A stretch of 64,000 nt of DNA from Colwellia polaris (lineage in GTDB: Bacteria > Pseudomonadota > Gammaproteobacteria > Enterobacterales > Alteromonadaceae). This document shows positions 1 through 64,000 of the stretch, in pieces. The stretch covers positions 124,001 to 188,000 of the forward strand of contig NZ_NBOE01000004.1 in the NCBI RefSeq assembly GCF_002104515.1, read 5' to 3'. Under the pieces are notes generated by a model. The model was not told where the DNA came from. It saw only the letters and a list, made by a program, of their open reading frames with translations, and did no database searches. Within the stretch, counting starts at the first letter, position 1, and each line of letters begins with the position of its first letter. A program made the translations under genes and the position numbers.

Positions 1-293
1 TTGAAATTTCATTATCGTGCTCAGTAGGTTTTGTACCATTTCCTTTTTGTGGCCATAATCCAGAAGAAGTTTCTTGGTTAGACTGCATTGATATTGCCGA
101 TAAAGCACTTTATACCGCAAAAAATGCCGGCAGAGACACTTGGGTAGGTACAACATTAAAACAGCCATTATCGGCAAAAAGCACTGCAATTGATGTATTA
201 AATTTGCCGTTGAGTATTATTGATTTAGAAAGTAATTTATCGCAATCACAAGTTAATGATACGTGGGAGAAAATACATAAATCTAATGGTTAA
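1..293 (+). CDS. Diguanylate cyclase (GGDEF) C-terminus, partial
   Basis: This is the 3' end of a gene whose start lies outside the window; the reading frame runs from base 3 to the TAA at 291-293. The translation contains SVGF, then WLDCIDIADKALYTAKNAGR, the typical end of a GGDEF domain (final helix ADKALYxAKxxGR). About 45 residues without a recognised domain follow. GGDEF domains make the second messenger cyclic di-GMP from two GTP. The active-site GG[D/E]EF loop is not in the window, so activity cannot be judged. The gene converges on the cytochrome b561 gene with only 18 bp between the stops. Confidence 0.8.
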   Translation, partial: EISLSCSVGFVPFPFCGHNPEEVSWLDCIDIADKALYTAKNAGRDTWVGTTLKQPLSAKSTAIDVLNLPLSIIDLESNLSQSQVNDTWEKIHKSNG

Positions 294-311
294 TTGTTCG
301 GCAATAATAAG

Positions 312-1097
312 TTAATCAGCGTTATTTTTGCTTTCAATTTTGCTTGCATTCTCTGTTGCTATTTTTGCTTCATTCTGCGACTTAGACTTAGTTTTCACTA
401 TAGGGAGATATTTATAGCCACTGAACATGGCAGAAACTAGTGCGCTTTTTTCTCGTCTTTCAGCAATAATAACCCCTAAAATATGCAAAGGAATAAGCAA
501 TAAAAAACAGTAAAAAGCATATACATGCGCAGTAATAAAAGGTTTTCTTACATCTCGCATGGCTTGAAAAGATTCGGCATCTACATTCTCTTTCGAGTAA
601 GGCTTTATTGCGGCTAAATTATCTTTATCAATGGCAATGCTTTCAGCGAAATAATGCCCAAAAGGTGGGTAGTAAATATCTGTACCGGCAATAACAAGAC
701 CTGAAATCATTTGTATTGTCATCACTGAAAGTAGTGCGAATACCATTAATTTACCGGCTGGGTTATGTCCTTTGTAAGTGAGATTTTTACCGTGCTTGAA
801 CGTAGCAAGTTCAGTTTTGAAGCCGCGATTGAAGGGCAGGGTTTTATGCCAGCGCTCGTAGCTTTTTCCAATGAACCCAATAACTAAACGAAAGATTAAA
901 TTACATCCAAAAACGTAACCTACAATTACATGCACTGTTTTTAACAACACTTTTCCATCGCCAGTGATACCAAAATTTTTGCTAAAAAAAATCATGGTAC
1001 CTAACGCAATGAGTAAACTAATAGCAACGACATTAATCCAGTGAAAAAGTCTAATATTTCTACTCCAAACGAACACTTGCTCTCTTGCTACACTCAT
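312..1097 (-). CDS. Cytochrome b561-family membrane protein
   Basis: A predicted di-haem b-type cytochrome of the inner membrane (261 residues) that would pass electrons between a periplasmic partner and the quinone pool. Four hydrophobic segments are visible. The early WSRNIRLFHWINV segment and the later TVHVIVGYVFGCNLIFR and ITAHVYAFYCFLLLIPLHILG segments supply the haem-ligating histidines expected of this family. The frame extends 18 bases further to a TTG, but a GGAG ribosome site sits six bases before the ATG at 1097, so that start is chosen. A long loop of about 50 residues lies between the third and fourth segments. The C-terminal tail is rich in Lys, Ser and Asn. The physiological partner is unknown. 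Confidence 0.75.
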   Translation of the reverse strand: MSVAREQVFVWSRNIRLFHWINVVAISLLIALGTMIFFSKNFGITGDGKVLLKTVHVIVGYVFGCNLIFRLVIGFIGKSYERWHKTLPFNRGFKTELATFKHGKNLTYKGHNPAGKLMVFALLSVMTIQMISGLVIAGTDIYYPPFGHYFAESIAIDKDNLAAIKPYSKENVDAESFQAMRDVRKPFITAHVYAFYCFLLLIPLHILGVIIAERREKSALVSAMFSGYKYLPIVKTKSKSQNEAKIATENASKIESKNNAD

Positions 1098-1357
1098 TTT
1101 AACTCCAGTATTCAATAGACATATTGTGGTTATATTATAGCGCTGCTAAACGTTAAATTGTAATTTAGCAGGGCGGCAAAGTGACTAATATTTGTGTTAA
1201 CTTGTTCTATGTCAGTAAAACTGTGGTATTTTTAAAAATAGAAAATGTGAAAGTTAATGCGTGCTTTATGTTCGCGTATCTACAATAGATATTCACATTC
1301 CAATATATATCGAATTATCTTACACTCTAACTATCTGACATTACTTAAAATTTTACT

Positions 1358-2590
1358 ATGGCTGCTGATCGCTTTATTCCTTATAGAAAACAAGATATTG
1401 TTGAAATGTGTGTGCGTGAGCTTAAGCTTGATGACTCATTATCATTTCGACAATTTTGTGACCTGCTGTCGAACTCATTGCATGTTGAATATCATAAAAC
1501 CTTAGAGTCGTTAAAAAACGATTACGCACCCTTTGATCCTAATGCCGATACTAAACAGCTAGAACCTTATACCACAGAGCAAAAAGCGCAATGTCAGGCG
1601 AACTTTGCCAATAATTTTGCCGATGTTCTTAACGCGGCTAATTTTGAAAAAATTACCGAACAAGACCTACAAGATGCGTTAACAGAAGAGTCACTATTTA
1701 AGGTGAGGCTGGAAGTTGAATTTGACGACTTTGAACAAGTGGTTTTCTACCGTCGAGGCGAGTCACAAGTAACTGAAACCATAACTTCATTATTTGGCTT
1801 ACGAAAACAAACGCTTAACTTTACTAACTACGATCGCGTAGCAATATTTATTACCTTTAAAGACCAAGCGCATTTCGATACGAAGAAAAAAACCTTAATG
1901 GGTTTTGAGCCAGGTTCAACCATAGTTAAGCTTTTTCAAAATGTGCCTAAAGCGGATTTAGAAATGTTATTTCCAAACAGCGAGGTGCGTATGCGACCCA
2001 TTGATAAAGCTTTTATTGGTGCTTCAGCCGTGGTTGGTGGCGCTGTGGTGTTAGTCACTAAACTTGGCGCGTCAATTTTATTACTTGCTGCATTACTGGG
2101 ATTTTGGATAGGCTGGCGCGAAGAAGCGGTAGAAATGACACAACAGCACTTTATTTCTTTTGCGCTTGGGCTAGGGGTTTTTGCTGGTTTTATATTTAAA
2201 GAGTGGAGTAAATTTAAGAACAGAAAAATTAAATTTATGAAGGCGCTTTCAGACAACCTTTATTTTAAAAATCTAGATAATAACGCCGGTGTTTTTCACA
2301 CCTTAATTGATGCAGCAGAAGAAGAAGACTTTAAAGAAGCAATACTCGCTTATAGTTTTTTATTGAAAAGCCAAACTGGCCTAACGTCTCAAGCTTTAGA
2401 TGAGGCGATAGAGTTATGGTTTAAAGATAAGTATCAATGTGAGCTAGATTTTGAAATTCCTGATGCATTGAATAAACTCGAGCGTATGCAATTGGTGGTA
2501 TTAAAAAATGGTGTTTATCATGGTGTTGATTTAGTTCAGGCGAAAAAAACGTTAGATCATCATTGGGATAATATTTTTAACTACGCGTAA
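1358..2590 (+). CDS. TMEM143/DUF3754-family membrane protein
   Basis: A 410-residue protein resembling the DUF3754 (TMEM143-like) family, whose function is unknown. The N-terminal half is soluble. It is followed by the family-typical block YRRGESQVTETITSLFG, then NVPKADLEMLFP and MRPIDKAFIG. Two adjacent transmembrane helices follow at about residues 221-250 and 264-282. The C-terminal third (about 290-410) is again soluble and looks helical. The start ATG has only a weak ribosome site. The gene stands alone between cytochrome b561 (divergent) and a LysR gene (convergent). Family membership is judged from memory of the motif order, and no biochemical role can be assigned. Confidence 0.65.
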   Translation: MAADRFIPYRKQDIVEMCVRELKLDDSLSFRQFCDLLSNSLHVEYHKTLESLKNDYAPFDPNADTKQLEPYTTEQKAQCQANFANNFADVLNAANFEKITEQDLQDALTEESLFKVRLEVEFDDFEQVVFYRRGESQVTETITSLFGLRKQTLNFTNYDRVAIFITFKDQAHFDTKKKTLMGFEPGSTIVKLFQNVPKADLEMLFPNSEVRMRPIDKAFIGASAVVGGAVVLVTKLGASILLLAALLGFWIGWREEAVEMTQQHFISFALGLGVFAGFIFKEWSKFKNRKIKFMKALSDNLYFKNLDNNAGVFHTLIDAAEEEDFKEAILAYSFLLKSQTGLTSQALDEAIELWFKDKYQCELDFEIPDALNKLERMQLVVLKNGVYHGVDLVQAKKTLDHHWDNIFNYA

Positions 2591-2669
2591 CGCATGCCTT
2601 GAGTTAGCGAATAATGAGGCAGCTAAACGCTTTTTATCAATGAATTTATAGTGGTTTAGTTTTTGTAGA

Positions 2670-3590
2670 TTATATTTTTATAGATGAGGTTTGAGTCGCT
2701 GAGTATTGCGCTAACATTAATGCACGTAGCCGAGATAAACCTTTACCTTTATTAACCGTTTTCCAGGCAAGAAATAAGTCAGTGTTTTGATGAACTTGCT
2801 CTGTTGTTAATGCCACTAATTCACCACTTATTAAATATGGTAGAACACGATCTTTTGGTAAAAACCCTACGCCAATACCCGCAACAATAGCTTCAATTTT
2901 ATGCGCTACGCTAGCCACGTAAAAATGTCGGCTTTGGTCAATAATGTTTAATGACATAGGCACGGTATTTTTTGATGAGTCGTGTACGATGACAGTACGA
3001 TAGTCAGCAATATCATTGTAGGTTATAGCCCGCGTAATATGGCTTAATTCATGTCCTTTAGCGGCAACTAAAACATTACTATGCTCGCTTATTTTTATCG
3101 CGCTAATACCTGCTTGAGTCGGCACAGGGCTTGGAGCTCCAATAAGCAGGTCGACTTTGTTTTCAACTAATGCTTCCCAAGAACCATTCATTACATGTTC
3201 GCATAGATCAATTTCTACATTCGGGTGCTCTTGAAGAAATAGTTGCAGGCATTGCATTATGGGCTCTATTGCCATAATGGAGTCAAAAGCGACTTTAATG
3301 CTGGGTTCCCAACCATGTGCAAGTGTTTGTGTTTGTTCGGTAATTTTACTCACTGCTTCGAGAACTTTTCTACCCTCTAATAGTAAATGTTGGCCAGCGG
3401 GTGTTAGTACTGAGCGCCTTCCTTGTCGAACGAATAAGGTTACTGAGAGTTGCTCTTCAAGTTTTTGAACTATGTAAGATAACGCTGAAGGTACTTTGTT
3501 TAATTGCTCGGCTGCTGCAGCAAAACTGCCCCTGTTATCAATCGCGTCGAGCACCAGCAAGGCTTCTAACGTTAACAGTGGTCCCTTCAT
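2670..3590 (-). CDS. LysR-family transcriptional regulator
   Basis: A 306-residue LysR-type regulator. It has an N-terminal winged helix-turn-helix (ALLVLDAIDNRGSFAAAAEQ, then a recognition helix around KVPSALSYIVQKLEEQL) and a periplasmic-binding-protein-like effector domain from about residue 90. The gene is transcribed divergently from the DoxX and pirin genes, with 124 bp between the starts. LysR regulators commonly control the divergent neighbour, so this one probably regulates doxX-pirin. The LysR/DoxX/pirin trio is a recurrent gammaproteobacterial arrangement, known from general experience and not shown here. The inducer is unknown. Confidence 0.85.
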   Translation of the reverse strand: MKGPLLTLEALLVLDAIDNRGSFAAAAEQLNKVPSALSYIVQKLEEQLSVTLFVRQGRRSVLTPAGQHLLLEGRKVLEAVSKITEQTQTLAHGWEPSIKVAFDSIMAIEPIMQCLQLFLQEHPNVEIDLCEHVMNGSWEALVENKVDLLIGAPSPVPTQAGISAIKISEHSNVLVAAKGHELSHITRAITYNDIADYRTVIVHDSSKNTVPMSLNIIDQSRHFYVASVAHKIEAIVAGIGVGFLPKDRVLPYLISGELVALTTEQVHQNTDLFLAWKTVNKGKGLSRLRALMLAQYSATQTSSIKI

Positions 3591-3714
3591 ATTTATAACC
3601 TTAAATAATTGTTCAAAATTTTTGAATGAATTAGACGAATTTTAGGGGTTATTCAATCTTATTACAACACATAGAATAGCCGCAACTTAAACAAATAAAG
3701 AGATTTATAAAGCC

Positions 3715-4161
3715 ATGAACAGTTCAATTATTAAGAAAGTATTACAAACAAACCTCAGTACTTCTACCCTACCTTTACGCCTCATTGCAGGGGTTATTTT
3801 TTCGGCACATGGTGCACAGAAGTTATTTGCATGGTTTGGGGGTTACGGTCTCGAAGGCACTGGGCAATGGATGGACTCAATAGGGCTAGGACCAGGCTAC
3901 TTAATGGCATTATTGGTTGGCAGCACGGAATTTTTTGGCGGTATACTTTTGATCTTAGGATTATTGACTCGACCTACGAGTGCGGTTTTGGCGATAACTA
4001 TGGTGGTTGCTATTGTTAAAGTGCACTTAGCAAATGGTTTATTTATGTCGAACAATGGCTATGAGTTTGCTTTGGCTTTATTAGCGATGACCTTAGCATT
4101 AGCCATTTCAGGCGCTGGCAAGTACTCAGCAGATCAGCTTATTAGTAATCGACTTAAATAG
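3715..4161 (+). CDS. DoxX-family membrane protein
   Basis: A 148-residue inner-membrane protein with four hydrophobic helices. Early family hallmarks are visible: LRLIAGVIFSAHGAQKLFAWFGGYG, quoted here only as the core GVIFSAHGAQKLF, and LVGSTEFFGGILLILGLLTR. DoxX proteins are linked to thiol or quinone redox stress, but this subfamily (sometimes called DoxX/YphA) lacks a firm activity. A purine-rich stretch (AAAGAG) lies upstream of the ATG. The pirin gene follows 74 bp downstream on the same strand and is probably co-transcribed. Both are likely under the divergent LysR regulator. Confidence 0.85.
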   Translation: MNSSIIKKVLQTNLSTSTLPLRLIAGVIFSAHGAQKLFAWFGGYGLEGTGQWMDSIGLGPGYLMALLVGSTEFFGGILLILGLLTRPTSAVLAITMVVAIVKVHLANGLFMSNNGYEFALALLAMTLALAISGAGKYSADQLISNRLK

Positions 4162-4235
4162 CTCGGTTTTCGGTATTTAATGAAGAGTCCGTTGCTTAAT
4201 TATCAACGGGCTATTGCCGTATAAAGGTGTAGAAA

Positions 4236-4943
4236 ATGATTAAACATTATCCATTTCAACAGTTAGGTAAAGCTAAGTATGCTTGGTTAGATACGCATCA
4301 TCATTTTAGTTTTGCACAATATTATAATCCCAGAAGAATGGGGTTTGGTCGTTTACGTGTAATTAATGATGACCGGATCGCAGCTTATAGTGGTTTTCCT
4401 GAACATCCGCACAAAAACATGGAAATTATTACCTTTGTACGTTCTGGGGCTATTTCTCATGAAGACAGTCGAGGAAACAAGGGCGTTACGGGGGCGGGTG
4501 AAGTACAAGTAATGAGTGCAGGTAAAGGCATTTGGCACTCAGAGTTTAATCAGGGCTCTCAAGCGGCAAGTATGTTTCAGATTTGGATCGAACCTAACAG
4601 TCATAATGTTGCGCCACGCTGGGACAGTATGGCATTTCCAAAAAAAGCAACGAATAGCCATTTACCTTTAGTTGTTTCGGGCTATGTGGAAGATCGCCAA
4701 CAAGCATTATTTATTCAACAAGATGCACGTATATTTGCTGGAAAATTAGTAAAAGGCAGCGAGATAATTCATCAGATAACGCATCAAGCTTATGTTATTG
4801 CATCGCAAGGGCAATTTACTTTAGGCAATGGGCAGCAAATAGTTGAAATGGCAAAAGGTGATGGCGCAGAGGTAACTCAGCAAAAATTTGTTACTATTAA
4901 AGTTCAGCAAGACTGTGAAATTATTATTATTGATGTAGCTTAA
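4236..4943 (+). CDS. Pirin-family protein (bicupin)
   Basis: A 235-residue pirin/YhhW-type bicupin. The N-terminal cupin carries the metal-binding pattern: HPHKNMEIITFV gives two His and a Glu, and IWHSEFN later gives the final His. The highly conserved pirin segment around GEVQVMSAGKGIWHSE is intact. Some bacterial pirins have quercetin 2,3-dioxygenase activity in vitro, while others act as redox sensors, so the substrate here is open. The length matches the YhhW subgroup. The gene follows doxX closely on the same strand and is probably in the same transcript. Confidence 0.88.
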   Translation: MIKHYPFQQLGKAKYAWLDTHHHFSFAQYYNPRRMGFGRLRVINDDRIAAYSGFPEHPHKNMEIITFVRSGAISHEDSRGNKGVTGAGEVQVMSAGKGIWHSEFNQGSQAASMFQIWIEPNSHNVAPRWDSMAFPKKATNSHLPLVVSGYVEDRQQALFIQQDARIFAGKLVKGSEIIHQITHQAYVIASQGQFTLGNGQQIVEMAKGDGAEVTQQKFVTIKVQQDCEIIIIDVA

Positions 4944-5211
4944 TTTTTAAGTTCAGCTACACCTTTAAAGAGTAAAATGGCGTTGCTGTGTAAATAATGA
5001 TTTTTAGCTTAAGCAAATGTTGTCTTTGATACTTAACGAGGCAATACACTTTTAAAATATAACAGGCATAGATCGAAATAGGGCATGCCATATTTTAGAT
5101 GAATTTAACGTAAGCTATACTAATACATTAATTTAACGTACTAAAAAACACATCATCAATATGATAGTATTTGTGGGTGTAACCTAACGTTCATTAACAT
5201 GGAATTATTTT

Positions 5212-6258
5212 TTGACTTTACTTTTTATTTATTTAGCCGTTGCTATTGGCGTGTCATTTCTGTGCTCAGTGCTAGAAGCCGTATTATTATCAATAACGCC
5301 TAGCTTTGTTGAGCAATTGCAAACTAAGAAACCCAAACACGGTGCAGTTTTAGCAAAAGTAAAAACCCGGTTAGAAGAATCTCTTGCCAGTATTTTAATT
5401 CTTAACACCTTTGCTCATACCATGGGCGCGGCTGGTGTTGGTGCTCAGGCTATTGGTATATTTGGTGAGAAATGGGAAACCTTAATTGCCGTAATGCTGA
5501 CCTTGGTTATTTTATATTTTTCAGAAATTATTCCTAAAACCTTAGGTGCCACTTTCTGGCGTAACTTAGCGGTACCTTCTGCCTATGTCATTACATGGTT
5601 AATCAGAATTGTTTACCCCTTGGTTTGGTTATCGACTCGCCTTACACGTTCGTTTAAAAAAGGTAAAGAAAACGAAATTACGCGCGAAGAAATTATTGCA
5701 TTAGCGTCATTAGGTTATAAAGACGGTAGTTTGTTTTCTCAAGAAAATGAATACTTATCAAATATGCTAAATTTGCGAGAGTTGCGCACAGGCGATGTAT
5801 TTACGCCTAGAACCGTTGTGCACATGTTGCATCAAGATATTACTGTTACCGATGCGCTTAACCACGAGCAAACAAAGCAGTTTACTCGCATACCTGTATA
5901 CGGCAACACTATTGATGACATTACTGGCAAAGTCATTAAAGGTGATTTGTTTGAAGCTGAACGTAACGGTTTAGGCGGAGAAGCTATTAGTAAGTTTGTT
6001 TTACCGCTAAGCGCAGTATCAGAGAAACTACCCGTTCAGCAATTATTAGATTTGTTTATTAAAAATCGTATGCATATCTATGCTGTGGAAGATGAATATG
6101 GCCAAACTTCAGGCATTGTTACCTTAGAAGATGCCATTGAAACTTTACTAGGGCGAGAAATTGTTGACGAAAGCGATGCCGTGACTGACATGCAAGCACT
6201 GGCGCGCGATAAATATCGTGAAAGATTAAGAGAACTAAAACAAAATAATAATGAATAA
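5212..6258 (+). CDS. CNNM/CorC-family transporter (DUF21 + CBS pair)
   Basis: A 348-residue membrane protein of the CNNM (haemolysin C/CorC-like) family. An N-terminal DUF21 domain of about four helices includes ILYFSEIIPKTLGA, the family signature. It is followed by a cytoplasmic CBS pair (RTGDVFTPRTVVHML near residue 200 and MHIYAVEDEYGQTSGIVTLED near residue 290). Family members are implicated in Mg2+/Na+ handling. The usual C-terminal CorC domain is absent, so the protein is of the short type. The only in-frame start is TTG at 5212 with a weak upstream GGA. An inverted repeat (AATACCCG at 6292 with CGGGTATT at 6353) lies just downstream but is too widely spaced to call a terminator. Confidence 0.85.
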   Translation: MTLLFIYLAVAIGVSFLCSVLEAVLLSITPSFVEQLQTKKPKHGAVLAKVKTRLEESLASILILNTFAHTMGAAGVGAQAIGIFGEKWETLIAVMLTLVILYFSEIIPKTLGATFWRNLAVPSAYVITWLIRIVYPLVWLSTRLTRSFKKGKENEITREEIIALASLGYKDGSLFSQENEYLSNMLNLRELRTGDVFTPRTVVHMLHQDITVTDALNHEQTKQFTRIPVYGNTIDDITGKVIKGDLFEAERNGLGGEAISKFVLPLSAVSEKLPVQQLLDLFIKNRMHIYAVEDEYGQTSGIVTLEDAIETLLGREIVDESDAVTDMQALARDKYRERLRELKQNNNE

Positions 6259-6438
6259 TCGGCTCCATTGTTCGATTAAAATATTAGTTTGAATACCCGT
6301 GCTAAAAATACCGAATTAGCGAGTTAATAACTTGGTATAAGTTAGACTTTATCGGGTATTTAAATTAAGAGTCGTTCACAAGTGAACCAAACTCATAACG
6401 ATTACGTATAGCTCTTTATAATTTAAGGAGTAGTAAAA

Positions 6439-6969
6439 ATGCGTTTTAAAATTTCTATATTGGTTTTACTTTTTTTATTAACTGGCTGTACTACTCAGTA
6501 TGCTAATAAAGACATTACCGGTCAAACTTTCCCTGCTGTGGTTGGTACCACATTAGCGCAAAAGCCAGTGTCTATTCCTGGTGACTTTAATGATGAATTA
6601 ACTTTGTTATTAATTGGTTATGTACAAAACTCTCAATTTGATATTGACCGCTGGTTAATTGCGTTAGATGTGACAAATACCAAGGTTAAGGTTTATGAAG
6701 TGCCAACGATTCAAGGCTTATTCCCTGAAATGTTTAGTACAGTTATCGATAATGGCATGCGAGCAGGAATACCAAAACCATTATGGCAAGGTGTGGTAAC
6801 GATTTATGAAGACGGTGAAAAAATTCAAGCTTTTACAGGTAATGAAAATGCCGCAAATACGCGCGTAGTATTATTAAATAATAAAGGTGAAATATTATAC
6901 TTTTACGATCAAGGTTTCGCTGTAGATGCCTTGAACGAATTAAGACTAGCGCTAGTGACTCAACAGTAA
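6439..6969 (+). CDS. Lipoprotein with possible thioredoxin-like fold
   Basis: A 176-residue lipoprotein. It has a short charged N-terminus, a hydrophobic stretch and the lipobox LLTGC, so Cys17 should be lipidated. The remainder shows features resembling the ATP10/YtfJ-type thioredoxin-like proteins: a strand-rich LTLLLIGYVQNSQFDIDRWL near residue 55, then YEVPTIQGLFPEM near 100. There is no CxxC, so redox activity is not expected. A good ribosome site (AAGGAG) precedes the ATG. It stands alone and ends at a strong terminator. The fold assignment is tentative. Confidence 0.7.
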   Translation: MRFKISILVLLFLLTGCTTQYANKDITGQTFPAVVGTTLAQKPVSIPGDFNDELTLLLIGYVQNSQFDIDRWLIALDVTNTKVKVYEVPTIQGLFPEMFSTVIDNGMRAGIPKPLWQGVVTIYEDGEKIQAFTGNENAANTRVVLLNNKGEILYFYDQGFAVDALNELRLALVTQQ

Positions 6970-6992
6970 ACCAACAAATAAGTGATAAGATA

Positions 6993-7040
6993 AAACCGCT
7001 ACATGACGTTTATATAAAACATCATGTAGCGGTTTTTTTA
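6993..7040 (+). terminator. Rho-independent terminator, probably bidirectional
   Basis: The arms ACCGCTACATGA and TCATGTAGCGGT form a near-perfect 12-bp stem, followed by seven T on the plus strand. A shorter A run on the other side could serve the convergent LptA-like gene. It lies between two convergent stops. Confidence 0.9.
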
Positions 7041-7087
7041 ATTCGATTATCGCATTAAAGAATAAAGTTAACGTAAAGCACTTATTA

Positions 7088-7429
7088 CTATTTATAGGTA
7101 AAGGTAACTTTATCCATTTGTGCGATTAAGCCTTGTTGAGAAGGGGTAAAGGTTACTCGTTCAGTTTTGGCAATAGCATTACTGAGAATAATCTCCACAT
7201 CTCCTTCCATTACGGTTTGACCATCTTTAAAAGATGCATGGCTAGATTTAGTCGATAGGTTTCCGTTGTTAAAGGCAATTCTGACATCGCCTGTATATGT
7301 ACGAAGTTTACTGTCGGCTGATATTATTTGTGATTTAGCGGTTATTTCCATTTCATTAGCTGTTGAAATATTTGAAAAAGCACCGGATAAAATAAAGGTT
7401 GATAGCACTAGTTTTTTAAATAATTTCAT
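7088..7429 (-). CDS. LptA/OstA-like periplasmic protein
   Basis: A 113-residue exported protein. The signal peptide is KLFKKLVLSTFILSGAFS with likely cleavage near residue 25. The rest is a single small OstA/LptA-like beta-jellyroll domain (TYTGDVRIAF, then SHASFKDGQTVMEGDVEIIL). LptA carries lipopolysaccharide across the periplasm. This protein is short and not next to other lpt genes, so it is more likely a paralogue than the canonical LptA. An AGGGGA ribosome site seven bases upstream selects the ATG at 7429 over an in-frame ATG 24 bases earlier. Confidence 0.75.
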   Translation of the reverse strand: MKLFKKLVLSTFILSGAFSNISTANEMEITAKSQIISADSKLRTYTGDVRIAFNNGNLSTKSSHASFKDGQTVMEGDVEIILSNAIAKTERVTFTPSQQGLIAQMDKVTFTYK

Positions 7430-7669
7430 CTTGATTCCCCTACCTAGATTCATTAAATACTGCTAAAGCTCAATAACACCATACTAAATTTTCGATGCAT
7501 TGGTATAGTTAATTTGCAACATTCATAATAACTTCACAATAGCTATTTTAGTGATTGGCTTGTAATGCTTATTTTAAAAGCGCTATAGATATTTTGACGT
7601 GCTAAATTGTTTTTTTTACCTCAGAAAAATTTTAAAAATCGAACGCTGAATTAACGAAAGTATATGTGC

Positions 7670-9319
7670 TTAGCTCGATTGCGCAGTAAAGCCAATTCTA
7701 AATCCGCCCCAGTGCTTGCCATTAACATAAATTGGCGCAGAAACGTCATGCATTACTTCACCTGTGTCACGCTTGTATGTTTGTAGCAAAAATTTATTTG
7801 TGTGTGAGCCACAGCGGCTACCTGTACTGTCGTCAAATATGCGTTTTGTGCGATTATTCATAGTGTCGGTGGTAATATCACCGGTTAACGGCTTTGAGAA
7901 GCATTGATTGTGGGTTGGGAAATATCCGTTTATATCTACGGCTCCAGCGTAAACTATATCGGTGTTGTTTTGTAAAATAGACTCTTGAATGGCAGGTAAG
8001 TATTTGTCGGTAAAATCATCAAAACTACTATGGTATTTCTGCGGAGTAGTGTTGGCAATTTTTTGATAAGTAAAGTTAAAAAGATCTTGTTGATTGATGA
8101 TATTCGCCTGTATTTTCTCAGCAAACATTTCGCCTACTTGCTGTGCTGCGGTTTGTGCTATTTGACAAGTTTTTTCGATATTAGAGCCAGTTTTAAACTC
8201 TGAAAGCTCAATAAATATTGACTCTGTACTTTGGCAAAGCTCAGCTGCTTTATCTGAAACAATATGAGTTTCTTGGCTTTTTTCGACTAAAAAATTATGC
8301 AAGTTTGTAATGGCTAAAGAAATTTCATTACTGGTAGTATTGTGCTCCTGAAGTGCGTCGCTTATATGATTACTCGCATCAGTCGACTCTTTCATTTGTT
8401 GGTTCACATCGCTCAATGAAGTGGCTAAAGGGCCCATGCTATTGACTATACGATGACTTTGCTCAACTACATGCGCCATTACATGGGTTGTTTGAGAGGT
8501 TTCTTCATTAATTTGGTTTAACATAGAGCCAATTTTTTCTGTTGCTTCAGCAGTTTTTGAGGCTAACGCTCTGACTTCATCAGCAACAACGGCAAAGCCA
8601 CGGCCTTGTTCTCCAGCTCTTGCTGCTTCTATCGCGGCATTTAAAGCAAGTAAATTAGTTTGCCCTGAAATAGCATCTATTACATTTGTGATATTTTGAA
8701 TTTCAGCGGCATTTTGAGACAGTGATTTAATTTTTTCGGCGGCATTATTCACGTCAGCATTTAATTGGTTTATAACTTCTACATTGTCATTCAGTTGCTC
8801 AGAGCTTGCCGAAGCTTCGGTCATAGCTTGGCTTGATTGCTTTGATGCGATGATCGAATTTTCGTTCATTACTTTAATGCTTATCGACATTTGATGTGCA
8901 GAACTTGCAAGGCGTTCAACATCTTTACTCGATAATTCAATAGCATTACTGAGTTGATCAAGAAAATAGCTGACCTCGGCAGAGTTAATGGCAAGTTTAC
9001 TGGCTTTGTTATCGATATTTTTACCCGCCAGGCGTGTTTTATTGGCTTGCTGACTAAGGACACTCTGTAATGTGTCGTTAGCTGAAAGATCTAATTGTAA
9101 ACTTGATATGAGGGTGTTTTGTTGCGCTTGGAGTGTCTTTTTTACACAAAAATTTATACTGAACAGGAGAATAAAAAAACTCACTATTGATATAGCCGCT
9201 ATTAACAAACTTATGTTTTCGATAACCTCAGTTAATACGAACATGAGTAACGCAATTATAAAGGCGTTTATAAGTGCTAATGACGTGGCTAGGTGTCGAG
9301 CTGTAAACATATTATTCAC
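7670..9319 (-). CDS. Methyl-accepting chemotaxis protein with C-terminal sensor domain
   Basis: A 549-residue chemoreceptor. Two adjacent N-terminal transmembrane helices (about residues 10-60) have almost no periplasmic loop between them. The signalling hairpin tip is intact ([20 protein letters not shown], then [12 protein letters not shown]). After the coiled coil, residues about 385-549 form a Cache/PAS-like module with [23 protein letters not shown] and HWGGFRIGF, a pattern I know from C-terminal sensor regions of other chemoreceptors. Sensing is therefore probably cytoplasmic. Ligand unknown. It is a single gene with no che neighbours. Confidence 0.88.
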
Positions 9320-9437
9320 CGCATATTTTTTTGATATATACCTTATTATAGTCTTAAGATAAAAATTGCCATTAGTACAAGCAATTATACTTTAGTCTGG
9401 AAAAAATTTATGCGTGAAAAGGAATAATTGGGGCTAG

Positions 9438-10124
9438 CTAATGTTCAAACTTACCTTGTTTTAGGTAATGGAGAACTTGCTCGATTACCGCGTCATTACG
9501 CATCATGAAAACATGGGTAGTGGGCATTTCAATATGATCATTCATGCCCTCGACCTTAGTACTCTCAACTGAAACTTTACCGTCATCTGTATCTGGGATA
9601 AGCGATGAGAGAATTAAATTTATACTTTGCGTGCCGGCAATTATGCCAACATCAAAATTAGCTTTACCTAACTGATTAGGTACGCTCAATGCGCCTGTAC
9701 CTAATTGCATGCCGGCGTCGCCATTAACTAGATGAAACCCAGGTATATTACTCAGTTTATCAACAATCTCGGTGCCTTTATTGGGCGGACCTAACATCAC
9801 GACTTTATTTAAGTTTTTAACCGTATGATTACTTAAAAATTGTCGCACTAGAATGCCACCCATTGAATGCGTAACAAAGCTTACAGGCATACCCTCGCAC
9901 TGTAGTAATGCGTCTGAAATGGTTTTTTCTGCCAGTTGCTCAATAGAGTATGAGCGTGAAGGATAATCAATGTTCAACACTTTATATCCTTGAGCGGTTA
10001 AGCGTTCTGCCATTTTATCCATGGAATGTGCTGAGCGAGCTAAACCATGCAATAAAATTACACATTCATTCTCTAAGCTGTTTTTATCGTTCACGGGGTG
10101 TTCCAATTTCATTGCCATAAGCAT
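9438..10124 (-). CDS. Alpha/beta-hydrolase, esterase/lipase family
   Basis: A 228-residue alpha/beta-hydrolase. The oxyanion region is VILLHGLARSAHSMDKMAERL near residue 25 (core HGLARSA). The nucleophile elbow is THSMGG near residue 86, with Ser as nucleophile. A candidate acid lies in the second half (around DTDDGKVSVES) and the final His near MPTTHVFMM. There is no signal peptide, so the protein should be cytoplasmic. The frame has three clustered ATGs within its first five codons, and the upstream one at 10124 is used although none has a strong ribosome site. Substrate unknown, probably a short- or medium-chain ester. Confidence 0.82.
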   Translation of the reverse strand: MLMAMKLEHPVNDKNSLENECVILLHGLARSAHSMDKMAERLTAQGYKVLNIDYPSRSYSIEQLAEKTISDALLQCEGMPVSFVTHSMGGILVRQFLSNHTVKNLNKVVMLGPPNKGTEIVDKLSNIPGFHLVNGDAGMQLGTGALSVPNQLGKANFDVGIIAGTQSINLILSSLIPDTDDGKVSVESTKVEGMNDHIEMPTTHVFMMRNDAVIEQVLHYLKQGKFEH

Positions 10125-10169
10125 GCTAATTCAGCAGGACTACGGCTAAAATATAAATAACAATTTTAC

Positions 10170-10200
10170 AAAACCAACATTAAAATGCCATGTTGGTTTT
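10170..10200 (-). terminator. Terminator of the secreted nuclease-fold gene
   Basis: The perfect 11-bp arms AAAACCAACAT and ATGTTGGTTTT enclose a nine-base loop, 10 bases past the stop of the 10211-11110 gene. On the minus strand the stem ends in a short T run. It also separates that gene from the hydrolase gene downstream. Confidence 0.8.
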
Positions 10201-10210
10201 GCTTAGGAAA

Positions 10211-11110
10211 CTAAAGCGCTAATTCAATTGAAATAGGGCAGTGGTCACTCAAGGTTTGGCTAAGTTCGCGGGTATATTTTTGTTCAAATACTAGCTGTTC
10301 AAATGAATTTACCACGTATTGTGCTTTGGCTTTTGGATCAAAAATTATATGGTCGATATAGTCTTTATAATAACCACCCCAACATTTTGATTCAGCCGCA
10401 ATCGTAGGTGCCCAAAGGGTTTCTGCACCTTCGTCATTAATGGTTTGCCATAGGCCTTGTATTTCACTGAAGTTTAATGAAATATCTTTAACAAAACGAC
10501 GATTAAAATCGCCTAATAAAATAAAAGGTACACCTTCTTTAGCGCGCGCATCAACCCATGCTTCTAAAGGAATAGCTTGTTTGGCAAGTTCTGCACAAGC
10601 GGTTTTGGCATAAACTTCTTTTTCATTGCTGTTTGGCATGCTTGCAATGCTTGTTTGGTCTAGCGCTTTATCAAAACAGCCTGATTTCATGTGTACTGCT
10701 AATAACCGCACACTTTTACCATCTTTAGTTAAGGTAACGTCCATACCTCGACGTGCTAATCCTTGATCTAGTTCTTTATATTCAATCGCTGTGGCTTTAT
10801 AGCCACTGCTTTTTCTAACCGCAACACCTACACGTTGCACCCAGTCTTTAGTGGTAAAGAAATAGTCGTATTCATCACCAAACACTTTTGCCGCCCACTT
10901 TGCACTTTCAACTTCTTGCAGGGCAATAACATCAGCATCTAACTCACGAGCATAGCGGGCTAGTTTCTGATAATCAGTGTCTTTACGCTGATTATATTCA
11001 TGCGAGCCTAACCAAGCGATATTCCATGAGGCTACTTTTAAAGTCTCAGCAAAGCTATTAATACTTACTATCGAGAGTACTAGCACAAATAGGCTAATTA
11101 ATTTTGTCAT
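10211..11110 (-). CDS. Secreted endonuclease/exonuclease/phosphatase-family protein
   Basis: A 299-residue protein of the DNase I-like (EEP) fold. It has a signal peptide (LISLFVLVLSIVSINSFA). Metal and catalytic residues are visible in order: VASWNIAWLG (Asn), ALQEVES (Glu), LLAVHMKSGCF (His), ILLGDFNRRF (Asp and Asn), and near the end LSDHCPISIEL (Asp and His). Family members cleave DNA, RNA or phosphodiester/phosphomonoester bonds, and substrate cannot be told from sequence. Two Cys pairs may form disulphides. It is a single gene ending at its own terminator. Confidence 0.85.
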   Translation of the reverse strand: MTKLISLFVLVLSIVSINSFAETLKVASWNIAWLGSHEYNQRKDTDYQKLARYARELDADVIALQEVESAKWAAKVFGDEYDYFFTTKDWVQRVGVAVRKSSGYKATAIEYKELDQGLARRGMDVTLTKDGKSVRLLAVHMKSGCFDKALDQTSIASMPNSNEKEVYAKTACAELAKQAIPLEAWVDARAKEGVPFILLGDFNRRFVKDISLNFSEIQGLWQTINDEGAETLWAPTIAAESKCWGGYYKDYIDHIIFDPKAKAQYVVNSFEQLVFEQKYTRELSQTLSDHCPISIELAL

Positions 11111-11384
11111 GTCATTATTCTAAACGTTACATTGGGCAGCTATAGTAACCGCAGCGCAGTTAAATTCAAATTAACCAATTAAAAAAATTGTAATATTATT
11201 TTTCGCTGCAAATTGTTGTCGATAATCTACTTTTATCTAGTTTGAAATTAATTAATTTATTTTAACCCCATTTGTACAAGTTAATCGTTTTACTCATAAG
11301 TTAGATACTGGCCACTGACTTAGCGTGTGTTCACACCTCTTTAATTTATATCACTTTAAAATTATCAAATATTGGGGTAAAACG

Positions 11385-11993
11385 ATGAAAAATATAATAA
11401 CGATAACAGCGCTTGCGGGTGCAACAACCTTTGGTTTATTTGCTTTTATGGCATACTTGGTCAATAACGATCAAGTATTACCACCTGAAGCACAACCGAG
11501 CTTAATTGTTGAGGTGGCTCAATTGCCTGAGGAACGTCCGGCTGAAGTTAAGCCTGTATTTAAAAATAATCCTCCGCCAGCACCTAAACCTATGCCAAAA
11601 ACTTTTGAGCCCGTAATAGAAACAAGTGTTATAGGAGATTATAAGTATGATAATCAGGGGATTAAAGTAGCAAGCTCTAATACTAGCTTGCTACTAAATA
11701 ATAATAAGCGCGATAGTGATGCTCGACCTATTGTACGCATTAATCCAAAATATCCCCCTGTTGCGGCAAGAGAAGGTATTGAAGGCTGGGTTAAGTTGCG
11801 ATTTGATATTGATGCCTTAGGCGGTGTTACTAATATTGAAGTTATTGACGCAGAACCAAAGCGTGTGTTTAATCAAGCCGCTAAACAAGCGTTAAGAAAG
11901 TGGAAGTATCGCGCAAAATCAGAAGCTGGAGAAACCACTATTCAGCAAGGCTTAACAGTACAGCTAGCGTTTAATATGGAACAACAAAGTTAG
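11385..11993 (+). CDS. TonB-family energy transducer
   Basis: A 202-residue TonB-like protein. It has one N-terminal transmembrane anchor, a Pro-rich periplasmic linker (PPPAPKPMPK), and a C-terminal TonB domain with INPKYPPVAAREGIEGWVKL (core YPPVAAREGIEGWV) and ending RKWKYRA...LTVQLAFNME. TonB couples the ExbBD proton-driven motor to outer-membrane transporters. The ATG at 11385 with GGGG seven bases upstream is chosen; the frame extends 60 bases further but that part does not look coding. A sigma factor and a second TonB follow in the same direction. Confidence 0.9.
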   Translation: MKNIITITALAGATTFGLFAFMAYLVNNDQVLPPEAQPSLIVEVAQLPEERPAEVKPVFKNNPPPAPKPMPKTFEPVIETSVIGDYKYDNQGIKVASSNTSLLLNNNKRDSDARPIVRINPKYPPVAAREGIEGWVKLRFDIDALGGVTNIEVIDAEPKRVFNQAAKQALRKWKYRAKSEAGETTIQQGLTVQLAFNMEQQS

Positions 11994-12002
11994 GATCATA
12001 AT

Positions 12003-12569
12003 TTGCAGTTACCTTCGATGATAAAAGGTTGGTACAACCCAAAATCTAGCCCTGAAAAGTTGCTGGCAAGTTATTTGGCAACCGGTAAAAACAAATATTT
12101 GTCTTTGCTGGTTGCACAATTTCATCTGTCGTTATATCACTATGTGTTGAGTCAATCTAATAAAGAGTTAGCTGAAGATATAGTGCAAACAACTTGGCTA
12201 AAAGTTATGCAAACACAGGGGCGTAACAAAGCTCAAACCAATGTAAAAAGTTGGTTGTTCACCATTGCAAGAAATAGCCTAATTGATGAGTTTCGTCGTC
12301 AAAAAAAATGGCAGGTTCAATTGTTAGATGAAAATAAAGTGCTAACAGAAAACCTGGAGAAATCTATTCAAGCTGCTGATAGATTAACGCAATTTAATGC
12401 TGCACTAGAACAATTGCCTTTTTTACAAAAGGAGGCTTTTATCTTTCAGCAAGAGGGCTTTTCAGTGTTAGAAATATCAATGTTAACCGACGATAGCTTT
12501 GAAACTATTAAAAGCCGTTTACGTTATGCACGCAATAATTTACACCACTTAATAGGAAGTCAGTCATGA
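12003..12569 (+). CDS. ECF-type RNA polymerase sigma factor
   Basis: A 188-residue sigma-70 family protein of the extracytoplasmic-function group. Region 2 includes ELAEDIVQTTWLKVMQ and the promoter-melting segment SWLFTIARNSLIDEFRRQKK. Region 4 includes LPFLQKEAFIFQQEGFSVLE and a helix-turn-helix ending SFETIKSRLRYARNNL. TTG at 12003 is preceded by AGGA at a good distance, with an in-frame ATG at 12018 as alternative. It sits between two tonB-like genes and overlaps the second by four bases. The neighbouring membrane-anchored TonB protein could serve as its anti-sigma partner, but this is inference. Confidence 0.9.
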   Translation: MQLPSMIKGWYNPKSSPEKLLASYLATGKNKYLSLLVAQFHLSLYHYVLSQSNKELAEDIVQTTWLKVMQTQGRNKAQTNVKSWLFTIARNSLIDEFRRQKKWQVQLLDENKVLTENLEKSIQAADRLTQFNAALEQLPFLQKEAFIFQQEGFSVLEISMLTDDSFETIKSRLRYARNNLHHLIGSQS

Positions 12570-13276
12570 GTGCCGATAGCTTCGATAAAGAGCTTTCTGG
12601 GCTTTATCAACAAAGAAAAGATCAAATTAAAGCCCCAGAACTCGTGGGAGATAGCACTAAAAAAATGCATGTAAAGCGCTCCCCTTGGCACACGTTAGCC
12701 TTGCTTTTAACTGGTGGGGCAGCGTCTTTTGGTATTATGGCGATAGTCACTCATTTTGCCGCACCACCTGCGCACAATAGTGCTAAGCATTACCAACCAC
12801 ACTCTGTTCGAATAATTGAATTAGGCGAGGTTAAACCTCAAGCTGAAGCATTATTACCCGTTACTCCTAGGTTACCGCCTCAACCAGAGAGTTTGCCACC
12901 AAAAACGTTAGGAAATAGCCTTGTTAAGCAAGAACAAATTGTGTTGTTAAAAGCAGAATTACCCGCTCAAAAAGTGTTTAACCCGTTGGTTAAAATACCC
13001 AAGATTAATGCAAAATTAGTTGCGATTAACCCGATACATAAAGTGATGCCTGAATATCCTAAATCAGCACTTCATGAACAAAAGTCAGGCACGGTAAAAT
13101 TGCAATATATTATTTCAGATGAGGGCAAAGCCGTTGATATTACAAATTTAAATAAGCAAGTCGATCGCGTGCTAGTTCGTTCAGCAAAAAAAGCATTAAC
13201 ACAGTGGCGCTACGCTAAAGAAAATAGCAGTAGCCAAATACTTGAGGTTGAATTCGAATTTAATCTTGAAAAATAG
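12566..13276 (+). CDS. TonB-domain membrane protein, possible anti-sigma role
   Basis: A 236-residue protein. It has a cytoplasmic N-terminus of about 45 residues, one transmembrane helix (LALLLTGGAASFGIMAIV), a Pro-rich linker and a C-terminal TonB domain (MPEYPKSALHEQKSGTVKLQ and KKALTQWRYA). Its start overlaps the sigma gene by four bases (ATGA), a sign of coupled translation. The cytoplasmic N-terminus is longer than in most TonB proteins and sits where anti-sigma domains are found (ECF sigma followed by membrane regulator). A TonB fold fused to an anti-sigma-like tail would be unusual. No known anti-sigma motif is recognised. Confidence 0.75.
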   Translation: MSADSFDKELSGLYQQRKDQIKAPELVGDSTKKMHVKRSPWHTLALLLTGGAASFGIMAIVTHFAAPPAHNSAKHYQPHSVRIIELGEVKPQAEALLPVTPRLPPQPESLPPKTLGNSLVKQEQIVLLKAELPAQKVFNPLVKIPKINAKLVAINPIHKVMPEYPKSALHEQKSGTVKLQYIISDEGKAVDITNLNKQVDRVLVRSAKKALTQWRYAKENSSSQILEVEFEFNLEK

Positions 13277-13392
13277 CCATTAATTTACCTTAATTAAATC
13301 AGTGGCATAGGTTCGTATAAGTAGAGATAGGTATAAAAAACGATAATTTCGTAACATTCACAGTGTTTTATTTTTTAGGCCTTCTATTTTTA

Positions 13393-14109
13393 CTATTTCT
13401 TAAAGCGATAATTCCCTTTTCGTAATAAATGTATTGTCCAAATAAGTCCCGTTAAGGTTAGCCACAAGGTGATAAAAGCGAACAACTTAATTTGAACCGT
13501 GTTGAAGTTGCCCGCGCTACCGTAATCCATAAAATGTAACATATAGAAAAAATCTGCAAAGCGTTTATCGCTGTTACTATGTCCAATAACACGCCCTGAG
13601 CCTTGTTCAACGTAGACACTGGTAGCTAATTTGTCATTAAAATTAACTTGCCAGCTGGGATTTTTGTGCTTAATAAAATCGGCGATAGGTGGGGTGATTA
13701 ACGTAGCTGAAGTTATGTCACCTGGGCCATTATAACTTGCCTTGGCAATCGCAATAGCTAATGGCTTATCCACTAAGGTTAACTGGCCTGTGACGGCGTT
13801 CACGATATGGTAATTATTGCTAAAGTGACGATATAAACCTTGTTGTTGAGTTAACAAGTAATAAGGCTGTGAGAGAATACTGGTTTGATTAAGCTCAATA
13901 GTGTTTGGATAAGCGTTTAATAAATGTTCAACCGGTATTAAATTTACGTTTAGGCTAACTGTTGGCGTTAAAGCTTGACGATAAGTATTACCACGGGCTT
14001 TTTGATGATCGATTACATTGAATACTAAACCGCTAACGACCCAAATAATAACTTGTAAGCCAACGAGCAAAGAGGCCCATTTATGAATCTTTCTTATCCA
14101 GATAATCAT
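13393..14109 (-). CDS. PepSY-associated membrane protein
   Basis: A 238-residue membrane protein. An N-terminal helix follows IRKIHKWASLLVGLQVIIW, the PepSY-associated TM signature (HKW). A periplasmic middle contains a PepSY-like region (WQVNFNDKLATSVYVEQGSG), and a C-terminal helix follows YMLHFMDYG (FITLWLTLTGLIWTIHLL). Such proteins are often linked to iron uptake or reductive iron release; that role is inferred. Its start overlaps the end of the homologous upstream gene by four bases, so the pair is one operon and probably arose by duplication. Confidence 0.8.
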   Translation of the reverse strand: MIIWIRKIHKWASLLVGLQVIIWVVSGLVFNVIDHQKARGNTYRQALTPTVSLNVNLIPVEHLLNAYPNTIELNQTSILSQPYYLLTQQQGLYRHFSNNYHIVNAVTGQLTLVDKPLAIAIAKASYNGPGDITSATLITPPIADFIKHKNPSWQVNFNDKLATSVYVEQGSGRVIGHSNSDKRFADFFYMLHFMDYGSAGNFNTVQIKLFAFITLWLTLTGLIWTIHLLRKGNYRFKK

Positions 14110-14927
14110 GACTTACCTCCAACAGAAGAGCGACTGCTAGGTCTTTTTTTCTTGGATTTACCTAAGGTTTTTCGAGTATTTAATCTTGGTTTTATTGCTT
14201 TAAAGTAAGTTAATACTAAGCCACTGAATACGGCAAAAATCGCAAGTATGGCGATAAAAAATAACAGCCAATTGCCAGCGTTTTCTTCGTCACCATAATC
14301 CATAATATGTAGGCGAAACATCCAATCAAAAATATACCAAAATCGATGTCGTTTACTGACCACTTTGCCGTTATTAGCTGAAATGAATAATGCAGGCGCA
14401 GAGAAGTGATCAAAGTCGACTTGCCAAACCGGTAGGTGCCGCGCCGATAAGCCAAACTCTGGGTTTGCTAAAATGAGTTTGGCATTAAGTACATCTTCCT
14501 TACCCGCGTAATGATATTTTGCTACTTCAATTGCAGTACTTTTATTTAACGGGGATAGCTTTTCACCGTTACTTGCATCAATAATAAATTGCTGTTTTGC
14601 TATCTTGAAGCGATACACTTCTCGGTCAACCAACAAGCCAACACTTAAATTTTTAGCATCGGGGTATTTTTTAAATAGCTTAGCGGTAGCGTATGTTAAG
14701 TTTTCTGGCTTTATGGCCTTTTGATGCGCAACTACCAAGCTATCGCCATGGATATAGTCAATATCAAAAAACACCATATATGCGCCAGTAACGGACCATA
14801 TAACAAACTGAACACCAATAAATAGCATCAACCATTTGTGAATCTTATGACTCAAATTAAATAACTTAAATGGTCTTTTTATAGATTTAGTTTGGGATTT
14901 ATTTGTTTTATTAATATTTTTATCCAC
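14106..14927 (-). CDS. PepSY-associated membrane protein
   Basis: A 273-residue paralogue of the downstream gene. It has the same layout: a basic Lys-rich N-terminus, the helix start LSHKIHKWLMLFIGVQFVIW, a periplasmic PepSY-like domain (LPVWQVDFDHFSAPALFISA, then GKVVSKRHRFWYIFDWMFRLH), the MDYGDEENAGNWL motif, a final helix and a basic tail. It is the first gene of a two-gene operon. The two copies conserve the HKW and LHxMDYG motifs, suggesting they form a heterodimer. The substrate is not evident. A roughly 300-bp spacer upstream holds the promoter, with no clear operator seen. Confidence 0.8.
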   Translation of the reverse strand: MDKNINKTNKSQTKSIKRPFKLFNLSHKIHKWLMLFIGVQFVIWSVTGAYMVFFDIDYIHGDSLVVAHQKAIKPENLTYATAKLFKKYPDAKNLSVGLLVDREVYRFKIAKQQFIIDASNGEKLSPLNKSTAIEVAKYHYAGKEDVLNAKLILANPEFGLSARHLPVWQVDFDHFSAPALFISANNGKVVSKRHRFWYIFDWMFRLHIMDYGDEENAGNWLLFFIAILAIFAVFSGLVLTYFKAIKPRLNTRKTLGKSKKKRPSSRSSVGGKS

Positions 14928-15225
14928 TACAATTCCATTAAAAGGTGGTTTTGAACTTATATTTCTAATTAGATTTTGTTCACTAAACGGCTATTTACAA
15001 CAGTCTATCGCTTGTTAATATTGGTTGTAAGTCTATTGTCATCATGATTAAAAAGTGCAATAAATCAGCCACAATAAAATTATAAACAGCTGATTACAAG
15101 GTAAACTATATAAAAGTTTGGTTGTTTTTCCGGCGCTTACGTTTACGATAATATAACAACCGCGGTAATTATCCTGAAAACTCGTTATTATATAAATCAC
15201 TATTTTTATTAGAGCTCTAATACCC

Positions 15226-15642
15226 ATGGATATTATGAATGAAACATTGCCAATTTCTATTAAAGTAAGTGATGCTTTAGCGACAGAAGTGCAAAATATA
15301 CTCTCTATTACGAATAAACTATCCGCGCAGTTAAATTTTCACACCATGACCGCAAATTGGTATGGCGATGAAGCGAATATTATGTCGATAAATTTTTATC
15401 TTGTCGCTCTGGCTGAGCTTACTCACTTAAGCACTGAAAATGAAAAACTTACAGTAGAGAAACTTGCTGATGACGTAATGCTTAGAGCAAACAACAATAT
15501 ATTTGATTGCCATGTTGCCATCACCGAAGCTGAATTAGCCTTGATAACAAAGCAACCGAAGTTATTATCTGGTTACCTCGCGAAAAAACTCACCAAAGTA
15601 CTTAATTTAATTGCTGACAAACAACAACTCATTCATATTTAA
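15226..15642 (+). CDS. Hypothetical protein
   Basis: I do not recognise this 138-residue protein. It is soluble, mostly helical and acidic, with no Cys pairs or signal peptide. Two in-frame ATGs (15226 and 15235) are possible starts and neither has a strong ribosome site. The sequence contains a WYGDEANIMSINFYLVALAE stretch that looks like a helix pair. It stands alone, about 120 bp before the duplicated small RNA genes, and shares codon use with its surroundings, so it is probably expressed. Confidence 0.55.
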   Translation: MDIMNETLPISIKVSDALATEVQNILSITNKLSAQLNFHTMTANWYGDEANIMSINFYLVALAELTHLSTENEKLTVEKLADDVMLRANNNIFDCHVAITEAELALITKQPKLLSGYLAKKLTKVLNLIADKQQLIHI

Positions 15643-15758
15643 CGTTATTGAAAATAATTAATAGATTGTTTTTGTTGGTAAAAATAAAGTTTATATCAAA
15701 GATTTAAGAATTTACTTTAAATAAAACTTAAATTAATTGAACTAAATTAGAGTTAAGG

Positions 15759-15864
15759 GCTCTTACTTAGCAAGAGATTCTCCCCCTCGATTTAGTTTTT
15801 ATTGTTGTTTTATATTAGTGTTTTTATATTGTAAGCGCACCTCGACTGAGGGGCGCTTTTTTTT
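15759..15864 (+). ncRNA. Candidate small RNA, copy 1
   Basis: A predicted ~106-nt transcript. It begins GCTCTTACTTAGCAAGAG, which folds into a 5-bp hairpin, then has a C-rich single-stranded stretch (TCTCCCCCTCGATTT), a U-rich region, and ends in a strong terminator (GCGCaCCTC-GACT-GAGGgGCGC then eight T). The same order, and the element TTGAACT exactly 15 bases before GCTC, recur in copy 2. A C-rich seed followed by a U-rich Hfq-type terminator is typical of small RNAs that pair with Shine-Dalgarno sequences. There is no open reading frame. The 5' end is estimated. Confidence 0.6.
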
Positions 15865-15875
15865 GCTTAAAATAA

Positions 15876-16008
15876 TTAACCTGAACTCCGGATAAGCAGC
15901 ACTGATGGTATCTATTTCTGATGTTCACCTTGCTATAGTAGTTACTTTATCACCTAAGATTATGATTTACTTGAGTATCAAGCACGCATTATCCAGAGTT
16001 CAGGTTAA
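15876..16008 (+). mobile_element. MITE copy 1, 133 bp
   Basis: A non-coding element with 18-bp terminal inverted repeats: AACCTGAACTCCGGATAA on the left and TTATCCAGAGTTCAGGTT on the right, differing at one position. The outermost bases are TTAA on both sides, possibly a target duplication. The interior shares GATGTTCACCTTGCTATAG and CACTTGAGTATCAAGCAC-like stretches with the copy at 21.1 kb. It sits between the two small RNA copies. The parent transposon is not in the window. Confidence 0.85.
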
Positions 16009-16091
16009 GTAAACAAATGCAGCACACTTAACTTCAACTAAATGCATTAAATAGTTAAGTTAAATTAATTTGAACTTAATCATAAATACAA

Positions 16092-16194
16092 GCTCTTACT
16101 TAGCAAGAGATTTCCCCCCTCGATTTTGTTTTTATTATTTTTTTGTATTAGTGTTTTATGACAAGCGCCCCTCATTTGAAGGGCGCTTTTTTTT
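16092..16194 (+). ncRNA. Candidate small RNA, copy 2
   Basis: Homologue of the element at 15759-15864. It has the same 5' hairpin (CTCTTACTTAGCAAGAG), a slightly longer C-run (TTTCCCCCCTCGATTTT), the same U-rich middle and a GCGCCC...GGGCGC terminator followed by eight T. The terminator loop and stem differ from copy 1 while pairing is kept, which supports a functional RNA structure. Upstream sequence including TTGAACT is also shared, so the promoter was duplicated too. It lies about 100 bp before the ahpC OxyR operator; no functional link is proven. Confidence 0.6.
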
Positions 16195-16290
16195 GTCTTT
16201 AATACTTAAAAACCAGTAACCTCTATCTCTAACTTATCAATAATATTTCAAGACAGGGATAGTCACATATATACATGCATATACATTTTA

Positions 16291-16327
16291 ATAGGTTTTA
16301 CCTATTGATGTTATAAATTCAAACGAT
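16291..16327 (+). promoter_or_regulatory. OxyR binding site of ahpC
   Basis: The first half, ATAGGTTTTACCTAT, matches the OxyR motif ATAGnTnnnAnCTAT perfectly. A 7-base spacer follows, and the second half ATAAATTCAAACGAT keeps most fixed positions. The spacing equals the tetramer-binding arrangement known for OxyR. It lies about 78 bp before the ahpC start, and oxyR itself is encoded downstream of ahpF. Confidence 0.88.
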
Positions 16328-16404
16328 TGTTCCTATTTAAAATTACGACGTATCATTCTCCCAACTTAACAAGAACTCATTTTTTTAAACAAGTGGAGAT
16401 ACAC

Positions 16405-16974
16405 ATGTACCAATCAATTATCAATTCAACTATTCAACCATTTAACGCAACAGCATTTAGCAATGGCGATTTTATTGAAGTTTCTGAAGCTGATGTAGCT
16501 GGCAAGTGGTCAGTATTTTTCTTCTACCCAGCTGACTTTACTTTTGTATGTCCGACTGAGTTAGGCGATATGGCTGATCACTACGCACAGTTACAAGAAA
16601 TGGGCGTTGAAGTTTACTCAGTATCAACTGATACACATTTTACTCATAAAGCATGGCACGCTAGTTCAGACACTATTGGTAAGATTCAATATCCAATGAT
16701 TGGTGACCCAACAGGTAAAATTACTCGTAATTTTGGTGTCATGATCGAAGAAGATGGTTTAGCACTACGTGGTACGTTTGTTGTTAACCCTGAAGGCGAA
16801 ATTAAAATTGCTGAAATACATGACTTAGGTATTGGTCGTTCTGCAAAAGAATTGGTTCGTAAAATTCAAGCAGCACAATATGTAGCTGAACATGACGGAG
16901 AAGTTTGTCCAGCAGCATGGCAGCCAGGTGCAGATACATTAACACCTTCTTTAGACTTAGTTGGCAAAATCTAA
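16405..16974 (+). CDS. ahpC: Alkyl hydroperoxide reductase subunit C (peroxiredoxin)
   Basis: A 189-residue typical 2-Cys peroxiredoxin, the length of the enterobacterial enzyme. The peroxidatic Cys is C49 in DFTFVCPTELGD, and the resolving Cys is C168 in GEVCPAAWQPG. It reduces H2O2 and organic peroxides in the cytoplasm and is re-reduced by AhpF, encoded about 100 bp downstream. The ATG at 16405 with GGAG seven bases upstream is chosen; the frame runs 78 bases further up, into the OxyR site. Expression is predicted to be peroxide-induced through OxyR. The GGLGxxxFP-type motif of sensitive peroxiredoxins was not checked in detail. Confidence 0.96.
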   Translation: MYQSIINSTIQPFNATAFSNGDFIEVSEADVAGKWSVFFFYPADFTFVCPTELGDMADHYAQLQEMGVEVYSVSTDTHFTHKAWHASSDTIGKIQYPMIGDPTGKITRNFGVMIEEDGLALRGTFVVNPEGEIKIAEIHDLGIGRSAKELVRKIQAAQYVAEHDGEVCPAAWQPGADTLTPSLDLVGKI

Positions 16975-16989
16975 ACTAAGCATAATATT

Positions 16990-17013
16990 GCCGCGATATA
17001 CAGATGTCGCGGC
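16990..17013 (+). terminator. ahpC-ahpF intergenic hairpin (attenuator or 3' stabiliser)
   Basis: The 7-bp arms GCCGCGA and TCGCGGC enclose a 10-base loop, 16 bases past the ahpC stop. The following T run is weak, so it may act as a partial terminator or as a 3' stabiliser giving more AhpC than AhpF. Confidence 0.6.
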
Positions 17014-17077
17014 TAAATTTAACGTAAAAGCAAAATACCTTAAATCATATTCATCACAATTTTCGAAGGAATAAACC

Positions 17078-18679
17078 ATGTTAGATACAAACTTAAAACA
17101 ACAACTAACAACCTATTTGCAAAATTTAACATCGGCTGTTGAATTGTCAGTATTTTTAGGTGACGACGTAAAATCAAAAGAATTAAATTCCTTGGTGACA
17201 GAAATTGCACAAATGTCGCCATTAGTGTCTGTTGTTGAAGCAGATGCAAGCAATGAACGTGTGCCATCAATGTTAGTAAAATCTGTTAAAACAGGTGGCG
17301 AAATGCGTTTTGCCGGTGTACCTATGGGGCACGAATTTACCTCACTTGTGTTAGCTCTTTTGCACAGTGGCGGACATCCAATAAAACTTGATAAAGCTGT
17401 TATCGAACAAGTGGCAGCATTAGAAGGAAACTACAGCTTTGAAACCTATATTTCTTTAAGTTGCCAAAATTGCCCAGACGTAGTGCAAGCGTTGAACATG
17501 ATGGCCGCCATTAACCCACAGATTCAACATGTAATGATCGATGGCGCTTTATTCCAAGAAGAAGTGTACAAACGTGATATTTTATCAGTACCTGCGGTTT
17601 ACCTTAATGGACAAGCGTTTGGTCAAGGCCGAATGACAGTAACCGAAATTTTAAATAAAGTAGATACTAATGCCGGTGCAAGACAAGCGAAAGCAATAAA
17701 CAATAAAGAAGCTTTTGACTTATTAGTTATAGGTGGCGGCCCTGCAGGAGCAGCCTCTGCAATATATAGTGCTCGCAAAGGTATTCGTACCGGTATTGTT
17801 GCTGATAAGTTTGGTGGCCAAGTGCAAGACACTATGGCGATTGAAAACTTTATTTCTGTAAGTGCTACCGAAGGTCCAAAACTGGTGGCGAGCTTAGAGA
17901 ATCATGTAAACGACTACGATGTTGATATTATGAATAATCAACGTGTAAAAAATATTATTGAAAGTGATGTTGAAGGTGGTTTAATCACTGTTGAATTAGA
18001 AAATGGTGCAACATTACAAACACGCTCAACCATTATTGCCACTGGTGCGAGATGGAGAGAAATGAATGTAACCGGTGAGCAAGAATACCGCGGTAAAGGT
18101 GTTGCTTATTGTCCTCATTGTGATGGCCCTTTGTTTAAAGGCAAGTCAGTTGCAGTAATTGGTGGTGGTAATTCAGGTATTGAGGCAGCCATTGATTTAG
18201 CAGGCTTGGTTGAGCATGTTACTGTTTTAGAGTTCGATAGTACTTTACGTGCTGATGCTATATTGCAAAACAAAGCACGTTCTTTGCCGAATATTGACAT
18301 TATTGTTAATGCACAAACGACTGAAGTGTTAGGCAATGGAAAACATGTAACCGGGCTTAATTACTTGAATCGTGCGACCAATGAGCAAGAAACAATAGAG
18401 CTTGCCGGTATATTTGTACAAATTGGTTTGGTGCCTAATAGCCAATTTTTAACCGACACGGTAGCGTTAACAGAGCGTGGCGAAGTTGTGGTTAATCAAA
18501 AAGGTGAAACAAATATGGCTGGCGTTTATGCGGCTGGCGATGTTACCAATACACCGTTTAAGCAAATTATTATTGCCATGGGTAGTGGTGCAACGGCGGC
18601 GTTAGGTGCCTTTGATTATTTAATCAGAACACCTAATCCACTAGATAACACTGAAAAATTGAGTGAAGCTGCGGCATAA
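17078..18679 (+). CDS. ahpF: Alkyl hydroperoxide reductase subunit F
   Basis: A 533-residue flavoprotein disulphide reductase that passes electrons from NADH to AhpC. The N-terminal thioredoxin-like double domain carries C129/C132 (SLSCQNCPD). The FAD site is [12 protein letters not shown] near residue 215, the redox disulphide is C345/C348 ([14 protein letters not shown]), and the NAD(P)H site is [13 protein letters not shown]. The C-terminal FAD motif is [15 protein letters not shown]. Length and order match AhpF of enteric bacteria. It follows ahpC and ends in a strong terminator. Confidence 0.96.
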
Positions 18680-18702
18680 TATTCAATAAACTCTTGAATC
18701 TT

Positions 18703-18738
18703 TAAACGTTATTGTGAAAACAATAGCGTTTTTTATTT
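18703..18738 (+). terminator. Terminator of ahpF
   Basis: The arms AACGTTATTG and CAATAGCGTT form a 10-bp stem with one G-T pair and a six-base loop. Six T and more follow. It lies between ahpF and the convergent oxyR. Confidence 0.88.
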
Positions 18739-18795
18739 TTAAAATTACTCAAGTACGAGCACGTTAAGTTAAATGATACATTAAGTGACTATGTG

Positions 18796-19695
18796 CTAAT
18801 CGAACAAACCTGTTACGGCTTGGCGAATATGGGTCACTATCGCTCTAACACTTTCCATGCGAGCGTAACCACTTCGACATAACAATACAATTTCACGAAT
18901 CGGTTGAGGCTCTTGAAAAGGAATATAATGAATATGCTTTTGTGGTGCATAATTCATCGTTGCTAATTGTGGTAATAAGGTAATACCCATATTGCTTGCT
19001 ACCATGTAACGTAAAGTTTCAAGACTAGTAGCGCGAAAACTATGATCTTCTTCCGCACCGGCACTAAAACAATAACCCATGGCCTGATCTCTTAAGCAAT
19101 GACCATCTTCTAAGGTGAGAATTTTTTGATTATGTAAATCATCAAAGGTTACAAATGAACGCTCTGCCATTGCATGAGATGCAGATGTAGCCATTACCAG
19201 AGGCTCGTTAAATAAATCGTAGCGTTCAAAACGTGCCATTTCGGGTAGCCAAGGCAGAATCAAAACATCAAGTTTGCCAGTTTCTAATTCTTGCAGTAAA
19301 TCTTGCGTTCTGTTTTCATGAAGGTAAAAGCTTATTTTTGTGAGGTTGTTATTCAGCTCAGGCATAATGTGCGGCAATATATAAGGTGCCAGCGTGGGAA
19401 TTAAGCCTATATGCAAATCTCCTGAAAGCGGATCTAATAAAGCTTTTGCGGCTTCTTCAAAATTATTTGCCGCATTCAATACTTGTTGAGCTTGCTGTAC
19501 TAATTTTTCGCCTGCTGGCGTTAACATAACATTGCGAGGTTGCCGCTCTATTAATGTTAATTTAAGTCGTTGTTCTAGCTTTTGAATTTGCCCACTTAAT
19601 GTAGGCTGGCTGACAAAACAAGCATCTGCCGCATGGCCGAAATGTTTATACTGAGCTATAGCAGCTAGGTATTCTAGATCCCTAATTTTTATCAT
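18796..19695 (-). CDS. oxyR: Hydrogen peroxide sensor OxyR
   Basis: A 299-residue LysR-type regulator recognisable as OxyR. The N-terminal helix-turn-helix is HAADACFVSQPTLSGQIQKL. The peroxide-sensing pair is C200 and C209 in EDGHCLRDQAMGYC, aligned with C199/C208 of the E. coli protein. FRATSLETLRYMV is the conserved stretch that follows. Oxidation forms a disulphide and activates target genes such as ahpC, whose operator is at 16291-16327. It is convergent with ahpF. The spacer upstream (about 250 bp) holds no operator that I can assign. Confidence 0.95.
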   Translation of the reverse strand: MIKIRDLEYLAAIAQYKHFGHAADACFVSQPTLSGQIQKLEQRLKLTLIERQPRNVMLTPAGEKLVQQAQQVLNAANNFEEAAKALLDPLSGDLHIGLIPTLAPYILPHIMPELNNNLTKISFYLHENRTQDLLQELETGKLDVLILPWLPEMARFERYDLFNEPLVMATSASHAMAERSFVTFDDLHNQKILTLEDGHCLRDQAMGYCFSAGAEEDHSFRATSLETLRYMVASNMGITLLPQLATMNYAPQKHIHYIPFQEPQPIREIVLLCRSGYARMESVRAIVTHIRQAVTGLFD

Positions 19696-19942
19696 AGTTA
19701 ATATCTATCGCAAAAAGTACTTTAATAGTTAGTTGATTTTAACTTACACCTTTAAGTTTGGCTAGATTGAACTAAAACACAGAATAAACTATCGTGCTTT
19801 AGTCATTTTTCACATAACAGTGCATGAAGCATGACAAATGTGAAGTTTAGAAAGTAATAACTTTTGTAGTCAGTTTATAGATTTGAATTTACTAAATATG
19901 ATGACTAGATATTTTGCCTATTTAAAATAAAGCGAGGTTTGC

Positions 19943-20314
19943 ATGGACATAGCCATTAAAATACATCTACTGGTAGTGATCCCGGCTATTTTATTGGGTC
20001 TATTAAATTTAGTGTTAAGCAAAGGCACACGATTTCACAAAATAAATGGCAAAATTTGGGCTTGCTTAATGTTATTGACTTCGCTTAGTTCATTTTTCAT
20101 TATGCCAACAGGTAGTCTCTCTTGGCTGCATTTGTTTGCTATTGTCGTTATTGTTAGTGTTTCAGTTGGAGTTGTTGCGATCCGAAAACGTCGCAAGCGT
20201 TTACATATTCGCTGTATGCTAGGTGCTTACATTGGTACTATTATTTCTGCTGTATTTGCCGCAGCTATACCCGGGCGGCTTTTACATGAAGTAGTCAGTA
20301 AAAATATATTCTAA
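19943..20314 (+). CDS. DUF2306-like membrane protein
   Basis: A 123-residue inner-membrane protein with four hydrophobic helices. The features KGTRFHKINGKIWACLMLLTS, with the core HKINGKIW, and KRLHIRCMLGAYIGTI match the small DUF2306 family of unknown role. The conserved His residues at the ends of helices could bind haem or metal, but nothing is proven. It is preceded by a purine-rich ribosome site (AAGCGAGG) before the ATG. It converges with the next gene with six bases between stops. Confidence 0.7.
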   Translation: MDIAIKIHLLVVIPAILLGLLNLVLSKGTRFHKINGKIWACLMLLTSLSSFFIMPTGSLSWLHLFAIVVIVSVSVGVVAIRKRRKRLHIRCMLGAYIGTIISAVFAAAIPGRLLHEVVSKNIF

Positions 20315-20320
20315 GTCTTT

Positions 20321-20623
20321 TTAACGCTTTAGGCGTTCGAGCGCAGGAATATTAATATAACTATCATCCCCTTTTTCAATTGCCTGTTTTAAGTTAGCTT
20401 TTCGTTTTTTACGTGCAGCAATGCTTTCGTTAAACACCTCGAAATGAGCTTCTTCCATTAAGTCAGCAGCATTTTTATGTGAAATAATACCTAATACTTT
20501 ACCCGCTTGAATAAACCCTTCAGTACGAAATTTTTGCTGATCATCTTTTTGATGATTCTTAGCGAGCTTAAAAATTGTAAGTAACTGAGTTTTACAACTT
20601 GCTAAATACTCTTCTTTATTCAT
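20321..20623 (-). CDS. Hypothetical protein, small helical
   Basis: A 100-residue soluble protein that I do not recognise. It is Lys-rich and predicted helical throughout (NKEEYLASCKTQLLTIFKLA, then ESIAARKKRKANLKQAIEKG). The ATG at 20623 is chosen because GAGTGG lies five bases upstream; the frame can extend nine bases to a GTG. It follows the cupin gene in the same direction after about 60 bp and may share its transcript. Confidence 0.6.
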   Translation of the reverse strand: MNKEEYLASCKTQLLTIFKLAKNHQKDDQQKFRTEGFIQAGKVLGIISHKNAADLMEEAHFEVFNESIAARKKRKANLKQAIEKGDDSYINIPALERLKR

Positions 20624-20686
20624 TAAATCCACTCAACTTGATAATCCATTAATAAAACCAAAAAAATTAATCATTCATTTATACAC

Positions 20687-21052
20687 TTAAACCCATAAGT
20701 TATTTTGAGCGGTAAGATCAGTTGTTTCACCGCCGGTATTTACCACACCTTTAGGCTCAATAATCATAATTTTACATTCTGTAGCCGCAACCGGCTTGTG
20801 TTCAATACCTTTTGGGACTACAAATAATTCACCTGAAGACAAGGTAACAACACCCTCTCTAAATTCAATGTTGAGTTCGCCTTCAATAACAATAAATACT
20901 TCATCAGTATCTGGGTGGTCATGCCAAACAAACTCACCTTCAACTTTAACCAATTTAAACTGGTAATCATTCATCTCAGCAATTACCCGAGGAGACCATT
21001 GCTCGGAAAACTTAGTGAATTTGTCTTTAAAATTAATAGCTTTAGATTGCAT
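20687..21052 (-). CDS. Small cupin-domain protein
   Basis: A 121-residue single-domain cupin. Motif 1 is [19 protein letters not shown] (two His, then Glu) and motif 2 is [15 protein letters not shown] (final His), so the metal site is complete. Such proteins range from isomerases to dioxygenases and sensors, and no substrate can be named. GAG precedes the ATG at a suitable distance (GGAGCCACA). The upstream side is interrupted by the MITE starting 29 bp before the start codon, so the promoter may lie in or beyond that element. Confidence 0.8.
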
Positions 21053-21080
21053 TGTGGCTCCGAAGGAATTTTAAAATAGG

Positions 21081-21326
21081 TAACCTGAACTCTGGATAAG
21101 CGGCACTTGCTCAATGCTCCCTTTAAACCCGTTATCTGGGTTAAAACGTCAATAAATAGCGCACTATTCATAAACGTTTGCCTTGGAAATGGCATAAAAT
21201 GAAGCATTGATGGTGACTATTCGTGATGTTCACCTTGCTATAGCATTTACTTTAGCACCTAAGCTTTTGATGCACTTGAGTATCAAGCACTCATTATCCA
21301 GCACTCATTATCCAGAGTTCAGCTTA
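21081..21326 (+). mobile_element. MITE copy 2, about 246 bp
   Basis: It shares the terminal repeats AACCTGAACTCTGGATAA and TTATCCAGAGTTCAG with the copy at 15.9 kb, and inner blocks (GATGTTCACCTTGCTATAG, TTTAGCACCTAAG, CTTGAGTATCAAGCAC). It is longer by about 110 bp near its left end, and a 14-bp block ending in TTATCCAG is tandemly duplicated at the right end. It lies just upstream of the cupin gene, at the edge of the island. Confidence 0.82.
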
Positions 21327-21678
21327 GGTAACATTATATTATTCAATAATCTTAAAACCATAAATAGCTAATTCAATCTTTTTATCACCGACCCAATTAT
21401 CTTATTGGCGGTCTTTTTAGTTCTTAAAGCGCTAGCTTTTGTAGTTTCCAATTAAGCTGTAAAATTATAAATGAATAAAAACAACAGCTTAAAATCTCTT
21501 TCCATTTAGGGATTATCGGTTTTTCCAGTTAAGGGTGGGTCTATAGCCCAAAATTCTAGTTAAGCTTTTCAACCAAAAACGGGCAGGAAAAATGAAGTCA
21601 CTTCGTTATTATTTAACGTAGCACAAGTTTTTAATTAGGAATAGTTATACAGGGTAGATCAGAAGGGAGGTTTTAAAA
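21327..21678. other. Spacer at the island's left edge
   Basis: No gene is supported. A plus-strand terminator-like hairpin (ACCG-AC-CCAAT / ATTGG-CGGT followed by five T) lies at about 21388-21417, although no plus-strand gene precedes it. It may be a remnant of a gene or RNA lost when the island entered. I looked for Tn7-type ends (TGT...ACA with repeated ~20-bp sites) here and could not define one. Confidence 0.5.
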
Positions 21679-23403
21679 TTACAAACAAAAAGCGGCGAGC
21701 TTTTGAGGCTCACCGCTGGTTAAAATTAAGAATCTATTTAAAGCTTTTTTGAGGTTTTCAGTGTTCTCATATAAGACGATATTATATTCATTCACCAGTA
21801 AGTTGCGTTCGAGATCTGGCTGAGAATCTAAATATTTAACTAGCGCCTTTAGCTTCACATCATGAATTTTTATCCACCGATTTAAAAGGATATATTTTGT
21901 AAAAAAAGCTGTTAACTTTTCCTGTGATACATAGCTATATTTATATTTAACTTCAATGTCAGACAAATCAAATTTTGTTTTCAAAGCATGATATTGATCT
22001 GGTTTAAGAAAACACATTTGTCTAATTTTTGCGTTCGAGACTTGTTCATTAAAACTAGGAATGAACTGCTCTTCTAATAATGTCGTGATGTCATCTCTAT
22101 CAACATATAGTTGATTAAATGATATCGTAACAACAGGTGAGCAATAATAAAGCTGTACAGAATTATCGATCAGAATTGATATTAATTTCGCCAAGTCCGT
22201 ATTAAAAAACTTTAAACCTTTTCTTAACTTTTCCATAGAAATAAGGTTGTCAACATCACCAACATGGCTTTTAACTATGACCGATTTTGTGAGCATCTTT
22301 ATAAATAAATCAATCTCATATAAGTGGACAAAAGCGCCATTTAAACTACCTGTTTGTTTTGTGAATTTGACTTTTTTTGAGTCTATTAAGTAGTCAATCG
22401 CTTTAATATCTAGCTCAAGTAAAGTCGAAACCGTATCTTTAGACACTTGGTAACAGTATTCTGTGCCATCAATAAGAAACCGTTCTCTAGCTTTATTAAT
22501 GTACTTGTTATCCACTATGGGTGAACACTTCCCATTTGGCACTATATTTTGCACATGTCTTGGTACCGGAATACTTGGCAATAAAGCTAATCTATTTACC
22601 TGTTTGTTCGTGAGAAAAAGTAACTTTTCGTCAGCTAACAATCTAGCTTTTCTAATATCATTCAATTCACTGCGAAACCGTTTTGATATTAACAAGTCAA
22701 ATGCTTGACTGAGTTGGTGCACAATATCAACGTCACTATCGGGCATTCTACGTAAAGGCTCAAATGCACAATCGTAAGGTCTGGATACTATGACTAGTGC
22801 CTTATACAAAGCAGATATATATTCCTCTTTTTCTGCATTAGAAAGTGACTTGAATGCTAATTGATAATTAGGAATATCTGTTGGTATTGCAGAGTAATCC
22901 TCCCACTGTAGTCCACACTTTGAACAACCACAGAGTATTGTGGCATTAGAATGTAGTGGGAACTGGCAACAGGGACACTTTTCAATGAGTCTTACCTTAT
23001 GAATTTCGCAATGCGTGTGGTGTGCTAAGTGCCAGTCCTGTTTGATATATCGACTTTCTTCATGACTACAGCATGTAGTACACACTCTAGGAACTGGTCG
23101 TACTATTTTTTTGATGAATCTGTTGTTATCAAAAATAGGTAAAGGAAATGGTTTAAAAAACGCATCTAATTGCTCCGTCTCCAACCTGACACTTTTACTT
23201 AAGTTCTTAGCTATGTTTTTATAACGTGGACTGGCGACTTCGTATATCGAATCAGCTAAATTGACACCTAAAACGCTCGCAATGCGACTTCGAGTATCTC
23301 GACCATTTAATAGCCCTAATCTCAGTAAATAACCATCAATACTTTCGTTATCTAAAGGTCGGGGACGCACCGGAAATTCCAACGCTATTTTATTATTTTT
23401 CAT
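21679..23403 (-). CDS. tniQ: TniQ/TnsD-family target-selection protein
   Basis: A 574-residue TniQ protein. The N-terminus has FPVRPRPLDNESIDGYLLRL (core ESIDGYLLRLG), followed by a zinc-ribbon region: CTTCCSHEESRYIKQDWHL near residue 110, HCEIHKVRL, then CPCC and CGCSKCGLQW. In Tn7-like elements TniQ/TnsD proteins bind the target DNA and recruit TnsC. The length resembles TnsD-type proteins that bind a fixed site more than short CRISPR-linked TniQ. It is the last gene of tnsA-B-C-tniQ and overlaps tnsC by 11 bases. A terminator overlaps its last codons. The C-terminal half is not recognised and would carry DNA specificity. Confidence 0.85.
   Translation of the reverse strand: MKNNKIALEFPVRPRPLDNESIDGYLLRLGLLNGRDTRSRIASVLGVNLADSIYEVASPRYKNIAKNLSKSVRLETEQLDAFFKPFPLPIFDNNRFIKKIVRPVPRVCTTCCSHEESRYIKQDWHLAHHTHCEIHKVRLIEKCPCCQFPLHSNATILCGCSKCGLQWEDYSAIPTDIPNYQLAFKSLSNAEKEEYISALYKALVIVSRPYDCAFEPLRRMPDSDVDIVHQLSQAFDLLISKRFRSELNDIRKARLLADEKLLFLTNKQVNRLALLPSIPVPRHVQNIVPNGKCSPIVDNKYINKARERFLIDGTEYCYQVSKDTVSTLLELDIKAIDYLIDSKKVKFTKQTGSLNGAFVHLYEIDLFIKMLTKSVIVKSHVGDVDNLISMEKLRKGLKFFNTDLAKLISILIDNSVQLYYCSPVVTISFNQLYVDRDDITTLLEEQFIPSFNEQVSNAKIRQMCFLKPDQYHALKTKFDLSDIEVKYKYSYVSQEKLTAFFTKYILLNRWIKIHDVKLKALVKYLDSQPDLERNLLVNEYNIVLYENTENLKKALNRFLILTSGEPQKLAAFCL
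21683..21717 (-). terminator. Terminator overlapping the tniQ stop
   Basis: On the minus strand GCGGTGAGC and GCTCGCCGC form a 9-bp stem (one G-T pair), followed by TTTTTGTTT. The stem encodes the final residues of TniQ and closes the tns operon. Confidence 0.85.
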
Positions 23404-24361
23404 ATAAACCTCTCTTTTTTAATTGTTTAATTACAGTACGCATACTCGTATATTCATCGAAAGGGTTTGCGTGTTCTATTCCGTTAATTGAATAATTATA
23501 TGCTGTTTCTAACACCTCCATATCTACGACTTCATCTTCTTGGGTTTGATAAATGCACTCTGTTAATAAATCAGACGTTAATCGCAATTTCCCTTTGGTT
23601 GCTAGGCATAAACGAAGTAACAACCCTCGGTTCTTTTTAACTAACGAAAGCTCGGGTTTTCCTTTTTCATTCGTTGATTTTTTGACAAAATTCATACCTT
23701 TCACTTTTCTCGGAAATTTCGATAGCATGCTCTCGATTAAGGCTCCAAAATTTAATATCCCTTTAGCTCCTACGCAGTTAAAAATTGGCAAGGTTTGGAA
23801 GGGTAAGCACCTATCTTTAAGTTGTTCATCTATAAAGATGTCTTGAGAATCCTCTGTCCCTAAAATTAAAAAAGGGATCTTCCATTGATTGAGACAACTT
23901 TTGAAAAAAAGGTAGACTTCAGACTTAGGGGTGACACCTGATTTAGGTATCCAATCTTGTATTTCATCAAGAATAATTAACTCAACTTTCATCGTTTTCA
24001 TTAGCGTGCTTACCTCTAGCATGCGTTTGGCAATTGTGCCGCTATTAGGTGTAGGAGCACCTAATTGACTCAATAGTGAAGTTAAAACACTACCAATTGT
24101 TGAAGCCAATGAAACATCTACATATGCAACCGGGAGGATTGAAATGGTGTCACTGATAACGGGTGGGCGAGTTGCGCGAACTTGCTCTGAAACGAAAGTT
24201 TTACCCGCGCCCGTGGAGCCTTGAACAAGAATTAGTTTAGGCTTTATTCCACGATAGCGTTCAAGTTGCTCGATTGCATTCCATGCTTTTACATAGGCAG
24301 GGTGCTTACAAACGACTTTGCTAAATGCTACTGCTTGTTCATGAATTACGTTATTGCTCAT
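23393..24361 (-). CDS. tnsC: TnsC-like AAA+ transposition ATPase
   Basis: A 322-residue AAA+ ATPase. Walker A is GSTGAGKT at residues 48-55, and Walker B is LIILDEIQDW at 127-136. Sensor-like LGTEDSQDIF follows near 185. TnsC (TniB-like) forms a filament on target DNA, connects TniQ to the transposase and controls target choice. It lies between tnsB and tniQ on one operon. The length is near that of TniB and shorter than Tn7 TnsC (about 555 residues), so the element is Tn7-like and not Tn7 itself. Confidence 0.88.
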   Translation of the reverse strand: MSNNVIHEQAVAFSKVVCKHPAYVKAWNAIEQLERYRGIKPKLILVQGSTGAGKTFVSEQVRATRPPVISDTISILPVAYVDVSLASTIGSVLTSLLSQLGAPTPNSGTIAKRMLEVSTLMKTMKVELIILDEIQDWIPKSGVTPKSEVYLFFKSCLNQWKIPFLILGTEDSQDIFIDEQLKDRCLPFQTLPIFNCVGAKGILNFGALIESMLSKFPRKVKGMNFVKKSTNEKGKPELSLVKKNRGLLLRLCLATKGKLRLTSDLLTECIYQTQEDEVVDMEVLETAYNYSINGIEHANPFDEYTSMRTVIKQLKKRGLYEK

Positions 24362-24396
24362 TATATTTCCTCATTTAAGCTTATGTAGTTTGGTGT

Positions 24397-26352
24397 TTAT
24401 TCTGTGTCAAAAAAGTCGACTGGTCTCTCCCAGTCATCATGAGATCGGCGTTCAGTAACTATTGACTTATCAGTATGATTTTGACCAAATCGGCTTTTAT
24501 TTTTGTCAATATGTTCACCCATACCACTCGGTTCCTGTGATGCTAACGCAGCTTTTTCTTTTTTCTTCGCCTCAGCTTTTCTGAGTTCAGCAGCCTCACG
24601 TTTCTCTCTCATTAACCTATCTTTTCGTTCATTTGGTCCAGTCAGGACTTTATTAAAGGGAGTAAAGGGAAAGTGCATATTTTTTGTGATTTTCTCTGGT
24701 AACCCACTTTTAAATTCCTTTAAACTCATACCGCCGCGAACGTTTTGGTTTTTAGCGCTGACTTGAAACATCGTGGCGTCAAGATCATTAATGACGGTAA
24801 TTTCTGAAATGTCGTTTTTATCATAAAAATAGGTAACCTTAGGGCTGCGAGATTTTTTGGTTGTTGCTAATTCACGTCCCAGTTTTTGCAATTGAGGTGA
24901 TGAATAAAAAACACCGTTTTTTTGAATGCCTTTGCTCGGTTGAATAGCGCCTTCATCTTCAGAGCCTTTTATGACTTTTAGCATACTCATATCCTGTATC
25001 ATTTTTGGGGCAAAATTCTCTAATGCTTTTTCGCAATAGTTTGCTGGGGTATCACCATATAGTCCCGAATGAGGGTTTTGGTGATAGTGATCTAAAATAA
25101 AGACATCCAATGCATCAATAAATTCTGTTATTGTTACTGTCGCCATATTTTGGATAGTTTGATCATAATTTTTTTCTTCATCGTGTCTCATATACCCCGG
25201 CATTGAATCGCAAAACTGACCACGAATAGTTCTATTAAATGACTCTACAAAAGGTTTTTTCCACGGTGATTTGGTCTCAGTGGTGATGTAATGTGTATTC
25301 AATTGAGCCATCAGTAATGTAACTTCTTTTGCAACGAACGCGCTGCCAGCGTCACCAAAGATGGCGTAAGGAATGCCTGTTAGCGGCCAGTCATTCATTG
25401 CTTTGGGGGATTTAGATTTAGGGCTGACACATTTTTTGATCAGCTCTGTTACCGCAGACGACAGTTCGCTCGGTGACTCACCATAAGAAATGACGTATGC
25501 AATGATGCAGCGCGTATAAGTATCAATAGCAATGTAGATGATTGGTACACCAATGAACTTAAGCGTACCGTCGCACAAAAGCCCAACTTTAGTATGAACA
25601 GCATCAATCTCAACGCGTTGAAGTGGAAAATCAAGTACGTATTTTCCGCCAGATTCACGGGCCAAACGTCTTGCAGCATCATGGCCTTGGCGACATCGGA
25701 TCACTTCTAAAGGATCGAGCTTCTTTATCATGTTGTAAAATTGTGAGGAACTGATGCATTTATCAGATAACCCGGCATTGGCACATTCGCTAATGATTGT
25801 TTTCAAAACCTGAGAAGCTTTTAACCCGTTTCGTTGCAAATAAAGGTCATAGATGCACTTTTCAGTGATTTTAATTACTGATTTATCTAATCGAGGTGCA
25901 CGAGCTTTTATTGGCATCTTAATGACTGCGGCGATATCGAGCTCTTGTTCGACATAAACTTTATATTTTCTGCGAAGAGTGGTTCCGCTTGGTGCATCAT
26001 CAGGAGATATATTATTTTTCTTACATACTCTAGCTATCACTTTTAGAGCAGTCGCCAGAGAGTTTTTGTGGGCTTGATTATGTAACTCGATTAAAAAGGG
26101 TTCGAGTAATTCAGCTGCTTTGATGTCTTCTGGCAACGTTAATCCTTGCATTAGGACGGCATTTTCACGCTTTTTAACAATAAGCTGCCCAATTTTAAAT
26201 GCATGATTTAACTGTTTGGGTGTAAGCATTGTGGCTGCTTTATTTTCAAATGTGATCACTGCAAATTCTGGCTTTATTGCTTCTATTTGAGCATTTTCGC
26301 CAAAGTATTTGATACGCATGCCTTCACTGAAAATCATTTGAGAGTTATTCAT
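24397..26352 (-). CDS. tnsB: TnsB-like DDE transposase
   Basis: A 651-residue retroviral-integrase-fold transposase. The catalytic triad is D250 (VEIDAVHTK), D334 (IFGDAGSAF) and E370 (KPFVESFNR). An N-terminal helix-turn-helix region that binds transposon ends precedes it, and a basic C-terminal tail (REAAELRKAEAKKKEKAAL) probably contacts TnsC. TnsB cuts and joins the 3' ends of the element. The gene ends two bases before tnsB's partner tnsA begins upstream on the minus strand (stop of tnsA at 26355), so the two are translationally linked. Confidence 0.92.
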   Translation of the reverse strand: MNNSQMIFSEGMRIKYFGENAQIEAIKPEFAVITFENKAATMLTPKQLNHAFKIGQLIVKKRENAVLMQGLTLPEDIKAAELLEPFLIELHNQAHKNSLATALKVIARVCKKNNISPDDAPSGTTLRRKYKVYVEQELDIAAVIKMPIKARAPRLDKSVIKITEKCIYDLYLQRNGLKASQVLKTIISECANAGLSDKCISSSQFYNMIKKLDPLEVIRCRQGHDAARRLARESGGKYVLDFPLQRVEIDAVHTKVGLLCDGTLKFIGVPIIYIAIDTYTRCIIAYVISYGESPSELSSAVTELIKKCVSPKSKSPKAMNDWPLTGIPYAIFGDAGSAFVAKEVTLLMAQLNTHYITTETKSPWKKPFVESFNRTIRGQFCDSMPGYMRHDEEKNYDQTIQNMATVTITEFIDALDVFILDHYHQNPHSGLYGDTPANYCEKALENFAPKMIQDMSMLKVIKGSEDEGAIQPSKGIQKNGVFYSSPQLQKLGRELATTKKSRSPKVTYFYDKNDISEITVINDLDATMFQVSAKNQNVRGGMSLKEFKSGLPEKITKNMHFPFTPFNKVLTGPNERKDRLMREKREAAELRKAEAKKKEKAALASQEPSGMGEHIDKNKSRFGQNHTDKSIVTERRSHDDWERPVDFFDTE

Positions 26353-26354
26353 TA

Positions 26355-27203
26355 TTAAGCTCCTATACGGCTATAATTAATAGAAATTAAAGTCGATTTT
26401 GTTAGCATATTTTCGTAATCGAAATTAAAGTAACCATGAGCAATAAGCGCCCAAGCGTAATGAGGGGTTTGGTTGAATCTACTGCATACATCTTCTAGTG
26501 TTTTAACGGTGCTTTCTTCAGGCAACGCTTTCACAATCTTTTCAGAGGTATTGAAATCAAGCGGTACTCTTAAAAAGCAGTACAGTTGTTGAAGGTTTTG
26601 AATGAGCTTTCCTACACGAATATCTTTTTCAGTTAAAATTTTAAAAGGTACATTCAGTTCCTTTTCAAAATATTCTTTAATCTGCTGAAACTTTTTCTTT
26701 TGACTTTCATCTTCTTGAATTTTGTAGGCAGGCTTCACCTCTAAAAAGAAGTAATCGCCATTTGTATCTTCGACTAGGGCGTCTGGGGTGTAGCGAGTTT
26801 TTCGATTATTTATTTTTAGTGAAAATGTACAAGGCTGCGTTAAATAACGCTTTACCGTAGGTTCAAATTCTAATCGTAGGTATGCGTCAGATTCTAGAAT
26901 GCTTTCCGCATACTGGAGTGCTTTTAACTTGTGTGAATAATAGTTAATACTGGGTTTAACTCGGCTAGTTTTAGCGAGTTTTCTAGTCAGCGTCAGTTGT
27001 TCAGCTTGTAAAAACTTCTCTTTATCCTTCTTTGAGCTGATATTTTCTATAAAGTTTCTTAAAGTATAATTCACATTCGCCTCGATGTTTGTTTTTCGTG
27101 TAACTAGTTTGTTAGTTATTGTTGTAAAAATGACCGTTGTCAAGTAGGTGTAGTTGACAGTGAAATTAATTAATACATTGTTTATTAAGGTTTTATATAC
27201 CAT
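26355..27203 (-). CDS. tnsA: TnsA-like endonuclease
   Basis: A restriction-endonuclease-fold protein that cuts the non-transferred strands so the element moves by cut-and-paste. Likely catalytic residues are E104 (ILESDAYLRL), D141 (RYTPDALVE) and K157 (FFLEVKPAY), and the TnsA-typical QP follows at about 123. The C-terminal helix-turn-helix has TVKTLEDVCSRFNQTPHYAW. The full frame gives 282 residues, but GTG at 27074 with GAGG upstream would give 239. The first 43 residues are unusual (many Thr, Ile and Asn) and may be non-coding end sequence. It starts the operon. Confidence 0.85.
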   Translation of the reverse strand: MVYKTLINNVLINFTVNYTYLTTVIFTTITNKLVTRKTNIEANVNYTLRNFIENISSKKDKEKFLQAEQLTLTRKLAKTSRVKPSINYYSHKLKALQYAESILESDAYLRLEFEPTVKRYLTQPCTFSLKINNRKTRYTPDALVEDTNGDYFFLEVKPAYKIQEDESQKKKFQQIKEYFEKELNVPFKILTEKDIRVGKLIQNLQQLYCFLRVPLDFNTSEKIVKALPEESTVKTLEDVCSRFNQTPHYAWALIAHGYFNFDYENMLTKSTLISINYSRIGA

Positions 27204-27419
27204 CTATTAATTCAATTTTGTAAGCTTTTGAACTTTAAGATATTTCAAAGTTGTATTTATCCCTTGTTGTGTTTCCTTTTTTTCTGAAACTGTTAAAACT
27301 GTGTTTTTATACAAGTAAAAAAGTTTTATTTTTATTCCTGTAATCCATTCAAAATTGCTGGTTCCAGTCATCTCTTAAGTGTTTCTTCATCAACCCTGTC
27401 ATATTTTTTGCCATTAATA

Positions 27420-28060
27420 GTGCTTTCACTCCTTAAGGGCTTAAGAGAGTACAAGCCTTATATCTTATTGTTTTATATGATTTATAATCATTTTGTACAT
27501 TGAGCATTCTGTAAGCGACTACTCATTAATAATTTGTTAACCCCATACCCTATTAGGGCTTTGAGGAGTACATCATTGTTTTGTAACGTCTTTTTGTGAC
27601 ATCAATAACTAACGAGCGCTAATGCCATGACGAAACGACGACCAATTAATAATTGTTTACCTCATACCCTATTAAGGCTATGAGGAGTACATCATTGTTT
27701 TGTATGGTTTTTTATTTAATAACTAATGAGCTTTAATGCCGTAACGAAACGACGACTCACCAATAATTATTTACCTCACACCCTATTAGGGCTTTGAGGA
27801 GTACATCCTGTTTTGTATCGTCTTTTCTGTGTCATTAATAACTAACGAGCGCTAATGCCATGATGAAACGACGACTCTTTAATAATTGTTTACCTCATAC
27901 CCTATTAGGGCTTTGAGAAGTACATCATTGTTTTTAATGTGTTTTCTGTGTTATTGATAACTCACGGACTCAAATGCCGTAACGAAACGACTACAAGACA
28001 AAAATTCTCACCGTATACCCCTTTAAGGCTAGTGAGAGTACAAAATTGTTTTATAAGGGT
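27420..28060. repeat. Array of six diverged ~119-bp hairpin repeats
   Basis: Six units spaced 119, 119, 114, 119 and 118 bp, measured at the shared GAGTACA (ends at 27453, 27572, 27691, 27805, 27924 and 28042). Each has an A/T-rich lead, a hairpin (for example CCTCATA...TATGAGG at 27660-27685), GAGTACATCATTGTTTTGTA or a variant, and a tail ending AACGAAACGACGAC-like. The hairpin arms change together: CTCAC/GTGAG in the last unit, CCTCA/TGAGG in the middle ones, CTC/GAG with TTAA in the first. Covariation of this kind argues for a selected structure. There is no coding frame. It lies between the divergent tnsA and the first cargo gene. Confidence 0.8.
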
Positions 28061-28229
28061 TTATATTGCTTGGTAATTTTCGAGGTTTAAGTGCTTAGGT
28101 TAAGTGCTGAGCAAGGAATAGGTGTTTTCCCTGTTTTAAAGGGTAAGAGGGATGTGGCTTTGTTCTAGTGAAGATTGGTCAATGCAGGCACTGTATTAAT
28201 GAGTAAAAATAGAAGTGAAAGAGGTTGAA

Positions 28230-28868
28230 GTGAATAATAAAATGACAAAGGAATCTGATTTATTCCTTAGGGCGCTGGTTAAAATAACCCGCGAGGAACA
28301 TGTAAAAAGCATGATTGAGAGAGAAATACAAAAGCGCTTAAGTAGCTACCCTTTTCTCAAAGACTTACAGTCGAGGCGATTAGACTGTGTTTCACAGTGG
28401 AGTGAACTAAATGGCTTCCAATTTCAATCACCTTTAGGGTTGCGTGCCAAGGAAAAATTAAAAAAATGGGAACAATATGGTGATGCATATCTTTTTAGGT
28501 ACTGGCGCAATGCGACGATTAGTTATTGTCGAAGAATTCTTAAAGGAGGGATGAAAATAGCGGAAGATACAAATACAAACGTGAATGATGAAAGTGAAAT
28601 AAACCGAGTTAATCAACTCACGAAAAAACGCGAAAAATTAGAATCTTATTTAGACCTCAAGGTGCATAGTGAAAATAAAATTCAGTGTTTTTTAGACAGG
28701 TTAGACGGGATGACCTTCTCTGCGATGATTCAAAAATATGAACCAGAGAATTTTTATAAGGACAAAAAAGGTCAGAAATATATTCGACGATTCGCGAGGT
28801 TTGTTAACGACGAGCTAGATATTAAAGACGAGGTTAAAGAGTATTTTGATTTGTTAAAGCAAAAGTGA
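28230..28868 (+). CDS. Hypothetical protein next to the repeat array
   Basis: I do not recognise this 212-residue soluble protein. It is basic and helical: EEHVKSMIEREIQKRLSSY near the N-terminus, then a Trp/Arg-rich DAYLFRYWRNATISYCRRIL and a Lys/Glu-rich linker. The second half includes CFLDRLDGMTFSAMIQKYEP, which could be a helix-turn-helix. GTG at 28230 has GAGG five bases upstream; GTG at 28215 and ATG at 28242 are in frame. It is the first gene beyond the array and divergent from tnsA, so a DNA- or RNA-binding role is possible, by inference only. Confidence 0.5.
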   Translation: MNNKMTKESDLFLRALVKITREEHVKSMIEREIQKRLSSYPFLKDLQSRRLDCVSQWSELNGFQFQSPLGLRAKEKLKKWEQYGDAYLFRYWRNATISYCRRILKGGMKIAEDTNTNVNDESEINRVNQLTKKREKLESYLDLKVHSENKIQCFLDRLDGMTFSAMIQKYEPENFYKDKKGQKYIRRFARFVNDELDIKDEVKEYFDLLKQK

Positions 28869-29407
28869 GCACATCAACGATACAACCTATAAATTATGCG
28901 AAACATCAAAAATGATGAGGATTTTTAATCAAATTCTTGGGGGTTTTAGTTAGATTAGGAGGCATTGGTAGATACCTAATCCTAATCTTAGTTTCAAGCT
29001 TATTGCGACATAAAGCATTCACTAAAAGCCATATGAAATAAGGTCAGCAATGATACGAAAGCGGACATTCCTATATCTATTTTAATCTATCTTGTAGGCT
29101 AGTTTTGGGGAGTCACTACACAGCGGATAATAAATATTTTGGCTAATATCACTCTAAATATAATCAATAAAGCACAAAAGCTAATGTCGACTATTAGCTA
29201 TTGTTTCAAATCGGACAATAGTTCTAATTCAATATGGACTTAAAGTAAGTAACATACTTCTCACCCCACGTTCAAGCAGCTATTCCAAATTAATGAAGGT
29301 TCATCGCATTTGTAAATATATTTAAATAGTTTTTATTTTAAAATATATTAAAATATATTTTATTTTGTTAGGATAATATTATTGTTTGAATCAGTAAGGC
29401 TATCGAG
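28869..29407. other. Spacer of 539 bp, no gene seen
   Basis: No supported gene. A hairpin GATTAGG...CCTAATC lies at about 28953-28987 without a following T run. The last 120 bp are very A/T-rich (TTAAAATATATTAAAATATA) and probably contain the promoter of the next genes. I found no transposon end here. Confidence 0.45.
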
Positions 29408-29785
29408 ATGGGCTCAGAGGCAGTTTTTATAAAGCTAAAAGAGGAAAAATTCACGCTGTGTTTTGATTTAATGAATATAAATCGTGATTATAAGCATCAT
29501 TGGTTGAAGCTGGCTAGTTCAGTTGTAGATATGCTTAATGAGATTTGTAGTAAAACAGATTCATACTTGGGTGATGTTTATTTCGTCCATCGGAAATATA
29601 ACAATTACAGTTCATTGGACTTTAATCATATTACTGTATTTTGTGAGAGTGGGTGCTTCGAAGTCGATAGAGCGTTTCTTGGTTGGGGGTATGGTGAACC
29701 AGTGTTAAGTGATTCAAACTATGAAAATCATACAGTAATTTACAGACTGTTGCAGAAAATTAAATTTGTAAACTTTATTACATAA
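29408..29785 (+). CDS. Hypothetical protein
   Basis: I do not recognise this 125-residue soluble protein. It has aromatic- and Asp-rich stretches (DVYFVHRKYNNYSSLDFNHI, CFEVDRAFLGWGYGEPVLS) and no signal peptide or membrane helix. AAGG lies eight bases upstream of the ATG. It ends nine bases before the KfrA-like gene and is probably co-transcribed with it. The very A/T-rich upstream region and lack of relatives in memory suggest horizontally acquired cargo. Confidence 0.5.
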   Translation: MGSEAVFIKLKEEKFTLCFDLMNINRDYKHHWLKLASSVVDMLNEICSKTDSYLGDVYFVHRKYNNYSSLDFNHITVFCESGCFEVDRAFLGWGYGEPVLSDSNYENHTVIYRLLQKIKFVNFIT

Positions 29786-29794
29786 GGTGCTATT

Positions 29795-30613
29795 TTGGGT
29801 AGAAAAATGTCATTTACTGAGCTGGATATTATTGAAGCTTGCAATCAATTAGAATTAGAAAATAAGACAATAAACGGCACTAACTTGAGACTGCAAATTG
29901 GAAGTGGAAGCCCAAAAGTATTATATGATACATATAATACTTTACTTGCAAAAGGCCGAATTAAGTTAATAGCTGATAGTCGAGTAGAAGAACTGGAACT
30001 TCAATTAGAAGCCCAACTTGAGGCTCTCCACAAGCAAGAAGAAACTAACAGGGTATTAAAGTCCGCATTAGAATTAGCGCTTGCATCAGCAATGGACTCA
30101 GCTGATTACCTTGAGAGATTTGTTGATGCTTCATGGCCACTTAATCCTTTCGAGGAAATGAAAGAAGAACTAAACCGGGGTATAAAGGGGGCGGGGCTTT
30201 CATATAAGGATGTTCATGAAAGTGGATTAATAACTTATAAAAAATCATTAGTTGAGAAACAAATTGGATTACTTGCGTCGGTGACAGGAAATGCTGATGA
30301 AGAGCTTTGTATTCTTAAGCAACGTTTAGCAGCAGCTATGTTTGTTAACGAAACGAAAACGAGTATTGATTATAGTGATGATATAATACAAATAAAAAAT
30401 AAAATTGAATTAAGGACTTCTTACTTAGAAAATATTAAGAAAACCGAGAGTATCGAGCGTAACAAAGCTATAGAAATCAAAATACTTAAAAAAAGTGAAA
30501 AAGATAGAACAAAAGAAGAAAAAATATTTTTGTTAAAACTTGCCGCATGTGGGTATGAAATGGAATTAGGGTTAGAGTTACTTTTGATTGAATCAGGTAT
30601 GAGTAATAAATGA
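29795..30613 (+). CDS. KfrA-like DNA-binding coiled-coil protein
   Basis: A 272-residue protein. Residues 5-48 match the KfrA N-terminal DNA-binding module (DIIEACNQLELENKTINGTN, then LRLQIGSGSPKVLYDTYNTL). A long coiled coil follows (LELQLEAQLEALHKQEETNR), and a Lys/Glu-rich C-terminal coiled-coil segment ends the protein. KfrA proteins are plasmid-borne, autoregulated and bind DNA to support partition. TTG at 29795 has AAGG seven bases upstream; ATG at 29807 is the alternative. Here it may regulate or structure the accessory region. It sits between an unknown gene and a Sel1-repeat gene. Confidence 0.55.
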   Translation: MGRKMSFTELDIIEACNQLELENKTINGTNLRLQIGSGSPKVLYDTYNTLLAKGRIKLIADSRVEELELQLEAQLEALHKQEETNRVLKSALELALASAMDSADYLERFVDASWPLNPFEEMKEELNRGIKGAGLSYKDVHESGLITYKKSLVEKQIGLLASVTGNADEELCILKQRLAAAMFVNETKTSIDYSDDIIQIKNKIELRTSYLENIKKTESIERNKAIEIKILKKSEKDRTKEEKIFLLKLAACGYEMELGLELLLIESGMSNK

Positions 30614-30708
30614 ATGTGCGGTTTGAAGATAATTATTCATCAAATGCCTAGTAGATGAAACCTACAATTAACGGATTTAATTTAATAATAAAAGGGAGAA
30701 ATTAGATA

Positions 30709-31608
30709 ATGTCACAAGCACCGGAACGTGTAATTACTATTGCTATAGAGTTTGCAAAAAATGTAAATGAAATTCATCCATTGAGACTTGCCGAAATCAA
30801 TGAAATCTTTGCCTCAAAAGACGCGTCAATTACAGCGAGGCAAAGCACTTCTGATTCAATAGATACCGGTTTTTTATTTTTAATTCAATGTGTGAGATTT
30901 AGGCTCAAGGGAATACTTAATAAATCAACAGATTTTCAGGTAGCTAAAGAAAATTTTCGTGAAGTTGAGTTTTTATTTGAACTGGTACAGCACTTTGGAA
31001 GAACCTTTGTTTTAGCTGAAGATTTTGACATTAAAAGGTTTTTTGATTTAGCAGACGCTATTATAGAATTTAACAGTCTGATAGATGACTATCGCCTATT
31101 TATGTCAAAATTGGATAAATATGAGGTCGAGAAGGGTGGCGTAGATTGGTTTACACTATTTTTCCGTTATGAGTTAGCTATGAGAAACTTAGTTAAAGAT
31201 CCTGAGGGGGCATTTAAAGAATTACAATATACAGCTAATAAATCATGGCCTAAGAGTTTTTATAACGTAGGTTATTGCTACTCTATTGGGCGTGGAATTA
31301 CTCAAGATACAGCCAAAGCTATAAACTTTTATCAACTAGCTTGGGCAGCTACTAAGAACGATGTATCGGCATTTAATATGGCAGTAAATATGTGTGAGCT
31401 TGATGATCAACTTAACGCTATGCGTATTTTTGAAATGATTGCTGATTCTGATACTCAGATAGATTTTATAAGGCTAGAGTCAATAAAGCATTGTTATCAC
31501 TACTTTCATAATCGAGCATTAAATAATCTTCGAGGGGAAGACATGCTTAAAGCTAACAGATTTGAAGCCTTAGCAAAAAAGCATAGCTTAGAAATTGAAT
31601 ATGATTAA
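30709..31608 (+). CDS. Sel1-like repeat protein
   Basis: A 299-residue soluble protein. The second half has a Sel1-type repeat (SFYNVGYCYSIGRGITQDTA, then KAINFYQLAWAATKN and SAFNMAVN). Such alpha-helical repeats mediate protein contacts. The N-terminal 150 residues are helical and not recognised. GGGAGA precedes the ATG. It is followed by a terminator and so ends this small cluster. Sel1 proteins are common in accessory and defence regions, but no partner is identified. Confidence 0.6.
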   Translation: MSQAPERVITIAIEFAKNVNEIHPLRLAEINEIFASKDASITARQSTSDSIDTGFLFLIQCVRFRLKGILNKSTDFQVAKENFREVEFLFELVQHFGRTFVLAEDFDIKRFFDLADAIIEFNSLIDDYRLFMSKLDKYEVEKGGVDWFTLFFRYELAMRNLVKDPEGAFKELQYTANKSWPKSFYNVGYCYSIGRGITQDTAKAINFYQLAWAATKNDVSAFNMAVNMCELDDQLNAMRIFEMIADSDTQIDFIRLESIKHCYHYFHNRALNNLRGEDMLKANRFEALAKKHSLEIEYD

Positions 31609-31648
31609 AACCCAATTTACTTAATTTACGTTACAATTTGAACACTAA

Positions 31649-31677
31649 ACCATCCATATCGAATGGTCTTTTTATTT
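31649..31677 (+). terminator. Terminator after the Sel1 gene
   Basis: The arms ACCAT and ATGGT, with an inner CCATATCG region, form a short hairpin followed by TCTTTTTATTT. It lies about 40 bp past the stop of the Sel1-repeat gene. Confidence 0.65.
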
Positions 31678-32074
31678 CGTTCTAAATAGATGGCTTAGCT
31701 TGTTCCTTCGTAACTATATTTCAACGAACTTTCGTTTTAGAACAATTGTTTTCTTTTGAGCTGTTATGTACCAAAGGCTAATATTAAAAAACTCAATGTT
31801 TAGAGACTATATCGGAGAAGCCTTAGATAGGTTTAAAGCCTGTATAATCGCAGTGGTGGCAAAGTGTTGGTTATACAGATAAATTCAGGTCTAAATTAGA
31901 TGGTTTTTTTGACATAGAGTGACGCGTTTCATTTTATTTATGACGCGATATAATTTTGTTATTAATTTTACAATTTTTATCACAAAAGTTCTTAAATTAC
32001 ACTTTTGACTATTTACTTCTGTTATTTGAATGAGGAGAATATGCGTTAAAGGAATTGACAGGAGAAGTATCGCC
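31678..32074. other. Spacer of about 400 bp, no gene seen
   Basis: No gene is supported on either strand. It should contain the promoter of the following three-gene cassette, but I cannot pick a convincing -35/-10 pair. A near-start ATG at 32030 is in frame with the next gene but lacks a good ribosome site. Confidence 0.4.
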
Positions 32075-32779
32075 ATGAATGGTGAATCCACATACAAACC
32101 AGATTTTATTACGGTTGAAAATGAGCAAACATTAGCATCAGATAATAAAGTAGAAGCAAATAATAACGAAAATCTAACGAACGACCTGCAAAACTCTAGT
32201 GCCGATCTAACTGATAGTGAAGTTAAATTGATACACAAACAACGTCAAAAACTTCGACTATTCGACCCAGAAGATGTTTATAACTTTAGACATATTGAGA
32301 TTGGGTATTTTCAATCTTTCCTACATGTAATAAGTCTGTGCATTTCAATATTTTCAATCATCGGATTTTCTTACTTAATTATTAATAATTCCCAACAATT
32401 AGTTAAAGGCATTGGCATGATCAGCGATCTCAATGTGCTAGATAAGCTATGTATGTCCTTCATCGCACTTTATAGTCTGTTCAAAATAAAAAAAACGTTA
32501 ACTACAAAGGCCACTAACTTTGATAAGCGGTATCGTATAGCAATATGTGCCAATTCTCTGAACCTCATTGTTCTGAACTATCTAAAACTATCATTATTAT
32601 TTTTAGCACTGATGTTGACGTTCATACAAGTTGAGTACACAGATGAAACGGTAAGCTCTGCGGTTTATATTTTTGAAAATGGGGTGGTGGCTGACTCACT
32701 CTCAATTATAACTTGGTTTATATTTATCGTTATGGTGGTTAAAGCATTCAAATATTGTGGTAAAGGTGAAATAAAATGA
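32075..32779 (+). CDS. Hypothetical membrane protein, three-gene cassette
   Basis: A 234-residue membrane protein with no family that I recognise. A soluble Asn/Ser-rich N-terminus of about 75 residues precedes four hydrophobic stretches (about residues 83-108, 125-140, 168-190 and 215-230). The ATG at 32075 is chosen for its AGGAGA, eight bases upstream. It overlaps the next gene by four bases, and the following two genes are closely packed, so the three form an operon. Confidence 0.55.
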   Translation: MNGESTYKPDFITVENEQTLASDNKVEANNNENLTNDLQNSSADLTDSEVKLIHKQRQKLRLFDPEDVYNFRHIEIGYFQSFLHVISLCISIFSIIGFSYLIINNSQQLVKGIGMISDLNVLDKLCMSFIALYSLFKIKKTLTTKATNFDKRYRIAICANSLNLIVLNYLKLSLLFLALMLTFIQVEYTDETVSSAVYIFENGVVADSLSIITWFIFIVMVVKAFKYCGKGEIK

Positions 32780-33243
32780 AGTATTTAATTGGATTAATAT
32801 TTTGCTTAATGATCCAAGTCAGTTTTGCAAAAGAATCGTTACCCAAGGATTGCTCACACCTGCAAACTGCTATGGAAGCAGATTTTGTATTACTGAGTAA
32901 AAAAGAGTTTATTGAACTTGGCGAGTGTTTAGCTGTTAATTTAATTAAGAAAAGAACCCCTTTAAATGTTGTCGAATCATGCAATGAAGTGGATGAGGAT
33001 AGAAGAAACTTACTTGGCATCTTTTCACTTTCTAAGTTAGAAGCAATTTTGATTGGCCAATGTATGGGAACGATTAATTATATCTACGAACATTATGATA
33101 ATGAGCCTGTATTAAGTTATAACTATCAAACCAAAATATATCAATGTACAAAGGGAGTTCAAGCAGTCGATATTCTTCGACAAAGCAGAGCTAAGTCATA
33201 TAGTAGAACTGTCCTTAGAGATCTACTTTGTCGTGAGAGGTAA
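32776..33243 (+). CDS. Hypothetical exported protein
   Basis: A 155-residue protein with a clear signal peptide (KYLIGLIFCLMIQVSFA) and five Cys in the mature part, suggesting disulphides in the periplasm. No domain is recognised. The ATG overlaps the end of the membrane-protein gene (ATGA), which implies translational coupling and perhaps a complex across the inner membrane. The final residues are Arg-rich (SRAKSYSRTVLRDLLCRER). Confidence 0.55.
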   Translation: MKYLIGLIFCLMIQVSFAKESLPKDCSHLQTAMEADFVLLSKKEFIELGECLAVNLIKKRTPLNVVESCNEVDEDRRNLLGIFSLSKLEAILIGQCMGTINYIYEHYDNEPVLSYNYQTKIYQCTKGVQAVDILRQSRAKSYSRTVLRDLLCRER

Positions 33244-33246
33244 GTT

Positions 33247-33987
33247 ATGTCTCTTGCTATAGAGCCTTTATCATTTTTAGAAATTGCTCGTCGCGAACTC
33301 AGTAATGACTTTAAGAGTACGGACCAATTACCGGACCCTATTAGGAACTGTTTAAATACTATTTTTACTAAAAAAGCGAATGCTAATTTATATCGGCCAA
33401 AAGTGATTAATGAAAAAGTTATCGATCAAAAGCAAAATAAGCATCCTCTAAAATTAGGAACAAAGCACTTTGTTTATAATGTGTTAGTGATTTGGTACTT
33501 GTTTAATAGTGAAACAGGTAAAACTAAAAGCCTTCTTCAAGAGTATGCGAAATTTGGTATATGTGATGGAACATTAAATGAGTTAATAGAGCTTACAAAA
33601 AAGCAATATTTAGAGTTCTTCTGTCTAGGGGTTATTAGAGAAAACGTACAACAGATAATTGAACTCTTAAAATCACATGACTTTGATCTGTTTACAAAGA
33701 AGCTACCTTCTCCATTTTCATCTAACAAAAGTAGTGATTACGATATTAGCCCTATGCTTGCAATTTACTCCGAAGATATTCCTTGGGAAAGTTATATGAC
33801 TCAATATCAATTAGCTGAGGACTGCTTTGAGAATAAAGACTATGTAAAAGCAAAACAAACACTTGTAAATTTAGAAGCAATTGCAGTTATTAGGCTCCCT
33901 GTTATTGAGTCACTAAACAAAAAAATCAATGCCGTAGAGCTTGAAACTAAAGAGGCTTGGGATTATTTCCAAAATATTTTAAATTAA
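33247..33987 (+). CDS. Hypothetical protein, end of three-gene cassette
   Basis: A 246-residue soluble, helical, Lys-rich protein that starts three bases after the preceding stop, so it is in the same operon. There is no recognised domain. The C-terminal part (ENKDYVKAKQTLVNLEAIAV) resembles a TPR-like helix pair. In accessory islands, small operons with a membrane protein, an exported protein and a soluble protein sometimes encode phage defence; here that is only a guess from position. Confidence 0.5.
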   Translation: MSLAIEPLSFLEIARRELSNDFKSTDQLPDPIRNCLNTIFTKKANANLYRPKVINEKVIDQKQNKHPLKLGTKHFVYNVLVIWYLFNSETGKTKSLLQEYAKFGICDGTLNELIELTKKQYLEFFCLGVIRENVQQIIELLKSHDFDLFTKKLPSPFSSNKSSDYDISPMLAIYSEDIPWESYMTQYQLAEDCFENKDYVKAKQTLVNLEAIAVIRLPVIESLNKKINAVELETKEAWDYFQNILN

Positions 33988-34046
33988 CTGTTGTTTGTGC
34001 GCAGCACAAAATGATTATAGCTCCATTGAATTAATTGGAGCTATTT

Positions 34047-34310
34047 ATGAAAACCATTCACTCACTGTTTAGCAACATTCCATCTTCAGATGTTGATAAA
34101 TACATTAAAAAAGCATTACTTATTGAGCGTGGATTATGCTCAGGCCTAGAATACAAAAAACTAGGGGGAAGAAAGCTTCATTTAGCTAAACACCTTATAC
34201 GCTTTAAGCTTGGTCACTACCGTCTAATTTTCAAATTCACCAGTTCTGGCTTTGCTCTTGAAGCCTTGATACAACGAAAAAGTCTTAACCGTTTCCTTAA
34301 ACGAAGGTAA
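34047..34310 (+). CDS. Small RelE/ParE-fold-like protein
   Basis: An 87-residue basic protein. The segment KKLGGRKLHLAKHLIRFKLG followed by HYRLIFKFTSSGF has the order of a RelE/ParE toxin core (helical pair, then strands with a basic RxxHYRLIF element). The ATG at 34047 has GGAG six bases upstream. No antitoxin gene is directly adjacent, so if it is a toxin it is an orphan. Alternatively it is an unrelated nucleic-acid-binding protein. Confidence 0.45.
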   Translation: MKTIHSLFSNIPSSDVDKYIKKALLIERGLCSGLEYKKLGGRKLHLAKHLIRFKLGHYRLIFKFTSSGFALEALIQRKSLNRFLKRR

Positions 34311-34357
34311 TACAGAACTGTATTGCATTCACATTTATAACGTTAAGGAAATATATA

Positions 34358-34498
34358 GTGACTAAGAAAATTAAGCCATCTGACAACACTGCTAACCAGA
34401 AAAATCGAAACAAAGGTACAGCTGGTACTAACCTCCAATACGATCAAAAACATGGTAATCGCAGTAAACAAAAGCAGCAACAGCAAGGAGGAAATTAG
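34358..34498 (+). CDS. Small basic Gln/Asn-rich protein (46 aa)
   Basis: A 46-codon frame from GTG 34358 to TAG 34498, preceded by AAGGA at a good distance. The product is hydrophilic and very basic, with a mid-segment NQKNRNKGTAGTNLQYDQKH and a Gln-run near the end (KQQQQGGN). The stop lies two bases before the next ATG, and that gene's AGGAGG ribosome site lies within this frame, so the two look co-translated. Function unknown. Confidence 0.55.
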   Translation: MTKKIKPSDNTANQKNRNKGTAGTNLQYDQKHGNRSKQKQQQQGGN

Positions 34499-34499
34499 T

Positions 34500-35048
34500 A
34501 TGAACTTGTTAACTCATAAAGCTATAAGTACTGTACAAGGCAACTCTAGTAAACAGTTTAAATTAAGTGCATCTGATGAAATCAACTCATTAGTGAATAC
34601 TATTAATTTTGACAAACTGAAATGGAAACTCACAAAATCAACAGAAGCCACTTGGACACAAGCAATATGCGAGTTTGCAGAACTTGAGTATAAAAAATTT
34701 CTAACACTGAAAATGCTTTACCCTAAAGTATCATTCGTACCAAGTAAGCTTGTAGATAAGTTTTGGCATGAACATATTTTAGATACTAAGTCTTACGCTG
34801 AAGATTGCAAAAAGCTATTTGGCTCGTTTGTCCATCACTACCCGTATTTCGGCATTTATGGTGATGAAGACCAAAAAGCTTTGCAAGCAGCATTCGAAGA
34901 GACAATTAAATTATACGAATCTCATTTTGGCTCATACCCAACTGATGAGTTATTTGGCCAGAAAAGTACTGAAGCGGCACGTTGTGGTGATCATGCTTGT
35001 CATGTGCCTACTAGTTGTCGTTGTCGAGTGCCGGGGGCATGTAACTAA
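34500..35048 (+). CDS. GRDP-like protein with Cys-rich tail
   Basis: A 182-residue protein. Its middle matches the bacterial glycine-rich-domain-containing-protein-like (GRDP/DUF1399-type) family: VDKFWHEHILDTKSYAEDC near residue 85, then FGSFVHHYPYFGIYGDED. The last 25 residues are Cys-rich (CGDHACHVPTSCRCRVPGAC), with five Cys and a His. A strong AGGAGG precedes the ATG. It follows the 46-residue gene directly. A helical body with a short Cys/His tail could bind metal or be a modification substrate; this is inference. Confidence 0.6.
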   Translation: MNLLTHKAISTVQGNSSKQFKLSASDEINSLVNTINFDKLKWKLTKSTEATWTQAICEFAELEYKKFLTLKMLYPKVSFVPSKLVDKFWHEHILDTKSYAEDCKKLFGSFVHHYPYFGIYGDEDQKALQAAFEETIKLYESHFGSYPTDELFGQKSTEAARCGDHACHVPTSCRCRVPGACN

Positions 35049-35093
35049 TAGTAGATTAAACGAAAATGGCCGTGAACCTAGACTTGTTAGCGG

Positions 35094-35150
35094 CCGCATA
35101 AACTAGTAGAAGACGTTAGATACATAGTAGATAACGTCTTCTTTGTGCGG
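35094..35150. other. Nested stem-loop after the GRDP-like gene
   Basis: An inner perfect 10-bp stem (GAAGACGTTA at 35109-35118 with TAACGTCTTC at 35132-35141) is enclosed by an outer CCGCA/TGCGG pair (35094-35098 and 35146-35150). Only three T follow the inner stem and a TTATTC follows the outer one, so terminator function is uncertain. It may also be a protein-binding site. Confidence 0.5.
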
Positions 35151-35273
35151 TTATTCTTTCACTCTCTACTATAACAGCACAGGTTTTAGTGCATATTGTC
35201 AAACAAATCAATGAAGGGCTATACTCTATTAAGTTATATAACTTCATCATATAAAAATGTCAGAGCGTATTTA

Positions 35274-35471
35274 ATGATCAAGCTAGAACAAAAACAGATG
35301 ATAATTAAAAAAGTCAAAGAATGGGCTGGCGGAGAAGAGCAGGCATTGCACTGGTACAAAAACGAAATAATTCCAGCAATGCACCTAACCCCAGAGCAAG
35401 CGATTGAGCAAGGGCATTATGACACATTAATGGATTACCTAGAGTCAATTAGCTTGGGTGGTTACGCTTAA
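35274..35471 (+). CDS. MbcA/ParS-type antitoxin C-terminal domain protein
   Basis: A 65-residue protein whose sequence AGGEEQALHWYKNEIIPAMH, followed by LTPEQAIEQGHYDTLMDYLE, resembles the DUF2384 toxin-binding domain of the Xre/MbcA/ParS antitoxins. The frame extends upstream to a TTG at 35196 without a clear helix-turn-helix. No RES-domain toxin gene is adjacent, so it would be a solitary antitoxin or a regulatory remnant. Start uncertain. Confidence 0.5.
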   Translation: MIKLEQKQMIIKKVKEWAGGEEQALHWYKNEIIPAMHLTPEQAIEQGHYDTLMDYLESISLGGYA

Positions 35472-35534
35472 TTAGCTATAAGTGGTAAAGACCTCTTACT
35501 CAAAATTTTTAAATTACCCCATCAAACTAAGCAA

Positions 35535-36905
35535 TCAAAGAGCTTTCTCATTCACAAAGCGGTATGTTGTTTTTGCATTTTCGTAGCTAGGATGTGCTAA
35601 TTTTTTTAAATTGGTAAACGGTTTATATTTACCGGGGCAAATATCCTTCATCTTAAAATTATTCCTAAAACTACTAAAGAAAACATAGCTATTAACTTGG
35701 CAAAAAGGAAAGTATTCTCCCATTGTGTGTCCGATAAGGTAGTTTAAATCACCAACAAATTGTATATCTCTGTCTTCGAATTTATGTTGCTTTACCGTAT
35801 TAATTGGCTTAGTAACTAACTTTGCTGGCCAGTCAATAACCGATGAGTGACGTTTTCCCCCGATTTTAATAAGGGGAGATACATAGCCTTCCTTATTTAA
35901 AGGAAAGGGAAACGTAGAATAATAAAAGGGATCTGATTCTTTGTTATTTGTATTGTAATTTACTACATCCTTAGGGTAATAAAGGTGTAGCTTGGATTTT
36001 ACTTGAGAAAGCTGTTTCACAAAACAATCCCCAGTTTTTGGTAATTTATCGATGTAATGCTTGGCCTCTATTAGGTATTTTATTTTTTTTGAAATACTTT
36101 TAACTCTCATTACTTGAGTGTGTTTTTTAGCATTTGATAAGCTTTTGTTTAGCTTGCTTAGGTCGTCACTTATTTTCTCAATACATTCATTTACGGACAG
36201 TACATTAGCCTTATATTTTGGTGTTAAATAAGGCTTTGTTACCACGTCGATTAGCTCAACTTCTTTGGTGTAAGGCTCTAGTCCATTAACTGTTAAAGCC
36301 ATTAAAGGAGCTTTGTAAAAAGGAGAATGTACTTTTGAATTAAGGCATTGTAATTCATCGCTCATTTTCGCTAAGGATAATAAATCATTTTTTATATCAC
36401 CTTGATAACCCAGAATAAGATGTTGTGACGTTGTAGAAATGCCTTTGAGTAGCTTGTAAGCTTGTTTTTGCTGCACCTTTAGTGGGGAAGATAATTGTAA
36501 CCATTTATTCATTGCCGCCTGCTGTAAAAGGGCAGATTTATTGTTATCTACTTCGTTATTTATACACATGAGCTCTTTATACATTAGAAGCCCTTCTTCA
36601 GGCGAAAGGTACTCATTCCCTCGACTAAAAAGCTCTCTTAATATTTCTGGATTCTCTGCATTTCTTCTCGTCATTTCAAATACAACGTACGGGTCTATAC
36701 CTTTATCAATATCCACAAACTTATTATCTATGATTCGTGACTGTTTTTTCAGTAAAGGTTTAGCCGTTAAAGTATCGTCTAGAAAGCATGTTTTCTTCCT
36801 TAGATTTTCAATTAATTGCTTTTGTTGAGTCAATAAATCTAAATTTTGCATATAAGAGGGGAATTTTTGTAGTAAGTCTTGATTTATATTGAATGAATAA
36901 TTCAT
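35535..36905 (-). CDS. Hypothetical protein, 456 residues
   Basis: I do not recognise this soluble protein. The first half is helical with many Lys, Gln and Leu; the second half is richer in aromatic residues (DPFYYSTFPFPLNKEGYVSP, FFSSFRNNFKMKDICPG). The start ATG at 36905 has a poor ribosome site. It is divergent from the uracil-DNA-glycosylase-fold gene with 138 bp between starts. Its opposite strand and isolation suggest an independent cargo gene. It has no membrane segment. Confidence 0.5.
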   Translation of the reverse strand: MNYSFNINQDLLQKFPSYMQNLDLLTQQKQLIENLRKKTCFLDDTLTAKPLLKKQSRIIDNKFVDIDKGIDPYVVFEMTRRNAENPEILRELFSRGNEYLSPEEGLLMYKELMCINNEVDNNKSALLQQAAMNKWLQLSSPLKVQQKQAYKLLKGISTTSQHLILGYQGDIKNDLLSLAKMSDELQCLNSKVHSPFYKAPLMALTVNGLEPYTKEVELIDVVTKPYLTPKYKANVLSVNECIEKISDDLSKLNKSLSNAKKHTQVMRVKSISKKIKYLIEAKHYIDKLPKTGDCFVKQLSQVKSKLHLYYPKDVVNYNTNNKESDPFYYSTFPFPLNKEGYVSPLIKIGGKRHSSVIDWPAKLVTKPINTVKQHKFEDRDIQFVGDLNYLIGHTMGEYFPFCQVNSYVFFSSFRNNFKMKDICPGKYKPFTNLKKLAHPSYENAKTTYRFVNEKAL

Positions 36906-37043
36906 CTAAAACAATAGATTAAAATTAATTTTATTTAATTGACTTTTCTTAGATGGGTGCCAGTTTTATAGGTCGTAATCTATACCTACGCCGTGCACAG
37001 CGAATTAAACAATAACTTAAATTACTTTAGTAGGAAGAGAATA

Positions 37044-37841
37044 ATGAACATAAACGTTGTATTGAAAAACAAATCAAACCTAATCAAAACTGTGCGCAGC
37101 TACGATGAATTGTCTCCATTTAACCCTAATTACTTAATTACCCAAAATGGGCAATATGAGTCTTTTTACGCACCATTCGATTACATAAATAAAGGTGCGA
37201 AACTCGTTATAGTCGGTATTACACCGGGTAGCACTCAGGCCCATCAGGCTTTAATGACATTTAAGTGCCTTCTACAGGAAGGTGTCGATATCGATAAAGC
37301 GTTAAAGCAATCCAAATCTGTTGCCTCCTTTAGTGGTGCGTTGAGAAAAAACTTAGTTAATATGCTAAATCATGTTCGTATAAACGACTTGTTAAATGTC
37401 AATGATTGTAGTGAGTTGTTTAATCAGAATAATGAGCAAGTACATTTTACTTCTGTATTAAGATACCCAGTATTAAAAAATGGCGTACCACTAAGCTCTG
37501 GTCAGGGGATATTAAACATCAAAGAATTAAATGAGATGTTTGAAAATAATTTTGTGCAAGAAGTGAATATATTGCCCGATGCTATCTATTTGCCGTTAGG
37601 TAACGGTGTATCAGAACTACTGCACGTTTTAGTTGGTAGAGGATTAATTAAACCTGAGCAGGTTCTGGATGGTTTAACACATCCTTCTGGTGCCAATAAT
37701 GAAAGGATTAATTACTTTCTCGGACTAAAGTCAGCCAATGACTGTAGCGTAAAAACAAACCCTAAGCGTATTGATGAAGCGAAGCAACTTTTATTAGAAA
37801 ACATCAATGTGCTACTAGCGAATAAGGAAATAGCATCATGA
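37044..37841 (+). CDS. Uracil-DNA-glycosylase-fold protein
   Basis: A 265-residue protein whose motifs fit the uracil-DNA glycosylase superfamily: VIVGITPGSTQAHQAL near residue 55 in place of the GQDPY-like loop, and GLTHPSGANNERINYF near residue 215 in place of the HPSP-like motif. The residues usually needed for water activation are not clear, so glycosylase activity is uncertain. The ATG at 37044 has GGAAGAGA upstream. It overlaps the frameshifted downstream gene by four bases and lies just before the dpd operon. A link to base modification or repair is possible but unproven. Confidence 0.55.
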   Translation: MNINVVLKNKSNLIKTVRSYDELSPFNPNYLITQNGQYESFYAPFDYINKGAKLVIVGITPGSTQAHQALMTFKCLLQEGVDIDKALKQSKSVASFSGALRKNLVNMLNHVRINDLLNVNDCSELFNQNNEQVHFTSVLRYPVLKNGVPLSSGQGILNIKELNEMFENNFVQEVNILPDAIYLPLGNGVSELLHVLVGRGLIKPEQVLDGLTHPSGANNERINYFLGLKSANDCSVKTNPKRIDEAKQLLLENINVLLANKEIAS

Positions 37842-38103
37842 GTTATTCAATAGTGAGTGCAAAGGTCACTAGAAATGAATTTTTGCTCGGTGTTAGATTA
37901 TGCTGGTGCCCCCTACTGTGTCGATATTATTCTAACGTCAAAAAGGGACGTTTATCTTTAATACCAATGCGTTATTTACACATGAAAATGCTTGGCAGGT
38001 TTTAACTAAGCACTATCCTTTTAGAGTTGTACTTGAAGTTAACTGTAATTTATTGAGAGGTTCGAGTTATATAAACATTTGTTGTGTCTATATAACTCAA
38101 TAA
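37838..38103 (+). pseudogene. Frameshifted gene remnant after the UDG-fold gene
   Basis: An ATG overlapping the previous stop (ATGA) opens a frame that soon turns into unlikely sequence. Protein-like text continues by shifting frame twice: MSYSIVSAKVTRNEF, then SVLDYAGAPYCVDIILTSKR in a second frame, then LFTHENAWQVLTKHYPFRVV in a third, up to TAA at 38101. Two single-base changes, one of them near the AAAAAGGG run at 37940, would join the pieces into about 85 residues. It is either a decayed gene or an assembly error. Parent family unknown. Confidence 0.5.
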
Positions 38104-38530
38104 AGTCTTAAATTAATTAAGATCTTTTTTTAAAAAACTGTATCACCTGTGTATTCAGTAGCCTGAAATATTCAACCAAATATTGTCATTTTCAGTAATT
38201 ATAAGAAAAAGTTTTTGTTCAATATTTCAGAAAAAGTACATATTTAAACAAAAAATCGTGATCTTTTTATTTGATAGTGACTATCGAATAAATGTAAGTT
38301 TTTAACCGGGAGCATCTTGTTCAAGAGATAAATATAATATAGTCTTATTGTACAAATAAGATGTAATAGATTGTTTTGGAATACATTTTAATTCAAGGAT
38401 GGCAATTGATACAATCATTAACAGTGTTTTTGTTAATTTCTTATTAAAATACTCTCCCCACTATTATATTTATTAGACTTTTCTTTTATTTGAGTTCAGT
38501 AGTTGAATAGACTGCTAGTAGGTTTTTTGA
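38104..38530. other. Promoter region of the dpdF operon
   Basis: No gene is supported. A perfect inverted repeat GAGTTATATA/TATATAACTC ends just left of this stretch (38064-38098). The region is A/T-rich and should contain the dpdF promoter, but no single -35/-10 pair stands out. No CTGT-N8-ACAG site was seen in it. Confidence 0.45.
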
Positions 38531-41122
38531 ATGGATACGGATTTCAATAAGTTAAAAAAATACTTCGAAGGGATTGCTACAGGGATAAAAATCTCACCTC
38601 CTGCTTTTGACATTTCCCCTTATGCACGTTTAATCAAAGCAATCGAATATGATCCTGATCTAGAAGTACTGACGGTACAAGATCTATTAATTTTGATTAG
38701 GCATGCACTGCTATATTCTTTAGAAAAGGGGATAGACAATCCTAGTTTGACTATTCCTAATATAAAGGGGTGGCCAACCTATAGAGAACTTAAGCAGCAT
38801 AGTTTAGTTATTGTTCGTAGTTATTCATTTGGACTTTTAATAAAAGCTGATAAATGGTTACCTACTTGGTTGAATGATAAAGACATATTTAAAAGGGCAT
38901 TCAAAGAAGATAACTTTAGAGAGTTTAGTGATATTCCAATTGACCCTGTGCTTCAAAAAATAACAGGCTTTTCAACTTTTAGCTCTGAGGGACAAAAAAC
39001 AGTTATTCGCAGAGTTATGAATATGAATTCAGGAGACACTTATTTAATTAACTTACCAACGGGTTCAGGAAAAAGTTTAGCTTTTTTTACTCCTGCTTTG
39101 CTGAATCCGATAGGTAGTCTTGTGGTTGTAGTAATTCCCACCATAGCTCTAGCGCTAGACCAAGAAAGGCAATTTCGGAGAAGTCTTCATAGATTAGAAC
39201 CGCACAATAACTGGAATAGTAAACATTTTGCATGGCATTCAGGATTAATTGATGTAGATAAAGCAGCAATAAGGCAGTCAATAAATGCAGGAACGCAAAA
39301 AATATTATTTTGTTCACCGGAAAGTATTGTTGGAGCATTGCGTGGACAGCTTTTCGAATTAGCAAAAGATGGGCTTTTAAGCCACTTTGTCGTTGACGAA
39401 GTTCATTTACTATCCGGGTGGGGGGATGAGTTTAGGCCTGCATTCCAATCATTAACTTCTGTATGGAAGGGCTTGTTGTCTAACTCTCCAAAAAACTCAC
39501 TGCCTAAAACATTATTATTGTCAGCAACAATAACATCAAATACATGCGATACAATTCAAAGCCTTTTTTCTCATCCTTCTAGCAAATTTGCCATGCTCTC
39601 TTCTGTATTTTTAAGGAAAGAGCCTGATTATTGGTTCCATAAATGTGAAAGTGAAAAACTTAGACTTGAGAGGGTTGTTGAATGTTTAATGCACTCGCCT
39701 AGGCCCGCCATAGTTTATGTAACAAAAGTTGCCGATGCAGAAATCTTATTAGATATCATCAAAAAATCAGGAATATCTCGTGCACAAAAGTTCACTGGTG
39801 CAACAAAAACGGACGAACGTGAATATATCATAAGTAAATGGAACAAAGATGAATTAGATGTAATTGTTGCTACTTCCGCATTTGGAGTGGGTATGGATAA
39901 GGAGAATGTTAGGACTATTATTCATGCTTGTATTCCAGAATCGATAGACCGATTTTATCAAGAAGTTGGTAGAGGTGGTCGTGATGGAAAAGGCTGTACA
40001 TCTCTTGTTTTATTCTGTGAAGACGATTGGAGAGTTGCACAATCTTTAAATAGAACGACTTTAATCTCTATCGAAAAAGGCCATAAAAGGTGGAGTAAAA
40101 TGTGGCACTCATCTCAACCGATTAAAAATATTGCCAACTACAAAAGTAATTTTTATAACGTCGATCTCAGAGTGGTCCCTTCTCATTTAGAAGGAGGGAG
40201 TGATTTATGTGAAGCGTGGAATATGAGGACCCTTTTATTAATGGCAAGGTCAGGTTTAATAAATCTACAGGCACCGAGTCCTCCAGATAAAGCGGATGAA
40301 AATGATATAGATAGCTTAGATATAGAAAATGTTAAAGCATATTATAGCCGCGTAGTTGTTGAAGTTTTGGAAGGTCATTTAGATAAAAATATTTGGCACG
40401 ATAAGCTTGATAGTTACTCCAATAGATCTTTAGAAACTCAAAAGGGTGAATTAAAGCGCCTTCGAAATATCCTAGAGTCTACATCAGAGGTTGGTAAAGA
40501 ATTAGCTTTTACCTATGGATTTAAAGCTCAAAACGGGTTATCTGGCTTTACAGTAGATAGTACTTGTGGTGGATGTCCTATATGCAGATTAAAAGAAAAT
40601 GAGAATAAATTTATTCATTCAAAAGCGCCAAGAACTATAGCTTCTAACTCTATCGTTTTACCCAATTTAGAAAATAACCTTCGTAGCTCAATGGGTATAT
40701 CACATTTTCATAATATTTGGGCTGTCCCGTTTGAAATTAAGGATAAACCTGATGAGTTGTTAGTGTTGCTAATATTAGCTTTAAAGCGCCGAAAGTTAAT
40801 TAACAGAGTTGTTGTTCCAGACCATTGGATTTCCTTTCTTCAAAGCGAGGAAAAATTTGAATTTAGGTACTGCGGTTACCTATCGATAACTAGATTTACA
40901 GATTGGGAAAAAGAACATTGGGATTACCCTAGTGGAGAGGCAATACTTCTGATTCCATCAGATGAAGCTGATTTGCAGAAAGATGTACTTTCAAAGTTTC
41001 CCAAATTACTTTGGATGCTTTTATCCTCAAAAACAAAGCATTTAACTCACCCTGAGAGATTGTTTTTTGATGATTTCGAATTTCAGATAAGCATGAATGC
41101 ATTACAAGCGAGATTAAATTAA
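38531..41122 (+). CDS. dpdF: DpdF-like RecQ-type helicase
   Basis: An 863-residue superfamily-2 helicase. Walker A is LPTGSGKS (175-182), motif II is DEVH (289-292), motif III is LSATI, and the C-terminal RecA domain has ATSAFGVGMDKENVRTIIH and QEVGRGGRDGKG, typical of RecQ. A CGGCPICR Cys cluster sits near residue 680. This is consistent with DpdF, a restriction-side component of the 7-deazaguanine DNA modification system. It is first in the operon dpdF-G-H-I-J-K-D and overlaps dpdG by one base. Its role is presumed to be DNA unwinding at unmodified sites. Confidence 0.85.
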   Translation: MDTDFNKLKKYFEGIATGIKISPPAFDISPYARLIKAIEYDPDLEVLTVQDLLILIRHALLYSLEKGIDNPSLTIPNIKGWPTYRELKQHSLVIVRSYSFGLLIKADKWLPTWLNDKDIFKRAFKEDNFREFSDIPIDPVLQKITGFSTFSSEGQKTVIRRVMNMNSGDTYLINLPTGSGKSLAFFTPALLNPIGSLVVVVIPTIALALDQERQFRRSLHRLEPHNNWNSKHFAWHSGLIDVDKAAIRQSINAGTQKILFCSPESIVGALRGQLFELAKDGLLSHFVVDEVHLLSGWGDEFRPAFQSLTSVWKGLLSNSPKNSLPKTLLLSATITSNTCDTIQSLFSHPSSKFAMLSSVFLRKEPDYWFHKCESEKLRLERVVECLMHSPRPAIVYVTKVADAEILLDIIKKSGISRAQKFTGATKTDEREYIISKWNKDELDVIVATSAFGVGMDKENVRTIIHACIPESIDRFYQEVGRGGRDGKGCTSLVLFCEDDWRVAQSLNRTTLISIEKGHKRWSKMWHSSQPIKNIANYKSNFYNVDLRVVPSHLEGGSDLCEAWNMRTLLLMARSGLINLQAPSPPDKADENDIDSLDIENVKAYYSRVVVEVLEGHLDKNIWHDKLDSYSNRSLETQKGELKRLRNILESTSEVGKELAFTYGFKAQNGLSGFTVDSTCGGCPICRLKENENKFIHSKAPRTIASNSIVLPNLENNLRSSMGISHFHNIWAVPFEIKDKPDELLVLLILALKRRKLINRVVVPDHWISFLQSEEKFEFRYCGYLSITRFTDWEKEHWDYPSGEAILLIPSDEADLQKDVLSKFPKLLWMLLSSKTKHLTHPERLFFDDFEFQISMNALQARLN

Positions 41123-41988
41123 TGTCTATTTTAAATATAACAGCTGATGGGATACCTAATATTTATGAGATGGTTTTTCTGTATTTAGCTAAGCATGGCC
41201 CTATTTCAGAAGAAAAGCTAATGTCAAAATGCGCTCCTTCTACAATTTGTGATTCTAAGATGTTTAATAATGTTTTGAATCGCTGGTCGCAATTCGGAGT
41301 ATTTATAAAAGATGAACAGGAATTGTGGAGTGTTGTTGAATCTGAAACATTATGTCCTAAAAAAAGGGCATTAAATGCAATATTTGATAATTCGAAGTGC
41401 CTTGATGTTTGGTCTTCTGAATATGCATGTGACTTTATTCGGGCATTGATTTGGATACTAGCGCAAGATGTCACTAAACTAAAATTCGATCTGGAAAGTA
41501 TGCAGAATTTAGAAAGTGAACAATTTTCAATGGTAAAAGAAGGTAGTCCAATATACATGCTCCGAAATGATACACGCCTGAACGGATTTAAATTTTGGGC
41601 ATCATTTTTAAATATATTGATTAAGTCAGGTGGAGATCAAGTTGATCCTACAGATTTAATTAGAATGTACTTGAAAGAGATTTTTAGTGGCTCTAAAGAA
41701 TTAAGTGTTGACGCATTTTATGAGCGCTTGATAAACATTTTACCAATTTTTCCAAATGCCTACCTTTATGAACAAGTAACGTCGAAATTAAATGATGGAC
41801 GTTGGCCTGCACCAAGAAAATCTCAAAATGAATTGCCTACATCATTATCTAGAGCAATATTGAGGTTGGAAATTGAAGGAGATATTGTAACAAATGACTT
41901 TAAAGGCGATGGCAATAAAATGAAATTAATGTACGCGAGTGACTTAGCTGGAAAAACTATTTCTCATATCAAGTTAGGGGCTAAATGA
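41122..41988 (+). CDS. dpdG: DpdG-like protein
   Basis: A 288-residue soluble protein assigned as DpdG from its place after dpdF and before the large ATPase. The N-terminal 60 residues look like a winged helix (EMVFLYLAKHGPISEEKLMS). No catalytic motif is visible. Its start overlaps the dpdF stop by one base and its end overlaps dpdH by four, so all three should be made in fixed proportion. Function unknown beyond membership in the restriction side of the Dpd system. The call rests on order, not a motif. Confidence 0.7.
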   Translation: MSILNITADGIPNIYEMVFLYLAKHGPISEEKLMSKCAPSTICDSKMFNNVLNRWSQFGVFIKDEQELWSVVESETLCPKKRALNAIFDNSKCLDVWSSEYACDFIRALIWILAQDVTKLKFDLESMQNLESEQFSMVKEGSPIYMLRNDTRLNGFKFWASFLNILIKSGGDQVDPTDLIRMYLKEIFSGSKELSVDAFYERLINILPIFPNAYLYEQVTSKLNDGRWPAPRKSQNELPTSLSRAILRLEIEGDIVTNDFKGDGNKMKLMYASDLAGKTISHIKLGAK

Positions 41989-44900
41989 TGCTTACTAATT
42001 TATTACCTTATTGGCCTGACTCCTCTCAAGTTAATGAGTGTATTCGAGGAATGGCGGAGAGTGATAACGACATTGTTTTATTGGCAGCGCATAAACAAAT
42101 GTCAATATTAAGAAGCTCGCTTGGTAGAGATACAACAAAACCAAAAAAGTTGAAAGAAACAGATCTTTTAAAGGCATTTCTAGCTGAAACTCAAGATGGA
42201 TTTTTACTTTTACCTATTACAGGTGAGTCTGGGCTAGGAAAGTCTCATATGATTCGCTGGTTAGAATCACATCTTCGATTTCTCCCTGCATGTGATGAAA
42301 AATATCATATTGTTAGAATTCCGAAAGGCGTGAGTATGCGTGAAGTGCTGAGTAGGATCTTAAAGGATATAGATGGGGTAGAATTTGTAAAATTAAGATC
42401 TGAAATTGATAATTTAATGGAAGAGCAAGATGAAGATACTGTTAAACAAATGCTTCGTGCGCATATTTTAACGCAGCTTATTCATTTTAATAAAAATCTA
42501 AAAGATAAAAGAAGCAGGTTGCACCACCTTTCAAATAAAGAACAACTTCAGCTTCAACTCTCATCAGCAGATCTTTTGCAAGCATATTTATCTGATAATG
42601 AACTCTCGGACATTTTTATGAATGATTCTGGATGTATCTCACAGCTAGCAATAAGTCATATGAGAGGGTCAAAATTAGATGAAATAAAAACGCAATTCTC
42701 AATCGAGGATTTGAAAATTGATGACATCGAACGTATTAAGTCATCTTCAAAGAGGACACAATTAGCCTTTGATGAGTTTAATAATAATAATAGATGGGCC
42801 GAAGCGGTAGAGTTGCTAAATTTAGTTATTGATAAGGCACTTAATCCATTAACTAATGTTGGTAATAAGTCAGCAGTAGATTTATTTATAGATATCAGAA
42901 AAGCACTTCTTAACTCAGGAAAGGAGTTAGTTTTACTTATTGAAGATTTCGCTGCGATGGCGGGCATTCAAGAGGTTATATTAGATGTAGCTATTAGGGA
43001 ATCTGACCGTGGAGGTGAGGAAGCTGAGTTGTGTGTAATGCGGACAGCAGTTGCCATGACAAGTAATTATTTAACTAACAGGGATACAATAAATACGCGA
43101 GCACAATATGAGTATATTGTTGATTTTGCTTCAATTAATAAAGACTCTTCAGCATCAGATGCTTTTACAGAATTAAAAGATCAAGTGGTCGACTTTTGTG
43201 GCAGGTACATGAATGCCGCAAGGTATGGAATGGAGCAATTATCATGCAGAAAAGATGAAATTGTTAAAGGTCAATTAGTACCTTTTAATGCACCATCCTT
43301 ATCAACTGAATGTGAAGATATTTTAAATACCTTCGGTAAGACAAGAGATGGATATCACTTATTTCCTTTGAATGAAGCTTCAATTGAAGAGCTTATTAAA
43401 TATTACTTATTCGATGGTAAGTCATACAAATTTAATCCAAGAACTGTGATAAATAAAATATTGAGAGATATTCTTAAAGAGCAAAGAGATAGCTTTTTTG
43501 AAGGTACATTTCCTACATCAGCATTACCAGAGTCACGCTTTCCAGTAGAGATGGATAAAGAAATCTACAATATTTCTAAAGATGATCATAAAAGACTAAG
43601 TTTATTACTTTGGTTTTGGGGGGGAGCACCTCATGACCTATCTGATGTAAATATTTGTAAAGGAGTTTTTGACCATTTAAAGTTACCTTTTGTAGGAGCG
43701 GGATATTCTCCCGAGAAACACCAAGATTCTGTAAGCTATCCTCCTACCCATCCAGAGGAACCTAATCCAACATCCGAGCCTAATCCAGTGCCTGTGGATA
43801 AAAACGTAGAGGCATACTTATTATGGAAAAAAAAGTTAGATGAATGGTTAAAGCCCCGCGGTATTCTAGTTACAGCCCAAGATGCTAATACTATTCGTAA
43901 GTGGATATTAGATAGCTTAAAGGAGCAAATAGACTTTTCTCGTACCTCAACAGTATCACTCAGAGCACTAAAAAGTCAGTCAACTAATTTTATTATACTG
44001 CCAAATGCCAGAGGAAATACTGAAAAAGAATCAGAAAAAATCATCAATATTTTATCAATTGATGAGTTAAATGATGAAAACCCTGAAAAAAGACATAAAT
44101 TTTATGATTTTATAATTGCAAAGGTGAGGTTTGAGTTATTAGGTGCTAAGTCATGGAGCTATGATAAAGGCCATATTGACTACCTTAATTTCACCTCGTT
44201 TGTATTTCAGTTAAAAATACCTTTTATAAATAGCTACCAAGCTTGGTTAAGCGATCAAATTGAAAATGTAGTTAAAGTGTTATTTAAAAATTCTCTGATA
44301 TTAGGTCAAGTAAAGAATAAAAATACTGGTGCATTAATAGATGGGATGATGAATAGTAATAAAATAATAGTATTGGAAGAGCCAAATGAAACACAAAATT
44401 GGCAAACCATTAAGCACTCTAGCCTAAGAAACAGAAGCGAATTACAAAAAGTAGTCATGAAAATATTTGGTCGATATCAAGGCGAATCAGGTGATATTTG
44501 TTATGGCTTGGATACAGATTCGATTATTACTTATCTTGACAGCGATTTTAAAAAAACATTGGAAATGTCAGATATAACTATTTTTGACCATTTAACTCAA
44601 AATACACAGACTTTATATTTAAAAAAATATCAGATAGAAATAAGAGTTAAGCGGGAATTTAATATGGCTCTTAAGCAGAAAGTCACACAATTGAAAGGCA
44701 TTCTAAATGAGTACGAAAAATTAGTTGGTACTCATACTAAACAAGAATTAATTGAGTTAATAAATGGGGTTATAAATAGATTTATCGAAAGTGGTTTGAA
44801 GGTGCAAGGACGTTCAAATGAACAAATTTCTAAAGAGGTGACAACCCTAAATAAACTTTCTATTGGAGAATGTTTAACAAATTTCCAGCCCTTAACAGCA

Positions 44901-45155
44901 GATGAAGATGTTTCTAAATCAGACTTAATAAGAGCAGTGTCTTTAATAAATGCAGATATATTAAACGCGGCTATTTCTTCACTTAATATAATATATAATT
45001 ATTTCATGAGAGTTAGTGAAAGGATGTCTGAGGCAGACTCAGCACAAGATTCTGTTGATAATGTTGAGGAAAATATAAACAAGACAAGAGATGAATTGAT
45101 TAACCATACAAACCTTATAATAAGAAACTCTGAAAAGTTTAAGGTGAAATTTTGA
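41985..45155 (+). CDS. dpdH: DpdH-like large ATPase
   Basis: A 1056-residue P-loop ATPase. Walker A is GESGLGKS (80-87) and a Walker B-like ELVLLIEDF sits near residue 312. The middle has a Pro-rich segment (HPEEPNPTSEPNPVPVDKN near 590), and the C-terminus is a coiled-coil helix bundle. It matches DpdH in size and in operon position. The ATPase may power or gate restriction. Overlaps of four bases with dpdG and one base with dpdI support a single transcript and a protein complex. Confidence 0.8.
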   Translation: MMLTNLLPYWPDSSQVNECIRGMAESDNDIVLLAAHKQMSILRSSLGRDTTKPKKLKETDLLKAFLAETQDGFLLLPITGESGLGKSHMIRWLESHLRFLPACDEKYHIVRIPKGVSMREVLSRILKDIDGVEFVKLRSEIDNLMEEQDEDTVKQMLRAHILTQLIHFNKNLKDKRSRLHHLSNKEQLQLQLSSADLLQAYLSDNELSDIFMNDSGCISQLAISHMRGSKLDEIKTQFSIEDLKIDDIERIKSSSKRTQLAFDEFNNNNRWAEAVELLNLVIDKALNPLTNVGNKSAVDLFIDIRKALLNSGKELVLLIEDFAAMAGIQEVILDVAIRESDRGGEEAELCVMRTAVAMTSNYLTNRDTINTRAQYEYIVDFASINKDSSASDAFTELKDQVVDFCGRYMNAARYGMEQLSCRKDEIVKGQLVPFNAPSLSTECEDILNTFGKTRDGYHLFPLNEASIEELIKYYLFDGKSYKFNPRTVINKILRDILKEQRDSFFEGTFPTSALPESRFPVEMDKEIYNISKDDHKRLSLLLWFWGGAPHDLSDVNICKGVFDHLKLPFVGAGYSPEKHQDSVSYPPTHPEEPNPTSEPNPVPVDKNVEAYLLWKKKLDEWLKPRGILVTAQDANTIRKWILDSLKEQIDFSRTSTVSLRALKSQSTNFIILPNARGNTEKESEKIINILSIDELNDENPEKRHKFYDFIIAKVRFELLGAKSWSYDKGHIDYLNFTSFVFQLKIPFINSYQAWLSDQIENVVKVLFKNSLILGQVKNKNTGALIDGMMNSNKIIVLEEPNETQNWQTIKHSSLRNRSELQKVVMKIFGRYQGESGDICYGLDTDSIITYLDSDFKKTLEMSDITIFDHLTQNTQTLYLKKYQIEIRVKREFNMALKQKVTQLKGILNEYEKLVGTHTKQELIELINGVINRFIESGLKVQGRSNEQISKEVTTLNKLSIGECLTNFQPLTADEDVSKSDLIRAVSLINADILNAAISSLNIIYNYFMRVSERMSEADSAQDSVDNVEENINKTRDELINHTNLIIRNSEKFKVKF

Positions 45156-45871
45156 TGAATTTAGCCAATTTAGCAACAGATTTAACTAGCAGAATTGAAA
45201 AGTACAATATTAATCAAAAGCTAGAACAGAGAGCAGAAGACCTTCAACCTATACAGTTAAGGTGGGATAGCTATAACGAGACTATAAGCATTGATTTACT
45301 AAAGCTCACGGTTCTATGTGACAGAGAAATAGCTTTTATTCCACAAACACTTCTTAATAAAGCACATTCAGTGTCGAAATTATTAGAAGAATCTAAATTA
45401 GTGGAATTAATTGATTTATCTAATGGTAGCAGTTTAAAAAAAATAAATAATGAGCTCCAACAATTGAGTAATAGTTTATCAGATGAGTTACAGAATTATT
45501 GGGGTGAGTTCAAAGAACAAATAATACCTATTTTACCCGATAATATACAAAGAGGCTTGGGGGATAATGACTCCCTTTTACATAGGTTTAAAAGAGCAGA
45601 ATCAGATCTACATAAAGTTAGTCAAAACTTACCAAATGAAGCTGAAAAATTGATAAATGTTATAAATCAAATGCAAGAGATGTCTAGTAATATGATAACA
45701 ATAGTTGGAAAGCTCCAAACTGATTGTCCAGACTACATGAATGCTTTTTTTAATACGGTTGCGAATGGCTTCAAGTTAAACCAACTTACACCAGAAATGT
45801 TGAAATGGTTAATACAGAATGGTGATGCAGAAAGTTTTGAAATCAAGAAAAAACGATATAGCGGGTATTAA
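45155..45871 (+). CDS. dpdI: DpdI-like protein
   Basis: A 238-residue, largely coiled-coil protein (LQQLSNSLSDELQNYWGEFK, then DLHKVSQNLPNEAEKLINVI). Its ATG overlaps the dpdH stop (TGATG), and dpdJ begins four bases after its stop. This length and position fit DpdI, a component without a known enzymatic domain that could tether DpdH and the helicase DpdJ. The assignment rests mainly on gene order. Confidence 0.7.
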   Translation: MNLANLATDLTSRIEKYNINQKLEQRAEDLQPIQLRWDSYNETISIDLLKLTVLCDREIAFIPQTLLNKAHSVSKLLEESKLVELIDLSNGSSLKKINNELQQLSNSLSDELQNYWGEFKEQIIPILPDNIQRGLGDNDSLLHRFKRAESDLHKVSQNLPNEAEKLINVINQMQEMSSNMITIVGKLQTDCPDYMNAFFNTVANGFKLNQLTPEMLKWLIQNGDAESFEIKKKRYSGY

Positions 45872-45875
45872 ATTT

Positions 45876-48800
45876 ATGCTCAATGATAATGTTTTTTTAG
45901 AGAAAGTATTAGATTCACTTGAATCTTTAGAGTATCAACTACTTAGTTGGGGGGTTATAAATAGTTATTTTTCAGAGATAGAAATTTTAAACTTGATAGA
46001 GCAGCAATTGGACAAATTAGACCCTGAAGGTGATTTGCTAACCTTTAACTCTTCAGAGTCAGTTTTGCAAAAGTTATGTAATAAAAATTTAGTTTTTAAG
46101 CTACCTGATCAGAGTGAGTCGAAATATAGAACAAGGATGGCCGAGTCCGTTAGATTATACAAAGAACTTAGGCAAATGTTTCCAAAACATAAAGAAGGTA
46201 ATGAATGGACTTCAGCTTCTACTTTGGTTTCTGATTTAAGGTTTTTGAGAAAAAAGAGGAGTTATCCTTTCAGGGATCAAAAGGCTGAATTTGTTCTTGA
46301 AAACTTATCCGATAAAATGGAAATTTCTGATAATGAGCGTTTAATTTTCTCTGAATTATTGAAATATGCAGGTGGTCTCTACAACCTGTCAGCTTTTCAA
46401 CTTCGGTCTTGTATCAACATACTATCAGAAGCCAAAACACCTAAATCTTCGACTGCCACTATAGTTTGTGCAGGCACTGGTAGTGGGAAAACCTTAGCAT
46501 TTTATCTACCAGTATTAACAAGTCTAGCTGAAAATATTTGTAATAATTATTCTGGGTTTGTACAGGCAGTTGCAATTTATCCCCGTAACGAGTTACTTAA
46601 AGATCAATTTATTGAGACTTGGTTGCAAGCGCGTAAGATCGACAGTTTCTTAAATCAGCAAAATAAACGAAAAATATTGATTGGGGCTTTTTTTGGGCCA
46701 AGTCCCAATGACCATAAAGAAAGTACATTGATTAAAAAGGAATCATGGAAGCGAAAAGGTGATGGTTTTATATGTAGTTATATAAGATGCCCAAAGAGTC
46801 ATGGCAATGTTAGCTGTAAAGGGAACATGGTATGGAAAGATGAAGATAGATTAGGAAATATTGAAAGATTGGTGTGCGATTTTTGCGCCCAATCAATTGA
46901 GCATGATGAAGTAATCCTTACAAGACAGAGAATGCTAAAAGAGAAGCCTGATATCTTATTTTCAACTACAGAAATGTTGAACATGAATATGGGAACAACT
47001 GAAGTTGGAAAGTTATTTGGTATTGGACGATATCAAAAATCACCTTTATTTTTTCTTTTAGATGAAGTTCATACATACAATGGTATCAGTGGCGCTCATG
47101 TTGCGTTATTAATCAGAAGATGGCGTTATTTATCAGGATCAAAATGTCATTTTGTTGGGTTGTCTGCAACCTTAAAACAACCAGCAAAGTTTATGGCTTC
47201 TTTAACAGGTATTGATGAGTACAAAGTTCAAGAAATAGCCCCCTTTGATAGTGAAATGGAAGAAGATAGTGCAGAATATATGCTCGCATTAAGGGGAGAC
47301 CCTGCATCTCAAACCAGTTTGCTTTCTACTACTATTCAAACATCGATGTTGACTAAAAGAATACTAGATAATTCGCTCTTACCTAAAAGTGGAGGGATAT
47401 ATGGCACTAAAAGCTTTGTTTTTACTGATGATGTAGATGTACTACAGAGGCTGTATTATCAACTCTTAGATGCAGAAGGAAGGTATTCTAACGGTAACTT
47501 TAATCCTAGGAAAGAACCACTTGCATCGATAAGGTATCCGGGTGGTTCACTACAACGAATCACTGGCGGTCAAAGTTGGGATATGTCGTTAAAAATAGGT
47601 CATTCACTCGACTCTAATGACCGTTCTGATATTAAGCGAACAGCAGCAATGGATTCAGGCGTTGATCAATCAGCAGATATTATTGTGGCTACGGCATCTT
47701 TAGAGGTTGGTTATAATGACCCTAATGTAGGAGCAGTTGTGCAACACAAAGCGCCTCGAGATAACGCACAGTTTTTACAAAGAAAAGGTCGAGCAGGTCG
47801 AAGTAGAAAAATGCGCCCATGGACCGTAGTTGTATTATCTGATTACGGAAGGGATAGAATGGCTTTTCAAAGTTATGAAACTCTATTTCTACCTGAATTG
47901 AAGGCACGCACCCTCCCTCTAACAAATGGATATGTTCAAAAAATTCAAGCTGCATTTTCCACTATGGATTGGTTATCTCAACAACCAGAAATTTTAAAAG
48001 TGAATATGCCTAAATGGAGTAAAAACAGCCTTTGGGAAGATTTAACAACTCCATTAGGCACTAATAACGCATGCTTATCTAAAAGGCAGAGTGGTTTACT
48101 AGCGAAAATTGAAAGTATTCTATCCTCACCAGATGAAACTAAACAGTTGAAAATACATCTAGAAAATTCTCTAATGATAAGTGAAGTGCAAGTAATGTCA
48201 CTATTATGGGATTCTCCACGAGCGATAATGACAACATTTTTGCCTACGATTAAAAGGCGACTAAAAAGCCTCTGGTGTAGGAATGGGCAAATAAAAAAGG
48301 ATAATATAAAAAAATATCATCCAATGCCAGATTTTGTTCCATCAGCCTTATTTAATGACCTCAGTCTGCCTGAGTTGGAAGTGTGTTTACCAGAGGAGCA
48401 TTTTGACAATAAAATGATGCCAACACTTCAAGGAATGCGGGATTTTGCACCCGGTAGGATTAGTAAACGGTTTGCTTCTGAAAGTATTAAACAGAGACAC
48501 TGGATTGTTCCGGATAGCTTTACTCCAGATGGGGGGTGTTTCAAATTCCCTATTACCGAATATTGTGAAGAAAATAACCTAGAGTTTTTAACCAAATGTA
48601 AAATTGTTAAACATGATGGCCAAATTCAAGAAATATCATGTTATCGACCACACTCTGTATTAGTGAAATCTCCTCTTGAAGAGTGGAATATTAGTGAAAC
48701 TAGTAATGCTTATTTAAACTGGGATACAAATTTAATTACTCCTGATGTAGGGAATGTCGTTGATATTTATCAACATAAACCTTGGGATACTATTTTTGAT

Positions 48801-50444
48801 AAAACTAAACCTATCGAGTTCTTTACACATCAAAATCATTGTCCATTAGAGATGATCAGATTTTCGACAGGTTCTAAAGGAGAGTTGAAGTATTCCTCTT
48901 CTAAAGAGTCAACAAAAATAGAATTTGAGTTTGAGTTAGAAAATAAAGTGACAGCACTTGGCTTTTCTTTATGGGTAGATGGAGTATCATTCCGTTTTAA
49001 TAAGCCATCCCTGAATATAAAATTTGAAAATGAAAATATCGAACTACTTGCCGGATTAAGAACATCTAGATTTATTGATGAAGTTAAAAACGATACTCAA
49101 TTAATTGAGAATCCATTTCTTGCAGGATGGATTGCTGAATCTTTTATAGGGTGCTTGATCTGTGAGGCGGTACTGTCGCAATGTACAATAGAAGAAGCCA
49201 TTTTAGCTGTCAGTAAAAAGAACACAAGGATACCTTTAGTTGATGTACCGCATTTAATATTTCAAACTCTTAGCTTTGAGGAGTCAGAAAGTAGCGATCA
49301 AGACTTACAGCTAAAGTTAAAAGAATTGCTTTTGAATGAAAGTGTTGTTTTAGGGTTACTTGAGTGGGCTAAAATCCTGTGGAGTAAGCCCGATGATGAT
49401 TGGAATGATTGGTTAAATATCACTTATAGCACTACGTTAGGTGCTGCGCTTCAACAAACTATATACCAGATATGCCCTGAGGCAGGAGAAGATTCATTAA
49501 TTGTTGACTTAGATGTTGGCCCAACACAACAAGCAAAGGTGCCAGAAGACACTCTTGAAATATGGGTATCAGAAACTGATATTGGAGGAGGAGGTATATT
49601 AGAGAAGTTTCAACGTGCATACTCTGAAAATCCAAGACGATTTTATGAGTTATTGGAGTCTAACTTACGGCCTTGTGATTATGAGGTAATGGATTTTAAT
49701 TTATCTACATTATTGAGTGATATAAATGAAACCCCAACCTTTGCTCACCTTTTTCATTCTATAAGAAGTTCAGAGTCCCATGAACAATACTTCAACAACT
49801 ATAAAGAATTGATCGAACAATGCAATTCGAAGGGACTAATGACAAATCATTCACTCTTGTCAGCTATTAATACAAGAATTTTAAAAGCAGGTAGCAATGA
49901 AAATAGTGATAAGTTACTGCATTTGTTGATATCTGAATGGAAGCAGCAAGAATTAAGGTTAGGTATTGAGTTACCACAGCGTGTTTTTACATTTATTAAG
50001 AGCTTGAGTAATGACTTAGACAAACTCATCGGTGTGTCAATTGATACTCAGCGTTCAGAGCAACAATGGCGTTTCAATTTATTTAACAGTCTAATGTGGC
50101 CTAGAGGCTATGAAGTTAGAGACAGGTCTTTGACCTTTTATAATCCGTTTTCATATGCTAAATCTACAGAAAAGCTATTATTAAAAACATTTTTGCAAGC
50201 AGGTGCTCAAAGGGTAGAGCACGGTTCTAACTTGTGGTTTGAAGACGTTCATGCAGCTCTGAGAGTAGATGGTCGATGTGATTTGATTATCGACAAGGGC
50301 ATAGAGATGAAAACCGCGATATCAAAATTAATAGCAGAACCTGTAGATACACAAGGATTACATTTTTACCCAAGAATCAAAGGTGTAATTAAAGAGCAGA
50401 AAAAGTTAATTATTATGCTGGAAATAGCTGAGGCTATACAATGA
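45876..50444 (+). CDS. dpdJ: DpdJ-like DEAD/DEAH helicase
   Basis: A 1522-residue superfamily-2 helicase. Walker A lies in CAGTGSGKTLAFYLP near residue 200, DEVH in LLDEVHTYNG near 395, and LSATLKQPAKF follows. The C-terminal domain has TASLEVGYNDPNVGAVVQH and QRKGRAGRSRKMRPW. Cys pairs in residues 295-335 (IRCPKSHGNVSCKG, CDFC) form a zinc-binding insert. The C-terminal half resembles the DUF1998/MrfA-type helicases. This fits DpdJ. The frame extends 57 bases upstream over dpdI; the ATG at 45876 is preferred. Confidence 0.85.
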   Translation: MLNDNVFLEKVLDSLESLEYQLLSWGVINSYFSEIEILNLIEQQLDKLDPEGDLLTFNSSESVLQKLCNKNLVFKLPDQSESKYRTRMAESVRLYKELRQMFPKHKEGNEWTSASTLVSDLRFLRKKRSYPFRDQKAEFVLENLSDKMEISDNERLIFSELLKYAGGLYNLSAFQLRSCINILSEAKTPKSSTATIVCAGTGSGKTLAFYLPVLTSLAENICNNYSGFVQAVAIYPRNELLKDQFIETWLQARKIDSFLNQQNKRKILIGAFFGPSPNDHKESTLIKKESWKRKGDGFICSYIRCPKSHGNVSCKGNMVWKDEDRLGNIERLVCDFCAQSIEHDEVILTRQRMLKEKPDILFSTTEMLNMNMGTTEVGKLFGIGRYQKSPLFFLLDEVHTYNGISGAHVALLIRRWRYLSGSKCHFVGLSATLKQPAKFMASLTGIDEYKVQEIAPFDSEMEEDSAEYMLALRGDPASQTSLLSTTIQTSMLTKRILDNSLLPKSGGIYGTKSFVFTDDVDVLQRLYYQLLDAEGRYSNGNFNPRKEPLASIRYPGGSLQRITGGQSWDMSLKIGHSLDSNDRSDIKRTAAMDSGVDQSADIIVATASLEVGYNDPNVGAVVQHKAPRDNAQFLQRKGRAGRSRKMRPWTVVVLSDYGRDRMAFQSYETLFLPELKARTLPLTNGYVQKIQAAFSTMDWLSQQPEILKVNMPKWSKNSLWEDLTTPLGTNNACLSKRQSGLLAKIESILSSPDETKQLKIHLENSLMISEVQVMSLLWDSPRAIMTTFLPTIKRRLKSLWCRNGQIKKDNIKKYHPMPDFVPSALFNDLSLPELEVCLPEEHFDNKMMPTLQGMRDFAPGRISKRFASESIKQRHWIVPDSFTPDGGCFKFPITEYCEENNLEFLTKCKIVKHDGQIQEISCYRPHSVLVKSPLEEWNISETSNAYLNWDTNLITPDVGNVVDIYQHKPWDTIFDKTKPIEFFTHQNHCPLEMIRFSTGSKGELKYSSSKESTKIEFEFELENKVTALGFSLWVDGVSFRFNKPSLNIKFENENIELLAGLRTSRFIDEVKNDTQLIENPFLAGWIAESFIGCLICEAVLSQCTIEEAILAVSKKNTRIPLVDVPHLIFQTLSFEESESSDQDLQLKLKELLLNESVVLGLLEWAKILWSKPDDDWNDWLNITYSTTLGAALQQTIYQICPEAGEDSLIVDLDVGPTQQAKVPEDTLEIWVSETDIGGGGILEKFQRAYSENPRRFYELLESNLRPCDYEVMDFNLSTLLSDINETPTFAHLFHSIRSSESHEQYFNNYKELIEQCNSKGLMTNHSLLSAINTRILKAGSNENSDKLLHLLISEWKQQELRLGIELPQRVFTFIKSLSNDLDKLIGVSIDTQRSEQQWRFNLFNSLMWPRGYEVRDRSLTFYNPFSYAKSTEKLLLKTFLQAGAQRVEHGSNLWFEDVHAALRVDGRCDLIIDKGIEMKTAISKLIAEPVDTQGLHFYPRIKGVIKEQKKLIIMLEIAEAIQ

Positions 50445-50971
50445 GTCAAAGAAGAATATTCAAATCAAAAATGTATAGAAAGCAAGAAATTAAAGATGTT
50501 TTGAAATCTATTTTTGTATCTGAAGTTATCCAACCAAGCCCTATTCTTTGGATAGTATCTCCTTGGATTTCGGATATAGAAATTATTGATAATACATCTG
50601 GTAACTTTGATTTTATTGAACCAGCATGGGGTCATCGTAATATTTATTTATCAGAAGTTATTATTAAATTTTTACAAAACGGTGGAAAAATAAATATAGT
50701 TACTAGTAATGATGAGCATAATAACTCCTTTATAAAAAAGGTAATGAAACTATCTGATTCTGAAGGCGAGCAACAAAATATCCGAATTAAAAAAGTAGAA
50801 AAACTCCATACAAAAGGTATTTTAAGTAATTGCTTCTATTTACATGGTTCGATGAACATAACCTTTAATGGAATAGATATAAATGATGAGCAAATTAACC
50901 TTGAGACATCTAAAGAAAGTATTGCAGACGCATCTTTAGCTTTCAAAAGTTTTTATAAGGGAATGTTATGA
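50441..50971 (+). CDS. dpdK: DpdK-like phospholipase D-family nuclease
   Basis: A 176-residue protein with one PLD-type half-site: LHTKGILSNCFYLHGSMN (H-x-K, then the downstream Asn), after ILWIVSPWISD and GGKINIVTSND. A single HKD motif means it must dimerise to form an active site, as in small PLD-fold nucleases. It is the only recognisable nuclease fold on the restriction side here, so it is the leading candidate for DNA cleavage. It overlaps dpdJ and dpdD by four bases each. Confidence 0.82.
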   Translation: MSQRRIFKSKMYRKQEIKDVLKSIFVSEVIQPSPILWIVSPWISDIEIIDNTSGNFDFIEPAWGHRNIYLSEVIIKFLQNGGKINIVTSNDEHNNSFIKKVMKLSDSEGEQQNIRIKKVEKLHTKGILSNCFYLHGSMNITFNGIDINDEQINLETSKESIADASLAFKSFYKGML

Positions 50972-53229
50972 ACCTACCCAAAAAACATGATTTTTTAGAG
51001 ATATTTTTTGGTGTTGGTAATCAATTGAAATGGATTGATATTGTTACTAAAAGGCTTCCTAAATCGTCAACTGATAAATTTATTCCTTGGGTTAATAGTT
51101 ATTTAAATGGCTCTAAACTCATTGTTATTCCTAGAGTATATGAGAGTGGAGATACTTTTTGGTATGCTATGGCTTCTGACTCAAAAAAATTCGTGGAACT
51201 TAGAGAGTTATTAAATGCAGCAGTAGGTTGTTCATACTCTGATTTTAACGGAATACCATACAATCTAGACTTATCCGACCCCATTGAAAATGCAATAGAG
51301 TGTTACTTTGGTAATTCAGTGTTTCGTTTTACAACCAATTCCTTATCATCAAGTTCAACTGACAAAGCCGACATTATAGATGCTTTATTACTAATGAATC
51401 AGCAGTCTTTAATTAAGCCTCAAAGTACGAGTCATTTACAAAGAGACCGAGGGTTGATTTTAGGTGATATAACAAGCGCACTATATTTAAAAGACTCTGT
51501 GAAAGCCCTGAGTTATCTTGGAGAGTTAAGGTCTTCAGGTGGCGTAGGTTATCAAAATGAGTTATTTATTGAAATTCGCGCTTTCGATTGCTCAAATCAA
51601 TGGGATAAAATATTTAAGCATAATGATTTCTCACAACTTGTTGATTTACCTCGACCAGCGTTGGTAACGGAAGCTTTATTAAAGGCTATTTATAATCATC
51701 TTTTTTTGTCCTACGAACTTAATAATGATTTTGAAGGGCAAATAGAATCATTCAAATCATATATTAAAAAGGGAAATCAAGGCTTATTTCGAGTATTAAA
51801 AAGCATTAAATCCGCATCATCTCTCAAAATGTGGTTGCTTTGGTTCTTACTCGAAGATCAAGGTGATTTGAAAAAATCTGAAAAATTGATTCAATCGGTA
51901 AGAGGTTTAAATGATACTGATCATGTCTGGATTCATAGGTTATTAGAAAGGATTAGTCCTAAGAATGTAACAGAAATTCCATTAAACATAATTCAGAATC
52001 AGGAGTTTTTAGAAGAAAGGAGTCTTGTGGTCAGGGCTGAAAATGATCCTTTGCAGTTCTTAAGTAATTTGACTAATGAAAATGTAAGTAAAGAGGTTGC
52101 TTCATTGTCATTAAAATGTGCTTGGTTAGTTGGGACTCTAGACGCAGCAGTTTTATGTGTTGATTTTCTGAACAAACTTGATGAATTTGACTTATCACAT
52201 ATGCTCAAAAACGCTGTGTTTTCGAAGTATTATTCAGAGATAACAAACCTGATTCCTAAAGATGGTATTAATATCTTAAATTGGAATGATTGGATTAAAA
52301 AAATCATTGAAGATATAAATTGGTCCTCATGTATCAATGTTGCCGAGGAGGGTTCGACGACTTGGTCAGCAGCATCATTTGATTTAACCTTATTTCGTAA
52401 CCAAGTTTCTGAAATAATTAATTTAAAGTCAGAGTTAGCATCAAAGAACTTTAGGACTGTTGTACCGTATATATTAAATTGGGTTGATGAAAGTGAAGGT
52501 ATTATTAGTTATAAGGAGTTATGGTCTTCCATTATAGAGTTTTTAGCTCTTGATGATTTAAACTCCAAAGAGGATATTTTTCTTGCACAAGAAATTTTAC
52601 CTAGGTTTTTAAACTGCTCTATTACTTCTATTGAATATAGCGAAGTACTGGAGTGTTTAAATATTTTATTAGAATCTACCGGGGCTGAAAATATTGATCA
52701 GAGGATTGATATTTTAGAGTTGTTAGTAGTTAATAATTGTTATAACCAAGAGAGTAGAAACGCATTATTCAATAAAACATTTAACATATTATGTATAAAC
52801 CCTACTCGATATCAAATTCATGAGTGGAGCTTATTTTTACTAATAGCTGAAGAAGGGCATCTAAAGTTTGATTTGCCTAGTGTTATTACAGAAAATACAC
52901 TGTCAGAACGTGATACATATCATTACACAGTTGACTTAAATACTTATAAGATAGGTATATACACGTTAACTGAATCTGTCGGTCTAAGGGTTAAGAAGCA
53001 ACTCCTGAAATTATTCCCTAAAGTAAATGTGCAACTAAATTCAGATAAGACATCTACTACATCATTAGTCGCTTTAGCAAGAAATGCAGATTTATTTATA
53101 TTTTCTTGGAGAAGTGCTTCCCATTCTGCTTATGATGCTATTAAAGCAGCACGCGGAACTCGCCCTTTAATTCAACCTGAAGGAAAAGGTAGTTCAAGTA
53201 TGCTTAAGGCAATATTGGACTTTGATTGA
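50968..53229 (+). CDS. dpdD: DpdD-like protein
   Basis: A 753-residue soluble protein with no motif that I can name with certainty. Its size and place in the operon match DpdD of the Dpd restriction side. The C-terminal 100 residues (about 640-753) look like a Rossmann-type alpha/beta domain: YKIGIYTLTESVGLRVKKQL, NADLFIFSWRSASHSAYDAI, and a Gly-rich end (PEGKGSSSM). The middle is alpha-helical. It is the last gene of the operon; its stop is 18 bases from the stop of the convergent queC, with no terminator between. Confidence 0.7.
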   Translation: MNLPKKHDFLEIFFGVGNQLKWIDIVTKRLPKSSTDKFIPWVNSYLNGSKLIVIPRVYESGDTFWYAMASDSKKFVELRELLNAAVGCSYSDFNGIPYNLDLSDPIENAIECYFGNSVFRFTTNSLSSSSTDKADIIDALLLMNQQSLIKPQSTSHLQRDRGLILGDITSALYLKDSVKALSYLGELRSSGGVGYQNELFIEIRAFDCSNQWDKIFKHNDFSQLVDLPRPALVTEALLKAIYNHLFLSYELNNDFEGQIESFKSYIKKGNQGLFRVLKSIKSASSLKMWLLWFLLEDQGDLKKSEKLIQSVRGLNDTDHVWIHRLLERISPKNVTEIPLNIIQNQEFLEERSLVVRAENDPLQFLSNLTNENVSKEVASLSLKCAWLVGTLDAAVLCVDFLNKLDEFDLSHMLKNAVFSKYYSEITNLIPKDGINILNWNDWIKKIIEDINWSSCINVAEEGSTTWSAASFDLTLFRNQVSEIINLKSELASKNFRTVVPYILNWVDESEGIISYKELWSSIIEFLALDDLNSKEDIFLAQEILPRFLNCSITSIEYSEVLECLNILLESTGAENIDQRIDILELLVVNNCYNQESRNALFNKTFNILCINPTRYQIHEWSLFLLIAEEGHLKFDLPSVITENTLSERDTYHYTVDLNTYKIGIYTLTESVGLRVKKQLLKLFPKVNVQLNSDKTSTTSLVALARNADLFIFSWRSASHSAYDAIKAARGTRPLIQPEGKGSSSMLKAILDFD

Positions 53230-53247
53230 TACCTATTGGGTAGAGTG

Positions 53248-53898
53248 CTAAGTAATAGGGTCCTTGAGATTATTCTTCTCAAAAGCTTCTAATCTTTCAC
53301 CACATGAACCACATGTTCCACAGGCTTTTTCTTGTCCTTTGTAACATGTCCATGTTTTTGAATAATCTAGATCCATTTGAATGCCATCCTTGAGAATTCC
53401 TATTTTATCAGTTTCTAAATAGGGAGCATGTACATGAACAGGTTCAAAGTTTGCAACTTTAGAAGCTTGATCCATTACCTTTACAAACTCAGGTCGACAA
53501 TCTGGGTAAATCATATGATCCCCAGAGTGAGCACCATACCAGACACCCTCCGCTTCAATATCTACAGCGTAGCCAATCGCTAATGATATTAAAATCATGT
53601 TACGGTTGGGTACAACAGTAGATTTCATATTTTCCGCCTCATAATGGCCGTCAGGAACGTCTATATCATCTGAAACAAGTGACGAACTTGTAAAAAGACT
53701 TGATATAGTTTTTATATCTAAAATTTTATGTGGAATACTAAGCTCATTACATACTTCTTTTGCGCATATTAGCTCTTTATTGTGCTTCTGGCCGTAGTCA
53801 AAAGATAAGGCATATACATCAAAGCCTTCTTTTATTGCTTTGTTTAAAACAGTAAAAGAGTCCATACCACCTGAATATATGACAACAATTTTTTTCAT
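53248..53898 (-). CDS. queC: 7-cyano-7-deazaguanine (preQ0) synthase QueC
   Basis: A 216-residue enzyme that turns 7-carboxy-7-deazaguanine into preQ0 using ATP and ammonia. The PP-loop is SGGMDS (9-14), and the zinc site is C185, C193, C196 and C199 ([10 protein letters not shown]). [16 protein letters not shown] and [14 protein letters not shown] are the family signatures. It is the last gene of the modification operon queD-dpdC-dpdA-dpdB-queC and begins four bases after dpdB ends. preQ0 is the base that DpdA inserts into DNA. Confidence 0.95.
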
Positions 53899-53902
53899 GT
53901 GT

Positions 53903-55024
53903 TTAGCCCCAAACTTCTACTCTATATTTACGCATTAGGTAATTAGTCAGCTTTTGAATGTCTCTAGCGATATTTTGTAGTTCATTCCACTTCACTTTAT
54001 CTTCTGAGCCGAAATCCCAAAAGCCATTTGTCCAATGGCAAAATGGTTTCATAGCTTCTAAATCTGCTTTAAATTGCTCATAAGTAACAATTTTATCCCG
54101 ATCACTTGTATGATATCTATCAAAAATTGCATCCATCAAGTGGCCAAGTGCTGTCATGCCAGCCCCATGCATTAACCGAGAGTCTTTAGGCTTTTTTCCC
54201 CAAGCTTCTGGAAATACGTCTCTTACAGCACCCCAGTAATTTGATAAAACCTCTACCATTTTTTTATCATCACCTTTACCCGTAGAAGGATCTCTATAGT
54301 TATACAAGGCTCCCTCTGAGAGACTAGCTTCAATTAGCTTTAAGATCGAGTTATCTTTTACAACTCCAGCAGGGTTCGTTGCAGTTTGAATTATTTGATA
54401 AAAAGGAGAAGACTTTTGATGGTTTAAATCATCAAGTAACTTGGCAGGGAACCTTCTTTTTTGTAGCCCCGAAGAAAGTTTAGTCTCTGTATAGGGTAAT
54501 AACTCATAAATTAATCCTTTTGGTAAAGGCTTAGTTGAGTTAACCAATATAAATTGTTCTCGCTGTTCTTGGGCATCATCTGTTATGAAAGCACTTACCG
54601 GCATTTGGAATGTATCAATGTCTGCTGCTCTTAAAGCAGCAGCTCTTTGCTGACCATCTACAATTAGTCCGGGCTTTTCATCTTCATTTTCGACTAAAGG
54701 GATCTTTAATGTTCCAAATTTAGTACTATCTTTAGATGTTAAAAAATTAGTATTATCTTTAGATGTTAAAAACTTAACATCTGTACTAAAAGCGATCACT
54801 AAAGCATTTGGGATCATCGGATTTTCTGACTCTAAATAGCGTTGAATATCTCCAATGTGATTTGACACTTCGGGTCTTTGATATCCAACTAATTCATCTT
54901 CATGACGCTTTACCCGAGAAATAGAAGCGATCGACTGTATTTGTTTGCCGTTAATAGCAAAGCTAAAAAGTGCTCTTCCGGGGCCTTGTTCTATTTTAAT
55001 TGCGGGTACTTCTATATATTTCAT
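53903..55024 (-). CDS. dpdB: DpdB-like DGQHR-domain protein
   Basis: A 373-residue protein of the ParB/DndB-like DGQHR group. The core motif is DGQQR at residues 123-127 ([14 protein letters not shown]), with [16 protein letters not shown] following. DpdB acts with DpdA to insert preQ0 into DNA and is reported to hydrolyse ATP. A tandem in-frame repeat ([18 protein letters not shown], residues about 85-102) looks like a recent 27-bp duplication in a loop. It starts eight bases after the dpdA stop on the same operon. Confidence 0.88.
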
Positions 55025-55032
55025 TTTGAGTC

Positions 55033-56262
55033 CTACTGAATTTTCTTTAATTCTTCTTGGAGTTTTTCATAAGCAATGTAGAGGTTATGAAATCCTCTTC
55101 TTCGATTTCTAGCTGCTGCTCTTTTTAATACAACATGAATCCCTATATCTTGACAAATATCACATGGACACTTTTTCCAAGGCTTATCTGTTAAAACTTT
55201 ATCCATCAATTCGATTCTGGAAGCTTTGGGGTTGTAGATTTTTTCATATTTGACTAAAGAGTTTAAAACTATGTCTTTTGATGTCGTTCCTTTATCAAAT
55301 GCTATTACGGCATCTAGACATTCTCTTTCAAGGTCAAATGCCTGATTTTGATTAATAGCTCCAGTTTGTACTAATTTTCGCATATTATTATTGGCATCAA
55401 CCTGAGGCAAACCTATTGATGTATAGTCTTCACCATGTGTGTGGTAGTTAAATTTGTCATCTTTTAAGCCTTTCATAAGAGGAGATGTACTATCAAATGA
55501 TGTGACGCCAAAATTTGAAAATTCAGTTATATGGTTTAACCTGTTTATGCCTAAAAGGTGAAACTGAGTATCGTTGTTCCTAATTTCATTCACGTGTTTA
55601 AGAACTGATAATATTTCAGGGCTTTTTAAGGGGATCATGCCTCCTAATGCGATAGTGCGATATCCCATTTTTTGTAACGCTTTTACTGATTCTGCATAAG
55701 ACTCTGGACTCCACCCATGTGCAACACCATATGGAGTGAAATGAAGTCCTTTATTGGATTTTAAGAATTCCTCTGCTAGTGTAAGAGTAATATCTTGCCT
55801 TCTTTTGCATTCAATTAATTGCTCACCCGTTATTTTTCTTTTTGGTGTTTCAAAATCAAATATAATATGATCCAGTGATATGCCATGGGTAAAACCAGAA
55901 TTTGAATAAAACTCATTAACTTCATCTATTGTATATAGTGGTTCATACTCTTTAGCGTAGCTAAAAGCACCACAGTCACCCATAGTTTGATAGAACTTAG
56001 GCAACCTAAAAAATTTGTATATTCCTTCACGGAAAAAACGTTGTCTTTGGGCGACAGAATACCTGCCTTTCACACCATTTAAGCCATCAACTACTGCTTT
56101 AGAGACGAGAATACCATCGTAAACTGGTTTACTAAAAAGCTCATGTGCGTATTTGTCATCTCGTTGAATAACACGATGTTCGTTGTGTGTCTCTTTCTCA
56201 AAGTCGAAAGTAGGATCTACAAAGTCGTGGCTATCAGGGAAATAAAATTTTACTTTTGACAA
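55033..56262 (-). CDS. dpdA: DpdA, DNA guanine transglycosylase
   Basis: A 409-residue TGT-related enzyme that exchanges guanine in DNA for preQ0. The likely catalytic acids are D96 (MGDCGAFSY) and D257 (SFDSTSP). The zinc-binding group CPCDIC holds C365, C367 and C370, with H392 downstream. HFTPYGVAHGWSPE and ALGGMIPLKSPE complete the barrel pattern. This is the defining gene of the Dpd system, present without phage genes. It lies between dpdC and dpdB with spacings of one and eight bases. Confidence 0.93.
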   Translation of the reverse strand: MSKVKFYFPDSHDFVDPTFDFEKETHNEHRVIQRDDKYAHELFSKPVYDGILVSKAVVDGLNGVKGRYSVAQRQRFFREGIYKFFRLPKFYQTMGDCGAFSYAKEYEPLYTIDEVNEFYSNSGFTHGISLDHIIFDFETPKRKITGEQLIECKRRQDITLTLAEEFLKSNKGLHFTPYGVAHGWSPESYAESVKALQKMGYRTIALGGMIPLKSPEILSVLKHVNEIRNNDTQFHLLGINRLNHITEFSNFGVTSFDSTSPLMKGLKDDKFNYHTHGEDYTSIGLPQVDANNNMRKLVQTGAINQNQAFDLERECLDAVIAFDKGTTSKDIVLNSLVKYEKIYNPKASRIELMDKVLTDKPWKKCPCDICQDIGIHVVLKRAAARNRRRGFHNLYIAYEKLQEELKKIQ

Positions 56263-56263
56263 A

Positions 56264-57226
56264 CTAAATACTACCTATAAATTTTTGATCAAACTTTGCT
56301 TCAATAAATTCTTTATATAACTTACCAAATCGCTTTTGTTCACACGCCATCCCCTTACTTCTTAAAGCTCTCAATAGCTTAGAAGCGGATGACTTATTGA
56401 TCCCCGAACTTTCTAATTCTTCTGTAATGAAATGAAAAACGTCTTCATCCGTCATTTTTTTTCTATTGAACTTCTCAGCGGGGGGGGAATTTTTGAGTAA
56501 TTCATTGTACAAATTTTCCACCTGAGGGGCTACTGCTCTTTCAAGGGTTAATCTTTTCATAATGTAGTTAGCTAATCTGATATTTAGGGATATTCTACTT
56601 CCCCCTAAGTGCTTACAGAAATTGTCTTTTGCTTGAAAATAGAAATTTTTTAATGATGGATTTAAGTTTTGTTTACTAGAAAATATAAATGTATTTTCTT
56701 TATGTACAATTCCACTAGAGACCAGTTTTTGTAATTCAGGCTCTAAAACCTTTAAATAATTAGGAGGAACAACTATGAAAAATAAATCAGAAGTATGCTT
56801 TTTATAAAGACCTTCTATTGGACCATATTCCTGACAACCATTTGTTTCCTTTATATTGATCTCATTCCACCAACTAATATTTTTTTCTGCTAGGTTCTCA
56901 CCAGAAAAAAATTTTGAAACAGAATTTTCATTGTTACCGTTAAAGGTTGCATTGTAAGAGGAGATTTCCTTCTTAGCAGATATTAAGCCATATCCAGCAG
57001 ACACAACCCAGACAGGGAAAGCTAAATTATATATCTCATTCACTTTAGACCAATGATCACCAACATAAACATCTATAGCAGCAACTAAGTCTTTTTGGCT
57101 TTGTAATTTATAAAACCAGCTTTTAGTGGGCGAACAAGACTCTTCATTGATGTCTTTAATTTTAACATCATGTTTTAATTTATTGGATTTACTGCTGGTG
57201 CAATTAGTAATCAAATGGATTTTCAA
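56264..57226 (-). CDS. dpdC: DpdC-like preQ0-in-DNA hydrolase
   Basis: A 320-residue protein assigned as DpdC from its place between queD and dpdA and from its N-terminus. This has a DUF6884-like start (IHLITNCTSSKSNKLKHD) and VVSAGYGLISAKKE. In the Salmonella system DpdC turns preQ0 in DNA into 7-amido-7-deazaguanine. The C-terminal part (about 225-320) is basic and helical, with a winged-helix look (SSASKLLRALRSKGMACEQK). It follows queD after three bases. No residues of the nitrile hydrolase reaction are known to me. Confidence 0.8.
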   Translation of the reverse strand: MKIHLITNCTSSKSNKLKHDVKIKDINEESCSPTKSWFYKLQSQKDLVAAIDVYVGDHWSKVNEIYNLAFPVWVVSAGYGLISAKKEISSYNATFNGNNENSVSKFFSGENLAEKNISWWNEINIKETNGCQEYGPIEGLYKKHTSDLFFIVVPPNYLKVLEPELQKLVSSGIVHKENTFIFSSKQNLNPSLKNFYFQAKDNFCKHLGGSRISLNIRLANYIMKRLTLERAVAPQVENLYNELLKNSPPAEKFNRKKMTDEDVFHFITEELESSGINKSSASKLLRALRSKGMACEQKRFGKLYKEFIEAKFDQKFIGSI

Positions 57227-57229
57227 AAG

Positions 57230-57592
57230 TTAATTGCCTTTATAAACTACGCCACATGTACAAGTTTCCATCAATTCAATTGCAGAGAGTTCTGATAATG
57301 ATGGTTTTAACTCTTCCCAAATCCATTTTGAGATTACTTCGGCAGTCGGGTTTTCTAGCCCTTTGATATCGTTAAGGTAGTTATGATCTAACTGGTCATA
57401 AATGGGTTTAAAAATTGACTTTACGTCAGAAAAATCTATAAACCAGCCTGTATCTTTATTTACAATTCCCTCTAAATGAATTCTAACCTTATAAGAGTGA
57501 CCATGGAGTCTCCCACACTTATGTCCAGCAGGAACGTTGGGTAATTTATGTGCTGCTTCAAACATGAAGTCTTTGTAAATAGCTGTCTTCAT
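57230..57592 (-). CDS. queD: 6-carboxytetrahydropterin synthase QueD
   Basis: A 120-residue enzyme that makes 6-carboxy-5,6,7,8-tetrahydropterin from dihydroneopterin triphosphate, the second step of preQ0 synthesis. The zinc ligands are H15 (EAAHKL), H30 and H32 (LHGHSY). The catalytic C26 (HKCGRLHGH) and the H70 of QLDHNYLND are present, and the CTCG stretch is near the end. It is first in the minus-strand modification operon, and its promoter is shared with the divergent plus-strand genes. Confidence 0.95.
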   Translation of the reverse strand: MKTAIYKDFMFEAAHKLPNVPAGHKCGRLHGHSYKVRIHLEGIVNKDTGWFIDFSDVKSIFKPIYDQLDHNYLNDIKGLENPTAEVISKWIWEELKPSLSELSAIELMETCTCGVVYKGN

Positions 57593-57613
57593 AGAACTTT
57601 CGATATTTTCTCA

Positions 57614-57629
57614 CTGTTAATATAGACAG
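57614..57629. promoter_or_regulatory. LexA-box-like site in the divergent queD promoter
   Basis: CTGTTAATATAGACAG has the CTGT-N8-ACAG layout and an A/T-rich centre, within the 135-bp spacer between queD (minus) and the 63-residue gene (plus). It is as good as the lexA boxes at 60294-60330. By composition about one such match is expected by chance per window, so the evidence is positional only. Confidence 0.5.
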
Positions 57630-57727
57630 CATTGTACACTAGATTTTTGGCGTCAGCCACTACTATCGATTGTTTAATCTTTGGAGGTTGATATAGTTAA
57701 CAGGTCACAAAATCGATTGGTGAAAAT

Positions 57728-57919
57728 ATGGAATTTGAACATAAAAAAGTACTCGCTAAAATTATCTTAACTTTGCAAAGTGATCATCATGGTTGTAAAG
57801 AAGAAGCTATCAATATTGCAAAAGAAGCGCTTGGAATCGAAATTGAGCATAACTCAATACGTGAAATGATAAATATAGTAACTGAAGAGCAAGTTGGAAA
57901 TTTTCTAGATTTGATATAA
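57728..57919 (+). CDS. Small hypothetical protein (63 aa)
   Basis: A short acidic helical protein (EFEHKKVLAKIILTLQSDHH, then NSIREMINIVTEEQ) that I do not recognise. A GGTGA lies a few bases upstream of the ATG. It is the first gene on the plus strand of the divergent pair and is followed 14 bases after its stop by the zinc-ribbon gene and then folE. It might be a regulator or a small partner of the modification genes. Confidence 0.5.
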   Translation: MEFEHKKVLAKIILTLQSDHHGCKEEAINIAKEALGIEIEHNSIREMINIVTEEQVGNFLDLI

Positions 57920-57933
57920 AGGATTTGTAAAAC

Positions 57934-58929
57934 ATGGAAGTACTTGAAATTGATATACCGTTTGAATATCGCTTTAAATGTTGGTTTTGTGGGGAGGACT
58001 CACATACTTATATAGAAGTGAATCATTCTGAAATCAATGGAGGACTCAGTCTGATTTCTATACCAACTTGTGATGAATGCCAATCATACGGGTGTCACCT
58101 ATCGGTTATTACTTTAGATGAACTTAGGCCACTTATTAAAGATAAAATTATTATTCGAAGTAGTAAAGAATTATCAATAGGAGCAAATTGGACAGAAAAA
58201 GAATTGACGGAATCTGATTTTACTGGCAATGCCTTTGAAGGGTTTAAGAGAAGTGGTTGGGAAATGTTTCTTATTGCTAAAGAAAGAGTTAATTTCAAAG
58301 CATGGGATTTATGTATTGACGGTATACCGATTTCTGAAGTTGTAAATGAAGAAATCTTTGAATTCGATGGGCTTACATTTTCCAACTTTAATAGTATGTT
58401 AGATTATTTAAGCAAAACATTTTTTTTAGATAAACCTTTTTTAAAACGAGTGCTGACTTTATATGGTAATGATAGAACAATTGAAGCTGTCAAATTTTGT
58501 AGATTAGTACCGCATGAAACTGAAACAGAACGTGAAATAGCATTTGAAGACCTTGTCGAGTCTTTCCGAGAAAAGGATGCCCTCGCCTTAAACAATAAGA
58601 TACTTGATAAATTAGTACTATACGTAGATATTGATTCTATAGTGCCTGTTCAACTTAAAAATAATACTATACCTGCTCTATCTATCCAATGGGCAATGCA
58701 AAACGGCGTTATTAATTTTGAAACACTGGATAGATTAGAAGATAATTTTTTTGATACATTTTCATCCGAAGGCGATGAAAAAGCTTTTCAGTTATTTAAT
58801 GCTTTAGAAATATATTTAGATAAACGCTTATCTTCTCTATCATGGCGAAAAAATCAAGATCCCAACTTTGCTCTTTGGGAGTATGTTGAATCTCAATGTA
58901 AATTAATTAGAACTAGAGGTAATAAGTGA
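57934..58929 (+). CDS. Zinc-ribbon protein between queD and folE
   Basis: A 331-residue soluble protein. The N-terminal 55 residues form a likely zinc ribbon (CWFCGED, then CDECQSYGC). The remainder is alpha/beta and helical without a recognised domain, though [20 protein letters not shown] and the C-terminal EYVESQC stand out. AGGAT precedes the ATG. It overlaps the folE start by four bases, so the two are co-translated. Placement in the preQ0 supply operon suggests a partner role in the Dpd system, inferred only from linkage. Confidence 0.55.
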
Positions 58930-59474
58930 GTATAGAAAAAAACTATCGAGCGATCCTTGAAGAAATTGGCGAGGATGTTAATAGAGGTGGTCTCATAGAT
59001 ACACCTAAGCGTGCAGCAAAGGCTATGGAGTTTTTAACTCAAGGGTATAACCAAAATATTGATGATGTCGTAAACGGCGCTTTGTTTGATTCTGATGCCG
59101 ACGAAATGGTTGTGGTAAAAAATATAGAATTATATTCAATGTGTGAACATCACATGCTCCCTTTCATTGGGAAGTGTCATATTGCCTATATTCCAAGTGG
59201 TAAAGTTTTAGGATTATCAAAATTTGCTCGAATTGTTGATATGTATGCGAGACGACTGCAAATTCAAGAGAATTTGGCTAGAGAGATTGCTCAAACTATA
59301 CAAGATATAACAGGATCTATTGGTGTTGGTGTAATAATTGAGGCACAACATCTATGCATGATGATGCGTGGAGTGGAAAAGCAGAACTCCTCTATGACAA
59401 CATCAGTAATGCTGGGTCAAATGAGAGAGAATGCTTCTGCGAGACAAGAAATGTTATCACTGGTCAAATCCTGA
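58926..59474 (+). CDS. folE: GTP cyclohydrolase I FolE
   Basis: A 182-residue type I enzyme that opens GTP to dihydroneopterin triphosphate, the first step toward preQ0 and folate. The zinc ligands are C73, H76 and C144 ([22 protein letters not shown]). The signature [22 protein letters not shown] is intact (core [12 protein letters not shown]). The GTG start overlaps the preceding stop. As a dedicated copy in the dpd cluster it probably supplies QueD. A housekeeping folE is expected elsewhere. Confidence 0.95.
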
Positions 59475-59512
59475 ACATTTCTAATATTTGTGAAATGAAT
59501 TAGTAATCTCAT

Positions 59513-59929
59513 ATGACTATGTATTCAAAAGATAATTATTATATTTACGATGAACGTGGAAAGATTCAACTCGACAAAGTTGAGTCTCTTTTAAGAAAAT
59601 CTTATTGGGCTAATGAAAGGGATATAGACACCATTAAGTTATCAATCAATAACAGTGTTTGCTTTTCTCTTTTTTACAAAGAGATGCAAATTGGCTTTGG
59701 CAGAGTCGTTACAGACTTTGCAACAGTCGCATATTTGTCTGATGTAATTATTGATGTTAAATATCGTAGGAAAGGCCTTGGAAAGTGGTTAGTTGGTGTA
59801 ATGCTAAACGAACCAAGATGGGCAAATATTCTTCAAATTCTTGTTACAGATGATGCACATTCTTTTTATGAAAAATTTGGTTTTACTAGCAATAAACAAC
59901 TAATGAGTACCAAAGTTACTAATATTTAG
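59513..59929 (+). CDS. GNAT-family N-acetyltransferase
   Basis: A 138-residue acetyltransferase. The acetyl-CoA loop is visible in VIIDVKYRRKGLGKWLV (R/QxxGxG/A) near residue 85, and DDAHSFYEKFGF ends the fold. The start ATG at 59513 is followed by a second in-frame ATG two codons later. It is the last gene before lexA and lies at the island's right edge; the folE gene ends 38 bases upstream. The substrate cannot be inferred. Confidence 0.78.
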   Translation: MTMYSKDNYYIYDERGKIQLDKVESLLRKSYWANERDIDTIKLSINNSVCFSLFYKEMQIGFGRVVTDFATVAYLSDVIIDVKYRRKGLGKWLVGVMLNEPRWANILQILVTDDAHSFYEKFGFTSNKQLMSTKVTNI

Positions 59930-60293
59930 ATGAATTATTAAGCTAATCTTAGTTAGAACTGGTTAAGTTAACTCTCTACACTTTTTCGCTCAATAAACAT
60001 ATTTAAAAACCATAATGTTTATATATCAGGTGCTTAATAAACATCTGACGAATTATTCTTGAAAACCTTAGCCGATAAATACATAATTAAATATGTAAGC
60101 TTTAGACCCCAGTAAAAAAACATCACACCTCTATATTCTCTACAGAAAACTTAAATTAAAAGCGGTAAGCTTTTGAATTTTAATAGGTTCATGCTATTGG
60201 AAACTTTCTAATGGTACTGAAAACACCACTTTCATTAAAAATCAGCCCATTCGCTTATGTATTAAACAATAAAATCTTGCGTTTACTCTAGGC
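59930..60293. other. Spacer at the island's right edge
   Basis: No gene seen. AAAAGCGGTAAGCTTTTGA (60158-60176) matches 17 of 19 bases of a stretch at 21688-21706, the island's other edge. No tRNA gene, integrase or Tn7-type end could be found here by eye. Confidence 0.45.
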
Positions 60294-60330
60294 CTGTATA
60301 CAATAACAGTAATACTGTTTAAAAATACAG
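60294..60330 (+). promoter_or_regulatory. Two LexA boxes of lexA
   Basis: CTGTATACAATAACAG (60294-60309) and CTGTTTAAAAATACAG (60315-60330) both fit CTGT-N8-ACAG. They are 21 bases apart, two helical turns. A double operator is typical of lexA autoregulation. Confidence 0.9.
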
Positions 60331-60360
60331 GCTTAACCATCAGTCGCTTAAGGAATGAAA

Positions 60361-60975
60361 ATGCGCCCTTTAACACCTAGACAACAGCAGATATTTGATC
60401 TGATCAGAGAGAAAATCGCCGATACAGGTATGCCGCCAACACGTGCTGAAATTGCGACTAATTTTGGTTTTAAGTCAGCCAATGCCGCAGAAGAGCATTT
60501 GAAGGCACTGGCGAAAAAGGGCTATATAGAGATGTTGCCTGGTACATCGCGTGGTATTCGCCTTGCAGAAGAGTTTATGGAAGAAGATGGTTTACCGCTT
60601 GTTGGGCGTGTGGCTGCCGGCGAACCTATATTGGCGCAAGAGCATGTAGAGCAACATTATAAAATTGATGGTAGTTTATTTCATCCTGCTGCAGACTATT
60701 TATTGCGTGTTAATGGCGAAAGCATGAAAGACATTGGGATATTAGACGGTGATTTATTAGCCGTGCACCAAACAACTGATGTGCAAAGTGGCCAAGTTAT
60801 TGTAGCCAGGGTTGAAGACGATGTAACCGTTAAGCGCTTTAAACGTGAAGGCAACGTGGTTTATTTGCATGCTGAAAATGAAGACTTTGAACCTATTAAA
60901 GTGGACTTACGTTCGCAGCAGTTCAATATTGAAGGGTTGGCAGTCGGTGTAATTAGAGCTGCCGATTGGATGTAA
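60361..60975 (+). CDS. lexA: SOS repressor LexA
   Basis: A 204-residue repressor. The N-terminal winged helix ([14 protein letters not shown], then [18 protein letters not shown]) binds the SOS box. The self-cleavage site is VGRVAAGEP (Ala-Gly), the catalytic Ser lies in NGESMKDIG, and the Lys in DVTVKRFKR. RecA filaments on DNA trigger the cut. The ATG at 60361 is chosen because AGGA lies six bases upstream; an ATG two codons earlier would sit on the ribosome site. It is regulated by its own two operators. The island lies upstream. Confidence 0.95.
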
Positions 60976-61040
60976 TTGTTATAAAACGTTAAGTTTTTCG
61001 ATAATTTTAAATCCTGCAACTTTAAATCTTACAATATAAT

Positions 61041-61092
61041 ACAGATTAAACTCGTTTGTTTTGTTGAAATCATTCGGTTTAATCTGTTTTTT
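61041..61092 (+). terminator. Terminator of lexA
   Basis: The arms ACAGATTAAAC and GTTTAATCTGT (11 bp) enclose a 24-base loop and are followed by eight T. It lies about 65 bases past the lexA stop. Confidence 0.85.
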
Positions 61093-61534
61093 TTATCTAT
61101 TTTTCCCCGTCATTTTTATCTTATTTTTGTTAACGACTAAAATACACATTTCACTTTAAATTTTCGTGTGTTGTAGGTTTTTTATACAGCTTTGTTGTGG
61201 TGTTGATTATTTATTATTCAGTGTAAAAAAAGCCAGCTGAACAATAAATAAACATTCAGTATATCCTTTTAGAAATGGACCTTTCACTCAGTTTAGGGTT
61301 ATTACTCTATTGTATTTATTGGTTTTTATTTTCAATGCTTTTGAAATTTTAAATTGACCCCGATCAACTTTTAAGTAATTCTAGTCTAGAAAACGTACAA
61401 ATATAACAATAGGGCGTACTTGACCGTTGTCGAATAATACGTCACTTAAATAATAATAAATGTATGAGTAAAACAGCCGGGATTTATGATAAAACCGTGT
61501 TGTTTTGCCTTAAAAGGGTGAAAGGAGATGTCGA
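61093..61534. other. Spacer upstream of coxB, promoter region
   Basis: No gene is supported. It holds the promoter of the oxidase operon, and A/T-rich tracts are present at 61130-61330. A ribosome site AAGGAGA precedes the coxB GTG. No recognisable operator was found. Confidence 0.45.
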
Positions 61535-63097
61535 GTGAAAAGACGTAACCTAGGTTTGTTGTTGCTAGGGGGCTTGTTGTCTAGTTCAGCTTGGGCAGAT
61601 ATGCCCCTGAATTTGACCAAAGGCGTTACGGATGTCAGTAGAGACGTATATGATTTACATATGCTGGTGCTCTATATCTGTACTGCTATTGGTGTTGTAG
61701 TATTTGGAGCCATGTTTTGGTCTATGGTATTTCACCGTAAATCAAAGGGCTTTAAGCCAGCAACCTTCCATGAAAGCACAAAAGTTGAAATTCTCTGGAC
61801 GGCAATCCCTGTCGTCATACTAATCGCTATGGCTGTTCCCGCCACGATAACGCTCATTGATATGGAAAATAACGATGATGCCGATTTAACTATTCAAGTT
61901 ACCGGCTCACAGTGGAAGTGGCATTATAAGTACTTCGATCAAGATATCGAATTCTATTCCGTACTTTCTACACCGCGTGAGCAGTACGAAAATCAAGATG
62001 GTACTTCAGCCGATAAAGGCGAAAATTACCTGCTCGAGGTTGATCGCCATTTAGTGATTCCTACTAACAAAAAAGTACGCTTTGTTATTACCTCTGATGA
62101 TGTTATTCACGCTTGGTGGGTGCCAGCATTTGCAGTTAAACAAGATGCTAACCCAGGTTTTATTAACGAAGCTTGGACTAAGGTTGATGAACCCGGTATT
62201 TATCGCGGTCAGTGTGCTGAGCTATGTGGTAAAGATCATGGCTTTATGCCGATTGTTGTGGAAGTTAAGTCTGAAGCAGATTACGCCATTTGGCTTGACG
62301 AACAAAAGCAACTTAAAGCTAATGCTGCCGCTGCTGAAGCTGCGTCATTAAATGCTTCTGTACCTTTAGAAGAGTTAATGCAACTGGGTGAAACCACTTA
62401 CACAGCTTATTGTGCGGCTTGTCATCAAGTGAGTGGCCAAGGTTTACCACCAGCATTTCCAGCACTTAAAGGCAGTGCCATTGCAACTACAGGCCCAGTT
62501 AGTGAGCACATAGATATTGTGTTCAATGGTAAAGCGGGCACAGGTATGCAAGGTTACGGCAAGCAACTTAGCTTAAAAGAAATTGCTGCAGTGGTTACCT
62601 ACGAGCGTAATGCTTGGGGTAATAATACTGGCGATGCGGTACAAGCTGCTGATGTTAAAGCTGTATCGGGCGGTGAAGATGCAAGTATCTTAGGCGCTGT
62701 TGAAGATGCCGTTGAAAATGTTACAGAACAAGTAACAGAAGTAGTTGAAGAAATTATACCTGCCGAAGATTTAGCCAAGGTTTATAGCGAAGCTGAATTA
62801 ATGACCATGGGTGAAGAAGTTTACATGAATGCTTGTGCTGCTTGTCATCAAGCAAATGGAACAGGCATGGCACCGGTATTTCCTGCACTGGTAAATAGCC
62901 CAATTATTAAAGGTGACGTAAAAGTACATCTCGACATGGTATTGAATGGCAGTAAGAAAAATCCAGCGATGGCGGCATTTGCTAGCCAATTAACTAAAAC
63001 GCAAATTGCTGCGGTTGTAACTTATGAGCGAAATGCTTGGGGTAACAACACCGGTGATTTAGTCCAGCCAGCAGATGTTGCTGCTAGCGCGAAGTAG
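61535..63097 (+). CDS. coxB: Cytochrome c oxidase subunit II with two cytochrome c domains
   Basis: A 520-residue subunit of a haem-copper oxidase. A signal peptide precedes two transmembrane helices (about residues 40-62 and 85-105). The CuA site is CAELCGKDHGFM near residue 230. Two cytochrome c domains follow, with CAACH haem sites near residues 292 and 433, joined by an Ala/Glu/Val-rich linker. The usual subunit II has no or one such domain, so electrons may enter through a built-in cytochrome pair. GTG start with AAGGAGA upstream. coxA follows after 12 bases. Confidence 0.92.
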   Translation: MKRRNLGLLLLGGLLSSSAWADMPLNLTKGVTDVSRDVYDLHMLVLYICTAIGVVVFGAMFWSMVFHRKSKGFKPATFHESTKVEILWTAIPVVILIAMAVPATITLIDMENNDDADLTIQVTGSQWKWHYKYFDQDIEFYSVLSTPREQYENQDGTSADKGENYLLEVDRHLVIPTNKKVRFVITSDDVIHAWWVPAFAVKQDANPGFINEAWTKVDEPGIYRGQCAELCGKDHGFMPIVVEVKSEADYAIWLDEQKQLKANAAAAEAASLNASVPLEELMQLGETTYTAYCAACHQVSGQGLPPAFPALKGSAIATTGPVSEHIDIVFNGKAGTGMQGYGKQLSLKEIAAVVTYERNAWGNNTGDAVQAADVKAVSGGEDASILGAVEDAVENVTEQVTEVVEEIIPAEDLAKVYSEAELMTMGEEVYMNACAACHQANGTGMAPVFPALVNSPIIKGDVKVHLDMVLNGSKKNPAMAAFASQLTKTQIAAVVTYERNAWGNNTGDLVQPADVAASAK

Positions 63098-63109
63098 GGA
63101 GGCGTTAAA

Positions 63110-64000
63110 ATGACTACAGATGTAATTAATGATCAATCAGAACATGATCCACATGACGGTGATCACCATGATCATAAAATGACCGGCCTGAAACGCTGGT
63201 TATATACTACTAACCACAAAGACATCGGGTCGATGTACTTATGGTTCTCATTTATTATGTTTTTAACTGGCGGAGTTATGGCGCTGGTTATCCGCGCAGA
63301 GTTATTTCAGCCCGGTTTACAAATAATTGAGCCTGACTTCTTTAACCAAATGACGACTGTACACGGTCTTATCATGGTTTTCGGTGCAATAATGCCAGCC
63401 TTTACAGGATTAGCTAACTGGATGCTACCTATGATGGTAGGTGCGCCAGACATGGCATTGCCACGATTGAATAACTGGAGCTTTTGGATTCTCCCATTTG
63501 CGTTCGCTATTTTATTGTCGACTTTCTTTCTAGAAAGTGGCGCGCCAAATTTCGGTTGGACCTTCTACGCACCATTATCAACAACTTACAGCAACGGTAG
63601 TACGGCACTGTTTGTATTTGCGGTACATATTATGGGGATTTCCTCAATAATGGGCGCAATTAATATCGTTGTTACCATTATGAATATGCGTGCGCCAGGT
63701 ATGACCTACATGAAAATGCCATTATTTGTTTGGACATTTTTCATCACAGCATACTTATTAATCGCGGTAATGCCGGTGCTCGCGGGCACGGTAACTATGG
63801 TGTTAACCGATACGTATTTTGGTACCAGTTTCTTTGATGCCGCCGGTGGTGGTGACCCTGTAATGTTCCAGCATATTTTCTGGTTCTTTGGTCATCCTGA
63901 AGTTTACATTATGATTTTGCCTGCGTTTGGTATTGTATCTACAACTATTCCTGCGTTTGCGCGCAAACCACTGTTTGGTTATAGCTCTATGGTTTACGCA
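63110..64000 (+). CDS. coxA: Cytochrome c oxidase subunit I, partial
   Basis: The first 297 codons of subunit I; the gene runs off the window. After a His/Asp-rich N-terminus ([12 protein letters not shown]), the family text begins with [17 protein letters not shown]. The low-spin haem ligand lies in [31 protein letters not shown] holds the His-Tyr cross-link region and a CuB ligand. A strong GGAGG precedes the ATG. It forms the catalytic core with CoxB, reducing oxygen to water and pumping protons. Confidence 0.95.

Follow-up and report, generated by a model that had tools for sequence, protein, structure and literature searches.

What does a Dpd island still do once dpdE is gone? The window, a 64,000-nucleotide stretch of the Colwellia polaris genome, carries a Dpd cluster that its sequence identifies as genuine; such a system is predicted to mark the DNA of its own bacterium with an altered guanine and to destroy unmarked DNA. 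We put the probability at about 65% that the Dpd island in the window has undergone deletion of dpdE, a helicase gene of the restriction half, and that in this island modification would be active and restriction weakened or lost.

Identity and layout of the cluster

A profile search placed the dpd, que and fol genes on the strands given in the first-pass annotation.

38531..41122, plus strand: dpdF, RecQ-like helicase (NF041063, 836 bits, cut-off 550)
41122..41988, plus strand: dpdG (NF041064, 158 bits, cut-off 80)
41985..45155, plus strand: dpdH (NF041065, 616 bits, cut-off 450)
45152..45871, plus strand: dpdI-like (NF041066, full-length match, 52 bits, below the cut-off of 150)
45819..50444, plus strand: dpdJ, YprA-type helicase (NF041067, 1703 bits, cut-off 800)
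50441..50971, plus strand: dpdK, PLD-type nuclease (NF041068, 215 bits, cut-off 100)
50968..53229, plus strand: dpdD (NF041061, 625 bits, cut-off 300)
53248..53898, minus strand: queC (TIGR00364, 204 bits)
53903..55024, minus strand: dpdB (NF041060, 505 bits, cut-off 300)
55033..56262, minus strand: dpdA, DNA-guanine transglycosylase (NF041059, 564 bits, cut-off 200)
56264..57226, minus strand: dpdC (best model PADLOC DpdC, 275 bits)
57230..57592, minus strand: queD (TIGR03367, 111 bits)
58926..59474, plus strand: folE (TIGR00063, 245 bits)
59513..59929, plus strand: GNAT acetyltransferase (also after folE in the related islands G852 and G883)

DpdA and DpdB exceed their NCBIfam cut-offs, as does every one of the restriction proteins DpdF, G, H, J, K and D. 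Residues 1-405 of DpdA match the solved DNA-guanine transglycosylase 7ui4 (E 6e-140). DpdA is adjoined by DpdB, in which the previously noted DGQQR motif was confirmed, and by DpdC, which is recognized by PADLOC only, the NCBIfam search giving no match. An Rfam scan of 20.9-61.5 kb returned zero matches, and searches of viral contigs for DpdJ relatives and of phages for DpdD found none.

How does this layout compare with known systems? The dpd islands of E. coli GE3 and the Enterobacter plasmid pPOL9A share the dpdC-A-B and dpdF-G-H-I-J-K-D content with the window, and pPOL9A has the same convergent order. Unlike the window, both have dpdE, and in the annotated stretch compared, queC, folE and the two companion genes described below (the 63-aa gene and P0001) are unlisted. 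The GE3 island lies beside a tRNA-Leu gene, with queD at its far end. Seven islands of the same Dpd family (G852, G883, G754, G802, G783, Rheinheimera and Alishewanella) have convergent restriction and modification operons as in the window, with queC where the operons meet, and queD and the 63-aa gene beyond. They differ from the window in that DpdE is over its cut-off in 7/7, and queE precedes dpdE in four.

Predicted preQ0 supply and DNA modification

The first-pass annotation had listed QueE as missing. This holds for the window, where a search for a queE body found no QueE-like stretch (best tblastn E 1.7), and fails for the genome, in which a housekeeping QueE (TIGR04322, 357 bits) is encoded outside the window, divergent from the housekeeping queC. 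The expectation of QueE, drawn from the Salmonella cluster, is weakened by the two enterobacterial islands compared, which list no queE (the pPOL9A gene table being incomplete). The preQ0 route FolE-QueD-QueE-QueC is complete in the cell through island FolE, QueD and QueC plus the chromosomal QueE, and these enzymes would together produce preQ0. DpdA and DpdB would then replace guanine in the DNA with preQ0, and DpdC would convert DNA preQ0 to the amide form. DpdF-G-H-I-J-K-D would constitute the restriction half, and queE would have been lost to the left.

Absence of DpdE

The claim that the window lacks DpdE stands: tblastn found no DpdE-like stretch, and with eight DpdE proteins as queries, a search of the whole window for a pseudogene body gave nothing better than E 0.65. 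A dpdE homologue elsewhere in the genome, which the first-pass annotation had regarded as decisive against its reading, was not found either, and the full eleven-gene Dpd form is not present here. The best genome match of the DpdE model is RapA, which scores 261 bits as DpdE (cut-off 500) and 1402 bits as RapA; this nearest SNF2 protein accounts for the C1 candidate. Two other SNF2 frames, C12 (read in part) and C23, score better against other families. A UDG-like gene at 36993 was considered as a stand-in for DpdE and set aside, because tblastn against the compared dpd loci gave no match to it. Relatives of this gene occur on 35 plasmids.

Is such an absence common? DpdE is over its cut-off in 59 of the 62 other genomes with DpdJ over its cut-off; in the rest, it is slightly under the cut-off (two genomes) or split by an IS21-like insert (one genome). 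The absence of DpdE beside a canonical DpdJ is unusual. DpdE is not universal in Dpd: in five genomes whose J-like protein is longer, the cluster shows no DpdE. In S. Montevideo, DpdE is reportedly needed for restriction, as Yuan 2018 is said to have found.

Probable deletion upstream of dpdF

In four related islands (G852, G802, G883 and G754), the gene order is queE-dpdE-dpdF. The corresponding region of the window retains two traces.

38282..38456, plus strand: relict of the spacer between queE and dpdE, the restriction-operon leader, which here precedes dpdF (similarity to the G883 and G852 spacers)
38506..38530, plus strand: probable remnant of the dpdE 5′ end, directly adjoining the start of dpdF (match to the dpdE start of G1003)

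The relict spacer, which begins with the final queE codons and stop, is 70% identical over 179 nt to the G883 spacer and 66% over 180 nt to that of G852. Like the gene identities and the failure to find DpdE in the genome, it is established at the sequence level. The candidate dpdE tip is identical to the G1003 dpdE start at 17/20 nt, close to the colinear position (0/2000 shuffles); against it count its length of only 20-25 nt and the E of 0.28 given by blastn when position is ignored. This stretch is probably the dpdE 5′ tip. Since the spacer and the probable first dpdE codons abut dpdF, a nearly complete deletion of dpdE would have fused the operon leader to dpdF; dpdE was thus probably deleted from an otherwise intact island, leaving a scar. 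Counting against this reading as a whole, the other seven genes of the restriction half are open across ~12.9 kb, and the decay that a long-dead system should show is absent.

The suggestion that a reduced gene set would reveal the essential parts does not follow. What the scar indicates is that a complete system lost a part, rather than a minimal set proven to work.

Companion genes and a LexA-type box

Two genes before folE had been described as insertions, which they are not: both recur in related clusters.

57614..57629, strand not assigned: LexA-type box (CTGT-N8-ACAG, exact match) in the spacer between queD and 57728
57728..57919, plus strand: conserved companion gene of 63 aa (in 7/7 other clusters of the same Dpd family)
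57934..58929, plus strand: companion gene P0001, 331-aa CxxC protein (74% in G883 and G754)

P0001 is whole in G883 and G754, lies in two frames in G852, and has a distant (~30%) relative in G802. Neither protein gave a match in Pfam or PADLOC, and P0001 had no worthwhile sequence match in the PDB. Predicted models compared with PDB folds also gave no match (P0001, mean pLDDT 81, best E 2.7; 63-aa protein, mean pLDDT 84, best E 3.8).

The LexA-type box occurs in this spacer in five of eight clusters (the window, G852, G883, G754 and G783); unlike the window, GE3 has no exact box. If functional, the box would link a DNA-marking defence system with DNA damage. A word shared by both operon leaders, AATATAG-N5/6-TTGTACAA (15/15 at 38336, 14/15 at 57619), was rejected, as it was picked after looking and is weaker in the relatives.

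Island frame and block exchange

The left end of the island carries a Tn7-like gene set of TnsA, TnsB, TnsC and TniQ.

21679-23403, minus strand: tniQ (Pfam TniQ over cut-off)
23393-24361, minus strand: tnsC (Pfam TniB over cut-off)
24397-26352, minus strand: tnsB (integrase-core matches below the Pfam cut-offs, and position only)
26355-27203, minus strand: tnsA (Pfam TnsA_N over cut-off)

A search for Tn7 terminal ends with a 5-bp target duplication enclosing the whole island gave no convincing ends. The restriction (E-D) and modification (B-A-C) blocks swap independently between conserved preQ0 genes, and exchange of the restriction block is also seen in enterobacteria. Near-identical modification genes occur naturally with two quite different restriction blocks, the GE3 and pPOL9A types being an example for DpdA/B.

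Alternative explanations

Could restriction work here without DpdE, its ATP-driven role being dispensable or covered by RapA or another helicase? The other restriction genes are all open and of full length, a leader related to that of the complete islands precedes dpdF, and the five genomes with the longer J-like protein fit this reading. We still find it rather unlikely: DpdE is wholly absent in 0/62 other canonical-DpdJ genomes, and no ATPase gene occupies the place of dpdE upstream of dpdF. RapA is no special substitute, because sub-cut-off RapA-like matches occur also in the seven relatives that possess DpdE.

The swapping of restriction blocks between the spacer and queC among relatives also raises the idea that the block arrived already without dpdE, the conserved spacer having been the site of recombination, and that no loss took place in this lineage. 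This is unlikely, as it only shifts the deletion to a donor, and dpdE is present in the closest restriction block found, that of G852 (J 51%). That the cell has dpdE and the assembly dropped it is very improbable: the draft assembly does comprise 28 contigs, but the site lies within one of 291 kb, the junction is colinear with the relatives, and a genome-wide search found no piece of DpdE.

Implications

In Dnd/phosphorothioate systems, the modification module is reported to be often decoupled from the restriction module (PMC10853773). Their chemistry and enzymes differ from those of Dpd, and the likeness is one of analogy, not kinship, save for the DndB-like domain of DpdB.

Tentatively, and with some doubt, we join three elements into a wider reading: freely exchangeable Dpd blocks, a LexA-controlled modification operon in this family, and the window as a natural uncoupling. 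The two blocks would sit in a frame of preQ0 genes; if they are exchangeable, one restriction machine could serve unrelated modification machines, and restriction would have to detect whether the mark is present with no shared target sequence to read. LexA control would mean that repair-made DNA is marked before restriction acts, and in the window, marking would have outlived the loss of dpdE.

In the words of a 2025 review (PMC12707154), the activity of Dpd in restriction "has not been further explored". The mechanism of the restriction half, and how it discriminates marked from unmarked DNA, are little explored; the probable natural loss of dpdE beside otherwise intact genes, together with the natural block pairings, makes both questions directly testable.

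Identity of the island genes

The cluster in the window is a real Dpd island, a variant by the loss of one gene, dpdE. Gene calls and profile searches recovered every gene named in the first-pass annotation, and with the named DpdA–DpdK families, DpdF, G, H, J, K, D, B and A score above the NCBIfam cut-offs. DpdI has a full-length NCBIfam match of 52 bits (cut-off 150), and DpdC, which has no match in the NCBIfam profile search, is matched by PADLOC at 275 bits. Residues 1–405 of DpdA match the DNA-guanine transglycosylase 7ui4, described in PMC12137116 as DpdA of S. Montevideo (7UI4). The CxCxxC...H cluster of DpdA is invariant in all four DpdA sequences aligned. DpdK contains an HxK motif, and DpdJ carries Walker A and DEVH motifs. 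DpdJ, the Dpd helicase, belongs to the YprA family, members of which also occur in DISARM and Druantia (PMC12458937). For the cluster of S. Montevideo, restriction of unmodified plasmid exceeds 1,000-fold (PMC5567051). Elsewhere, in a Paenibacillus locus (L047:19161-21230), the N-terminal extension of DpdA matches the window DpdC (26%, tblastn), and this protein is apparently a DpdC–DpdA fusion.

DpdE, earlier observed to be absent from the window, was not found in the rest of the genome either. A tblastn search of the window with eight DpdE queries gave nothing significant (best E 0.65), and a whole-genome profile search (4.43 Mb in 28 contigs, completeness rated 100%) had its best match at C1, in two stretches of 163 and 100 bits. 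This protein is RapA (1402 bits as RapA versus 261 as DpdE) and was ruled out. QueE, in contrast, had been called missing and is encoded elsewhere: an E. coli-type QueE (357 bits) lies at C9, divergent from a housekeeping queC, and the preQ0 route is therefore complete. Among the seven relatives with the same cluster family, four (G852, G802, G883 and G754) carry an island queE directly before dpdE, whose product is 68–73% identical to chromosomal QueE. The annotation of the island of E. coli GE3, read to 20 kb on each side of the match, lists queD and no queE, queC or folE.

Rarity and probable consequence of the DpdE loss

Islands without some dpd genes are already known, since the GATOR-GC preprint counts 146 gene compositions; apart from dpdD and dpdI, most dpd genes are present in more than 70% of islands (PMC11888242). 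Among 5,426 complete E. coli genomes, dpdA-B of the pPOL9A (Enterobacter plasmid)/GE3 type occur in 159; for two restriction types, dpdJ is matched in 47 and 58 genomes and the corresponding dpdE in 47 (46 at ≥80% query coverage) and 58, these being separate per-gene counts, not paired genome by genome.

How closely does DpdE accompany DpdJ? We compared 82 other dpd genomes (50, G323, 26 more and five of the window's family); three of the 80 collected dpd loci fall outside this comparison. DpdJ exceeds its cut-off in 62, and in 59 of these so does DpdE. Two of the remainder have long DpdE matches under the cut-off of 500 (G389, 448 bits; G439, 445 bits), and in G323 dpdE lies in two pieces around a ~2.5-kb insert that encodes one IstB-like and one integrase-core protein. 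Complete lack of DpdE was found in none of the 62. The G323 locus (L135:4675-7035), with its IS21-like insertion inside dpdE, gives a second case of dpdE disrupted in nature. The family search found DpdD in eight of 395 genomes including the window's (seven above the cut-off), and DpdE exceeds its cut-off in all seven others, two of which—the Alishewanella and Rheinheimera genomes G854 and G1003—are already in the count.

A longer J-like protein (291–299 bits) occurs in G425, G427, G429, G432 and G443. A DpdE match at E 1e-40 or better is absent from four of these genomes and from the cluster of G429, which has a 197-bit match on another contig; G380 and G386, also with a longer J-like protein, have same-contig DpdE-like matches of 423 and 342 bits. 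The five genomes speak against a simple DpdJ–DpdE rule. These five and L048:32166-38474 represent Dpd variants whose J-like protein is ~2,100 aa long and whose cluster has no detected DpdE.

Modification is probably active in the window's genome, because the preQ0 route is complete and dpdA, dpdB and dpdC are open. An impairment of restriction is probable, given that DpdE is reportedly required for it in Salmonella (Yuan 2018); the main rival reading is that restriction proceeds independently of DpdE.

A probable scar before dpdF

Window positions 38282–38456 align with the queE–dpdE spacer of G883 (70% over 179 nt) and G852 (66% over 180 nt), and the G883 alignment begins with the final codons and the stop of queE. 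Near the expected dpdE start, 38506–38530 shares 17 of 20 nt with the dpdE start of G1003, and dpdF starts at 38531. When the 80-bp stretch was shuffled and compared with five dpdE starts, 0 of 2000 shuffles reached 17/20; by blastn, without regard to place, the dpdE-tip match has E 0.28. We read this stretch as a scar that would explain the dpdE loss: a deletion would have removed nearly all of dpdE, giving the present junction before dpdF, and queE would have been lost leftward as a separate event.

Surroundings, companion genes and a LexA-type box

In two of six genus relatives fetched, the island's flanks are 179 bp (G787) and 169 bp (G822) apart; the other four have other arrangements. 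Because the flanks adjoin in these two, ~39 kb (21.1–60.27 kb) was inserted before lexA, in one or several steps. Tn7-like genes stand at the left end, but no transposon ends were found, so that carriage of the whole by one transposon is only a possible reading. Adjoining tnsA, 27428–28067 holds a ~118-nt repeat array without Rfam match, with five to six hairpin-like cores ending GAGTACA. Directly right of the left flank gene, a short MITE-like element (21079–21332) has, by eye, inverted ends of the GGTAACCTGAACTCTGGATAA type. A UDG-fold-like protein (36993–37841; Pfam UDG E 0.002, below cut-off) has relatives on 35 plasmids.

Three further genes lie near folE:
57728-57919, plus strand, 63-aa gene
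57934-58929, plus strand, 331-aa CxxC protein (P0001)
59513-59929, plus strand, GNAT gene

The first two had been taken for insertions, which their recurrence contradicts. The 63-aa gene stands beside queD in every one of the seven other family clusters, and its HGCK core is invariant. P0001 is whole in G883 and G754 (74% identity), split over two frames in G852 and represented after folE in G802 by a distant (~30%) relative; tblastn found no match in the fetched stretches of G854, G1003 and G783. It is not a Dpd-only family, because 54 of 196 other genomes from the order encode relatives and the window's own genome has a paralogue. The GNAT gene, too, is found again in G852 and G883.

Exact CTGT-N8-ACAG occurs three times in the window: at 60294 and 60315 before lexA, and at 57614–57629 between queD and the 63-aa gene, where it spans a TATATT hexamer that points towards queD. 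First-order simulations (60 runs) gave a mean of 0.57 exact sites per 64 kb and a maximum of 3, so that the count alone says little and the argument is the place of the site. The same spacer has an exact site in G852, G883, G754 and G783—five of eight clusters, counting the window—and none in G802, G854 and G1003. Elsewhere in the fetched stretches, G852 has two and G754 one. Seven exact sites, counted regardless of gene position, occur across 492 kb from 23 other dpd loci, none of them in GE3. LexA control is a putative reading of the site; a literature search for such a link returned work on another restriction-modification system. In a model that borrows from restriction alleviation (PMC11109961, PMC4231737), marking would rise when repair makes unmarked DNA.

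Exchange of restriction and modification blocks

Identity within the family varies by block. Between the window and G852, queC, queD and folE are 87–90% identical, DpdA 41%, DpdB 30%, and DpdJ and DpdK 50–51%; with G783, the values are 81% for DpdA, 76% for DpdB, 38% for DpdJ and 32% for DpdK. G852 and G883 share 85% of nucleotides over queE and its spacer (946 bp) and 90% from queC to the GNAT gene (6,972 bp), and only patches of 59–69% over dpdE–dpdD; protein identity between the two is 98% for DpdA and DpdB and 26–39% for the restriction proteins, DpdI not being found in G883. Both blocks are common to G883 and G754, so not every pair is mixed. The enterobacterial islands pPOL9A and GE3 have the same restriction swap, with DpdC, A and B 98–99% and DpdE–D 22–51% identical. 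These block-wise identities indicate that the restriction block varies while the modification block stays fixed, and that dpdB-A-C change between queC and queD. A literature search that did not extend to the main Dpd papers found no earlier report of block exchange, weak evidence that it is new. The exchange suggests, without proving, that restriction is not tied to a target sequence that has co-adapted with the modification enzymes.
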